A stretch of DNA of 64,000 nucleotides from Diadema setosum (lineage: Eukaryota > Echinodermata > Echinoidea > Diadematoida > Diadematidae), in contig NC_092689.1 in the NCBI RefSeq assembly GCF_964275005.1, forward strand, positions 12,187,479 to 12,251,478, read 5' to 3'. The notes under the pieces were generated by a model that made no database searches, had not been told where the DNA came from, and saw nothing but the letters and a program-made list of their open reading frames with translations. Of this stretch, positions 1-64,000 are shown in pieces; the first letter of the stretch is position 1, and each line of letters starts with the position of its first letter. The position numbers were made by a program, and so were the translations under genes.

Positions 1-240
1 CCGAAGGTTTGTTAGTACTCACCTTTATTTTACTTTTTTCGGATTAACGAGCCTTATTTCATTTCAGACTATCTTAATCTTCTGTATAACGAACCTTATT
101 TCATTTTCGGACTAACGAACCTTCGGAATAACAAACCTTCGAAATAGTGCCACTTTTTTTTTAACAAACATCTAGGCATACGGAAATTGTGTGTTTTGGA
201 ATAACGAACTATTGGAATAATAACAAATAACCTTAATCTA
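1..240. mobile_element. Hairpin-rich MITE, third copy, cut by the window edge
   Basis: Same GGAATAACGAACCTT units and inner box CATCTAGGCATACGG as the copies at 3380 and 4769. More diverged, and its left end lies outside the window. Confidence 0.75.
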
Positions 241-249
241 TAGCCGAAA

Positions 250-1366
250 GTTATCTAGGCTTGTGTAAAATGTCTCATCCTCTGGGTCTTTTGTGCATTT
301 TATGTTTAGTTTTGTTTCTTGTTTTGTTTTTGTATGAAGAATTGACTCTTATTTCCGTAACAGAAATTGTCCAATGAAGAGGACAAACTTAGATGTTGCT
401 TTTGTTAAAAGCAGGATGTTTTTTTTCACTAATGGAATACATGAAAATAATAATATTATTTGATATATTTTGTAATATTGTGCTATTGATTACACTGGAG
501 TCAGCTGTGAAACGTTTTTTGTTTTTTGTTTTTTTTGAAAAATTTTACGTGAGCACAATTTGATTTAATAAAAATCGACTGCCAGAACGCTGATGTTAAA
601 GTATTAACACATTTGAATACATTACAGAACTTGACAATGATATAAACATCGATAATTATGATTGATAATACAATATACTAACAGGTTCATTCTTTCCCGG
701 TTTATATATTGTTGTTGTTGTTGTTATTATTATTATTATTTCAATTTTTAAGGCTTGTGACATTCAGTTGTGAATATTTACGCCGAAACAATATCATTAT
801 TCTATACGCATATCAATAGTCTTCATAAAATACTCCAGTACTTGTGCACCATTTTCTTGTTATGCCAAGGAGATACTATACTGCTACGTGTACTATAATA
901 CCTCCTCTTTACAATGTCTTTCTGTACATTTTGTACAATGAGTGACTGACGTACAAATTTATATATTCATATTAACAATATCTTTTACTTCATGTTCATT
1001 GTTGGATGTATATTAAGAAATTATAGCGTTTGTATGAGGTTTTATGAACGACATGACCCCGCGCCTAGAGATTCCTTCTGTATATCCAAGGAGCTTCAAG
1101 CTCCTTGGTATATCATAGCAAGAAAAAAAAATTAACGTATTTTGTAATGTGGGAGTTTGGAGAGGTCTCGAGTTTGTATCAACCCTGGCAGGAATGTGTT
1201 CTCTGGTGTTCAAAAACCGTTAAAAATAGATCATGACTGTAAATACTGCAAGTCACGCAAAAGCAGATATTGCCCGAAGTGAGGAATTTGCTGGGCTACA
1301 ATTAGGATTGTAAAATTTGACCATGAAAGGGAGTTAATTTTTTATGTAATTTTCCTTGTGATGAGA
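250..1366. other. AT-rich DNA without recognised gene
   Basis: Short TTG/TTA trinucleotide run at 710-740 and T runs; nothing else supported. Confidence 0.5.
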
Positions 1367-1369
1367 ATA

Positions 1370-1440
<71 letters not shown>
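1367..1440. repeat. (TA)n microsatellite
   Basis: TA repeats with one interruption (ATACAT), ending at the palindrome. Confidence 0.95.
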
Positions 1441-1443
<3 letters not shown>

Positions 1444-1514
1444 TATTGGAACAAGTTCACTCGGTTGACAGCATGTTCACCTGCTGTCAACCGAGTGAAC
1501 TTGTTCCAATACTT
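1441..1514. repeat. Perfect 33-bp palindrome with 8-base loop
   Basis: Arm 1441-1473 (AAGTATTGGAACAAGTTCAC and on) is exactly complementary to 1482-1514. The loop is 1474-1481. It directly abuts a (TA)n array. Confidence 0.97.
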
Positions 1515-1575
1515 CTGTCTAAAGCTCTTCCTTTGAGGATATCGAGCACTCTTCATAGAAGGATAGAATCACCAA

Positions 1576-1578
<3 letters not shown>

Positions 1579-1634
<56 letters not shown>
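1579..1634. repeat. (TA)n microsatellite
   Basis: Pure TA repeats to the left of the MITE. Confidence 0.95.
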
Positions 1635-1637
<3 letters not shown>

Positions 1638-2239
1638 TGGACAGCAAAAGAAAGTACCCACTTCTGTCAAAGGCCGCATATGAAAATTCACCACCTAGAA
1701 ATAAACAATTTTCATCTTAATAACAAAGGGAAAAAATGACATGCACAGCATCTTGGCCAATGAATCAAAAGTCCCACACAACAGCACTTTCCACCATGCA
1801 AAAATGGCCACTGAATGGATAACATTTGTAAACAACCAATATGTCAAATGAACATCTGTTTTGTCAACATGATGTTAATGAGTGTATTCTGCATTTAGGG
1901 ATGCTACCCTTCCTGATTATGCTAATTCTCAGAATAAAATCAGTCAGCTCTTTAGACTGGACATTACTTTACTCTGGTCTAAGCAAACTTCCATTAGAAA
2001 ATTATGCCACGTCTTGTAAGGCTTGTGAGGCTCATTCTGTTACATTTTGTGACTTTTGATTCAGTGACCAAGATGCTGTGCATGCCATTTTTTTCTTTGT
2101 AATAAAGATAATCACTTGCTATTGGGTATGTGATTACTAATGGATATTGCAGCATACCTGTGTACAAAAATTGTCTATTTCTAGGTGGTGAATTTTTGTG
2201 TGCAGCCTTTGACAGAATTGGGTACTTTCTTTTGCTGTC

Positions 2240-2244
<5 letters not shown>
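1635..2244. mobile_element. Tc1/mariner-like MITE in a (TA)n array
   Basis: CACTGGACAGCAAAAGAAAG at the left and CTTTCTTTTGCTGTCCAG at the right are inverted. The arms continue inward for about 170 bp (ATTCACCACCTAGAAATA versus TATTTCTAGGTGGTGAAT; GCACAGCATCTTGG versus CCAAGATGCTGTGC). Both flanks are TA. No transposase remains. Confidence 0.85.

Positions 2245-2290
<46 letters not shown>
2245..2290. repeat. (TA)n microsatellite
   Basis: Pure TA repeats on the right side of the Tc1/mariner-like MITE. Confidence 0.95.
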
Positions 2291-2294
<4 letters not shown>

Positions 2295-2767
2295 GGCCTA
2301 TACCTAGTTTACTTTGGTGGGTAACTCATGTCATGGCATAATGCCAACACTCCTGTTAGTGATGGTAATATACTGTTTGGCGGATTAATCATATGAACAT
2401 TATTAGCTTGACAATCGGGATGATATTCAAGCTTATACCGTTTCCTTCTCTTCTTTTCCTTTTTTTTTTCCTTTGGAAGGAGAGAGTTTAAGTCGCTAAA
2501 TTATCGAAAAAATGAAAACTTCAAATACTACTGGGGGCGGCAAATCAAAGAGACGTGCGAGAAAACATCTTTACCAATCCTATCTTTGCTCGTATGTGAA
2601 TGCGACCGATCTTTTTCACTGTTTCAAGGGAATTTGAAAATATCAAATGAAGTGTTACATCTCCTCTTATTATGTTTGTTGTTTTTTTATCTAATGTTTG
2701 AATCAAATAATTCGTCTTCCATTATGTTTACGTGAAATGTATTCAAGTTAGATGATAGGCGTCTCCC

Positions 2768-2846
2768 TTTAACTCACTGAACACTAGTCCCAAGTATACT
2801 TTGGCAGTTGTCTATGGGAAAATCAGCTCGTCCTCAATGGGTTAAA
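2768..2846. repeat. Small palindromic element
   Basis: TTTAACTCACTGAACAC and TCCTCAATGGGTTAAA are weak inverted ends, comparable to 43399-43460. Confidence 0.4.
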
Positions 2847-2958
2847 TCTGGGGCCTGGATTTTCGGAAGTTCCATATACAGAGCCTGGTGTCTGACTTTT
2901 TTTCCCCTCTCTCTCCCTCTATCTTTTTCTCTCTGTCTCTGTCTCTCTCTTTCTTCTA

Positions 2959-3185
2959 CTGTACGAGCTGAAATCTTCGCGTACAGATATTTTCGCGAAT
3001 TGCTACTTGGAGGACATTTTCGCGTGTTGTTTATTTCGCGGTTACGAGGGTCTAACTGAACTTACTAAATCGCGCGTTGTTATTTTCGCGTGTTGTTATT
3101 TTCGCGTGTTGTTATTTTCGCGGTTCGAAGGCGATTCGCGAAATTCGCGAAAATAAAACCACCGCGAAAATTTCAGCTCGTACAG
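2959..3185. mobile_element. Short MITE, CTGTACGAGCTGAAAT ends
   Basis: CTGTACGAGCTGAAATCTTCG and CGAAAATTTCAGCTCGTACAG are near-perfect inverted ends. The interior repeats GTTGTTATTTTCGCG. 227 bp, no coding capacity. Confidence 0.85.
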
Positions 3186-3379
3186 CAATACTTGGTGATC
3201 TATGGCGATTTATGGTGTATTTGTGTGTAGAAGACGCTTACGCAATTGCTTTTCAACATAAGAAAACATACTTTCATGAATATTCTCTCTCTTAAATTTC
3301 ATTGTGAGTTGTTATAACACGAAATGGAGCTTTCGTCTCATATCCCTATATCAGTTGTACATACACTTGTATTAGCAGC

Positions 3380-3617
3380 GGTTACAGCTCGTTATTCCGA
3401 AGGTTCGTTATTCCGAATTTTATTTTCTGATTAACGAATCTCCGGAATAACGAACCTTCGGAATAACGCCACAAGGTGATGTTCGGATTAACGAACTCTT
3501 TTTTATTTTCGGATTAACGAACCTCTAGGTATAGGGAATTTGTGTGTTTCGGATTAACGAACCTTCGGAATAACGAACCTTCGGAATAGCGAACCTTCGG
3601 AATAACGAACAGCACCC
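3380..3617 (+). mobile_element. Hairpin-rich MITE, perfect 8-bp target duplication, short copy
   Basis: Begins GGTTACAG and ends CAGCACCC, with a perfect TTAGCAGC on each side. The interior consists of GTTCGTTATTCCGAA units and their complements (CGGATTAACGAACCT). An 8-bp duplication fits hAT-type elements, although the terminal bases are not the usual CAGGG. Confidence 0.88.
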
Positions 3618-4130
3618 TTAGCAGCAACAGCAGCAGCAGTGGCAGTAGTAGTATCTTTGAATTACATGTATTAGTAGGAGGAGGTGTCTATAGGGGAGAG
3701 GTGGTATACTTGACGATGTATAGGACAAGCCATGCTGATATTGCGTTCCCGGTACGTGTTTCGAAGGATTGCAACCCAACGACAGACAGGTATACCTCCT
3801 GACTGTCGGTGACTGTGTTGTAACTTGAACACACCGAAAAAAAAGTTCTTCGTGACCAAGGAGAATAATTCGTCATTGTGCCAAGTTCATGTGACATTGT
3901 CTCGGCATGTGACCCCGGTGCAGCAACAAAAACAGCGACAGCAACAACATGATTGCCGAATGTTCTGGCCTTGGAAAGATTGCAGTCTGTTGTCTGTGTC
4001 TACTTGCTTCCACGAGATGTGATGGCCCCCTTGTTAATTCATACATTGTCTTGTAGATATTCCTATCAACAACTGCATTACGGAGGGACGCTTCCAAAAG
4101 CCAGGCTCTGCACCTATATAATTGTCACAC

Positions 4131-4441
4131 CAGGGCTCGACACTAACTTCGAGGGGGGGGGGGGGGTCTTTTTTTTTTTTTTTTTTTTTGCTTTGCTTTG
4201 CTTTGCTTTGCTTTTCCTCTGGTGGCCTGTATTATGGCACACTAAAACCTCGGAAATAGACGTTTTGGTGGCCCGAAAGAGAAATGTATAGTAGCCCGAA
4301 ATAAAAGAAAGCATAATAACTCAATTTAAAGTTTAGCTGCCCGATCAGACCATCAAAGGAAAACCGTTTTGGAAATTTGGTGGCCCGACATTATTTTTTA
4401 GTGGCTCCGGGCTACCGGCCCACCGCCAATGTCGAGCCCTG
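4131..4441. mobile_element. hAT-like MITE, CAGGGCTCGACA ends
   Basis: CAGGGCTCGACACTAAC and GCCAATGTCGAGCCCTG are inverted ends. The interior has repeated GTGGCCCGA-type sequence, known from animal hAT MITEs. Includes G14 (4153-4166), T21 (4169-4189) and a (GCTTT)n array. No clear 8-bp duplication. Confidence 0.78.
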
Positions 4442-4682
4442 CATATTATTACGCAACCTCTTCACAGGGTAATATTTTGCTCACTCAACAACCGCAACGA
4501 TCATTATTATACAAGACAAAGTAGTTCAATAACTTTTTAGTGCGGTAATGTCTGCTTTCTACATATTATAATATGCATCTCTCCATGTATGTACCTGTCA
4601 ATCTGTCCCTTCATCCACCAAACTATATACTATCGATTCATCTATCTTTTCATACATCTGTGTAAGTCTATAAATCTGTCTG

Positions 4683-4757
4683 TCTGGTTGTCTGTGTCTG
4701 TGTCTGTGTTTGTCTGTCATTCTGTCTGTCTGCCTGGCTGCCGATCTGTCTGTAGGA
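4683..4757. repeat. (TGTC)n/(TGTG)n microsatellite
   Basis: CTGTCTGGTTGTCTGTGTC and similar units. Confidence 0.85.
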
Positions 4758-4768
4758 CACGTTATTTC

Positions 4769-5236
4769 GGGTGCTGTTCGTTATTCCGAAGGATCGTTAT
4801 TCCGAAGGTTCGTTATTACGAAGGTTCGTTAATCCGAAACACATAAATTCCCTATACCTAGAGGTTCGTTAATCTGAAAACGAAAAAGGGTTCGTTAATC
4901 CGAACATTTGTGGCATTGTTCCGAAGGTTCGTTTATCGGAAAATGAAATAGGGTTCGTTATTCCAAAGGTTCGTTAATCCGAAAATGAAAAAATGTGATA
5001 AGGTTTGTTATTCCGAAAGTTCGTTGATCCGAAATGAAATAGCGTCCGTAACGAACCTTCGGAATATCGAGCTTTGTTTCATTTTCGATTAACGAACCTT
5101 CGGAATAACGAACCCTATTTCATTGTCGGATTAATGAACCTTCGGAATAACAAACCTTATCACATTTTCGGATAAACGAACCTTCGGACTAAAAAACTTT
5201 CGGAATAACGAACCTTCGGAATAACGGACTGTAACC
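4769..5236 (-). mobile_element. Hairpin-rich MITE, 8-bp target duplication, long copy
   Basis: Ends GGGTGCTG and CTGTAACC, the reverse order of the copy at 3380. The left half is built of GTTCGTTATTCCGAAG units and the right half of their reverse complement, so the whole can fold back. Flanks GTTATTTC and ATTATTTC match in 7 of 8 bases. The diagnostic inner box CCCTATACCTAGAGG is the complement of CCTCTAGGTATAGGG in the other copy. Confidence 0.85.
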
Positions 5237-5787
5237 ATTATTTCTGTTTTATCTGTGTCTCTTCTTCTGCTACTTCGTTGCAGCGCATTGATAATGGCTC
5301 CCAGGATCAATAAATCAAGAACCCAGATAAATTGCTATTGAGTTAATTTGAAGCCACTTTGGCATCAATTTCATTCGGCATTCCTTGAAAAGTTCATCTC
5401 CAAGAAACAAAGGGCAAAGAAAAATGACAGTTTGATAGATGGTCTATTATGGATGGGATGGCGACCACAACAGAGAAAATTGACGCATAACGATTGTCTG
5501 AATTTGATGGGTGAAAAACATAACGCATCCGTTGCGGTCGATCAACTCCGTTTTCAGAATACCGCCATCACGTGCGAACGAACAAGGGTGAACCGCTCTA
5601 AAAAGCCACAACGTCATGTGAGCCACATTTGCTCCGAAGTACAGACGTCGGCGGTATAGTATAACCGTGGACCTGTATACAATACCATATAGGTTCATTC
5701 TGATTGGTCAGCTCTTCATTGATCGTAAAAGATTACTAGTTATCATGCCTATTTAACTTGAGTTATGATCTATGAAAGCAGTTCTGT

Positions 5788-6018
5788 AGGGTGACACGAT
5801 ATTTGCTCCTGCGACAATCTTGCCCCGGTCTTATTATTTTTTTTTTTCCCTCCCAAGGACCTAGGGTTAGGGTTGTGATAGGGCTTTATGTAGGTTTAGT
5901 TTGATGTGAGGATTAGGATTAGGGTTATGGTTATGTAGTTTGTGGGTAGAAATTGCATTTGGCTTAGCGTGCAGATATTCCGTGGGATCAGTATTGTCGC
6001 AGAAGCAAATGTCATGGA
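5788..6018. mobile_element. MITE-like inverted repeat with TTAGGG-like interior
   Basis: Left TGACACGATATTTGCTCCTG and right GCAGAAGCAAATGTCATG are imperfect inverted ends. The interior has CTAGGGTTAGGGTTGTG and related degenerate repeats. No coding capacity. Confidence 0.6.
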
Positions 6019-6526
6019 ACCGTTCAGTGGACAAATAAATGACACGTACACTTCACTGTGCAACAAATTCCGAATAATTTGTAGGTTTGATTAGTTGCCA
6101 CAGGTTTTGTACAATAGCATGGCTTTGTACAATACTGCCAAGGTAGTCACGTACGTCAAAAACTGGAACATTTCTATTTGCACACGAGAATTATTGTGCA
6201 AGCAATTTGTTTGCACAGCAAGAGATTCTAAACAAAAATCATTGTAGGAAATCCCGCTAATTATCATTCACTGATTCCGGGCCTTCTTCCAGGCCCAACC
6301 AGAGCAGTATTGTCAGAAGAGAAAGTACAGGAAAGGGGTAAAACAGCTGAAGAAGGGAAGACAAAAAATGGGATGCAAGACGAAAAAGAGATAGCCATTA
6401 TACGAACTAGAATAAGTATAAAGTAGACGCACGAATGATGAATTACAGAACGACAGTTTTCAGCGAAACCGTTTGATTGGAACGCGTTATATAGGCTGTA
6501 CTTTCAAATCTCTCTAACAGTGTCTT

Positions 6527-6900
6527 TTTTCAATTTCAATTTCAATTTATTTTACATACTTCTCAATGAAAAAAAAAAATACATCAAATGTAACAAAATT
6601 GAATAATACATGATATCCAGCTCGGAGGCATAATATTACAAAATGAAATAGGACCTATACATGATATCCAGCTAGGAGACATACATAGAATATCGCAAAC
6701 ATATAAAACAGTGGTCTATCTATGAAAGTCGGAATAATAAGAATGAATGCTAAAGAAATATGAATAAACCTACTAAAAAGCAAGCTTGTGCAGCGTAGGT
6801 CCCAATGTCCTTTCTCTCCTGCCAAAAAGGATTTCGAGAATGGGTGAAAATCTTTCTGTAACGTTCGCATAACACCACTACATCTCAAACATACAATTTG
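6527..6900 (-). mobile_element. LINE 3' end, 5'-truncated
   Basis: TTTCAATTTCAATTTCAATTT followed by ATTTTACATACTTCTC and UTR-like DNA, the minus-strand form of a GAAATT tail. The right boundary is approximate. Confidence 0.5.
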
Positions 6901-8586
6901 TATTTACCTCGTCATTATATGATATGAAGAATGTGAAATAAAAATGCGTAATTTGACTTTGATCTGCAGAAGTGAATTATTTGCATACTTTCGAAAGCAC
7001 ACATCAACTTACTCAGTATCACCATCTTAATTCAGACATTGATAAAGGCATTGTTTAACAATGTTTGACAAACCCGAAATGTAAGACCGTATATTAGTAC
7101 TTGCTACCAGCGAGTGTCTGTACACTGTCTATCAAAAGACGAATCAAAGAAAAGAAAAAAAAAAATCAGTTATCCTTTAGATGCTTCAGTATGTCACAAG
7201 TTTGCGAATAACAGACTTTACCATACGCAGTTATTCTATTGACAGTGTCAGAATAAACAATTTCGAAATGATTTACTGGCATGCTGATAATTATGTTTAT
7301 GGATGCCTTGGTGTGACAACATAATATCCATCGTGTAGATATTGTAAAGACTGTACTTTATTTGATTGTTTCATCATACATTTGAATACCGTTGCACATT
7401 CAGCTGAATTTGTCGTTTTTAAGACCATCACCACAAAGTAAAATTGCATACAGAACAAGGGATTGACAATGGTTGTCAATATCCTGCATAATGAATACGG
7501 TTTCAGTCTCTTTATAATTATATTCTCCATTAAGTTACAAGGTTAATTTTAGCTCATGTCCATTTAACTTGTATGGACTTTTCACTGTACGTCATATCAT
7601 CTTGGACTTGGCATGCTATAGGCCCTCTACGTGCCCACGCACACGTCACGCACAGGCAGTGTAGTGTTGAACGTCAAATAGTCACACATTAATGACTCGG
7701 ATTGTACCAGGGCTTGGGAGCGGAACGTGGAAAGAGAAAATTGTCGCCTACGCAAAACTGGACTTGCTCTCGGGTAGACGAACTATCTTATAAACTTTGA
7801 GAAATTCGAGAAGGTCTTAGAGAACTCTTGTGAACTCTGGCTCCTGGTACCTAATTATGTACTTGGCATTATGCCTCGACTTGATCAAAGCTAAAAATAC
7901 GTACAATTTTTCCTTTATATTGCACTCTTTCTTGTAATTTGAAACTCTAAACTATCGATGACATGAATGACAAAGTTTCGGCCTACCAGACATAGGTGAT
8001 TGGGTAATTCCGTTCTCATTGAAATAATAAGTTGCGCGATTCGATGCAACCTGTGGAAGTTCGACGCACATATAACTCGGTCATGTGTAATGATAATATT
8101 ATGTGCTGTCAGGATGTATGGTTTCACTGTGTAGTTTTGCTACATACTGGCGCTGAAATGAAGCTCATCGTTTCGAAAGTAGGCCGTCACTAAAATAATT
8201 GCGCAATGGATGCAAACAAGTGGTCGGGCTTTGTTCTGATTTCAAGCGTTCGGTAGCGGGGGTGGAGTGGGAGACTGCCACAGACGGTGGGGACTACGTG
8301 ACGCGCCTGTTTACGGCAGTTTGCCTGGATGCTGTACCATATAGGAGTGGGTCGGGAACGAGGGATATGCGTTTGTGTGTATTTTATATAAGACTTGTGT
8401 GTGATGGTGTGTATACATTATAAATTACGGTTCTGTAGTACGTTACCTCCTAGCTCTGTTTTAATCACACAAAAGCAGACAAAATAATGATAGTGTAGAT
8501 ATAATTATATCGTCACCAAAAGACACCGAAAGAAATATGTAGATAGGAAGATACTTAAACAGACACAGAGATACAGATGCCAATAA
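6565..8586. other. Intergenic DNA without recognised gene
   Basis: ACATGATATCCAGCT occurs twice (6609, 6660), a short duplication in the LINE UTR-like stretch. The rest shows nothing. Confidence 0.5.
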
Positions 8587-8762
8587 ATGTCTATGTATGT
8601 ATGTATGTATGTATGTGTGTATGAGTGTATGTATGTACGTACGTCACAGTACGTACGTACGTATGTATGTATGTATGTATGTATATGCCTATGTATAGAT
8701 GGATGGATGGATGAATGTATAGATAGATAGAGAGATAGATAGAGAGATAGATAGATAGATAC
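8587..8762. repeat. (TATG)n, (ACGT)n, (GATG)n, (GATA)n compound microsatellite
   Basis: Successive tetranucleotide arrays, including a GTACGTACGT block around a CACAG centre. Confidence 0.93.
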
Positions 8763-8769
8763 TTCACAA

Positions 8770-10181
8770 AACTAAGCCACATACACAGATTGAAATAACT
8801 CACGGAGAAGGATATGACTATATCTCATTCAGAAAATATAGAACAATTGCATTAGCTGCACTTTATTTACATCACTGTACAAGCGTTTGGTTAACAATAC
8901 GCATAAGGTAACGGATGCATTTTCCTCGTCTGGACGACTGAGTGCGCACTCCACATACCTTGAGATTTTAATTTGCACGTTATCAAGTTGTACATGTATT
9001 ACATGTATTATAATTGAAGATTACATGTATTGGCGGACACAGGGTGTATACTATAGTATTAATACCGGTATCAATAATGCAATAGACATAGACATGCGTC
9101 ATATTAGAAAAAGAAGGAGGGAACCGGAGATGAGGAGTGAGAGGCGAAGGGGGGGGGGGGTGTGAAGAGAGGGAGAGACGTTTAACGAATATGGCTGCTT
9201 ATTGATAAAAAAAAAGAATGACACTGAAACCGAGCTGAAAAAAAGGAAGGCGTACAGAAAATTTGAAAAACAAAAGTTACAAAAGGGTATACAATAAACT
9301 TCATTGTGCTTTAAAATACATTGGCTTGCCCTCGTATTTGATCCCTGAAATCAATCAAATTATGTATTCAAACAAGGATGGTCGACCTTCGCAAAGGCAA
9401 TTAACTCTAGTTTGATTCGCAAATCAACTTGAACCCCGAGTGCTGCGGACAACCCTCTCAGTGGTTTGCCAAAGCCCTCACATGTTGCCATACCCACATA
9501 CTTTATACATGTTATACATAGATATTGATTTGTACGGATTTCGGCGGGGCCTGCTGAGTACACTTGAAACACAGATTACTAATTTCAGCAGTAATATCAG
9601 GCGTATACCAAGTGATAAAGCGTATCAAACTTTGTATATGTCACAATCTATTCCAGACTTTGTATATGTGACAACCTATTTGACTCCGAGGTCAAATACA
9701 TTTCTACTTTCATGACTGTCAAAGCTGCTCGCCAGAATTTTGGACGCATTCCTATCACGATGACAAAATCATCATGTAGCGTAAGTATAGTCAATGAGTG
9801 TGGCTTGTACAGCGCCATCACTCGTCAGAAAACTAACTAGTTATGTTTGAAACGAACATAAGTAGTATTACACTCTCCGGAGTTGAAAGCTTTGCCATAG
9901 GGCATGTACCACTGAGGGCGGGTGTAACACATACATATAGACACATGCACACATACATTCTACGTACTTATTACTAAGTTACATTGTAATTGCTTTTTTT
10001 TTTCTCCTCCATGTATTTTGATGGGGATGATTCAAGAAACAATGTTCACGAAATTCCGTAAGTTGTTATTACCAAATTATACATTTTGGAGGCACGAAAT
10101 GTATCAAAAGTATCAATACATTAAAAACTCACATGAACACGAATTTAAGGCAAAGGCAAGGCAAATGCAACTAAATCTGTA
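8770..10181. other. Intergenic DNA without recognised gene
   Basis: A GTATTACATGTATTATAA tandem near 8995-9030 and a G run at 9149-9160. Nothing else. Confidence 0.5.
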
Positions 10182-10346
10182 CCAGGGCCCCATTTCATAC
10201 AAAGTTGCTATGATAGCAGCTCTTACTGTCAAAGACAAGTGTCATATGGTAACGTTAAGTATCCTGCTCCCTGATTGGCTGTTGCTGCGAGAAGTGGCTG
10301 ATCCAGCACGAGCTGCTAATCATAGCCTCTTTTCTGAAACGAGACA
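10182..10346. mobile_element. Possible hAT-like MITE, CAGGGCCCCATTTCAT end
   Basis: The left end CAGGGCCCCATTTCATAC and a degenerate right end TCTGAAACGAGACACTG are inverted, and interior GCTATGATAGCAGC and GATTGGCTGTTGC resemble a MITE type common in animals. The right end and target duplication are poor. Confidence 0.4.
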
Positions 10347-12241
10347 CTGTTTATTCCTGAGAAACAGCACAGTCACGAAATAACAACATAAAAAGGTGTC
10401 AAAAGAACATTGTGGATTTTCGATAACACCGTGTATCAACATAGACACTGGCACAAGCTGTTCTTTATCTTCTCAGTTAATTAATCACAAAATATAAGAG
10501 AGCACACCTTTTGGTCAGTGGACTTGTGGAAAATAAAAAAGTTCCTCTATCTTTCGCTCAGCTACACGAACAGCTTGTTCTCTTCATCGTCATCACACGA
10601 AACATCAAATGAATATCAAGTGCTGTCTCCTTTACAGCGAAGAAAATTGTTATAATGAACTGCCAGATGAACAACCATAATTACATGCTTCCGGCGCGTA
10701 TGACGAGTGGTTTGTAAACACGTCTTATAACAATGAATCAAATAAGTGCGGTATCGAAATCAGTTACAACGCTCTTAAAAAGTCTTCATTGACTCATGAC
10801 GAAACGCGGTTACTGGAGCAAAACCTTTGCATTCTTTCATATTGCATTCATACACTATGTGCAAACTTTCGTGTCGCATAAAATGGTATGTACATATACA
10901 TGAGGCTCCTCTATAATAGTACCGGTGTGACATGCGTATTTTTACGTGCTCACAGAAAGTTGGCGAAAACAAAATGCACAGTACAGTCATGATAAAATTG
11001 AAATTTCCATGTTTTCCTGTTTGTGACACCGGGAGCAGTACTAATCGATTGTTTCGGTAGCATGCACGATAAAAGGCAATGTCGTCACTCAAACACAGAG
11101 TATGACCAATAATAGATCGAATTCCACTCATATTATGTTCAGCCAACTTACTATAAGACGGATTCAGACAGTCGTGTTATAATTATGTAAAACAATACTT
11201 CTCCAACAATTGAAATCACAACCAACGATTGCAACCTCTTTGTCTGTGTGTGTCTATAATTATGTACATGTGTGTACTATTGTGTCTGCATGTGTGCGTA
11301 TGTGTGTTTTCTCTCAAGTAGTGCTTTACCTTTTTTTTTTCAGCTTCAAGAATGGAGACAGGATTGAGAGTACATGTACTGAATTGAGAGAACAAACCGG
11401 TTTGGTTGCAATGCACGTTAAAAAGGTTGTTCCCGACAACGAAATACAATTTGTAGCTTGACCGTCAACTAACGCACGAAAACTGGAATTAAAGTATTGT
11501 AATAGATGAGCATTTTGTCAATGCATGAGATGGAACAGCATGTCACTGTAGCTTGATATAGGAAAGGCTGGTGTTACGCACCGAACCACGACAGCTCATA
11601 AACTGTATTGAATGTAGGCTGCGATTCTTATCTAAGACCAGACCCCCCCCCCCCAGGAGACCTTGATGAAAACACTTTGCTATTGTCCATCCCCTAAACT
11701 TACCTATCGAAGCTTTGTGTGGATCAGCGCTTTATGGTGTAGTTAGTTGATCTGCACAGCTGAACAGCAAACCATAGCACATGCAGTGAATTTGCTCCCA
11801 CGCCGAAGACACTGCCTTTGTATTTGAAATAAAGTGGATCTATGATATAAAATGGAGATGATTTTAGATTCGCCTCATAAGTACATTTCCTTTTGTAAAC
11901 GGGAGATTGGTCATCTAGGCCTTTTACCATGTGATTATGATTGAGAGTGAAAGTCAACACCAACGTAAACATCTTGGTCATTTCTATTCGCATGATTGCC
12001 GCGGGAGAGAAGTTTTGTTTGTTTTTGTTTTCCAGCCAGATCACGTACACCACTTCATGTACTCCAGAGAAGGAGCTTAACATTTATAGCACCAACGAAA
12101 ACACGTTGTTCCTTCCCCTTTACAAGTGAAACCAGATCAGTATCTAAACGCGAAGGCAACAACAACAATGAAAACAGACTGAACCGAAACACTAGAAGAA
12201 AAAAAAAAAAGAGAAAAAGAAATCCGCAAAAGATGTCCACA
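10347..12241. other. Region downstream of the BEN gene stop
   Basis: Should include the 3' UTR of the minus-strand gene next to 12242. A TTTATT (AATAAA on the minus strand) occurs only near 10348, too far to claim. C run at 11643-11654. Confidence 0.45.
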
Positions 12242-12414
12242 TCATGTCAATAGAGGGCAGTCTATCATAAAGTCATCTTGGCTTGACTGCAACGTCGTGT
12301 TGTATTTCCGTCGCAATCGCTTGCACAACTGGGAGATGCTCTCTCGCGATGTCTTCCAGATGACCTCAAACTCGATCTGACTACAGCGGGCGCCATACTT
12401 CCGGTACAGGAGTT
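12242..12414 (-). CDS. BEN-gene exon 5: end of the BEN domain and C-terminus (residues 1035-1091)
   Basis: The acceptor follows a pyrimidine tract (CCCTTTTCCCCC, then ATAG) in phase 1, completing a Gln codon. The peptide continues LLYRKYGARCSQIEFEVIW and then SISQLCKRLRRKYN. This is the helix, aromatic residue, basic-helix pattern that closes BEN domains; BANP has LFYKFGITESDWYRIKQSI at the same place. A 15-residue tail leads to a TGA stop. The basic terminal helix would be the likely DNA-contact surface in this family. Confidence 0.85.
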
Positions 12415-13612
12415 CTATGGACGGGGGAAAAGGGATCAAAATGTGAATACAATGGGGCAAAACAAGAGCAACTCCATCCAAAAAAAAAAGAGATAAAGCT
12501 AAACCACTCTGATTCAATCTATCTGAGTTTTTCCTTTCGACAAGTTCGGGAGGAAATGAAATGAAAACGGATAAACTTGTCTTGTTTCGAATCAGAAGGT
12601 CGTCTTCTCCTTTGTTCCTGTTAAAGAGTTCACCACTTCGGGCAAACACTCACTGCTTCCACGAACGGTGGTTTTTGGCTAAAATGGAAAAACCACATCA
12701 AGCGGCAGCACAAGAAGATTCAAATAAAAATATATATATATATTTCTTCTTTTTTTCTTTTCTCTATTTTTTTAAAGGTACATTAATCAATCTACGTCCG
12801 CAATATGAGTAAACAACGCTCAAGCAGACAGGATGTTAAACTTTTTTTTATCGTTCTTACGGATCAAGACGATTACATTTCGACAGATAAACATCACAGT
12901 CCTTCGAGCACGACTTCGTACCCACCACATAAATTCTTATGGTTTGTAAGAAATAGCAGCACACATTGTAAAGTTACTTCATAATACCAAGTACATGCGA
13001 CTGATATCTACTTATAGTCAAGATTATATTGCATTGCTATCAAGTGGTTTCAAAGAGGGAAAGAAGCAAATTTACCCCATTCCCCTCGGGAAAACAAACG
13101 AAAAGCTCACTGCCCTAAGAATATTGCTCCTACTCAATCTAGGAGAAAACTAACTGATTTATTGGACAAGTGAAAAAAAAAAACATATCGGAAAAAAAGT
13201 ATTTAATTTGTTCCTCATATGTTTAAGTTCTTTCAACCAATTCAATATACAGATTTACTATTACGTTTTTGCAGTTGCATTGGGTTTGGACTGTGACTCT
13301 ACAGAATCTACTCGTTCAGCTGGAGAACACTCAGTCAATAAATATGGGATTAATATGCACCGCGGATCTAAGTTGATATCAGAAATAACTCAAATTGCAT
13401 CACCATGATATGGATGTTGATTTCTGAAGACTTGTATTCATATCACACGCGTACGATGCAGCTGCATGGCATATAGGTCCTCAAGCGAAGTCTAACACCC
13501 TAAGTTTACGTATCACAGAGCGTAGCAATCGGTTATGGTCCTGCATTCTACATTCTGATTGATCAGTTGTAACTGCCGGGGTTTCTCATTTTTCGTTACC
13601 ACCTGACAGACT

Positions 13613-13682
13613 TTTACAGACAGTATCAGAAAGAGCAGCAACGACAACAACAATAACAGCAACAACAACGACAACAACAAAC
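13613..13682. repeat. (CAA)n-like microsatellite in intron 4
   Basis: AACGACAACAACAATAACAGC and further AAC units within the 1.4-kb intron between exons 4 and 5. Nothing else is recognised in that intron. Confidence 0.85.
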
Positions 13683-13810
13683 TTTGTAACTACAAGCTCT
13701 CCGCAAACACAAATTCCTTATATTCTTTAAGTATCAAGCTGCTCACAAAGGCATGAATGCAGCAAAGAAATGGGTTCCAATTACTTCTGAATTCTACGGA
13801 GGCTACTAAC

Positions 13811-13996
13811 GTTTGATTTTCCTCATCCCGGAAAAGTCCAGTGGGTTCTTTCTATTCCGGCCCGTGACTGAAGACTGGACGAGCACTTTGGTGCCGAAGA
13901 TGCAGTAGCGGGCAAGAGCGATCGCGAGACGGGGAGCTCCGGCGTACGGCATCATCTCGTCCCATCGCGTATCCTGCATCACCATCTCTATGCGAG
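13811..13996 (-). CDS. BEN-gene exon 4: first part of the BEN domain (residues 973-1035)
   Basis: The acceptor has a good pyrimidine tract (TTTCTTCCTCAG) and the donor is AAAC then GTTAGT, both phase 1. The peptide runs from RIEMVMQDTRW through PRLAIALARYCIFGTKVL to SSVTGRNRKNPLDFSGMRKI. The helix with alternating small and hydrophobic residues, the SSVTG turn, the basic loop and the LD motif match the first half of BEN domains. BANP has an equivalent stretch ending in KKQLDPLTIYGIR. The domain is completed in exon 5. Confidence 0.86.
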
Positions 13997-14500
13997 CTGA
14001 GGAAGAAACACAAGACATCGCCTTTGCAGACTCAGGTTTCCAGTGATCTCCGCTCAAAGTCATGAAATGTTAAATCTGTCGGGGTACATTCCCTTTGTAT
14101 TGAAAACTGTGACAATGCTTGATTCCGATCATCGCTCTCTCGTCTGAATTCTTATCTCTTTCATGGCATAATACAGTTGATATCAAGCTTCTGTATTTGT
14201 TATACTCTCTAGGAGACACGGGAAAATACTGATTAAATTGCTACATGAACCTTTACAAATTTGAATTGCCTGTCAATAATGAGTCACTTACATAACATTT
14301 ATCTCCTTTCAATATATGTAGACGCTCACCTCAGGTAAGTGATTGCGTCAGAATATCGGGAATAAGGTGTTTAAAAATGACCGATTCTATTCAGCACAAG
14401 ACATTACATTGGTACGATACAGACAGCAAGTCACAATCTGATAAACTTATGGGACAGTAAGAATAAAAGAAAATTTGGAAGTTGTATCTTAAAGATTTAC

Positions 14501-15173
14501 CCTCTGTCTGACTGTTGCTCGACAGATCTCCGTAGTCCGACAGGTCGTCGTCGAATCTCCCCTTGTCGTCGACCACCATACAGTCGTCCTCTTCAACATG
14601 GCTCGAAGTACTTTTGCCTCCGCCGCTGCGGTACCCGCTACTTCTCGAGTCATCCATCATGGAAGAAACGGACAGCATACGAGCGCCTCTTCCTCCTCCT
14701 CCTGCTCTTCTTCCCCCTTCATCGTCGGCATCCTTCATCCTCGAAGTTTCACCTCCACCTCTCCCACATTTCTCCCTTCCCCCCTCTCTGCCATTACAGC
14801 CCCCTCTGTCGTCACCTCCGCCACCCGACTCCGACCCCGCCCGCTCTCCGGATCCACCTCTTCCGGCCTTGTCCGAGTCCTCTTTACCATCACCTTTCTC
14901 CCCTCCCTCCCCTTCCCCTCCTCCTCCTCCTCTGCCTCCTCCATCTCCGCCTCCCCGATTCCCCGAGGTTCCCCCATCCCCCCTACCGTCGCTGCTGCCG
15001 CTGGGACCCGCAACGCTGTCCTCCTGGAGCCCCGAGTCCACCTCGCTCCCACCCCCTCCTCCAGGATCCGAGGAGACGCTCTGCATCTCGGCCCCGCCCA
15101 TGTAGGGCAGGTGGTCCAGGATGACTTGCAGTTGACCTTCGATGACCTCTAGCCGCTGAGAGATTTCCCCCAT
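14501..15173 (-). CDS. BEN-gene exon 3: coiled coil and Gly-rich stretch (residues 749-973)
   Basis: The acceptor is TACATCCAG before ATG, phase 0. The donor is GAGG then GTAAAT, phase 1. The exon begins MGEISQRLEVIEGQLQVILD, a short amphipathic helix with leucine/isoleucine spacing of a coiled coil. BANP has a comparable RLDSIEAKLQALE helix upstream of its BEN domain. A long glycine-rich low-complexity region built of GGA/GGG-type codons follows (runs such as GGGDGGGRGGGGGEGEGGE), then an acidic Ser-rich tail (FDDDLSDYGDLSSNSQTE). The codon run leaves several long antisense frames open, which are shadows. Residue 973 is split across the next intron. Confidence 0.83.
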
Positions 15174-15632
15174 CTGGATGTAGACAAGACAAACACAAGC
15201 GATTTCGTAATAAACGATAAGGCACAGACACCGACTGTAATTCAAGTGAGCTCTGGACAATTTCCAACATGGCAATCAGCTTTGGTGTTGGCAACAATGA
15301 AATGCGAATATATGAAATCAGATCTATTCCCATCCAGGTAATTTCGGTCATTTGTGCGGTTTCTTGTTATTGTTGTATTTTGCAATATGATCCTGTCTGA
15401 GCACAGATTCGAAAATAGGTCAGGATGATTACTTGGACAATGATGGTATTATTCACAAAACATGCGGTGTATGCAAACATAAATAATCTTTTACATGTCT
15501 TCTAAACGCAAGATAGTGCAAATGCATAAAGAAAAGATATTATTGGAGCAGAAAAAAGGAAATGGACCTTCTTTGTCGTAGGGTAACTTTGGGCTTTTTC
15601 ACAACGTGAAGCTTTGTTTTGGGAAGTCTCAC

Positions 15633-16886
15633 CCATTTTCTGACTTCAGAGTTGCCAGCTCCCTGCTCCTGCTGCCTCGGGGCCCGATTTGAGGCGAAGA
15701 TCCTCTCTGCAAATTCGCCGTACGTTTCCGGTGGATCGATCTCCAGTTCGGGCGACACTTCGTCCGAGCTGAAGTGAGGCGTAGCAACCTGGGCCGCGTC
15801 GTGCGCGACGGCGAAGTGTCTATTCCGCAAATGTCGATTGGGGTGGTTGCCGTAAAATCGTCGGCCACCGCTGCCTACCCCTCCTCCGTAGGCGTGGTGG
15901 TGGATCCCGCGCATGGCCTTACCCATGGCGTGGTGCATGCGCATCATCTTCTGGAGCTTATGATGAGGAATCCCCTGCGGTGCACCAGAACCGCCAGCCG
16001 TCATCCTCTGCACATGGCGCGGCACCCCTCCTGCAACCGGCTGTCGCATGCCGATGAGGTTCCTCTGGTATTTGCTCATAAAAGGTTGTTTAACCCCACC
16101 CCTTCCTGCTGAAAGCGGCAGTCGACGCTGTCCGACGTGGAAGGCCTGTCCGATGTCGTGGGTGAACGCGTGAGATGCAGCTAAACGGCTGGCCATCGTC
16201 GCCGCATTGCACATCTGCGATCGGTGGAGGGTCAGCGGGAAACCGTGCTGACGCATGCCCAGAGGGCCGCCGCCGAATGGTCCTGGCGACATTTGAGGTG
16301 TACCGAGGTGCTTGCCGTAAATGTCTATTCCGCCGCTGCCACCTGAACTGCCGCTCTGCGACGTCATCGTGCTGCTGCTCCGGCCCGATTTCGCCGCGGC
16401 ATCGCCTACGGCGTGCTGGCCACGCGAGGAATGGGAGCCGTGGGAGCCAGCACTGTGAATCGACCCAGCTGACGATCTCCCCAGAGACCCCGGTCGCTTG
16501 GGATGCCCCATGACTTCCGACTCAGAATCCATGTCATCATCTGAGCCGAGCATGACCTGGTCACGTGGGTTAGATAATCGACGCTGAGAGATAGCCCTTG
16601 CTTCCATGATGGCAGCCTCTTCGTCCTCGTTATCTCGTGACCGCTCGATCCACGGTAGCACCACGTTGGAAATTCTTTCACTCCCTCCACATTCGCCTCT
16701 TCTGCCACTGCGACTTCGACGGGAGTCATTAATGTCATCATCATCGTCCTCGTTTTCCGGCGTTTGCTGGCTGGATTCGTGATCGTCACTTGCCTCGTCG
16801 ATCTTTATCTCGTAATCTTCATCGACCACTTCTTTTTTCACACTGGCGACGCTGACTTTGGCTGGTGACTCACTTCTGGGCAAATC
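15633..16886 (-). CDS. BEN-gene exon 2: acidic, Ser- and His-rich linker (residues 331-748)
   Basis: The acceptor is a polypyrimidine-like CGTTTCCAG before GAT, phase 0. The donor is TGG then GTGAGA, a good consensus, also phase 0. The start of the exon is acidic, with VKKE at about residues 346-349, which fits the SUMO-attachment consensus. An Asp/Glu run (EDDDDD), a basic RRSRSGRRG patch and a Ser/Gly-rich region follow. A Met/His/Gly-rich part (around KLQKMMRMHHAMGKAM and RGIHHHAYGGG) and a further acidic segment complete the exon. No folded domain is recognised and the whole exon is probably disordered. The frame stays open past the donor to 15540, so a transcript retaining the intron start would add about 30 residues before a stop. 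Confidence 0.82.
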
Positions 16887-17020
16887 CTGGAAACGAAGAC
16901 CCAGAAAAACAGTGCTGATTTAGTCATATAGTCATATTGTATCATCGATTGTCACATTGTATCATCGAATGTCAATTTAATAGTGCCTAAAAAAAAAAAT
17001 CATTACCATCATCACTATTA

Positions 17021-17060
17021 GTACCATCGTTATTATTGTTATTGTTATTGTTATTGTTAT
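17021..17060. repeat. (ATTGTT)n microsatellite
   Basis: ATTATTGTTATTGTTATTG units, followed by CAGCAGCAG. Confidence 0.9.
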
Positions 17061-17564
17061 CAGCAGCAGCATCATTATGAAAGAATCGGCTACATTGCAA
17101 TAACATGAAATAAGACTGTTACATATTTCGGGACAGTTACAATACCTTTTACGATACTTCCTTTTCCGCCCATAAATCATGAAAGACATTGACCAGTACG
17201 TTTCAGCGGAACATCTTCAAGCTTCGAGATTCAAACCTCTGTTGTACCTGAACATGTAGGTTCGCCAACTTTAACGAAGCAGCAGCCAAACATAATCAGA
17301 TATCTTGATATAGATTTATTGTACCATTCTACATTACGTTCAAGCAGGTTGCAGAAAGTGGTTTTAAATAGTTTTGTTATCATAGATAGTTAAGCGAAAT
17401 TAAGACAGCTATGGAATTTCACAGTTTCCCATGTCTTTACCAAACAGGTGATATTATTCGCAACCACATATTCATATTGGCAGTATTGATAACAATGATA
17501 ATTTGTGGTCTTCTTTATATAAGGTATCCTCTTCAGTGTTGGCACTGTTCTACCAGAGAACCCT

Positions 17565-17729
17565 AACATTAACATTACCCTAGGGTTGCAAGGTACCCAT
17601 TTTTACTCCTGGGTCGAGAGGGACGTGGCGGGTAAAAACACTATGTCCAAGGACGTAAACACTGGACTGGATCCAAACTCGGGTCCTCCGTGTGGGAGTT
17701 AGGAGTCTTATCCACTATGCCACAGAAGT
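17565..17729 (-). mobile_element. tRNA-derived SINE
   Basis: On the minus strand A box TGGCATAGTGG (17722-17712) and B box GAGTTTGGATCC (17680-17669) have tRNA spacing. A body with CTCGACCCAGGAGTAAAAATG and a terminal TAATGTTAATGTTAGGG repeat follows. About 165 bp. Confidence 0.78.
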
Positions 17730-18149
17730 GATGATCGAGGTGATGATAAAATCACCTCACAAGTCTCCCAGTACACAAATATTTACTAAATTTCTTCTGT
17801 TACATCATTGTACCTCTTCAATATATCTGACAACTGCTTGCAGCAGAAACAAATAAATACTTTGTAATGATTGTGCAGTACACAACATAAAAGACATGTC
17901 ATACACACACCGAACACGTTAGATCGCAGCAGGTTCTCTCTACAGCTGGGATACGTACACAGTACATCTGACTGCCTTTGTTGTTAATGCTACCCATGTG
18001 GCATAAGGATTTCCACCAATCACAATTACTGCAATTGTTGTTCCTCATTGCTTAGTTGTGAGACTGTTTCACAATCAGTGAACTCGTTCAGGATTAAACG
18101 GCATTACATTGCCGTCTGCAGCTGACATTATGCTTCACCATTGTGAAAT

Positions 18150-19080
18150 CGTGCCCTGGATGAAATAACTAGGCCCCTGGGAAACAGAGTTAGATGCCTT
18201 GGACAATGAGAAGTAGGAGCCTTAGAAAACAGAACAAGAGTCTTGGAAAGAAGATCTTGATGCCTTGGAAAAAAACCAAAGCCTCGAGGAAAAAAAGAAG
18301 AAGAAAAGAACAAGAGCCTTATAGGAGAAAAGAGTTGGTTCCCTTGCAGTAGAGAGCTAAATGTATTTGAACGGATAATTACAGCCGTCTATAGAGAGAA
18401 TCATAACTTTAGATAAGGAGAGCTACAGACGCTGTGGAATGGAGAATTTAAACATTGAAACACAGAAATACATGATTAAAGACAAAAAATTGAGCCGTGG
18501 AAAAGAAACTATACAGCCATGGCAAATAGATCTATATGCCTGCCTATAAAAGGAAAACTGGAGCTGCGAAAAAGAGACCATAACTTTGATACAGAGGCGA
18601 GATGCCTTGGACGAGGGAAAATAAGGCATGAGCTCAGTGCCTATGAAATAAGAAACTGTGAGCTGTGGATAAGATTATGAGAACCTTTGTACAGAGAGCT
18701 AGATGCGGACCTTCGGAAAGCGAGCTAGACTCCTGGAGAAAAGAGCCAGATTTCTTACCAGATTACTACATAATGTGGAAAAGACAATCAGAACATTTAG
18801 AAGAAAGTTAGATATCTTTGGAAGGAGCATGGACCCTACCACAGGGTCCATGGAAGGAAGGGTAGAGCAACTGTGGAAAAGAGAACTAGAGACTTGGAAA
18901 AGAGAGCTGCATACCTTTGAAGAAAAAATCCCAGCTGTGGAAAGAAGACACAAAGCCTTCAGAAAAAAAAGAGCTTAGATGCTCTTCGAGAGACAGTTAG
19001 ATGCCCTGGGAAACTGCATTAAAGAGAACTATAGAGCCCTGAAAAGAAGAGCTACATGCCTTGGATAAGAAAGCGATGAT
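18150..19080. repeat. Decayed about 30-bp minisatellite
   Basis: Variants of GAGCTAGATGCCTTGGAAAAG recur through some 900 bp (GTTAGATGCCTTGGACAATG, GAGATGCCTTGGACGAGG, GAGAACTAGAGACTTGG, GCTACATGCCTTGGATAAG). Because the unit is close to a multiple of three, an open frame at 18703-18978 reads like a charged coiled coil. No splice context or conserved frame supports a gene. Confidence 0.8.
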
Positions 19081-19084
19081 ACCG

Positions 19085-21278
19085 TCTTTAATGTTCAGTG
19101 TGTCTTTCACGTGCATGCAGTTAGCATATCGCGCGCAGAACAAGGAAGATGAAACCGCTCTCGTCAACATGGACGAAACTGAAAACTTGCGTTGTGAATG
19201 CGATTTGAACAAAAACAGAAACAAGAGATTCCCATGATAAACCTTGCAATACATAAATATGTGCGTGTGTTTGTGTGTGATGTGTATGTGTGTCTTTCTC
19301 TGGTACCTGAAATCTATTACCGGACAGAACGTGAAGTATACATAAAATCAAAAGCGAGAGTTAATTTATAACGGTTATTACAACTTTTTCTTTATACTAG
19401 AAGAATTTTATTTTCGGTCATCATCACCCGATAACAAGATAAATGGTTTCGGTTTCGCACCAAGAGTATGTTTGCAAAAAAACATGTGTAAGATGATAGA
19501 GCGGGGTTTCGCAATTGGACTGCCTTTGCTGTCTTTCTCAGCTTTAAAGGAGTTGTGTGATACTCTGAGAGATTGAAATCTGAAGAAAAAAAAAGTTGGT
19601 CCACATTACAGATGACCGACGTTGATTCCCGTGCGAAGTACAAGAATCTGCAACGCATCTTTGCTACCGTGTCATACATCAGTGTCTTGTTGTTGTTGTT
19701 GTAAATACATAAAAGAGTGTGAGATAGTTTGTCGCTTTCCAACTAGTACAATATTATCAGATACTACTATCTTGCACTCACTTTACAAGATGTGTGGGGG
19801 TTTTTTCTGTGAGACTTATTGCGACTAATCATTACTCCTGTCAGACAACGGAGTGCCAAAAGTTGTCGAGTCCTAGGGAAAAAACAAACAAACACTGAAA
19901 ACCAGTGTCTCTAGTCCTCCGTAACTCTGATGCGTCACATCGGGCAAGTCACGGGGATGATACGAAATAACAACCAATAACCTAATCCTCTCAGGATCGA
20001 TGTATGAAAATACCCTTGACATGTCGTCCATTGTAGCCAACAGTGATAGTGGCAGGCTTAAACGACGCTAAAAAAAAATAGCTTAAAAAAAGGAACAAAA
20101 GAGACAATAAGGAAACTTAAAAAAGGAACAGAAATCAGACAAATGTTGAAGTAAGCGCATGCATGGTCCTTCCCCACGCAGAGTTCTTCGACAGACAGTT
20201 CTAGCAAACGTGTGGTTGTCGGTGTCTGTCAATGTGCACCATCTTCTTTTCTTTCGGTGTCTGTATCGAATACAGAGACCGCATCGAAATAAATGCCTCG
20301 CAAATAGGCAAAAGTGAGAAAGCAGAGTTTTGAATCGAGGGCCCATGTTGCGTCCTCCCACCAAGCATTCAAACCACAAGACCTCGACACCACTTCCTCA
20401 TTATATCTTCTGGAGTGCCCTGTGCGCACTCTCTCGGGCTATGAGAGGGAAAACGCGCGCGCGAGAGAGACAGACCGACAGACAGACCGACTGACAGGGA
20501 CAGAAAGACAAGAGAAAGAAATAGACAAAGAGATAGAAGGAGAGAAGAGGGGCGAAATGCGGCTTTAAATACTGGAAATACCTTCAAAACCAAAGATGGC
20601 TACGTTCGAAACCATAAACTGGCAATGTGATAAGAAATAATAGCAAGTGAGATATGAGATAGCAGTCGTCTCGATGTCATCGAGCCACTTCAAGCTTCTG
20701 CCAGAAACAAGGTCAGGAGGTCTGAACAACTGCGAGCATCTGAATAAAGGCTCCGAAGACACGCAGAAGATGGCTGGATGGCAAGCAGAAACGTTGTAGG
20801 TGTTCCTCTTTTAGTGTGCAGCTTTCAGGAGAGGGACAGAATGCTGTCCCTGATTTCTTGAGGTCAGTTCTCATTTGGAGATGCTCACAGGCATCACAAA
20901 AACTTTCATAGTTTCGGATGCAGCACACATAACAATGTTACAGCCGCCGTGCACGGCCGTATACGAGAAGGGAGTGTTCAAGAGCGAATATAGAAAGGTG
21001 TTAGTATCAGTGCATGCTGTACGCAACATCCGAGGATGCCTGTGTTCTCCCATTTCAAGCTTCCAACTTCCAATCTCCGATTTCATTTTTTCTTTTATTC
21101 AAACTAGCATTCAGCCATCTTTAGCTAAAGGTGAATATCTTGAAGGATAGTAGTCTCTGTCTTTCTGAGAACACATCATTATGGAGAAAAGGGAACGACG
21201 ACAATTATCTCAAAGGATGGAGGGGCACGGATGTGAAATTGCTTGCAATATTGCTGCCACTCTCAAGAACTTCCAGCA
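19085..21278. other. Intron 1 DNA without recognised gene
   Basis: A GAGA/GACA-rich patch at 20455-20555 is the only marked structure. Open frames here show no domain. Confidence 0.5.
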
Positions 21279-21355
21279 GCAACAACATCATAACCCCCAC
21301 CACCACCACCAACAACAACAATAACAACACAACAACAACAACAATACCGAGGTAT
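21279..21355. repeat. (CAA)n/(CCA)n microsatellite
   Basis: CAGCAGCAACAACATC, CACCACCACCAACAACAAC and following AACAAC units. Confidence 0.85.
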
Positions 21356-22075
21356 CTCTAGCAGCTCAAGTCCCCGATTAAGGACATAATCATAATTAAC
21401 TCTCTTCTGTCTTTGGAGTTTAAAAGTAACTCAAACAGCGTATGATTAATGCTCTCGCTGAAATTCATATGAAACAAATTGAAATAGCTCTAGGACTTGG
21501 GAATCTTCACCCAGCAGGACAAGAATCATAATTATCGAGAAAAGGGACAAGAGAGTTCATTGTATTTAAGTGAACAACCGTAAATTAACCACTTATGCGA
21601 TGGTGAACAGTGCAGCCTCTCCTGCGATGTTTCTGATTGTAAACGGAAAGTAATCTCAAGCTAAGAACCACTGTGACGCGAGAATCGAAACCAGCGACGC
21701 CTGGAATAATGTGCATGCTTACAAAAATATACCGCACATGAGAGCGCACTGAGCATAAATCATGTTTTTGCTTCCTCGTTTGTTCATTTTCCCCTGCTGT
21801 CAAAAAAGAAAATAATAATTGCGAAATCGGAATGTTGCAACTGGCAGTTGCACCTTACACCATATCAGTACACCAAGCTTTCTTTGCGCGGTCCCGAGAG
21901 AATCCTGAAAAAAAAAAAACAAAAAAAAAAAACCGGTTGGTTGAAAGAAGAGAAACAAAGACAAAAAAGATCCGGGATGAATGTATATTCGACTGTCATC
22001 ATTTGGTGGCTAGCGAAGCTTTTTTCTATTTTTTTTTATTTCCTCCATAATCCATGAGCTCTATTGTTTATTGAT

Positions 22076-22109
22076 TTTGTGTGTGAGTGTGTGTATGTGT
22101 GTGTGTGAT

Positions 22110-22140
<31 letters not shown>
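22076..22140. repeat. (GT)n microsatellite
   Basis: Interrupted, then pure GT repeats. Confidence 0.93.
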
Positions 22141-22299
22141 CAAGAAAAACAGTGTTTTCCTTCCTGTCCCTGCAGAGAAGTAACAAGTTCATTTATCGTT
22201 TATGGGATAATCAAATGCCATTCTGACTGACTGACTGTCTGTTTGTCTGTCCGTTTTCCTCCTTCGACAAGTCAAAAACAAAAAACAAAACAAAAAATT

Positions 22300-22600
22300 T
22301 CTCACTGACTGCAAAGGAGGCGGGGAACGAGAGCGATGCTCCGAGGGGATTCTCCGCACAGGAATAGAGATTTTAGCTTGGAGGAAGAGACTGTCAAAGT
22401 GAGCTGGTGTGGGATATTGCTCCTGACACTTGGCAGCGCTTTGCATCTTAATCTTTTACGGGGACGCAGGCCGAGATATAGAAGGGGACTCGGCCGGCAA
22501 GTGTGTGTCATCGGCAATGAGACGAAAAGGCGCACGTCTCACTTTCAAATTGAGGCCGCGTTTTCCTCGGGGTATCGGCAGGCCAATTAGTGACTAAACT
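22300..22600. promoter_or_regulatory. GC-richer island in intron 1, candidate enhancer
   Basis: About 300 bp of complex, GC-richer DNA with homeodomain-type CCAATTAGTGACTAAACTAAT at the right side and no repeat character. Chance open frames on both strands show no domain. Candidate only. Confidence 0.3.
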
Positions 22601-23220
22601 AATAGTTTCTTTTAGCTCCTCAATGTTGGCGTTCGCATTGTAGTAAAGGAAAAAAAAAGACACACAAAAAAGATGGATAGCGTAGTATGAGTAGGATTTC
22701 CCCCCTACTGTTGTCAATTCAAATAAATCTGTAAAAATCAAACCATACATTCTGACACCATTATTATTACTTCATCGAAAATGAAACATGGAGCTCGTCT
22801 TCCATAGGTCATTCTCACACCCACGACAATGTGTGAAATGGGAATGTATAATTAAGACAGTTCTTGGCCAGTCTGTCGGGAGGTTATCGGGAAGTTCAGC
22901 TCCAGCATGTTGCTGTCTGAATTTCATCTCCATTATTTTGTTCTTTCATCGCAAATGGAAGGATTTTATTTTTCTTTTGCATCATATGAGTTTGATTTTA
23001 CACATCGCGCTATGCTTTTCTTTCTCCTTCTTCGCCATTCATCGAAGTGACTGTGGTACAAGCGGATTTTTATTTGTTTGTCTGTTTGCTTGCTTGTTTG
23101 TTTTGGGTTGTTGTTGTCTTTGGGGGGTTGTTGTTGTTTTTTAAGCTCGAGAGAGACGCTCGTGGGTCATCATGTCTACACTAAGGTCGACAGTGTGTGC
23201 GTTGTTGAAGAAGATGATCT

Positions 23221-23370
23221 TAGCGAGCTTTTAGATCTGCGCCGCGAACACTGAGACGACGCAGCCTCCCGTGTCGGACAATGGGAACAGCTGTCTCGCG
23301 CATGTGCAGAACACCATTTTTGGCCTACCGATAATTAGCGTCGTCTTAGCGTTCGCGTCGCAGATGCACG
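23221..23370. mobile_element. Short MITE, TAGCGAGCTT family, copy 1
   Basis: TAGCGAGCTTTTAGATCTGCG at the left and GTTCGCGTCGCAGATG at the right are inverted. Middle sequence (GACGACGCAGCCTCCCG) matches the copy at 49134-49268 in inverted form. The right terminus is lost at the SINE boundary. Confidence 0.75.
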
Positions 23371-23382
23371 CGCGGCCCCTCT

Positions 23383-23745
23383 TGGGCGTTGGCTCGGTCG
23401 GTATCACGTCTGCCTCCAGATCCAAAGGACTTGGGTTCGATTCCCGAATCTAACTGAGCAATGTTGTGTGTAACCATACCGCCCCTCTATACAGTAAGAA
23501 GCAAAGCACCCTGTCCCACGGCCAGGACATGCAATGGAGGTCCCGTGCACCTAAAACTAGTAAAAGATCTTGCTTCATCCATTCATTGCAAATAGCAGGG
23601 TGCATAACCCGGTAAAGTGGTCCTGGTGAAGTGGTTTCGCCTTATATCCGACTGGACTCGATGGAATACCAGCTAGAGCGCAGCTGAACGTGGGCTATCC
23701 AGCCAATGAAATTGAAGTTGGATTAAATCAAACACAAAAACACAG
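23383..23745 (+). mobile_element. tRNA-derived SINE
   Basis: A-box-like TGGCTCGGTCGG at 23390-23401 and B box GGGTTCGATTCCC at 23433-23445 have tRNA spacing. The acceptor stem is not restored, and a non-tRNA body of about 290 bp follows. Hence a SINE and not a tRNA gene. It begins where the MITE at 23221-23370 loses its right end. Confidence 0.75.
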
Positions 23746-24199
23746 GTGTTTTAAAATATTTCCTGGCGATATCGATCGATGGTAGGAAAAAAGGATTAAC
23801 CATAATACACCATGGCAGAAGGGCTACGACGGTATCAATTATGTCATGTACGAGCTGGAAGGAGTGTTTCTATGACCAGTATGTTTCGCAAACTCTTGGA
23901 GGGGGGGGGGGGGCGGGCGGGGCACTTTATTCGCAAGTCACGAAACGTCTCGTCTATGGTATGCTCAAGCTCAAAGTAAGTCCATTCCATGCCTATGAGT
24001 TAGCTTTTAAGGGTGAGAACAAACGTACCACTATAGTTAAATCACGACTGAACATAACATACAAAAGTAAGAATACCAAAGTCACTCATGTTGTTGTTTT
24101 AGTCGTAATCTTATGAGAACACTAGTTGAGTTTTTTTTTTCCATATTTGATTACGTCCATTTCTTTATATTTCCCTCACTATAAAATAATCAAATCTAA

Positions 24200-24535
24200 T
24201 GTTATCATATTCCACTGAAAGTTCTATCGAAAATTTCCTTTATCTCGTCTTGTTTTGTAGTTTCATGAAGTCATTATTCGTTATCTTATGTATTTCTGAG
24301 GGTCCCATATCGTACAAGCTTGGCTTTTTAGTGGGACCTTCCATTTCCATTCCCATCCTTGTACCATGCATATGTATATACCTTATAAATGCAAATATGT
24401 TGTTACTCATGATCGCATGTATTTTGTTAATGTACGTTTTTTAAATTACTACAAATATGTTCTGTTAATGCATTGTATATAATTTTCCTTGTTTATTTAA
24501 TGGAAATAAAAATAAAGTTGAAAGTTGTTATCTTT
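24200..24535 (+). mobile_element. LINE 3' end, 5'-truncated
   Basis: GAGGGTCCCATATCGTACAAG, AGTGGGACCTTCC and a terminal GGAAATAAAAATAAAGTTGAAAG are the 3'-UTR boxes and tail of an L2/CR1-type LINE. The left boundary is approximate and no ORF2 remains. Confidence 0.6.
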
Positions 24536-25357
24536 GTGTCTGATTTTCACTTCCTCCTTCCTATACTCCGTTTCAGTCTTATTGTTTTCTGGGACTGAAA
24601 CACGCATCTGGTATAGCATTACATCTTTCACTACTTCTCCGTCTGGTATTGACAAACTTGAGCACAGGGTTGCTATTTTATTTCATTTGTACACTCAGTA
24701 ATAGGATGTGAGACACTATATTTACGGACGGTACATCCTTATGAGTGTATTTATTGCCAAGATTCATGTCATCGACTGTAGGTGAAAATGTTCCTCAACG
24801 GCGTCATATATAGATAATTCTTTGTTGGGGAGTTGAAGACACGATAGTTTTCACCATCACAACGCTCCACCTGCATGGTATAATAACACGAATGTCATTT
24901 ATGGGCGTGAGAGTCAACACATTATGAAAGACACAACATCGCAACATCATCACTCAGATACTACATCAATTCCCATAAGCTGATAAGATTGGGCAGATCA
25001 TTAATACAAACACACCATTGCAATTTCCCATGACTTTATTGAAGCTAATTTGAAAATGATATGGAATTGCACTTAAAGGTGATAAATCATACATCAAGGT
25101 CATTAATGTGATGTCTCTACTCACTCTGATGAAGAAAATAGGAGAGAAAAAAGCTGAGTAGTTAGTGACTGAGTGAGAGAGACCCGGTAGTGAGTTCCAT
25201 GGGAAGACCCATTTCTGGTTCTATCAAAGCTCGCTTTCCACACTCTCTTATGAAAAGTTTGTCCATTTCCAGCGACAAACCCTGCAGAGACGCGGCATTT
25301 TCAACCAGGGGAAACTTTTGAACGAACGACTGTGTGGCTACAGAGCAGCAGATCACA
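24536..25357. other. Intron 1 DNA without recognised feature
   Basis: No gene, repeat or transposon end recognised. Confidence 0.5.
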
Positions 25358-26290
25358 GGTGAGAAGTCGAGATCCGTTATCTCGTCATTTCGACTGCTTA
25401 AGGTGGAAAGGTAAGAAGGTGAGGATCCAGTATCTCGTCATTTCGACTTCTTAAGGTGGAAAAGGCGAGAAGGCGAGGATCCAATATCGCGTCATTTCGG
25501 CAACTTAAAGGTGGAAAAGGCAGAAAAGGCGAGGATCCAATATCTCGTCATTTCAGCTTCTTAAAGGACAAGTTCACCTTCATAAACATAAGGATTGAGA
25601 GAATGCAGCAATATTAGTAGAACACATCAGTGAAAGTTTGAGGAAAATTGGACAATCCATGCAAAAGTTATGAATTTTTAAAATTTTTTGTGTTGGAACC
25701 GCTGGATGAGGAGACTACTAAGGCTCGTGATGTCATATGAGTACAACAGTATAAAGAAAATGTAAAGAAAATTCAACATATTTTCATTTCTTTCGCATAA
25801 TAAAAGAGCACTTGACTTGCCTCTTTCTAAAGGCAATGGGAATAATATTACCCATAACATATGTCAGTAACGAGTCAAGGGAATGTGCACTTTTTTCAAA
25901 AGATGAAATTTTGTTAAATTCTCTTTATATTTTCCTTATATTGTTGTACGCATGTGACATCATACACTGCAGTAATCTTCTCATCCAGCGGTGACTGAAC
26001 AAAAAATTTCACAAATTCATAACTTTGAAACGGATTGTCCGATTTTCCTCAAACTTTTAATGATGTGTTCTACTAACATTGCTACATTCTCTCAATCCTT
26101 ATGTTAATGAAGGTGAACTTGTCCTTTTAAGGTGGAAAAGGTGAGATGGTGAGGATCCAATATCTCGTCATCCCGACTTCTTACGGTGAAAAAGGCGAGG
26201 ACCCAATATCCAGTCATTTCGACTTCTTAAGGTGGAAAAGGCGAGATATTGGATCCAATATCTCGTCATTTCGATTTTCAAAGATGGAAC
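25358..26290. repeat. About 60-bp tandem repeat split by a MITE
   Basis: Units of GGTGGAAAAGGCGAGAAGG, GAGGATCCAATATC and CGTCATTTCGACTTCTTAA recur on both sides of the insertion at 25565-26126. Related GAGAAGTCGAGATC-type sequence continues, decayed, to about 26950. Confidence 0.88.
25565..26126. mobile_element. Foldback MITE with TTAA target duplication, family B
   Basis: The ends AGGACAAGTTCACCTTCAT and ATGAAGGTGAACTTGTCCT-type arms extend inward about 100 bp or more (GAGAATGCAGCAATATTAG versus CTAACATTGCTACATTCTC). TTAA flanks both ends (25561-25564 and 26127-26130). The intact tandem unit reads CTTCTTAAGGTGG, so the empty site is known and the duplication is certain. Kolobok- or piggyBac-like by target. 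Confidence 0.88.
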
Positions 26291-26304
26291 TCTTGTACAT
26301 CTGT

Positions 26305-26435
26305 ATATAAACGTATATATGTTATAAATGCTATAAATGTTTTAAATGTTATAACTGTTATAAATGTTATAAATGTTGTGAATGTTATAAATGTTTTTAT
26401 ATGTTATAACTGTTTATATGTTATATATGTTACAG
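26305..26435. repeat. About 9-bp minisatellite (ATGTTATAA)n
   Basis: TGTTATAAATG-type units repeat with small changes for about 130 bp, directly before the LINE end. Confidence 0.85.
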
Positions 26436-26439
26436 TAGG

Positions 26440-26517
26440 CCCCACTCACAAGCAGTGCTTCTTGGGGACTATGTTTGGTTTGGTTTTCAATAAATTGAAT
26501 TGAATTGAATTGAATCT
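26440..26517 (+). mobile_element. LINE 3' end with (GAATT)n tail
   Basis: AGGCCCCACTCACAAGCAG, CTTCTTGGGGAC, TTTTCAATAAATTGAATTG. The same order of boxes and the same tail occur in the LINE ends at 24.3 and 44.5 kb. Confidence 0.65.
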
Positions 26518-26779
26518 GAGACGTAGTCATCTCGACTTCTTGGTTCCTAGAAGGTGAGAAGGCGACATCCGACATCTCTTCCTATCGACGTCTTGGACCC
26601 GAGATCTTTTCATATCGACTTTTTGGATCCGAGATGTCTTCGTATCAACCTTTGGGTCCGACGAGGCTGGAAGGCGAAATACGAGATCTTGTCTCTTTGG
26701 ACAAAAGAAGTAGAGAAGTCAAGAAGTCGGGAAGACGAGAAATCGAAAACTCACAACTTGCCTTCTCGCCCTTTGGGGA

Positions 26780-26814
26780 CCCCCCCCCCCCCCCAAAAAA
26801 AAAAAAAAAAAAAA
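26780..26814. repeat. C15-A20 mononucleotide junction
   Basis: Fifteen C directly followed by twenty A. Similar G/T junctions occur at 4153-4189 and, as T then G, at 39344-39379. Confidence 0.97.
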
Positions 26815-27929
26815 TGTCGAGATGAATCAAATAAGAGATCTTGGATATCGCATTCACGGACCCTATATAGTCGAGATGAAGAGATCTCGGATCACACCTT
26901 CTAGCGAAGACGTCGAGACGACAAAATCTCAAATCTCGGCTTCTGGTGCTGAAAAGTGCCGAAAAAGAGAGGATTTATCTCATGCTCTCCATGGCACTTT
27001 CATTAAGGGAGCGAAAAGCCAAGGCGCGGAGGCTTATCAAGGCGCGTGGGGGTCTTGGCTCTCGCTGGTGGCTTGCCTTGACTAGCGTAACGACCCTCGC
27101 TAGCTCTTCTTGCAATCACTACAACAAGAGGGCCTCTGACGCAGACTAGGGGTATCCGGAGCCTGCTTCTGTATGGTATTTTGAGGCAAAATGAGTTGCA
27201 AAAACATGAAATGTAGTGATTATTCACGATATGCCAGGATTCGATTTCAATTTCTCATGGGCGAGAAACTTTTGAGAACGGCACCATATTGCAGGTGGAA
27301 TCTCATATCATTCCGAAAATTTGGAATTGGTATGTACGTGAAAGAGCCGTTTCCCTCTCATGTACGGTATGAAATCACGTAAATTTCCACAATATTTAAT
27401 TCACTGATTGCGCTATGATAATTTCACCATCCAGGAACATCGTAGACCACCTGTTACATGATTTGGAGATGAGAATATAAGAGTGCAGTGACCTTGGTAC
27501 AGATGAAAGGATAAGAACTTGTGCGCAAGTTTAATTTCTCCATTTTCTAGCGATTAGTCAATAATAGCGTGACACTTTTGGTCGAAAGTAGTCACATTGA
27601 GATGAAAGTAACTGATTTTGTTTTCCTTTTTGGGGTACATTAACTCTGCGAGTGTAGCCCTCAACAAAATTTCAATCCGGAAAGGAAGAGATGCAATATG
27701 TAAAGTGACTCGGGACGAGGCCCTGGGTTCCACGTTACTTCCAACCGGGTGAAGAGAAGCAAAATCATTGTTGCGATGCGACAGAACAACGTTGTCAACT
27801 AAAAACAGGCCTGAAATAAAAACAAAAATTTTAAAAAAGAACAGAAGCCTGGTGCATTGGTTTGACGAGTGATGACTTAACAAATTGTGGAAATCTGGTT
27901 GCAATTTGGTCCACGACAGGCGCTGCTAT

Positions 27930-28120
27930 GTAAGGCTCGCATGAGAGCAGGCCTGGCGCTAATCTCTCCGAGGATTCCCGGGACACAACAAACCCTTCCC
28001 CTGCCCTCGTTCTCGCCCCGCTAACTCGGCCGGCGTACCCCCGTGCCTCGATGTGTCATTGCTTCTCGGCGCTGATACACGTCAGCCCCCCCCCCCCCTC
28101 CCGACTCATTATCAGTTTTT
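27930..28120. promoter_or_regulatory. GC-rich island in intron 1, candidate regulatory element
   Basis: GC-rich, CpG-containing DNA (GCCCCGCTAACTCGGCCGGCG) in an AT-rich intron, without coding capacity or transposon ends, and with a C run at 28086-28098. Function is only suggested by composition. Confidence 0.25.
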
Positions 28121-28519
28121 GTTTCAAATCATTTAAAATATTTTAAATGGTCTTAATCTCCCTGTTTGGGGTTTTTTTTCTCTTCTTGAATTACGTGAGA
28201 GACTCTTTGTCTCATCCGCTTCTTGCTGTGTGGTCTGCAAGAAACGTCCACTAAAATCAATATGATTTCATCGATCAAATTTATTACTTTGATTTACCCT
28301 CCGCCTCAGGTTGGATGAACACCATTTCGACATAATACTATAATTTGGGACGTATCGACTAAGGATGATAAACAAAGCTTGGATTCTTGCCAAGGAAAAA
28401 CTAGATACCTTGTCTTACATTCCCTTTACTTTGGCTGTAAAGGCATAGCAAGTCATAGTAACCTGTTAGACCAGGTGGTGAAGTGGGAGCTCCCTGGTTG
28501 GACCGCAGTCGAAAACGAT

Positions 28520-28805
28520 TACGTGGACGACGAGGACAACGAAGGAGATAATGGAGTTGATGAAGTAGAAGAAGAAAAGGACGAAATAGGAGAAGAATAA
28601 CATTGATCAAGGAAAAATGAGTGACATGTAAAAAAAAGAAGAGAAAAGAAAAAAAGAAGATATAGAAGCAGAAGGAGTAGAAGATTTTTAAAAAAGAAAG
28701 AAAAGGGAGAAGCGAATTACGAGAAGAGAAGATGGAGAAGTAAAGAAGGGGTAGAAGGAGAAGGAGCAGAAGACGGAATACGTAGAAGAAAGAGAAGGAG
28801 GAATA
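28520..28805. repeat. Polypurine (GAA/GGA-rich) tract
   Basis: Almost pure A/G on the plus strand (AGAAGAAAAGG, GGAGAAGGAGCAGAAG and so on) for about 285 bp. The acidic open frame crossing its start is produced by the repeat and is not called. Confidence 0.8.
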
Positions 28806-30831
28806 GTAGTTGTGAACAGATCAGACGGTCTCATAGCGCATGGACTAGACCTTGTAGACCAATGATGAGCAGGCGGGGCAAAACAAATAAAACGGATGAT
28901 TTAATAACAGCCATCTCGGGTTGCATGAGGTTTAAATTTACAACTATATATGGATGTTTTTTGTTTCTAATGGCGATGGGATGTTTAGACACAGTACGGT
29001 ACAACAACCAACATAGAACACAGGTAATTACATAGGTTCAGTGTAGGTCGCTGTTACAATTCCTTGGTTATGACCACAACGTGACAGTGGTTTTGTGAAA
29101 ATTGCATCCATGTCATTGACGAAAGTTTACGTGTGTGTGTGTGGTATTCTTGAGTGAATGTTATTTCTGCGTCTCCATTTTACACGAACACAAGATAAAC
29201 TATTCATATGTCACGTTTTGGTGTTGTTGTTTTTTTGCCCCATTTACTCATAAATATCGCGAATCGGTGTCGTCAGTCATGAAAATAGACGTGGTTGCTA
29301 GGTGGAGCAGGCAGTTGCCATGTGAAATCTTCAGCCATCACGTACGCGTTATTATCTAAGCTGGTTTACTGTACTCAACCCCGAGAATATTTTTCTATCT
29401 ATTAAGAGAATATTTTTCTATTTATTAGGTGGGTCAGTGAGGATCTCGTAACATGCTGTTCGGCTCGCCTGTTCTAATCAGATGCATTTCAAAAAGTTAG
29501 AGTTCACTTAGTATGCACTACTTGTTGCCACGTCGGGCAATCTGGCGTGGACTAACTCGCTGTCGGGAACAAACTTTGTGTACAGCTTTACATCAAATTG
29601 AAACAAATAAGTAAATAGGCCTATCAGTGCATTGTGCAGTCAACGTAAAAACTGTCAGACTCCATAACAATTACTGAACGACTGAATCTTATTTGCGTAA
29701 ATTGTTCTTATAAGGAATTTATCAGTATTATCGCCGTAATAATTCAGAAGTGTGCATGCTATATACATGGCTTGTCGATTTAGACCAGGGAGGTGGGAAT
29801 CCCAACTCCCTGTTTAGACTGATGAAAATGATTGCTGCTCGTATAGGTGGGTCAGGGGTGGACAATATACGTGACCCAAGACTGGCACTGACATGGCTTC
29901 AAGACGGTAATGCTGTACACGTCTTAACGCATCTTTGAAATGAACGTGATTGCTGATTGACAACTTAACTCGGGATTAGTAATCAGAATCGGTTGCTCAC
30001 AATGGACAAGTCCTGCGAGATAAAGAGAGACCAAACAATGGCTTCCTCTGCTTAGGGCAATCTCTCCAGTCGGCGCGCTCGGCCGCCATTTTCGATGATG
30101 TGTCATCAACATCCAGAAGAATTTTCCAAATGAATGTTTCTGTTTTAGTTTCTAGACGTGGCCTGATCACATATCCCTGGAGTGTGTTCTCGGTCTCTCC
30201 TCATATCAAAGCTGAAGCCCGTCGAAACCAGAGGTTTCACCACGAGGCCGCGCTGTGGCGGGATCGGGCCGTCTGCCGTTGGGGGCGGGGTTCACCCTTG
30301 CGACAGCGCTCTTCTTTCTTTATTATTATTATGCTGGATTTAATCCTGCCAGAATGATGACAGTTTCATTTGATGGCCGCTGCCAAGGGAGTGTGGGTGG
30401 TAGTGCGTGTATTGTAAAAGTTCTGGTTGCTCTTTGTTAACCCATTCCATACCCAAAACGAAATTACATTATCATGAATACATGGTTCGTCTGTCAAAAG
30501 GAGAAAGGCGCTATATTATAATGAAGGAGAGTATTCTCGACTTACATGATAACTGACATGAGACTAAATACTTCGTTTATAGTTAACCGCGCGGTGGAGA
30601 TGGCACTATTACATTTCCCGCCTCTCACAGTGATCGATCGACATAAATGTGTATTTATAAATCGTGCACTTATGCTCACGCGTGGAAATGATTGTCTTGC
30701 ACAGCTAGGAGCTCTTTTTCGAATAGCAATGATTGCAGTAGATATTCACAAAACATTCGGCTGGAATAAAATTTAAAAAAAAAAAATCTTTTGAGGGGAT
30801 TTATCTTTCGCGCCTTAAGGGGAATTTTACA
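28806..30831. other. Intron 1 DNA without recognised feature
   Basis: A 23-bp tandem pair (GAGAATATTTTTCTATNTATTA) at 29384-29430 and a short TTAACCCATTCC motif at 30439. Otherwise nothing. Confidence 0.5.
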
Positions 30832-31334
30832 AGTTCATTCATTCATTCATTCATTCATTCATTCATTCATTCATTCATTCATTTATCCATACCCAACAGA
30901 AACATCATACATATTTTACAAAAAATTGAATACATAAATTACATCTGCCAATACATGATAAAAGATACGTTTACAGACTATTTTCAGTATACGGAAATGC
31001 TGGAAATGGAGAGATATGCTAAAAAGCACTGCTTGTAGGGCGCATCCCCCCCCCCCAACACGTAATACAACAAATTACATAATTGATATACTGTTATGCA
31101 TAAAAAGCGGAAATACAAAAGAAACTAGACGTGGAAACCTAACTAACTCGAAACAAAGACCCTAGACAAATCCCTATACTCAAAGAGAAAAAGTTCCTCA
31201 AAGAGAAATGGTAACCTTGAATGAAATTGGCGAAATGAAAGCGAAAAATATGGCAAGGTTTAAGCAAAATCGGAAGGATACAAAGAAAGCGAAAATCCGA
31301 AGGGACATACATTTTGTCATGAAATAACATGGCA
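30832..31334 (-). mobile_element. 5'-truncated LINE 3' end with (ATTC)n tail
   Basis: A (CATT)n run (30834-30882) followed by TTATCCATACCCAACAGAAAC and AT-rich UTR-like DNA, in the order seen for minus-strand LINE ends here. The inner boundary is uncertain. Confidence 0.45.
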
Positions 31335-32856
31335 AAATCGACACATACATTGCTGATGTAATTACTAATACTCCATGACGTTAAAGCAGACTGAAGTAGC
31401 TTACTTTTACCATTTTTTACTTATCTGAGGCAAAACCGATTTTCCGCAATCATGCACCATGAATTTCTCCGAAGGCGTCATATCAGTGGAATCATTTTCA
31501 TCACTAGCTAATTTATCTTAACAGACGCCCTCTTAGTCAGCTATCGTGTGCATTATTATCCCTGAATTGAAAATTCTTGTTGAGCCGCCAATCACAGGCT
31601 GCGTATTCGAATTGCTTTTTGCATCGATGAAGAAGGTCTAGAATATTGCTACGTTGAGGGGAAAAATCAAAACAAAAATTAAATAAAAAAGAATGCGTGA
31701 AAGCTCTTTAAACGTCTTAAAGATCTTTCTTTTTTGATGACCGAGTTGTGAATATCCACACACTCCCAACGCGCCATCGCTTGAACCTTAAACACTAACA
31801 ACTTTACATCCGAAGCAGGGTTTTCAAGGGTTGTTAAATATTTTGTTGTTAATTACAATGTTTAACATTCCTGAAGAGGAGATAGAAATTGTCGGAAACT
31901 TTATATCTTATTTCCAAATCCATATATAGGTACGGAATAGACGAAGGGCATCGATTCTGAGCGATAATTCACGTTATCATCATTCTCAGCCTTTGCAGAA
32001 ATACATTGCTGTATACATGTTTCTGTTTTCAAGATCTTATTTTATCCAACGTCATTTTTATCCCCAAACCCCCAAACCTGCCGATAGACGTATGAAGATA
32101 ATCTTTTTTTTTTTCCTCAGGTAAGTAACGATAATCATGTTACGAGATATACAGATTAGGTCATCATTAGATTTGACATATACGATTATCATAGAAAGAT
32201 GCATGGCTATCATACTTCAAGTACATGACATTGTACTGGTATGGTAGCATTGAAAGGCAATACATTTCCTGTACCTTTTACCCAATAATACGCGATGCGA
32301 TGAGTTTGATTATCAGCGCATGCGCATTTCACTGTTTAGCGGCTGGCCGCAGAAAGTGGCGGAAAGCAGAATGTAGGAGCCAATGTTTTTGCCCTCCCCC
32401 CCCCCCCACCCATGTCATAACTGGATGCCAGTCAGTGTCATATTGCGTCATATTGTCTCACTTGATTCGAAAAAGTAAGTTGAGTGAGAATATACTGAAG
32501 TGATTATGAATATCATGATCTGTTTGTACACTGAAGTTGACTTCTTTATGATATGAACGAAGTCAGAATATATTTATATGTGCCCCTCATTCCTGTTTCC
32601 TATTCAGTCACTTCACAAAACGAAGGCCTAATCATGCAAATCTTTTGGCACGTCAGTTTAAAGAGTCAAGCAAAACGTCAAGCAAACGTCAAGCAAAAGC
32701 AAAAGTCATCTAAAGCAGTCATTCCTTCCATAGTAAATACCCAACAGGTACTGAATCTTAAACTTGCGGTGAGAACGCTACCTTAATGAACCTATACCTT
32801 GGTGCCTTGATGAAAACGAGAATGGCAACACACGTTGGTAAACACTTGCCCATAAG
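31335..32856. other. Intron 1 DNA without recognised feature
   Basis: Only a C run at 32396-32407 and a short CAAGCAAAACGT-type tandem near 32665-32700 stand out. Confidence 0.5.
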
Positions 32857-33102
32857 CAGTGGCGGATCTACGGGAAGGGGGGCTGCCAAGTGATGTGGTG
32901 TGCATGAAAAACGTCATGTGTGCAGACTCTATTATTACAGAATGCTTGTAGCGCTCTTGTTCTCAGGCTCAAAAACAGTTTTTTTTTCTTATCAGCCGAT
33001 CTGGGAAGAGAAATATGTGAAGATTTTTTATATTCTTTTGCTTGTCATGACCCATCGTCATTGCCCCCCCCCCCCTTAGTAAAAAGCTAGATCCACACCT
33101 GA
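32857..33102. mobile_element. hAT-like MITE, CAGTGGCGGATC ends
   Basis: The left end CAGTGGCGGATCTAC and right end GTAG-like GCTAGATCCACACCTG are imperfect inverted repeats. This end sequence is common in hAT-type MITEs of animals, where a G run follows, as here (GGGAAGGGGGG and the 13-base C run at 33064-33076). A target duplication is not clear. Confidence 0.65.
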
Positions 33103-33164
33103 TATGTAAGTACCTTGTTTAGTATAAAGATGCCTTAGCAACTTGACGAGTTTAACAAGTCCCA

Positions 33165-33400
33165 TTCTTGTCTTCTTGTCTTCAACAAGGCCACTAGGTG
33201 AATTTCAACAAGTCTTCTTGTCTTCTCGTCCCGAACAAGGTGCCTACGTGAGCTTTAACTAGGTAGTCGTTTTTTTATAACTTTCTCGTCCCGAACAAGG
33301 TACCTACGTGAGTTTTAATAAGGTAGTCGTTTCTATAACTTTCTCGTCCCGAACAAGGTACCTACGCAAGTTTTAACTAGTAGTCGTTTTCCCGAACAAA
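33165..33400. repeat. About 60-bp tandem repeat, three to four decayed units
   Basis: CTCGTCCCGAACAAGG recurs at 33225, 33285 and 33343, each followed by CCTAC and a GTAGTCGTTT motif. More degenerate units lie to the left (CTTCTTGTCTTC). Confidence 0.85.
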
Positions 33401-33409
33401 GCGCTGGTA

Positions 33410-36400
33410 ATGGGTGAGTTTCAATAAGCGGCCATCTCGCGTGCACGTTTGCGCTTCCGTTCATAATCACCTAAAGCTCCTTGTTCCTTTCCAGATTTTT
33501 GTCTTCTCTGACTTTCTGTGGTTTGGAGAGGAAGGCGAGGGAGGGATCGAGATACCAGTCAGGTCATCTGCTCAACAGATGGAGCGTAAATCTGTTTTGT
33601 TTAGCGATGATGCCCTTTGGATCATCTCATTTCTGCTCGAGACATTGGGATTTCGAGTTGTTAATTTGCTGCACATGATGTGTGTTGACGTGGAAGATCA
33701 AGTCGAGATACTCGTATGGAGTTCTCGGTGTTAGCAGGACCAAGATGCGTGGTATATAAATGGGAGGGATTGACGTCCACGACGCCTGGTCGACGGAAAT
33801 GGACAGGAAATCGGTAGTACACAGCAGGGGAAGTAGAATGAAAGGATGCAAAGGGATGTCGGCACATCACCGCTGCAACATTCGCATATACCGAGGAGAC
33901 CAAACCGCTGGACGTATATTACTAGTAACAGGACATAGCAACAGCATCCGAGCTTTTTATAATAAATTTTGTAATCGTAACGGCAGAACGTTGTTTTGGA
34001 TTTGCATTGGTAGTACGCGTGGTAATAGAAGATAATAATGCTTTTTAACGTCGAGTATATAGGGTGTTAAGTTATGATAGTTATATTGTTTACTTATTCA
34101 TTGATCACGTTTTAATCTTCCATGGCTTTTTCTTTTTTAGAGCGGTTTTGGTTTGTGTTGGGATGGGGGGGGGGGGGGGCTTTGTCTGTAGTACACTAAA
34201 GAACATTGTTTAGATTGGAAAGTAGTACCAGTACGTTCACTGACGTACGCGGACCAGACTAAAACTGTCGTAGAAGTATCAAAAGAATAATCTCCTTTGA
34301 CGTTGTCGATTTTATTATACCTTATGATTACAATCTGTTCTCAAATGATGGCTGTGTTGCTCTTTTGATGGCGATAGAGTTCTTTAAATACGCAGTACTT
34401 ACGCAAAGAAAGAAAGAAAGAAAGAAAAAAGGTCATCATACGACGGAATCTGCCCATGGCCTTCAAGCCAACCACTATTCACGTACCGCAGACTGGCTCT
34501 CGTGTAGAGAACCGACTGCACGCAGTTAGAAGCGATACTAGTCGATTTCCTTGACTCGGGATCAATTCGTAACAAGCGGATTAACCGGGCAGAAATCGAA
34601 ACTATTTTCAAAGGATATGATTGGTTTATGTAGTTTGAAAATGGCACCCCAATTCCTGTCCGATACTCGACTCTGATAATGTTTCTCTTTGTCCGCGTGA
34701 TCGGTACAGAATTGAAATGATCCGTTTGAAAAGTCAGGGAGACCATAAACTCGGCTTAGATCTCAAGACAGTAACATTTTGTCACCAGAAGGAGAGAGCG
34801 AAAAAAAGAGATAAAAAGATGTATCAACGCGCACGCGTCTGTACTGAATCCCGCATATCCGTTTGTAAAGTTAGCAAATAAATGTCTACTGTAATTAGCT
34901 ACAACACAGATGGATGGAGATAGCAACGTGCGATACATTAATCGCACTGAAAACACATTCGCCTATTGTCAAATCCGAAACCAGAGAAGTTAGAGCGATG
35001 CCAAAATGCTCTGAAGGCGGGTGACAACGCTAATATTCGTGGACAAACACTGCGACATAAATTTGCTCTATTTGGTGGTTCACTTTCATCAAATCATTTT
35101 TTTTTAAACTGATAAACAGTTTTTTACTTATCGTTAATGACATCAACTCGCTTGATTCACGATCTTTTCTCGTACAGAAATCGTCGGGTGGGGGGGGGGG
35201 GGGGTGGTAGTGCTCAAGGGGAGAAACTGAATATGCCATCACCTACTTGAGGACATTATGTATGAATAATTCGACTATTTTATCTGAAATATCAAGCATG
35301 TACCATTTTTCCCAATTTGCGATCGAGGAACAACAACTCAATTTCTATCTGCCTAAGAGAAGGAAATTCCACCCGAACTTTGAAACATTCCAATATTTTG
35401 ACGCCAGTTGCCAATACTTATGAATTTTCGTGGAAAATCTACATTTGAACCCTGTATAAGCACGATATAACTTTGCTCTTTGGCGCTGTCTGCCGATTTT
35501 ACTTGATCAAACCAGTCAAATGTAAAACTCATGTGAAATATTTCTCTGTAGTCATCGGCATTGGATGAAACAGAAATGCTTCTCCATTATATAAATGCAT
35601 AACCACATAATCCTTTTTTTTTTTCCGACAAGGTCTATACCCAATAAAAAATATATTTAAGCATTGTTCATAAAATTGTGTGCTGGATATGTGAACGGAA
35701 GACACCACTCCCCTATCCAAACCTCAATCTAAAATCTTTTCCAAATAGCACATGCACATACTTTGGTTTTATGAGATAACTTGTTTTCGAAGTGATCAAA
35801 CTGATTTTAACATAACTGTCGCTTTGAGAAATGACCCCTGTCAAGTCCTGATGTGATGTGTTTAAATCCTAGTCCATGCAAAGTAATATTGTTGAAGTAG
35901 ATTATGTTGCTATATACGTAAGAGCACTGTTCTAAATACTTTATAGCTGGCTCAGCTGACACACTTACTATAATACACTAATTTCAGGTATATGTCTATA
36001 AATCACTAATGTTTTTAGCTTCATTGTCCTGCGCTTCGGTTCCCATGCTTTGACATTCAAATAAGTTTCGACTTGACGAATCTTAAAAATCGGTGATGAC
36101 AACAGGCCCCACAGCATGCATGGGTGCTGATAAGGATTTATCCACAATTACCACGTTGTGAAAACTCGATTAATGTACTTCTCCTCGGCACATTTGCACT
36201 GATAATGAGAATCCAAAATATAAGAGAGACTGAAGACCGTGTTATATGGGGCAGACTTCAAGCTGACTGTAACCGGAAATCAGATTGCGATAGTCACGGT
36301 GTGTTTATGTTCTGTCCTCTTGAAAAAAAATAAATGAATAAATCATCACGTCTTCTTTCTATAGATACCTCATACACCTGGTAAGACCAGTGAGCGCCAG

Positions 36401-39249
36401 AACATAAACAGGTTGTTTTAGTCTCTTCACGCAAAGGGGGAAGTGGTCAAGAATAATAATGTACCTGACTCGGATGTGTTTTGTAAACAGCGGCGATCTT
36501 ACTTATTATTAGGGTTGTCAAGTTTAGCGCGACACTTGTGTATGTCAGATGGAGTAGCAAGGCGTGGAGCTCGTATCCGTCTCTTTGTTTTTGTTTTTGT
36601 TTTTTTTTTATACGCAATATCATTAACGGACGTACACATGCTTTGACATTTCGTGATTGAAGCTGCATAAATAAACCATCAAATTTGTTTAATTAAAATC
36701 ATCGCAATGAATGTGGACTAACTTCTCCTCATGATGTTACGTAAAAGTCGCATCATAACTTTTTTCCCTGCGGCAGCTGTATAGTGACTCTACAGTTTCT
36801 TCTTCGTCTTTTTCCTCCTCCTACTCAAGACTCAAGGCTACTTTCTCCTATCTTTTTTTTCTTCCATTATGATTTCGACAGTTTGCATTATCAAAGGTTT
36901 TTAGACTCACTGCTCATAATTACGTGCAACTTCTCACGACATAAAGGGACATCTGAATATTTGAATAGTAGCTAGAAAAAAAAAAGACTTGTAAATTCCG
37001 TTTCAAAGGGCGATTATGACTGAAAGCACGCGGGAGCATCACGGACCTGTAATAAGTTTCGCATGCGGCCGACGGGCGTCACGCAGTAAATCTCATCGCA
37101 CAAAGGAAGACTCGGGCTGTCACAGGAAGAGACAGAAAACATGATATTACCTCCAGAGTTTTAGCAGCGATGTACGGCCGGCTCAGTGTGCGCTTTTGCT
37201 GTTTTTTCTGGTTTTCTTTTTCGGAAAAGGCAACAAAAAGAAAAGAGGAACCATGGCAGAAAATTAAAAAGAACTAAAAAAAAAAATCAAAAGGGAAGGA
37301 TGGCAGGAAATTAAACGATGATAGGAATGGGAGGGGGGAGGGGCTTCATAGTAATTACTACGCTAGAACAGGGAGGTGGGAAAAGATTATTGATACACGG
37401 GAAGATTCGCAGATATGGACAATGCAGTTTCTTACCTCTTGTTTCCTAGTAATTTAAGACATTTTGTAGAAATTGGAAAATTCTTGGACAAGCGTATAAT
37501 ACTGGAGAAGAAGAAAATAAAAATAATGACAGATGTTTTAAGTAAATGTCGATTTTTTTTTACTCTCTCGACTCTGTCAGAGTAGGTATATAGTTATACG
37601 GCCTACCTGCGTCCGACACATGGGAGAACGTGGATGTCCACTGTTACGCGATTCACTAAAATTTTAGAGCGATTACACTCAGTATCTTTCAGTTGAATTC
37701 ATAAGACACAGAGAGTGAAATCGGACAAAAATATAGGAAGCCGTTTGATTAGAAATTGGAAAGAAAGTGAGAAAGTAGTGGATTTTCCACGAAACAGTGA
37801 TCTACACACACGTTCAAATCGGACAAGGTGCTGATTTTATCGCTACACAACTCTTCTATTTGGTTTGTTCATGAAGATGATCATCATGAAACAATTTCCT
37901 CTTTTTCCCCCTTCAATACTCGGCAAATTTCCCCCTACCCTTCTCTGAATACATCGACGATTTTTGCATCAACAAACTTCAGGAAGTTTGAGGTATAAAG
38001 GACAAAATTTCTTCTTATAACATTTATCTGTTAATAAAAAATGAAATTTGGTGAGGTTTGAAGTGCAAGCAAACGAGGGGCTTGTGAGGACACAACCATC
38101 ATCAGGTCAATGAGTTTGATACATATACTAGTACGTGACGTTGGTGGTTATGAACTGATCTCTACAGGAAAACACTTGAAACTATAAAACCTAAATACAG
38201 CTTTCTTAATTCCGTCGAACTTTAATGAAACGTGTTCTGCTATATTTCGTTTAGCTTCACTCTATTCACTACATAATGAACTTGGAGTCTGAGCTGTTTT
38301 CCCTCACGTCAAGTGTCTAAAGAAGATCACTCATTTTCCCTACATGGGCGTTTGTATTATCATTATATCATAATATATAATAACATCGTACACAGGGTTT
38401 GTATATCGAGTTCTGTAACTAACTAAATGCGAATAGGTGTATAGAGAAGACGACCTCTCCCTCTCTCTATCTCTCTCTCTCTCTCCCCTTGCGGAAACCG
38501 TTAGCGTCTCAGTATTTTTTCTCGCACGATTACCATGACGACGTGAAATTCTCGTTCAGTCCCAAATCTTATGACATTCGGTAAAGGGATTGCTAGGTAA
38601 AACTGGAAGGGGGGGGGGGGAGGTTTGACAAGCAAACCTGCTTTATTAATGTGATCATTTCACAGCATGCATTGAAATGACAAAGTCATGCCACTTTGAA
38701 AAAAAAAGCACACACAGAAAGAAAACTCGAGTTTAAACAGAATGTAATAATACACAATGTGATTATCCATGCATGTACACCATACAACTTACCCGCTTTT
38801 GATGTACGCCTTACTATTTCTGACGCTTTCAAATTAAGCTTAATGACATTTACGACTTCGAATTTCGTTTCCTCATATATTACTATAGAGGATACGTGAA
38901 ATTGGATTAAGTTTGATGGACGGCCAGTTACCATTGAAGTCAGTCCGTTCAGATCAAGTAAAGGAGCATCAACGATTTACAATCAGTGACGGTTATAGTG
39001 GTCTATTACTTCCGCATCTACTTTGTTTCAATATGAACATAAAAATCGTTCCATATAATGATAGTAGCTGTGGCTTGAATAACTCTCCACACGATCCAGT
39101 TATACTTGGGATATTTTTATAAACTAAAATATCTGAAATCACTGTTATCATTGCCAATGCTTCCATATTGATATCATTATTATCATTATCATCAATATCA
39201 TCATTATGCATACTATAGACAATAAATTGTCATTACTGCGTCACTCAAA

Positions 39250-39286
<37 letters not shown>

Positions 39287-40479
39287 TTGAATAACTATTA
39301 TTTTCCATCTTAGTTGACGATGTACCTAAACAGTTTCATACAACTTTTTTTTTTTTTTTTTTTTTGGGGGGGGGGGGGGAGGGTGGATGAGCATGGATAT
39401 TAGTTGACCGTTCCACCCCGTCCTCCCGATTTGTGGAGTATGCCTCTTTCATGGAACAAACGCTATTAATTTTTAGAAATAAAGTAGAAATGTGAACAAT
39501 GTCTTTTTTTTTTTGAATAATATACTTTTTTTTTTTAAATGTGGCATTACAGAAACTAAATTTATATGGGGACATACAATGATATTGAGTACCTTGCTCC
39601 TCCCCTGTGTTGAGAATTAAGTTTAGATATTTTATATGCAAGTATTGCGGGGAAAATCGGGTCAGCTTAGGCAAACTGGTTTCTCCAGTTCTCTCGGCAA
39701 ATAGATCTGTTTGCCGAAACCAACCGATTCGGATCGATCGAATGAGGATACTGAGAGTAAATAAATGACCAACACTTGAAAGTCCACTCCCATGAGAAGT
39801 GATTGAGAAGCCAAATTAGATTTAGCACAGCTCATTTTCAACATGAAATACTGAGAATAGTGCCCTACAATCCACCACAGCTATATGTCGACAGAAGTGG
39901 GTGTGTTGACTGGGAACCTTGCAACATTTGGACTTTAGGGTATTCCCCGAGACATATTTACAGCGTCTAGATTACTGCACATCTCTCCGACTGCCGCATG
40001 GTGCTTGGAATTATTTGACACGCACTCAAGATGATAATATAATCATCTACCGCCCTGCGTGCATTTTATAAGTCAACGTCACTCATCACTGACATATCCT
40101 AAACTCTGTGAAAGGTGCGGTAATGCCTTCCTGTCAATGTCAAACTTTCAAACGTTTATTTTCCTATTGCACATGGATGGCATGACCAGACTGCATGTTT
40201 TTCATTTTCATTGAAGCCGAGGCCTCCTAGCCTGTATGGGGAAATGCTCTTCAATTTAATATTTTCATTTCCATGTTTACAGATCCGTAGCTTTCATAAG
40301 GAAACTCATACATTACTTCATATAGGCCTGCTCACTTTATTATCATACGATGGGCTGCTACATGAGCTATATATGGAGTCTTCAATAGTCATTATTGAAA
40401 ATAATGATGAATTAATTTTCGTTCCAGACACCCCTTCCCTAACCACCCCCACCCACCATTAGCTTTTAATGGGCGTTTC
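33410..40479. other. Intron 1, long stretch without a gene
   Basis: No exon, SINE or clear transposon end recognised. It contains poly(G) runs at 34165-34179, 35190-35204, 38609-38620 and 39366-39379 (the last directly after a T run), a (GAAA)n patch near 34405, a (TC)n patch near 38456-38486, a (GA)n run at 39255-39283 and a GC-richer patch at 37010-37200 that could be regulatory. Confidence 0.5.
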
Positions 40480-40680
40480 CTCGTAATGATAATGATGATG
40501 ATGATAATTATGATGATAGAAATAATATATGATACAATGTACGGCCTACTAGCAACAGTAATAATTACAATATTAATGATAAAATGATGATGATGATGAT
40601 GATAATAATAATTATTATTATTATTATTATTACCATTATTATTACCATAATAATAACAACAACAATAATAGATAAACCTA
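40480..40680. repeat. (ATG)n, (AAT)n and (AAC)n trinucleotide array
   Basis: Runs of GATGATGATGATG, ATAATAATTATTATTATT and ATAACAACAACAATAATA in an interrupted block. Confidence 0.9.
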
Positions 40681-40701
40681 ATTATTGACGGTTCACCTTA
40701 A

Positions 40702-41087
40702 AGGGGCTGTACAGTACTGGTTCAGGTGGGGATTCATGTTTTTTACATTTCTTAGTGATATAATGAGAAACCTCGTATGAAATATGAAAGAGCATGTAAT
40801 TTTAAGAAGAATTCAACGTTTATATGATGAAAATTGGTTTTCAAATGGCTGAGATATCCAAAAAAGTGATTTGATAATAAAAGACTACAATGCCCCCAAC
40901 TTTATTAGGATCTCTTTGTTTCACCTTGTTTTTTGATATCTCAGCCACTTCAAACCGATCTTCATCAAATAAACTTTTGATACCCCTTAGAATTGCATGC
41001 TCTTTGACATCTCATAGAGTAGTTTCTGAATATCTCGCAAAATGTTAAAAGCTAAATCCTCACCTCGACCAGAACTGTACACACCCT
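40702..41087. mobile_element. MITE with TTAA target duplication, family A, copy 1
   Basis: Flanked by TTAA at 40698-40701 and 41088-41091. The ends AGGGGCTGTACAG and CTGTACACACCCT are imperfect inverted repeats, and the arms continue inward (GGCTGAGATATC versus GATATCTCAGCC). Related to 47616-48076. Confidence 0.8.
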
Positions 41088-41091
41088 TTAA

Positions 41092-41717
41092 ATTTATAAC
41101 CATATCGATCCAGTGAATAAACATTAATTTGATTCAGTGAAATTCCAACTTATTTGGACTCTTTCGATTCTCTCAAACTTCACTGAAGCATTTTATTCAA
41201 TTATGATCCTTTTCCATCTTTTACATATCATGAACATCACAAGACAACCATGAAATGTTTATTCTGTTGAAGAGAATGGTACTGACCTATGACAATATCA
41301 AGCAGAACGATGATAATATCACTGTTGTTAATATTATCATTATTATTCATCAGTGCATGTTATTTATAAAAATAATGAAAACGACAAAAGTTATTGAAGT
41401 GCTAAACATGTAAGTGGTGATGAAAGAATAAATTTTCACCTGGAAAAAAAAAAATCATATTCTCGCCAGTAATTTTTGATTAATGGGTTTACCTTTTACC
41501 GCAATGTTCTAACATTTCAGGAGGTTATCAAAAAGATGACTTGATTTTGCTCAGTGATATAATGACTAGAAATACTGATAGCATCGTTATGTCATGGTCA
41601 AATTATATTTGTCATTATACCAATCCAAGATTTACACTGTATACTGCTCACAATAAGGAAATGCTTGAAAGCTGGCTGACAATTACATCAAAGTGAGGTC
41701 ATGAATTCTCAACTTAC
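41092..41717. other. Intron 1 DNA beside exon 1
   Basis: AT-rich; includes an A run near 41444. No feature recognised before the donor at 41717. Confidence 0.5.
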
Positions 41718-42707
41718 GTTCGAATCGGCTTTTTCGGATGACGAAGGCCGTGGCTCGTCGACGTCCGGCTCACGGTCATCATCTCGCATCTCGCTGTCGA
41801 GTGGTGCCGAAGTGTAGCTCGTGATCCCTCCTTGTCCTAAGACCAGGTTCAGCGAGGCGGCTGACACGGCCTTCTTGGGTGGTAGGACCAGGCCCTGGCT
41901 TGGAAGACTCGACTCCGAGTCCATGCGACTTGTCCCTGTCGCCCTGCCGACGACGCGCTCTCGCACGGCCGTCTCAGCCCTGCTCGCCGATGCCGGGATA
42001 GCGGTCGACGCGGCAATGCTTGGCTTGTCGACCTGATCGCCACGCGCTTGCGACCCTTCAGCTTCCATTTCGCGTATCGTCAGTGAGCGCTGGCGTCTCT
42101 TCGTTGCGCCACTGCCCATGCGTGGGGCAAAGTGGGGATCGTTCCGCAAATTCACGGGCAAATCTATTCTATTGGCGTAGTTCATCTTTTTCACGACAAT
42201 ACTTCTTCCGATTTTCTCCAGGGCTCGGAATGTGGTAGTTTTCGATATTTTCACCCCCTTGGTGAGAAGGGCAGCTTGGAGGGCTGCAAGAGAGTAAATA
42301 TTTCGATCACTATCGAGTATTTCTTCGATTAGTTCAAGAACATCTGGCGTTAGTTTGGTACGGCGGTTGAGCGGAACGGCTTGGTTGTAATCTCTTCCCT
42401 TGCGCCTCTTTACGTTGAGCCGAGTTACAGACAGGGAATCCGCTACCGTACTGGAATCGCCTGCGGGGAATCCTAAAACGCCCTCCCCATCGTTCCGGCT
42501 GTTCTGCTCACAGCGTTCCGTTGGCGTTCCAGCCGCTTCTTCGTCCGACTGCCCGCATTGCATGAGAGCCTGCACTGTATTCAAGTCAACAACGAAACCC
42601 TCGTCTTTCAGCCGACTCCAGATTATTTTCGGTCTGTCTCCCAATTCCGACCAATGGTACAAAATTCGGTCGCGTATCTCGTCCGAAAATTCTGCGTCTG
42701 CCATCAT
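41718..42707 (-). CDS. BEN-gene exon 1: N-terminal HTH-like modules (residues 1-330)
   Basis: The exon opens with two consecutive ATGs, giving MMADAEF, and ends before a strong donor (AAC then GTAAGTT), phase 0. Residues 5-50 form a compact helical module with core IIWSRLKDEG and a second helix DLNTVQALM. After the basic stretch KRRKG (100-104), a possible nuclear signal, residues 114-176 form a second module: LTPDVLELIEEI, then a middle helix SLAALQAALLTKG, then KISKTTTFRALEKIG. Two such units in a row resemble the bipartite paired-like DNA-binding region of Tc1/IS630-type transposases and PAX proteins. No catalytic transposase domain follows. The rest (200-330) is charged and Ser/Ala-rich, probably disordered. 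The fold assignment is from pattern only. A long open frame on the opposite strand is a shadow. Confidence 0.85.
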
Positions 42708-43398
42708 GGGTGTATGGTTTTGCTTATGGAACAGAAATTTTCACAAAACTGCCACCCGAAACGCTATTTCTCCAAGTGGAATGGTGGAATTCCACTCAAG
42801 TGAAATGCAGGGTGAGGGCTGTTCCGTATCGCGCGTGTCGATCGCAAGTGAACATAATGAACGGTTCACTATCATGCCCACACACTGACTCCGCTCCGTA
42901 CTCTACACGTACGTCTGCTCTACCGCCTCGCGATATCATTACACACACGTCCGGTTTGTTATTCCAGTGGCTTTACGACAGGAATCGTGCTCAGGAAACT
43001 GCATAAACTGCATAATCAGTTTCAAGTGACCTTTCAACTGCCTCGGTGATACGAGTAGTTAGCATCTGTTCCGCCGCTGTTGAGTGTGTTTCACCATATG
43101 ACAGGAAATTCATATAGCTGGATTATGTATACAGGCATGCTGGTACCGCTTTGTTGTCTGGGTTGGATTTAATACAGCGTGTCTATCAATAATGCCTGCA
43201 TGATCGTTCCACGACTTCGCTTTGTACATATGCACAGGCAATTCCTCCTTTGTGAACCCGAACATGTAACAATGTCGTTTCAACATATTGCTCTTCTTTT
43301 GCGGAATCACGAACTACAAAAAAAAACAAAAACAAAAAACAAAACAAAACCATAAACGTTTATACATCAAAAATATCAGTGCGGTTTACCTCCTGTCA
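42708..43398 (-). promoter_or_regulatory. Upstream region of the BEN gene
   Basis: Directly 5' of exon 1 on the minus strand. 42790-42970 is less AT-rich and holds several CpGs (CCGTATCGCGCGTGTCG, CCGCCTCGCGATATC), compatible with a CpG-type promoter. No TATA box is placed with confidence. Confidence 0.35.
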
Positions 43399-43460
43399 TT
43401 AACCCGTTCCACACTTAATTCTAAAATTGCTTGGACTTAGTCCATAAGGAACGAGTTAAT
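43399..43460. repeat. Small palindromic element, TTAACCCGTTCC ends
   Basis: ATTAACCCGTTCC and GGAACGAGTTAAT are inverted ends of a 62-bp hairpin. Similar ends occur at 2768-2846 and, singly, at 30439. Possibly a very short MITE family. Confidence 0.55.
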
Positions 43461-43769
43461 TTCCTCCTTATTAGCCTATATTGCGATAAAACATTTTAGA
43501 TGAGCGTCATCAGCATAATATAGACCTGTCTATACAACAAAGACATATGCAAAAAACAAGTCGGGTGTATGAGCCACGGGGAGATTATTTCTAGGTCCCT
43601 GGTGACACTGGTACAAGCAAGAATAATCTTCAGATACCCATGGGGAAAAACATTATGATCTTAAAATGGACATGGAATAATGCAATATAGGTCACTGTTG
43701 CCAGAAGAATATTTACACTGTCATTGTTTATATATGCCACGCCCTATTATTGCGCAAAAAAATATACAG

Positions 43770-43853
43770 ATATCTATCTATATAGATATATATAATTATA
43801 TACATATATATTTCTCTCCCTGTATGTATATAACATAATACGTACATTTATAA

Positions 43854-43927
<74 letters not shown>
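43770..43927. repeat. (TA)n and (CA)n microsatellites
   Basis: TATATA-rich DNA, then a CA array (about 43856-43894) passing directly into a TA array (to 43927). A (TCTA)n patch lies further on at 44363-44425. Confidence 0.92.
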
Positions 43928-43928
<1 letters not shown>

Positions 43929-44431
43929 CATAGACATATAGGCCCTATACAATATACATTGTATATAAGATACACATATTATACCTCATTTTGCTGAATC
44001 CTCGATTCTGATAGAACAAAGGTGCAGTCACTAAAGATTTCGCTACACTGCCCGACAGTCTGCCAGTAGTTTTTGAAGATGTGCATAAATATCTCTTGCG
44101 CTCGTATACTTATTTGCGGGTTGTGAAATTATACCTGATGTAATTTCTGTGACCTTAGTTTGGCACTAATATCTTTGTGGGACGCGGTATGCAAACAATA
44201 TATATATAGAGAGAGAGAGAGCTTCTTTTCGGAAACTATTTTGCCCTCGGAGATTTCTCGATGCCAGAGACTAAGTCGAAGGGCATAGCATTATTGAGAA
44301 AACATCTCTGAGTAAATAGGTTTGCCGTGCCCCTCCAACACAGCAGTCGATATTTGAAAAGCTATCTATCATCTATCTTTCTATCTATCTAATCTATCGA
44401 TCGATTGATCGATCCTATCTACTAGTATCTT

Positions 44432-44580
44432 TCTATCAAATTCAATTCAATATATTCCGCGCAAGAAATAAGAAGTACACTATGTACACAATAAAACAAA
44501 GACAATGCGTATATACATGAACATGTTTAACAATCAACGACGGGACCCCTTTGAAGCAAGTATAGCATGTTATCTATCTG
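44432..44580 (-). mobile_element. 5'-truncated LINE 3' end
   Basis: On the minus strand it reads TTGCTTCAAAGGGGTCCCG, then UTR-like DNA, then AATATATTGAATTGAATTT. Both the GGTCCC-type box and the GAATT tail match other LINE ends here (24.3 and 26.45 kb). Confidence 0.65.
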
Positions 44581-44584
44581 TATG

Positions 44585-44586
44585 AT

Positions 44587-44640
<54 letters not shown>

Positions 44641-44641
44641 C

Positions 44642-44676
<35 letters not shown>
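44585..44676. repeat. (TA)n followed by (GT)n microsatellite
   Basis: A pure TA array (about 44588-44636) is followed, after ACTGCG, by a GT array (44645-44675). Confidence 0.95.
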
Positions 44677-44680
<4 letters not shown>

Positions 44681-46197
44681 TTAGTAGGATGGATTATAAT
44701 CGACGGGTTTAAACTGGTCATGCTATTATGGACCGAAAGTTCATTAATATCAAACAGGAATACTCTACAGTGTTCATTGTTGTTGTTGCTTTTGGTGGTG
44801 ATTTTCGGGATTTTTGGCATCCGATTCGTGTGCCGAATATTGACGCCACCAACGTGTGGGTTTCTGTAGCTTTTAACTGTTTTGGTTACTTTTGGTTATA
44901 CTTTTCATGAGGGATCCTCAGGTCCGGTGTCAATGAACGGTCCTACCACTTTTGTTTGTTTTTTTTTTTCTGGGGTTGCATCTTGTGGACAATCTAGCTC
45001 TTTGCATCGAACAGATTTCTTTAAGAGACCTATAGTCCACACCGATGCGCGAGAGGGGTTAACGCAGCGCCACAGTGTGAACTCTGCCAATCCGATATAT
45101 TAATGAGTTTCAAAACAATTGCTGTTATTAAATGCTATTCCAGTTAATAAAAGACCCACGATTCCAGTTATACGGCAGACGTATTTCCTATACAGGCCCG
45201 TTTCATTTCTGCCAGTGCAGCATCCCAAAGATTTCGTCGTATATAGAAGATTAATTACAGACGTTTCCTAAAACTTTTCCAGATGCATGTGTTATGTTCC
45301 ATATGTTTTCCTGAAATGTAGTCAGTCCCATCCATTTTGGCTGGAATATGTTACGCCACCGTCCAATTAGCTGTTTAAGTATCTAACTAAGTGGAAAGAA
45401 GAGAATATTTTGCTTATAAAGAACGTTATCATTAGAGTAGTCAAGGGCCTGTATTGGCAGCAATTGACTCTATTATTGACTATATGCTTATGCTAGTTAA
45501 CAATTCGTAGAAATATGCGGTTTTCATACCTTATCACTTTCATGGATTTCTGTAATCAGTAATACTAGCAAACGAGCGTATCGTTTCAGTCACAGGATTA
45601 ACGTTGATAGACCCAAAGCGGTATTCAGCAAGGATTGATTGATATTGTGTTTATGATATCTTTAATATCATAGAAATACGTGACATCATCAAATTATCTC
45701 CACTCGCCAACTACGTCAGTCACTAAATGCCGAATGTTTACATATCTAAAATATTGATTGTATACATAGCTTTAATTATACAATAGTTTTTATCAATGTT
45801 ATTCACATCTAATGCGCATGCATCCGACTGCGGCATTTATTGTGATTCGAAATCAATTGTTCGACATGTCATTCTAATTCCCATTACCATCTGGAAAACC
45901 TTTAACATCTCCAAATATTACTACGTATATGAACTGGAAATTTGACATTTCCTGCCCTGTAAGATTAAAAAGGAAAAGAAAAGAAAGACAGACAGACAGA
46001 CAAACAAACAGACAAACAGAAAGATAACACACACACAGATTAAATATCCTGACACTCAATGTAAATTCAGCTTGTGAAGACTATGTCTACATCTATGTTC
46101 TGCTAAGAGGTGAGGACTTTGGTCAAAGCTTTCGTAGCTATACCTAGTTTATACTTCAAATTGTATAACAAATTTAGAACAAAAATTCAGTAATGAT
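44677..46197. other. Intergenic DNA without recognised gene
   Basis: Contains a (GACA)n/(AAACAGAC)n patch at 45985-46022. No supported coding region or transposon ends. Confidence 0.5.
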
Positions 46198-46560
46198 TTC
46201 AGTTGATTTCATTTCATTTCTTTATTTGTCAAAGTTATGAATAAAACATATGAGATTTGATTTGGTCACATGTTCACTATGGACACATCTTAACAGCAAA
46301 TACAAAAAACAACCAAATTACATTACATCGAATGGATACGTAAACTGCTACAAGGAACTAAACATTCAGTCAAAACACAAACTATATCATCGTTTCCCAT
46401 TATGGTGAGTATAATATAAGAGAGAAAATATGCACTCAAAACAATATAAAAAATCAACCATTTCAAAAAAAACCAAAACATTGATAACTACAAATTTTAA
46501 AGCATATTTCGTTACAGAATATTTCATACAAATTACACCAATACCATAATCCGTAAATAA
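46198..46560 (-). mobile_element. 5'-truncated LINE 3' end
   Basis: Starts with TTTCATTTCATTTCTTTATTT, the reverse complement of an AAATAAAGAAATG-type LINE tail, followed by AT-rich UTR-like DNA. Placed in the L2/CR1 group by the tail only; the inner boundary is a guess. Confidence 0.45.
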
Positions 46561-46599
46561 TTACACATATTGCACATTATCCACCCCCCCCCCCCCCAA

Positions 46600-47535
46600 C
46601 CAGGTACTGCTCGCTCCCTTTCATTGATGTCCTGTGCACAATCAACGGCTATTAGGACCTACACTTCCGGAAAAAAAAAATGAATATCTGTTGGTACAAT
46701 ATTTCAGAAATCATAATTTTGGCTTGACCGCAGAAGTACAAAATAAACTCTCTTCGAGCGATTTTCCTATCATAGGTATACGCACAAAAAAAAAAAAAAT
46801 CCATCACGTGCGCACACTTACCACTGAGCGTATTTGCACACATCATAATCATAAAGAGGTGGTCTGAAAGGGTAAAGACTTACTTGAGAAGTGCTCCTAA
46901 TTTACGGGACTAAAATAGTTGATTCTTGTCAGACAGCATGTCGGAACACTCATCAAGTTCGCACTGACAATTTTGGCAATATGACAGTACAAATTGACCT
47001 GTGAAACAAATTTTGTTCTAAGCACACACTTAAAGATAATAATGTACAGTGACCCAAATGCACACCCACACGTTCATCTTTTATTACAATGTATACAAAC
47101 ACACGTGCACCGTATAAATATATAGCTGCCTACTCACAAGTACCCATACAACATTGATACGCCTATGTGTAACTAATCATTCTTGTCACACAAGTTACAT
47201 TGAGAGGGTGAGTCTTGTTTATTTTCATTTCCCTTCATTCTTTCATTCAGTATGTTTACAATGGTGGTTTGATTCACGCAATTTCCCTTGGATCCGTCTC
47301 ACAGTGTTATTGATATGAACTGTCCCAAGAATCTATGTAACTATGATGTAGGCCTACAGTTTGTTTTCCTTACAATTATCATTCCGAAACTAGAAGAATA
47401 TTTTTATAGTGCGTAATCTCGTAGTTTTCACAGATAATATGTTGGAATAGATGCATTTTGCTTAATTATTTGATATCTTGTATCTTAAAAGCAGCAATAT
47501 CATTTTACCCCTCGCCTCTATAAGTCTATTTCTGC
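46600..47535. other. Intergenic DNA without recognised gene
   Basis: A runs near 46670 and 46785, otherwise nothing recognisable. Confidence 0.5.
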
Positions 47536-47567
47536 TTTCTGTCTGTCTGTCTGTCTCTCTCTCACTC

Positions 47568-47606
<39 letters not shown>
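47536..47606. repeat. (TC)n/(TGTC)n microsatellite
   Basis: Near-pure TC repeats preceded by CTGTCTGTCTGTC. It abuts the TTAA site of the following MITE. Confidence 0.9.
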
Positions 47607-47608
<2 letters not shown>

Positions 47609-47615
47609 CTTTTAA

Positions 47616-47959
47616 AGGAATGATAAAGTTTGGTTAAGACGGGGGATTAGATTTTCACTTTTTGCGAGATACAGAAAAACCTTTTATGAAATATTAAGCG
47701 CATACAATGCTAAGAGTAATTCAAGGATTATTTGATGAAAATCAGTTTTGAAATGGCTGAGTAAAAGTAAAAGTAAAACAATGTGGTTGTAATAAAAGGT
47801 GGGTCCTATCTTTGTTTGGCACCTAATATGTTTTGGATATCTCAGCTACTTCCACCAATTTTCATCAAATGAACTTTGAATTCCTCTTAGAATTGTAGGC
47901 TCTTTAATATTTCATTTAAGAGGTTTCTCATTATCTCTCCCTCTCTCTCCTTCTCCCTC

Positions 47960-48034
<75 letters not shown>

Positions 48035-48076
48035 TGGAAATCTGAAGCCCCGTCTCAACCAAAACTATACCAGCCC
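47616..48076. mobile_element. MITE with TTAA target duplication, family A, copy 2
   Basis: Flanked on both sides by TTAA (47612-47615, 48077-48080). Subterminal pairs such as TTTGGTTAAGACGGGG and CCCCGTCTCAACCAAAACT, and inner pairs such as ATTTGATGAAAATCAG and AATTTTCATCAAATGAA, show long inverted arms. The same inner arms occur in 40702-41087. TTAA duplication points to the piggyBac or Kolobok groups. One arm has gained a (TC)n plus (CA)n block (about 47935-48031). Confidence 0.78.
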
Positions 48077-48080
48077 TTAA

Positions 48081-49040
48081 ATGCGTATGTCTCGCTACCC
48101 CTCCTTTTCTGTATTTGATTCTGCTATTTCTGTCCCTTTCACAACACCCCTCTCTGTTCTAAAATCCCCATTATCTTGTTTTTGTTTTTGATAGGACACA
48201 CATCCATATGTCTCGTCCGTCTTCGTGGCTGTGTTTCCCCGTAACTCTGAGAATCTGTTCTCTCGGTATATATACGCCCACTATAAACTACATAATAGCT
48301 GCTGTACCAGAGCCAGAAGATCTAACACCCTATTAGTTTCAAAACATCATCTCATCCTGACGCATTTTATTTTGGTCCTGGTAGTACCACGAAAGCCTGC
48401 TGACCTAGCTGACTATCAATTCTCATTAATACCCTCTTAGAAAATTCACGTTGTTCACTGGGGGAAAAGTCTGAAAATAAGCTTATGTTAAAAAAAAAAA
48501 ATAAAAAAAGTACAAGCGAGCAGGTATGACCGAGTGATTGCCATTGCAAGTTTATGGCAATAACTATTTATACATCATCGGACCATTAAATATCAATTAC
48601 CAACCACGATAACCAATCGAAAAGTCCGTCACCATTAACCTCGAGAGAGTATTATGATTAAGTGGATATTAAGTGCAGAACGCGGGTAGGAGGTAAGCCT
48701 ATTATACTGCCAGATGAAAGGCGCGGAAGTACGCATGCTCAGTACCACAAACAAGCTGTATTGATTTTGATGTTGTACTTGATTGCTTGCGGGTGATCCG
48801 TCTGTCTGTACGTGTGTTCGTGGGTGTCTGTCTGGCGGTATATTTGTAGGAAGTTCTTGACTACCTGCGTATAAAATTGGTCTGTCTCTCTATGAGTGTG
48901 CAATAAACATTCATTTGAGGGATTTCGTATTTGTCTCTGTATTTCAGTGCGTTGTTGATCGTGCATATTTTATGTGTCTGTCTGTGCATATAATATGTGT
49001 ACCCATTAGCGCGATCGTCTGCGTGTGCATACTGCGTCGG
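48081..49040. other. Intergenic DNA without recognised gene
   Basis: Contains an A run near 48489 and TGTC-rich patches (48800-49000). No supported coding region. Confidence 0.5.
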
Positions 49041-49116
49041 CTGAGAATGATAAGGGTGTTAAGTTGCCACAAAACCCATAGTGTTCAAGACCACTTAACG
49101 CCCTTCTCATTCTCAA
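49041..49116. repeat. Hairpin-forming inverted repeat next to the MITE
   Basis: GAGAATGATAAGGGTGTTAAG and its near-complement CTTAACGCCCTTCTCATTCTC face each other over about 30 bp. Possibly a tiny foldback element. It ends 17 bp before the MITE at 49134. Confidence 0.65.
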
Positions 49117-49133
49117 CAGGCGAAGTTCTAGGA

Positions 49134-49268
49134 TAGCGAGCTTTAGATCTGCGACGCGAACTCTATGACGACGCTAATTCTGCACATGCGCGAAGCAGCT
49201 GTATAGCTTGTTCAACCCGGGAGGCTGCGTCGTCATAGGCGCTTGCGTCGCAGATCTGAGGCTCGGTA
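49134..49268. mobile_element. Short MITE, TAGCGAGCTTTAGATCTGCG family, copy 2
   Basis: The ends TAGCGAGCTTTAGATCTGCG and CGCAGATCTGAGGCTCGGTA are inverted repeats about 22 bp long. The interior repeats ATGACGACGC and its complement further in. Same family as 23221-23370. Confidence 0.8.
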
Positions 49269-49494
49269 GTGAGTGTTTTATGCTAAGAATTGATACCCAT
49301 GCATGCAACACAACGTTTGTTCAAAAAACTCAACCACTTCCTTCAGTGACGAATAAATCAACGAGGTGGGTTCATAATGACAGGAAGTTAATCCAAATAG
49401 AAGTAAATGTGTACAAGTATAATCTGATATTCTCGAATTTCGTTACACGTTGTGCATGGATGATTTCTTGTGCAATGGAGGAATTAGGGGCCTA

Positions 49495-50118
49495 CAGTCA
49501 AACCTGTCTATGACAACCCTAAGAGAGAGGTGAAGAGTGGCCGTTGACAGGTTGCTGACAGGTTATCCGATATTTTGTGTGCATTGCCTATATGTACATG
49601 TATCATCGTTGTATATTTGTAGAAGTAGGCCCTATAGACATGTGCATGTATATGTGTATATTATACGTATGCACACGTGTGTTTCATGCATTCGTTTGAC
49701 AATTCCGGAATTGATCAATTACTCTGTAGTTGTTGTACAGTAAAGGCGTTCTTCAAGGAAGCTTGTCACTAGCGCATTTCAGTGACCGAATGGCGCATGA
49801 ATTCAGGGATGGCGATCACTGAGCGTTGGCTATAATGATCGGCACGGCTGCAAAGCAGAAAACATACACACACACATACACACACAAACAAACAAAAAAC
49901 AAAACACGCTGAATTATCGGCTAGGCTGAGGCTTCGTGTTGGTCTGTAGTCGTTATAGAAAGGCTAAAATGTACTGTGGGAGACAAATTTGGTGGCTGTT
50001 ATACAGAGGGTGTTTAACATGGATTTTCCGGGGGGGGGGGGGGGGGTGTCAGTAGCCGGCTAGCCGCACAGGCCAGGTGGCCGCTACAGACACGCGGCCG
50101 CTAGGGCAGGTTTGACTG
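49495..50118. mobile_element. MITE with CAGTCAAACCTGTC ends, TA target duplication
   Basis: The left end CAGTCAAACCTGTC and right end GGCAGGTTTGACTG are inverted repeats, each flanked by TA. The interior carries GTGGCCGCTACAGAC-type sequence near the right end and a 17-base G run at 50030-50046. TA duplication and end type suggest a Tc1/mariner-type non-autonomous element. No coding capacity. Confidence 0.75.
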
Positions 50119-50529
50119 TATGTGTAATCTGCACACGTGTGCGTGAGCATGTGCCTCAGTGTCCGTGCGTGTCGAAACGAGATGGCTATCAATACCTATC
50201 CCATGTTAAAGGTATGTATAGGGGCTTCGTTGTTTTCTCTTCTTCCCACAAGGACGAATATAGCGCGTATAAGGGTTGTGTTCATTGAGCAAGACTTCAA
50301 ACCAAAAGAGTCTACGTGCATGTGCATTTCTTTTTTTTTTATAATTTTGATTTCATCAGTGGGGGTTTTTATTATCATTATTTCAATGACAATGTTCTAG
50401 TATAGAGATGTTCGCCGCAGCAACGAATGTGTGCGTGCTTCTATTGGCAGTCATTGCTGGATTCTGTGATTCTTGAGATGGGCAGCATGGCGGAATGGTT
50501 TCTCACAGTCTCATCACATACCCTTTTGT

Positions 50530-50750
50530 ATAGTACCTTTTAACAACACTTCTACTCTGTGGCGTTTGTCTGCGATCCTGCAAAGCAAGCATCCTGATGT
50601 GACTGGCTTGCTTTTCCGTTGTGATCTTCGGACGTCCGCTCCTGGGTCGGTTCTTGACATCTCCGATTACTGGGAATTTTTGTTTCCATATTTTGGTGAT
50701 GGTCCCATGCAGGACTTGCACGTAGACTCTCAGCAACATCTTTTTTAAGC
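50530..50750 (-). pseudogene. Relic of a Tc1-like transposase N-terminus
   Basis: On the minus strand, GTITKIWKQKF followed by GDVKNRPRSGRPKITT and HIRMLALQDRRQT matches the end of the HTH, the GRPR-like hook and the start of the second HTH of Tc1-family transposases. The upstream helix (VAESLRASPAW) lies in another frame, so the reading is frameshifted. No DDE domain is present nearby. It is an old fragment. Confidence 0.75.
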
Positions 50751-50875
50751 ATCGTAGTTTTGATTTGACCTTTTTTCCCGGGCCTTCTGAACAGTGGTTA
50801 CACGTCGTATGAAAGAACAACCAAGAACAAAATGAGATATCAACCTTGCCTGGCATGGTATACCACTACAAGCTT

Positions 50876-51480
50876 AAATTCAATTCAATTCAATTCAATT
50901 CATTTATTTTTCATTCTTCTTTTTTCCAACAAAACATAACACATAATAAATTTGGAATTACATCATAAATATAAACATTCGACTTTGCAAAAGATAAATG
51001 ATACAGATAAACGAAAGAACACATACTGGAAAAAAGTACAAAGTTATGCTTCAGTTGAGAAAAAAAAAAGAACTGAGAGGTTCACTAAAAAGCAAGCTTG
51101 TATGTTGTGAACCACTCAAAAAATGAACAAAGTTATGAATTACTTATTTACAAATACTTATCAAACTACGACAGAACAGAACAAGACAGGAGAAATACAA
51201 AAGACATGACACGTCTTGACAAAAAAGACGGAAAGAATGGAGAGAGAGAAAAGAAGAGAAAAAAGAGAATATGCCTACACGCTGAACTAGGGAAATGGAA
51301 CAGGGGGTGATTGAAAATGTGCTTCAGAGGGCTGGTACTGGACGCAGCTGTGCAAGGATTTGATGGCTATTACATAATAAAACACGTAATCTATTACGCA
51401 ATAATGAAGCCAGTGATCGAAAGATTGGTGGATGGATGATGAACCCTGAGGTTGATGAGATCTAACTAATAAAGAATATA
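50876..51480 (-). mobile_element. 3' UTR and (TTGAA)n tail of the L2/CR1-type LINE
   Basis: Follows the ORF2 stop on the minus strand and ends in a run of GAATT pentamers (50876-50905), the microsatellite tail typical of this LINE group, in place of poly(A). The same type of tail marks the 5'-truncated LINE ends elsewhere in the window. Confidence 0.8.
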
Positions 51481-54400
51481 TCAGAGAGGATTTAAGAGAA
51501 ATGATTTCAACTTGCGCTTAAAAGAATGCAAAGAAGGGGAATTTTTTATTTCACAGCTTAATGAATTCCAAAATCTAGGACCGGTGTATATAAATGTACT
51601 CTGGGCTAATAAAGTTCTCAGGAGGGGCAAATGAAACTCATTAGATTGCCTAGTGGGATAATTATGAAAAAACTGGTTCCGTGGAAACATTGAATTGAAA
51701 ATACTGGGAAGTGCATTTGCATTGTAATTAAACATAAACTGACCAAGCTGTAAAAAATACAAATCTTTAATTTTCAAAATCTTATATTTATTAAACAGTG
51801 GCTCTGAATGGGAACGTGGTGGGACGCCACAAATAATACGAAGTGCCTTTTTCTGCAGTAACAGTAATTTATCTAGCAAAATTTGATGGGCACTACCCCA
51901 TGCTAGGAGTCCGTAATTAAGATACGGTAAAATTAGAGAAAAATACAAGGTCAACAAAGAGGACATTGGAATATGAGACTTGAGTCTATTTATGATACCA
52001 ATATTACGAGAAATTATGGTACTAATGTTAATAATGTGCGGTCTCCATGAAAGTTTATCGTCCACTGTGATACCAAGGAATTTTATATGAGATACACGTT
52101 CTAGCAGAGTGTCATCAAAAATGATATTTGTGCGCAAATCTTCTACGGAATTGCTAAAAAGCATATACTTAGTTTTCTGGAGATTAAGTGATAATTTATT
52201 AGCTCTTATCCACTGAGTAACTTTTTTTCAATTCGGAATTAACAATGCGTATGAGAGTATCTGGATTTCGGTGAGAAAAGAAAACGTTGGAATCATCAGC
52301 AAAAAGTATAAATGAGAGTATATCAGATGATCTACAAAAGTCATTAATATAAATGATAAAAAGTAAAGGTCCTAATAAGCTACCCTGTGGGACGCCACAT
52401 TTAATAAATTCTAGATTTGAGTCATTCCCGTTCAGAGATACATATTGTTTTCGATTTTGTAGGTAACTCCTGAACCACTCCAAGGCCTTCCCCCGTATTC
52501 CATAATGAGACAATTTATATAATAAAATTTCATGATTTATCGTATCGAAGGCCTTGGAGAAGTCCAGGAAGATACCAATAAGATGAGAATGATTATCAAT
52601 AGTATGCGCGGCGTGGTCAATAAACTTCAAAAGGGCATGAATGGTACTGTGTTTCTGACGAAACCCAAATTGAGAATTTGTAAAAACATTATGAAAATTA
52701 AGAAAATTAATTGTTCTTACAAACACCAATTTTTCCAAAATTTTAGATAAGGATGAAAGCAATGAAATGGGTCTATAATTACGTACATCAAATTCATCTC
52801 CTTTTTTAAATAAAGGAAAAACCTTAGCTATTTTCATAAATTCAGGAAAAACACCACTTAGTATAGATTTATTGAAAATATGTGAAAGTGGGTCAGCAAT
52901 TGATGATATAATTCCCTTTAAAATAAAATTACTTATATCATCATAACCAGCACTTCGCTTATTATTCATTGCAGTAACAATATCTATTATTTCATATTTG
53001 GTTGTTGGAACAAAAAAAAAATGGAACTAGAATTAGGTTCACCTAAGAATGTAGAAAAATGCGTATTTGACTGTGGTACTTTTTCTGCCAGATTTTCCCC
53101 AATTATTGAAAAATAAGAATTAAAAATATTAACTATATCATTAGGATCTTCAACAAGTATATTATCATGTTTTAACTTTGTAATATTTAATTTCTTTTTT
53201 GATATATTCATAGCCTGCTTCAAAACCTTCCATGTATTCTTTATATCATGTTTATATTTTTCTAACTGAATCATATAATATTTCCTCTTTTCCAACCGTA
53301 TAATCTTCGTTAAAATGTTTTTATACGAAGTGTATTTATTTTTTGACTTCTCAGTTTTTTCCATTTTGAATTTATAGTATAACCTATTTTTCCTATTTAT
53401 TGCACGAAGAACAGATTTTGAAATCCATGGAAGTTTAGGAGACGTTTTATAATTAACTGACTTATCTTTTAATTTAGGAATATATTCATCTAAATATTCA
53501 TTCATAATCCCTGAAAAATTTTCAAATGATGCATTTACATCATCATTATCATAAACACTGGACCAGTCAGCCCTATCTAAGCAAGCACCAAGACTAGCCA
53601 AATTTTCCGGTGAAGCTCTACGTCTAAATGAAGAAAACTGAAACCTATTAACCAAATGTTTAAGATCAAAACATGTTATAATAGGGAAATGATCAGTTAT
53701 ATCAGATAAAATTATAGCAGAATTTAAAATCTGCACAGAATTAGAAAAAATATTATCAAGAAGGGTTGCGGAGTGATTTGTAACACGAGTTGGCTTCGAA
53801 ATTAATAGCAAGAAAGAGGCTGACAAAAACATTTCTAGAAATTCTTGAGATGTGTTATCATCATTCTTAATCAAATCAATATTAAAATCACCCATTATGA
53901 AAGTGCTTTTATTAATAAATAGAGGACTTTTTAATAAATTTGTCATACAATTCAAAAAATCTTTGGAACTAGAACTTGGGGGTCTATAAACAATACCAAT
54001 TATAATATTCTTACTTTGCGGAATACAAATTTCCACAAACAAAGTCTCTACAATTTCATTTATTACATTTAATTCATCACAAACACTAAATTCAAATTTT
54101 TTAGATAAATAAAAAGCGACTCCACCACCCGTCCTGTTTACTCTATTATTAACAATAAAATCATAACCATTTAATGCATACGGCAAATTAACGTCAAATG
54201 ATAACCATGTTTCAGTTAAACCTATTACTGAAATTTGTTGTTTATTTTGATTATCTAATAATATCTGTAACTCATCAAAATGTTTATTAATACTCCTTAT
54301 ATTTAAATGTAACATGGAAAATATACTTTGTGAAAAACTTTTTTTATAATCTTTAAATTGGTCAACAGTTACATATTTAGAAGGAATTTGAGGGGAGTCA

Positions 54401-54597
54401 TATTCAAAATCAAATTCATTGTATATATCTTTTGAAGATGAGTTGACATTATTGACAATAAGATCGTCAAAAAAAGCAGACGATTGTGACTTATTCCGAC
54501 TCAATTCCGAAGGGGAACGTCTAAACAGATCAAAGAGTTCATCATCATCAAGGGAATCAAATGCTACATTAAGTCGATTAGCCATAAAAAGAGGCAT
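51481..54597 (-). mobile_element. L2/CR1-type LINE, ORF2 (endonuclease + reverse transcriptase), two frameshifts
   Basis: The endonuclease part (54597-about 53000) shows LHLNIRSINKHFDEL, TETWL, GGGVAFYL, IVYRPP, MGDFNIDL and TDHFPI in APE order. The RT part (52969-about 52230) shows NNKRSAGYDDIS, NYRPISLL, QFGFRQKHST, LDFSKAFDTINHEIL, GVPQGSLLGPLLFIIYIND and FADDSNVF, the catalytic YADD-type box. The C-terminal part (about 52220-51481) has FLGITVDDKLSW, PYLNYGLLAWG, LLLLQKKALRIICG and GPRFWNSL, usual for L2/CR1 relatives. Total is about 1037 residues. The reading frame is broken twice, at an A run at 53012-53021 and a T run at 52222-52228, each a one-base length change in a homopolymer. Otherwise every motif is intact. 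The element is therefore young, or the breaks are sequencing errors. Confidence 0.92.
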
Positions 54598-55116
54598 AAG
54601 GTATATGAAGGCATGTCAACTGACGAGTTAGCAGAGGAATGAAAATATTTGGCACAAAAGATGCACGAACAATTCCGGGTTCACGGATAGTACAGCGAGT
54701 AGGCAAATTCATGAAAACATAGACCTTAGGCAACATAATCAAAGAACATAGAATACATTAACAACACAGGAAGAAAGCGTACACACAAATAGTCAAAGCC
54801 TGTAAAAGAACTTTGACAGAACCAGTGCAAGCATATAAACGGACATAGAGATAGCTCCCGAATTTGGAAAAATTATTTGTTGTTTATAGGAAATAATGAT
54901 AGATTTATAAGATGAAAATATAGTGAATGCATAATAAATGCGTGTAAAAAATAAAACCCCTTTCATTTCTTGGATCATTATGTAGTATCATAATATTACC
55001 AAGGCCCGGAAGTCTAACATTCATTATACATCGTACATAAGGCTGTACATAAGGCTGCGTTCACACAGAATCAGAATAATTAAGTTAAAATAATATGCTG
55101 AAATTACACAATAGCC
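54598..55116 (-). other. Segment between LINE ORF2 and the tandem units
   Basis: Non-coding DNA directly upstream of the LINE ORF2 start, not part of the tandem units. It probably belongs to the 5' UTR of the LINE, in the position of the 'tether' known from monomer-type L1 promoters. This is inference from position. Confidence 0.4.
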
Positions 55117-55588
55117 ATGTCGGACAACTGCTGAAATGAGTGAACAACATAATAATACTGACAGCCCTCGCAGGGGCAGACGGGGCAACAGCTGTATGTG
55201 AACTAGATACCATGTTTACAAAAGGTGACAAGGCAATAATAAGAAAAAAAAACCCACTTCATTCCAAAGTCCTAGGGAAAGCGTCATTTATCATTTGGAT
55301 GCACAAATAAACCGGGCTATTGTTCGAAAAAAGATGTACTGTATATCCCACCTTCGCTCCCGATTCAACCCTCCCGGAGTTCATCGCACTGGTTGCATAT
55401 ATATATGGAAACTAACTTCTATTGTTTGACGAAGTGGGGAAAAAACAGTGGAATTATAGGCGCTCACTTGTAAAAAGAGCAAATATATATATATATATAT
55501 ATAAATAAAACAAACAAAGTATTTTGCTGAGGAAGGTGAAGAGGGCGGAGGAGGGATAGACAAATATTTCATGCTAGGCATGCGTCGC

Positions 55589-55628
<40 letters not shown>

Positions 55629-57400
55629 GCATGTAAAATGCTGAGGCTGATTTAACACAGTCCCACCTCCCTGATATACAATCCAATTCTTACTGGTTGG
55701 GCGAACTTGCGTGCAACCAAGGCAGATTAACAACCTTCTCGGTCTAGTGTTACCCTCCATTGGCTTACAAAAGAAGTATGAAAAATGTGAAAACAATTCT
55801 CGTGCAATGTTACATAACAAGGAGGGGTACACAGGGGTTACATAGGGGTATTCAGGACGCATCAGAATGCACATTAAAATTATAGCTGATCTGAAGGTAA
55901 GTGGCTGAGGTGACTACTCTCGATAGTTGTGGGGTGGGAATAAAGAGAACATACACGTAATGACCCTCTGGTCGTATTCTAGCTCGGATTGAAACAGATA
56001 CATACGATTAAAAAAACAAACAAACAAACATGGGCATTGTGAAAAAGAATACCACTGAAAACATTATGAGTATTGGGATCGATAATGCCGACAAGGTGAA
56101 TCAAAATGGGGATACACATGTACATACATAGAATATTATCATCATGACTATTATAGTGTGAGAATACGAGTACGTGAGTGGAACAGGTTTGAATTAATTT
56201 GCAGACATTACGTATGTCGGACAACTGCTGCAATGAGTGGACAATATATAGTACTGTACTACTGAAAACCCTCGCATGGGCAGATGGGACAACAGCTGTA
56301 TGCGAACTGAATACCATACGTACAAAAGGGAAGGAAACAAAAACAACAATAACAGATCATTCCAAAGTCTCAGGGAAAGCGCTGTACATATATTTGGATA
56401 CATGAATAAATAAACAGATCCTATTATTCAGAAAAGGATGTACTGCATGTCCCACCTCCGCTCCCGATTCAACCCTCCTGGAGTTTTAAACGCACTGGTT
56501 GCATGTGTAATTTGTATTGTTTGACAAGGTGGGGGAAAACAGTGGAAATTATAGGCGTTCATGCATAAAAGGAGTAGAAAGAAATGAAACAAACAAAGTG
56601 TTTGTTGGGGAGGGTGAAGAGGACGGAGATGGGATAGACGAATATTTCATAGGCAGGTGCTAAAAAAAGAAAACGGCATGTGAAATGCTAGACTGTTTTA
56701 AACACTTGCATGCATATGCAATTCAGTTTTTACAAGGTGGGTGAACTTGCGAGGAATTAGAGGTAGACAAACGACCTTCTCGGTCAAGTTTTGCCGGGCA
56801 TTGACTCACAAAAGGTACGAAAATATGCGGAGCAGTTCACGCGTCCTGTTACATAACAAGTATATAGAAAAATTTGAAAACAGTTCACGCGCAATGTTAC
56901 ATAACAGGGGAGGTATACAGGACGGATCAAAATGCAGCAAATCTGGCTATAAAGCATGTAAAGTAAGTGGTTGAGGTGACTGCACTCGATTAGTGTGTGT
57001 GTGTGTGTGGGGGGGGGGGGGTTGTAAGGGATGAATAAGGAGAACATACACGTAATGACCCTCTCGTCGTTTTCTAACTCGGGTTGAAACAATTGCATAT
57101 GATTGGGAAAAAAATCCATGGGCATTGTGAAAACGGATACAACTGAAGACATTATGAGTATTGGGAAAACGACAATTAGAATCCAATTAGGAGTACACAT
57201 GTCCATAAAATAAATGCGTCTTATAGTGTGTGAATACCAATGGGGAGTGGAACAGGTTTCAAAAGACACCGAGACCTTCAAAAGAGTGAGTGTTATTTGG
57301 ATTCCACAGTGTCTTATAATGCAAGAATATGTTAAACACATTATGAGTATAAGGCAAACGAAACAATCTTAAGGAATACACACAAGTGGATATCAATGGA
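55117..57400 (-). repeat. About 1.1-kb tandem units upstream of the LINE ORF2
   Basis: 55117-56213 and 56214-about 57265 are diverged direct repeats, offset about 1097 bp. Shared landmarks are ATGTCGGACAACTGCTG, CGATTCAACCCTCC, GTTACATAACA, ACATACACGTAATGACCCTC and ACATTATGAGTAT. A third, fragmentary unit (ACATTATGAGTAT at about 57336) lies at the far side. The first unit has a 36-base poly(A) run (55590-55625) and a (TA)n run where the second has short ones. Neither strand encodes a recognisable protein. The arrangement, with the outermost unit truncated, resembles promoter monomers of some L1 families. Confidence 0.75.
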
Positions 57401-58253
57401 GGGTGTATGGACGAGTTCTATGCACTCTGTATGCAATTGGGATAAGAAGAATCATGTGGGAAATTACTGTAAGTCGCCCAAGTGCCTTCAGTATCCTTCT
57501 TCAAGGGAGATACACAACAGAAATGTATACATACAAATCGTAAATTTAGCTGGACGCATAACAGACATCGGTTTTGATAACATGAAAATAAGTCGTTAAC
57601 ATAACACAAAATTTAGTTCCTCATTGGCAGATTAAAAAAAGAAGATAACATACACTACTTAGTATTTTTTTTTTTGCATGGGGTAATTATAAGTTTGAGC
57701 ATGATGATTTCAGACAAAAACATGCGAAATTGGAGGAATGTGGAGGACATGCTACGTATCGCGTCAGTGACTTTAGTGACAGTTTTGGAGTGAGGCTTAC
57801 AAACAGCAATGTATTGAATTCACAATTCAGTTGATCTCGTAACTGACAACAACAGAATTATAAGATGAGTCACTGTATACAAAAGAAGGATTTTTATTAT
57901 AATTTGATATATAATTTAACAATAAATTGCAATATTATTTAGGGGAGATTTACTTTATAATTTACCATTTAATTTAGGGGGAATTAGGGGTAAGCCACTT
58001 GACGACTGGTTTGAAGTGAAAACATGAGAACGGATAATTAAGACAGAGATTCAGAGTCACCAAATACTTCGGCAGGAAAATAAAAGTAATAAGTAATAAG
58101 CATCTAGAGTTACATGTGATACTTATTGTACTGTTTGAAGTATGAGATAGAGAAAAAAAAATATGAATGGAGCGAAAATAATATCAATTCACATTAGAGA
58201 CGGGCTGTAATATCCAAGAGTAAAACAAATTCGAATGATACTAATCTCACATG
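57401..58253. other. Stretch between tandem units and ORF1-type gene
   Basis: AT-rich non-coding DNA with a T run at about 57666 and short AATTTA-rich repeats near 57900-57975. It could be LINE UTR or host DNA; nothing decides. Confidence 0.4.
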
Positions 58254-59342
58254 TTATTCCTTCCAGTCAGTCCAACGGTCGGCGTTCCCTCCATTTCGTG
58301 TGCTTTTCCTGGTTTGGAGGATGACTTTGGTTCCAACTACCTTTATCCTGGTCGATAGGTCATTGTTTTTCCTGATGTTGTATGCCGTTGCTGCCAGTCT
58401 CCCTCTCTCACGCTTCATCTTCGGGGGAAGATCAGTACGGATGGAAACTCGACTGAAGGGGTTCGGGGCTGGAGAGGCGTCACTACCAGGAGGTGGGGGT
58501 TGCTGGCCTTGGTCACGGCGTTGGCGGGGGCGATGCTCGTAGGCGTTCAAGAGCCGGTCTCTATCCGTCATGCGTGCAAATCTTATGATGAGAGCCGGTG
58601 GCTGGCGTCCAGAGTCATGGGGTCCACGATTAGCTGGGGGCAAGCGATGAGCATTGATGATGGGTATCGACGAGGCCTCCGTTGTGGAGATGTTCAGGAA
58701 GTTGGTAAGTACTTCAGTGACAACTTCATGAATGTTTTCGTTGTGTTTAGGTGGTACGCCATAGACAAGGAGATTCTGCTTCCTGTCATGTATTTCGCTC
58801 AAGGTAAGTTTTTCATCTAATTCCTCAATTTTGTTGTCGATGTAGATACGCAGCTGAGGAAGGGTATCCCTCTCCACTGTGCACAGCCGATCAGAAGCAT
58901 CAGTTAGACCCGTTTCCAGGTCAGAAACCGTCTTTTTCGTGCATGCAAGGTCATTCTTGAGCGAAGCTATTTCGTTCACTACAGAGTCGAGTTTTGTGTT
59001 TACCTGACTCGTGAAGGAGCGAAACATGTCCTTGATTTCCCTCATGAATGAGAGAAGTTCAGGAGGCGCGGCAGCTGTAGGGACCGGCTGGTCGCTGGAC
59101 TCAAGCAGGGACGCATTGCTAGTCGTAGACGTAGCTGAAGTGTTGGCGGGCGAGGCTCCGCCCATGGTGCTGCTCGTGGCGCCACAAGTAGATCCGCTGG
59201 TCTGCATAGCTCCCTGTGTGCTTGAATTTCGAGTAACACAACCACTGAGATATGACGGTTCCTTTCTCGTATTTGATGGTGGTTGCTTAGGTTTTCCACT
59301 TGTCTGAGAGCGGAAATTATAATCCCCTCTCCTTACATCCAT
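58254..59342 (-). CDS. LINE ORF1-type RNA-binding protein (coiled coil + RRM-like + C-terminal domain)
   Basis: 362 residues from the first true ATG at 59342; the open frame extends 14 codons further upstream, to 59384, without another ATG. The N-terminus is Ser/Thr/Pro-rich. A heptad-rich coiled coil follows, from about MREIKDMFRSFTSQVN through IDNKIEELDEKLTL. The RRM-like core has RKQNLLVYGVPP and PALIIRFARMTDRDRLL. The C-terminal domain has DLPPKMKRERGRLAATA and VVGTKVILQ. This is the ORF1p plan of L1 and of some L2/CR1-like LINEs: a trimeric nucleic-acid chaperone. It is on the same strand as the LINE ORF2, but 3.7 kb upstream of it with the tandem units between. It may be ORF1 of that LINE or the remnant of another. 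No break is seen in it. Confidence 0.82.
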   Translation of the reverse strand: MDVRRGDYNFRSQTSGKPKQPPSNTRKEPSYLSGCVTRNSSTQGAMQTSGSTCGATSSTMGGASPANTSATSTTSNASLLESSDQPVPTAAAPPELLSFMREIKDMFRSFTSQVNTKLDSVVNEIASLKNDLACTKKTVSDLETGLTDASDRLCTVERDTLPQLRIYIDNKIEELDEKLTLSEIHDRKQNLLVYGVPPKHNENIHEVVTEVLTNFLNISTTEASSIPIINAHRLPPANRGPHDSGRQPPALIIRFARMTDRDRLLNAYEHRPRQRRDQGQQPPPPGSDASPAPNPFSRVSIRTDLPPKMKRERGRLAATAYNIRKNNDLSTRIKVVGTKVILQTRKSTRNGGNADRWTDWKE

Positions 59343-59459
59343 AATGTGAAGAAATATGATCCAAATATAGCGTATTTCCCCCAAAATTCGGAATATAAAC
59401 GGGAGCTCTCTACAAAAGCGTTGCCGCTACTCCGACATCACGTGACGTTAATGTTAAAA

Positions 59460-60129
59460 TGTTAAATTCTGAATTCTATTGATATTGGCATTCATAGCTG
59501 ACCAGCTAAGAAGAAAAGACATAACTCAATACAAAAGAATGTAATATATATGTAAATAAAGAAAATTATTTTCAATAAATAAATAAATATCTATTTAAAT
59601 AAGTGTTCATTTTGAAACTTTTCAGTTTAGGTCAAATCGCATATTTTGAAATATTTTCTTTCCCAAAATCAAACAAGGAGGGTATCATTTTAAGGAAAAC
59701 CAAATAAACTTTCTGATGGTACCATGCATATATCGATTATTCATACGAAAGGGGGGAATAATGGCTCAAACTCAGATTTCCACTTTTTTGCGGAGCTTAG
59801 TTTTTTGTTTTTTTTCTTAAAGGGACGCTTGCAGCGAGGGCTTCGGTCATATTGTAATGTCTGACAATATTCCACAAGCACTGACTACTCTTCTCGAACA
59901 CATCTTTGTGATTCTCATTTGGCTGCATTCTGTGTGAGTGTGCTATATTCTGTGATTCACAAATCTTTGTAAATGCAACATGATCTCCGCGTACAACCTT
60001 CATTATTGTACTGCTCAGTACACTGCGGAAAATGTTCTAAAATGAAACGAATTGCGGATCTAAAATCAATCCAGGAGTTTCATTCATCCATGCTGGATGT
60101 GTCTGGATAAGACGGTTCACTACATTCAC
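59460..60129. other. AT-rich intergenic DNA
   Basis: Includes an AATAAATAAATA run near 59574-59590. Nothing else is recognised. Confidence 0.5.
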
Positions 60130-60690
60130 GGTACCCTATAAGATCGTCATTGGTTATGAAAAGCTAGGTTTCCAGAGAGTCAACACTGGGTTTTGTTTTT
60201 TTCTTAAGTGTTAGTACAAAAGCAAGCCAGAATGGATCCGATGAAAGTGCAAAATACGTAATAAAAATCGTACCAATCCAATAGCTATACACCAGTAATT
60301 ATATGCGCTGTCACTTCTTCTAAGATAATAAGATGAATCTTTTATGTTGATACATTCGTCATTTTGCGCAAGTCAAGCTGTTATATGACTAACTTCGGTC
60401 ATTGAATTCGTAGCAAATATTCCAATAAGCACTCACTGTAATCACACTGTTTGCCTCTATATATGGAACGTCTGAAACAAGCTTGACGACCAACCCTGAT
60501 ACTTAAAGAAAAGAACTTGAATACTAAACAAGGCTTCGTAGAGTGCATGTAGTATACATTACAATGTACAATAAACGAAACAAATTGTCCCGTCATGCAT
60601 TCAGGTATCTTTCGTCAACCATCTATGCAATATGTAAGTGCCTATAGACTGTAGCTCAGTCTCTGTCTTCTCTATTTCTCCTCCCTTCTC
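60130..60690. repeat. Left copy of a direct repeat flanking the GPCR
   Basis: From GGTACCCTATAAGATCGTC onward this segment matches 63441-64000 almost base for base with a few small indels, in the same orientation and at an offset of about 3311 bp. It contains no ORF of note. Its position upstream of the GPCR suggests that it is the 5' flank of a duplicated receptor unit. Confidence 0.92.
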
Positions 60691-60719
60691 CCTCTTTTTC
60701 CATCCAATTTTGCTCCTCT

Positions 60720-60960
60720 GTTTATTCCTATACTTAGGTGAAAAGATCCTCGCCTGTTTGCTGTCCACATTAATGTTAAATAATGGCAGCAGCGTTTGCA
60801 TAATGGTGTTAGGCACACTAACGGAACGGACTCCGTCGGACGCGCATTATTGTCTGCCGCGGCCATTGTTAAACGGTTAAGAGTGGAAAGAGCGCTTAAT
60901 GAGTACTTGGTAAGAAAGGTTTTTATCGCGACATCGGTGACGGACATTGGTACCGGACAG
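60720..60960 (+). promoter_or_regulatory. GC-richer island upstream of the GPCR, candidate promoter/enhancer
   Basis: This stretch is less AT-rich and more complex than its surroundings. It carries a CCATTGTT motif (SOX-like), several ATTAAT/TAAT cores and a CpG-containing GACGCGCATTATTG segment. It lies 350-590 bp before the receptor ATG. Function is inferred from composition and position only. Confidence 0.3.
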
Positions 60961-61305
60961 TAACTCTATGCCGTGAGTAAGAATGATTTATTGTTGCTTC
61001 TATAGGTTAGATTGGCCACCTGAAGACATACTGTAGAACTAAGAATAGCAATATGTTTGTTATAAAAATAATCTAAAGAAAGGATAAAAAAAAAGGGGTT
61101 CGTGAAACACAACTTGGGGCAGAGAACGCTGCGTCTGATCACAGACACCTCATCTCGCGACGGCAAACCAAGACAGCAGAACCATGCCATGTACTACATC
61201 TGGATGATACAGACTGAAAATCCAGTCATTGATTATTGGTAAAGGTTGGTTTCATCCCGTCCAATAGCAACGGAGAACTTTGAGGACTGTTGGTAAGTCG
61301 ATACA

Positions 61306-62301
61306 ATGTCTACGAACTCGTCTCAGCAAATAAGCCCCTTCGTACTAGTGAGATATCCCAAAGGTATTCAGGTAACAGGCATGACTCTGTTCAGTCTGTC
61401 CGAAATATTGATTCTCACCTTCAATGTCTTCACATTTTATGTGTTGCGCGCCTGTGACGGAAGGGCGTTTCCCGACAACACGCGGCTCTTTTACCAGGCC
61501 CTAGCGGTGGTGGATGTGATTGGTGGTACCACTGGATTTTGCATGGACATAAGCGTGCTGACGTCTACAGAACTATCCTTCGGGGTGGGCGGTCCTTTCT
61601 GCATGTTGTTCCCGATGATCTACTATTCTTTCTTCGGTCAAACCCTCTTCGTTCTCTGTTGTATTAACGTCGACAGGCTTCTCACCATCTTAAGACCGAT
61701 GAAATATCTTCAATTTGCTACCGTCAAGCGAGCCTCCTGGGCCCTTGGCTTCGCTCTCGTTATTCCGATCCTCCTAACGTGTGGTCTCTGGCCCTTGCCG
61801 AGTTTCCCGGCCACCAACCTTCTGAGAAGCACTTGCGGATTAGAGACCTCTGACGATGATCTTGCCGATGACGTGTTCTTCTGGAGCTTTCTCCCCATCA
61901 TCTTGTCCTGCAGTCTCACCATGGCGATAGTCACCATCTCGAATGTGGGACTCATTATCATAGCATGTCGTCAAGCTCGAAGTCTTGGACGCATCATCCC
62001 TCGATCCCAGAATGACGCATCCCTGAACGCATCACCGTCCCCCGATATGATGAGGGGAGTCCGGACCGTTATCGTCATCACTGGCTGCTCCTATCTAGGA
62101 ATGTGCACTTGGCTCTTCGGCACTTTGGTCATCTATCCCAGATTGGCATCCTCGCCATACCGTGAGCTCTTCATAGTGTCTGGGTTCATTGAACTCTCGA
62201 CGAGATGGTGGAACGGCGCCATCTATCTGTTGACCAACAAGGGTTTCAGGACTCAAGCCAAAAACACCTTTCGCAAATTATGCCTGTGTGCCAGACTTTG
62301 A
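61306..62301 (+). CDS. Rhodopsin-like (class A) GPCR, single coding exon, orphan
   Basis: The 331-residue protein has a short N-terminus with an N-glycosylation sequon (N4-S-S) and seven hydrophobic segments at about residues 26-49, 61-83, 97-125, 143-164, 192-220, 252-277 and 288-310. LAVVD in TM2 holds the conserved Asp (D70). Cys99 at the start of TM3 and Cys177 in the second extracellular loop would form the usual disulfide. TM3 ends V122-D123-R124, a DRY variant. TM6 lacks the CWxP motif. TM7 has N303-G-A-I-Y307 in place of NPxxY. C-terminal cysteines could be palmitoylated. The ligand is unknown and no named subfamily is recognised. Echinoderms carry large lineage-specific expansions of such intronless receptors. 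The next stretch of similar flanking DNA lies 3.3 kb downstream. Confidence 0.9.
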   Translation: MSTNSSQQISPFVLVRYPKGIQVTGMTLFSLSEILILTFNVFTFYVLRACDGRAFPDNTRLFYQALAVVDVIGGTTGFCMDISVLTSTELSFGVGGPFCMLFPMIYYSFFGQTLFVLCCINVDRLLTILRPMKYLQFATVKRASWALGFALVIPILLTCGLWPLPSFPATNLLRSTCGLETSDDDLADDVFFWSFLPIILSCSLTMAIVTISNVGLIIIACRQARSLGRIIPRSQNDASLNASPSPDMMRGVRTVIVITGCSYLGMCTWLFGTLVIYPRLASSPYRELFIVSGFIELSTRWWNGAIYLLTNKGFRTQAKNTFRKLCLCARL

Positions 62302-62474
62302 AGCGTTTATAAACGTCGACAATATTCACGTTTTGTTTGTAATAGAAATAGATTGGTTATCATAAACTCTTTCTGTGAAATTTACATGATCTCCAGATGA
62401 GCAGTTACGTTTAGGAGTACTCTCTGTTCAAATGTTTTAATGCTTTGTATGTCTCTGTTGTCTCAGTAACGTTA

Positions 62475-62480
62475 AATAAA
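62475..62480 (+). terminator. Poly(A) signal of the GPCR gene
   Basis: AATAAA occurs about 175 bp after the GPCR stop codon, a normal distance for a short 3' UTR. Only the hexamer is seen; cleavage site and use are inferred. Confidence 0.55.
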
Positions 62481-62501
62481 AGTAATTTCTTGTCACCCCA
62501 A

Positions 62502-63440
62502 GTCTATTATTTTGCTGATTTCCGGTGAAAACATCATTCAATACTAAAGTAGTAGTTGTATCCGACTGCAAAGAAAGAAACTGTGTTGTTAATTATCATT
62601 GTGCTACAATTTCAGTGATAGTCAAGACGTGAGTGTTATCGGAATAAAAAGATTCAATGGCTACTGTATTGTCATAAAGATTGTCTCCAAGAAAAAAAAA
62701 AGGGGATAGAAGACTTATCGGTCGAGCCATTTCTGCGCATAATTTTGCCACGAATGAACCTAAACATATTCATATGGTCGGTTATTCATTGTTCAAAAGA
62801 AACAATGCCACAAACAGAGATCGATTGGTTTACAGGAACAACATCAGATTTGGGGTTTAAAGTATATTACCACTTTGCTTTTTTCCCTGAAATGAAAAAA
62901 AAAAAGGAAAAAAGAACAGATATAATGTTAATGAAGGTTTTAAATCATATTTATAAGTTTTATCTTGATTCGTCTCTACCCCCTTCCATACATAAAAGAG
63001 TTTTGTTTTATTATGTGATTATACATAGAAATCATATAGCAAAATATGCCAACTCGACAGGGTTCATTGGCTGTATGGTGTAGATAGTTTCATATGCAAA
63101 TGGGGAAATTGTATTTATTTTCAAAGCCAAATCCAGTGCATCTCAAGTGATGTAAAGTCAAGCTTCTGTCTATGCAAACAGATCCGGTATAATTTCTTTT
63201 CTTAATTACAATAGCTATCAATCGGTGATTCAGCGACTAAATCTATATCACTTGATCAATCAATCAAAATCTCACGTGATAGGAGTAATTACCTTACTTT
63301 CATTACTCTAATTTCGGTTTTTACGGTTTCATCTCGGTGCAAAAATGTAAAAAATGTTGACACGTCTGTTATTGAGCAATGCAGTCACGAGACAGGAGTC
63401 GTTATTCAGAAAACCACTTATTATTACTTATGATCTTATA
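62502..63440. other. Intergenic DNA downstream of the GPCR
   Basis: AT-rich sequence with no recognised feature. A 112-codon open frame on the plus strand (62745-63083) has a Lys run and no domain I recognise, so it is not called as a gene. Confidence 0.6.
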
Positions 63441-64000
63441 GGTACCCTATAAGATCGTCATTGGCTATAAAAAAACTAGGTTTGCAGCGAGTCAACACGA
63501 GGGTATTTTTCCGCAAGTGTTAGTACAAAAGCAAAAAAGCTGGAATGGGTCCGATGGAAGTTCAAAATAGGTAATAAAAATCGTACCAATCTAATAGCAA
63601 TTCACCAGTAGTATGCATTGTCACTTCCTCTAAGATAATAAGATGAATCTTTTATGTTGATACAATCATCATTTTGCGCAAGTCAAGCTGTTATGTAACT
63701 TCGGTCATTGATTTCGTAGCAAATATTCCAATAAGCACTCACTGTAATTACACCGTTTGGCTCTATATACGGAACGCCTGAAACAAGTTTGACGGCAAAC
63801 CCTGATATTTAAAGAAAAGAACTTGAATACTTAGTAAGGCTTCGTATAGAGTGCATGTATCATAAAATTTAGATTAAAATGTACAATAAACGAAACAAAT
63901 TGTCCCGCCGTGCATTCAATTATCTTTCGTCAACCATCTTTGCAATATCTAATTGCTTATAGACTGTAGCTCAGTCTCTGTCTTATCTCCTTATTTCTCC
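63441..64000. repeat. Right copy of the GPCR-flanking direct repeat, running off the window
   Basis: This is the second copy of 60130-60690. It is still matching at the last base of the window, so its true end is not seen. If the duplicated unit includes the receptor, a paralogous ATG is expected about 0.6 kb beyond the window. Confidence 0.92.

Follow-up and report, generated by a model that had tools for sequence, protein, structure and literature searches.

Several described protein families come close to the parts of the gene reported here. BANP (SMAR1) has a coiled coil ahead of a single BEN domain with hallmark residues; according to the available part of PMC11472053, the full-length protein is mainly a tetramer in solution, oligomerises via its coil and gains site selectivity by oligomerising. 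The paired domain of Pax proteins and the DNA-binding region of mariner transposases (Mos1, SETMAR) each place two helix-turn-helix (HTH) modules in series. In the Caenorhabditis F-box A2 proteins, a captured mariner HTH occupies a single exon at the N-terminus and is fused to a host protein (PMC12062965, available part). The gene described below, from the sea urchin Diadema setosum, is probably a coiled-coil/BEN variant with an N-terminal double HTH, a combination that appears to be new.

The DNA analysed was a window of 64,000 nucleotides on contig C5 of the 912.7-Mb genome, and positions refer to this window unless stated otherwise. Five minus-strand exons from 42707 to 12242, with GT-AG boundaries at all introns, join into one in-frame protein of 1,091 aa:

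Exon 1, 41718..42707, minus strand: residues 1-330, with the start codon, predicted HTH module 1, predicted HTH module 2 and a low-confidence tail.
Exon 1 donor, directly 3' of exon 1, minus strand: exon ending AAC, intron beginning GTAAGT; phase 0, rank 14 of 1,762 GT sites.
Exon 2, 15633..16886, minus strand: residues 331-748, a linker of low complexity in which G, S, R and A abound.
Exon 3, 14501..15173, minus strand: residues 749-973, with the greater part of the heptad run 745-773, followed by an acidic stretch rich in glycine.
Exon 4, 13811..13996, minus strand: residues 973-1035, the first half of the BEN domain.
Exon 5, 12242..12414, minus strand: residues 1035-1091, the remaining half of the BEN domain, including the helix expected to contact DNA, 20 further residues and the stop.

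Exon entry phases are 0, 0, 0, 1 and 1, and the stop codon occupies 12244-12242. The first-pass annotation had proposed five exons with agreeing splice phases, which the GT-AG introns and the 1,091-aa frame bear out. Exons 1 and 2 sit in stop-to-stop frames of 343 and 459 aa; frames of at least 330 aa occurred in 0 of 40 simulated windows. Ranked by a simple consensus score against all minus-strand GT or AG sites in the stretch 12000-43000, seven of the eight splice sites fell within the top 3%. The exon 4 donor is weaker (rank 254 of 1,762), yet it lies at the conserved BEN intron position. Exon 2 has no Pfam match and contains one copy of a SUMO-type motif, VKKE, at residue 346. Scans for Rfam families and tRNA genes gave no matches. 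The feature is real coding sequence, with the join of exons 1 and 2 predicted.

Elsewhere in the window, the minus strand carries a LINE-like element at 51481-54615, with endonuclease (3.6e-9) and reverse transcriptase (3.9e-31) matches in three overlapping frames, and a 390-aa open frame at 58254-59426 that has no Pfam match above cut-off and resembles LINE ORF1 by eye. A single-exon rhodopsin-type receptor (7tm_1, 47.8 bits) lies on the plus strand at 61297-62301.

The BEN domain occupies residues about 974-1071. BEN (PF10523) was the only Pfam family matched there, with 12.9 bits against a cut-off of 23.2 (E 0.13, profile positions 10-74 of 76); the BANP-like exon of the same genome, L022, is itself under this cut-off (20.5). 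A first-half profile was built from the genome's own BEN exons, using 12 of 21 genome matches and omitting L012, L018, L019, L023, L024, L025, L026, L027 and L028. Exon 4 scored 20.2 bits against it, and the best of 20,000 shuffles reached 9.1. Exon 5 scored 10.1 bits against a six-sequence second-half profile; two of 20,000 shuffles, 18,395 of which yielded any score, reached 10.1, the best at 15.2. A two-sequence profile from BANP and BEND3 was dropped because shuffles equalled the window score. Hallmark BEN residues (L, F, K, LD, I, W, SI, C, R) occur in order and align with the BANP and BEND3 PDB sequences.

The strongest single result is the intron within the BEN domain, which supports membership in the family without defining it. 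The genome search for BEN domains gave 21 matches at E up to 10, ten of them above cut-off; the window exons, searched singly, were absent from this set. Every one of the 13 BEN exons whose LD motif can be read has a phase-1 GT precisely ten residues from this motif, and the window gene shows the same spacing. Among the remaining matches, L012, L013, L016 and L026 are intronless at this place and four weak matches fall outside the comparison. Since L017-L019 are near-identical neighbours, only about 11 of the 13 cases are independent, and L023, also among the 13, has an internal stop. The BEN motif and the intra-domain intron are thus features that the window gene has in common with the other BEN genes of the genome (L008-L023). 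The acceptor before the BEN exon is in phase 1 here versus phase 0 in L009, L010 and L021 (L014 and L020 lie slightly further off), a comparison limited to paralogues with a listed acceptor near the BEN exon start. With the exon 4 score, the shared intron and the hallmark residues, the earlier assignment of a BEN domain to the C-terminus holds, and this part, judged by its sequence, is a genuine BEN gene. In a separate observation, the near-identical BEN exons L017, L018 and L019 lie together in about 2.6 kb (G000:C16:17995738-17998357), marking a BEN gene or exon that was duplicated locally.

Identity with BANP was rejected: the BANP-like exon L022 is distinct and lies on C9, so the window gene is a separate BEN gene. 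The two proteins share the order of coiled coil and single BEN domain with its hallmark residues, and oligomerisation is likewise expected here. They differ at both ends, as BANP has a C-terminal DNA-binding domain after BEN, whereas the window protein ends 20 residues past BEN without such a domain and has, unlike BANP, the N-terminal HTH pair. BANP DNA contacts, taken from the available part of PMC11472053, were placed by alignment with numbering inferred from residue identities. On this placement, Lys278 and Ser310 are identical (K1022, S1060), Lys250 and Ser271 are conservatively replaced (R995, T1017), Tyr305 becomes lysine (K1055) and Lys314 is lost (L1064). In place of the base-reading Arg316 and Ser313 stand K1066 and Q1063. 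With phosphate-contact positions partly kept and both base-reading residues changed, the BEN end would read a motif other than that of BANP. The upstream stretches of 12 BEN loci, which represent 14 of the 21 matches, were read over no more than 10 kb each (30 kb for BANP). None of their 1,407 frames resembled exon 1, exon 2 or the coil at E up to 1, and at this range an intron as long as that of the window gene would hide such an exon.

Between the two ends, nine successive heptad positions are hydrophobic at residues 745-773, a run found in 2 of 4,000 shuffled proteins, and this supports the coil that had been suggested between the HTH and BEN regions. Of the nine, V745 alone belongs to exon 2, and the run therefore lends the exon 2/3 join just slight support. 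Leucine predominates at a and isoleucine at d. In model peptides, Leu at a combined with Ile at d favours four strands. A coil-like stretch was also seen by eye upstream of the BEN domain in L013 (L062).

Two tri-helical HTH modules are predicted in exon 1, at residues 9-53 and 121-166, and both appeared in two AlphaFold2 runs made without alignment, for which the mean pLDDT of the whole models was only 55.5 and 49.0. In the structure search, seven of the 50 matches listed span both modules, all of them Mos1, SETMAR or Pax entries. The paired-domain trait of two such modules in series is therefore present in the predicted structure of exon 1, with Pax5 and Pax6 among the entries that span both, although exon 1 has a long linker between modules. 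In sequence, no Pfam PAX match was obtained at E up to 10, and residues 1-180 compared with Pax5 gave P 0.10. Six alignments of module 1, module 2 and Pax5 with one another gave no consistent signal; in one, module 1 matched the RED half of Pax5 with P 0.007 over ten residues.

Residues 115-178 give weak Pfam matches to several HTH families, every score under its cut-off, and module 1 has no Pfam profile match at all and is known from the structure predictions only. The first-pass annotation had staked its tandem HTH modules on some HTH score within residues 1-180; module 2 has sub-threshold scores of this kind, module 1 is scoreless, and both modules stand as structure predictions. PDB sequence searches with window pieces returned no BEN or eukaryotic HTH relative, and the HTH piece matched two Fur chains at E 1.1-1.3. 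Within the genome itself there was no close copy of the HTH modules or the BEN domain, and three extra matches at E 1.6-9 were taken as noise. Prokaryote genomes yielded a single relative, L064, with 29% identity over residues 114-178, which we read as a Fur-type protein; viral contigs yielded eight pattern matches, none of them a relative.

The first-pass annotation had raised the idea that the N-terminus may be a captured transposase DNA-binding region. In fold, the likeness to Mos1, SETMAR and Pax leaves room for this proposal; sequence comparisons lend it no support. Against a profile of the genome's own Tc1 copies, residues 1-200 scored 2.2 bits, a value matched by 165 of 5,000 shuffles, and pairwise comparison with those copies gave no signal (four P values, 0.32-0.69). 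The Tc3_2 score was 13.9 bits against a Pfam cut-off of 31.5, and module 2 scored at least as well against the Fur, ArgR and IS3 models. No catalytic DDE domain family was among the Pfam matches of the exon frames, and no traceable transposase ancestor of exon 1 was found in the own genome, viral contigs or prokaryote genomes. Compared with the mariner DNA-binding region, the HTH pair superimposes with an rmsd of about 16 A, and the protein has neither a match to the catalytic domain nor shown sequence kinship. The Caenorhabditis F-box A2 case differs in that the HTH partner is an F-box rather than BEN, and in that a transposase origin is argued there with structural controls (PMC12062965, available part).

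The modules might instead be ordinary eukaryotic or ancient HTHs whose likeness to Mos1 reflects a shared arrangement without transposase ancestry. We regard this account of their origin as evenly balanced between true and false. Besides the missing kinship to own-genome Tc1 copies, it draws on the equally good fit of module 2 to ArgR, sigma-54 and Fur folds and on the Fur-like nature of the sole prokaryotic match; it is opposed by the structure matches that span both modules, all seven being mariner-type or Pax. A transposase origin of exon 1 thus has no sequence support, and the fold likeness keeps the idea alive. A fragment at 50503-50865 on the minus strand of the window resembles a Tc1-type transposase N-terminus by eye (HTH_32, under cut-off), and L030, L036 and L037 are nearly identical Tc1-type elements with open 364-aa frames on three contigs, their near-identity suggesting recent spread.

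Whether both ends belong to one protein depends on the join of exons 1 and 2 over a 24.8-kb intron, which is the weakest link of the model. Both intron ends are in phase 0, with the donor at rank 14 of 1,762 and the acceptor at rank 47 of 1,797, and the first in-frame ATG of the exon 2 frame occurs at residue 424. Because of these phases, the splice-site quality and the lack of an ATG in the exon 2 frame before that residue, we consider it probable that exons 1 and 2 lie in one predicted gene, which would be expressed as a single transcript across intron 1. Exon 1 could alternatively come from a neighbouring gene for an HTH protein with other exons unrecognised, in which case exons 2-5 would encode a coiled-coil/BEN protein of the usual kind whose own first exon lies somewhere in the interval. 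The length of that interval, the 22 AATAAA sites on the gene strand within it and its 140 frames of at least 45 aa are in keeping with two genes; the strong phase-0 sites at both ends and the exon 2 frame without an early ATG speak against them, and we hold this explanation to be unlikely.

Assuming the single gene, its product may tentatively be viewed, with somewhat less than even confidence, as an oligomeric chromatin or transcription factor of the nucleus that binds DNA through a unit at either end. The coiled coil would join copies, as in BANP, and the last helix of the BEN domain would lie in the DNA major groove in the BANP manner. Exon 1 would supply a second DNA-binding unit, two serial HTH modules on a flexible linker, laid out as in the paired domain and mariner transposases. 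Such an oligomer could tie together two unlike DNA sites or recognise a single long composite one, and its role might be that of a repressor, an insulator or a bridging factor. The binding of DNA by both ends, the oligomer size and the nuclear role are all deduced, and the HTH folds are predicted.

Charge bears on this proposal in two directions. Residues 1-60 are acidic (net charge -7), and the captured HTH of the Caenorhabditis F-box proteins has been proposed to bind proteins (PMC12062965, available part), so that in a single gene the HTH pair might bind proteins and only the BEN end read DNA. Residues 101-190, in contrast, carry a net charge of +8 and adjoin a basic cluster (such clusters lie at residues 99-106 and 203-208), and we think a protein-binding HTH pair rather improbable. 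The favoured reading remains DNA binding at both ends. In its boldest form, the gene would found a BEN class whose DNA-binding ends differ in kind (BEN at one, a paired/mariner-type double HTH at the other), in which a coil-driven tetramer bridges two different sites and the N-terminus, derived from a transposase, serves as a transposon-type reading head; we give this little credence.

The first-pass annotation knew of no described family with this arrangement, and none was found in the literature covered. Among the matches listed for the BEN domain with transposase, paired domain, helix-turn-helix, sea urchin and transposon domestication, no such arrangement was described, and the term 'BEN domain' is absent from the listed papers on domestication; the founding BEN-domain paper and a tetrapod paper on host-transposase fusions lie outside this coverage, so absence from print is not established. 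In the available main text of PMC10027918, on transposon-derived transcription factors, the word 'BEN' does not occur, and in the available part of PMC12062965 it occurs once, as a person's name.

A single BEN protein that also carries an unrelated DNA-binding unit could connect two sites, and would be a natural case for testing how factors of this family bridge or insulate chromatin. Were the transposase origin true, BEN genes would join the host genes with captured transposase parts.
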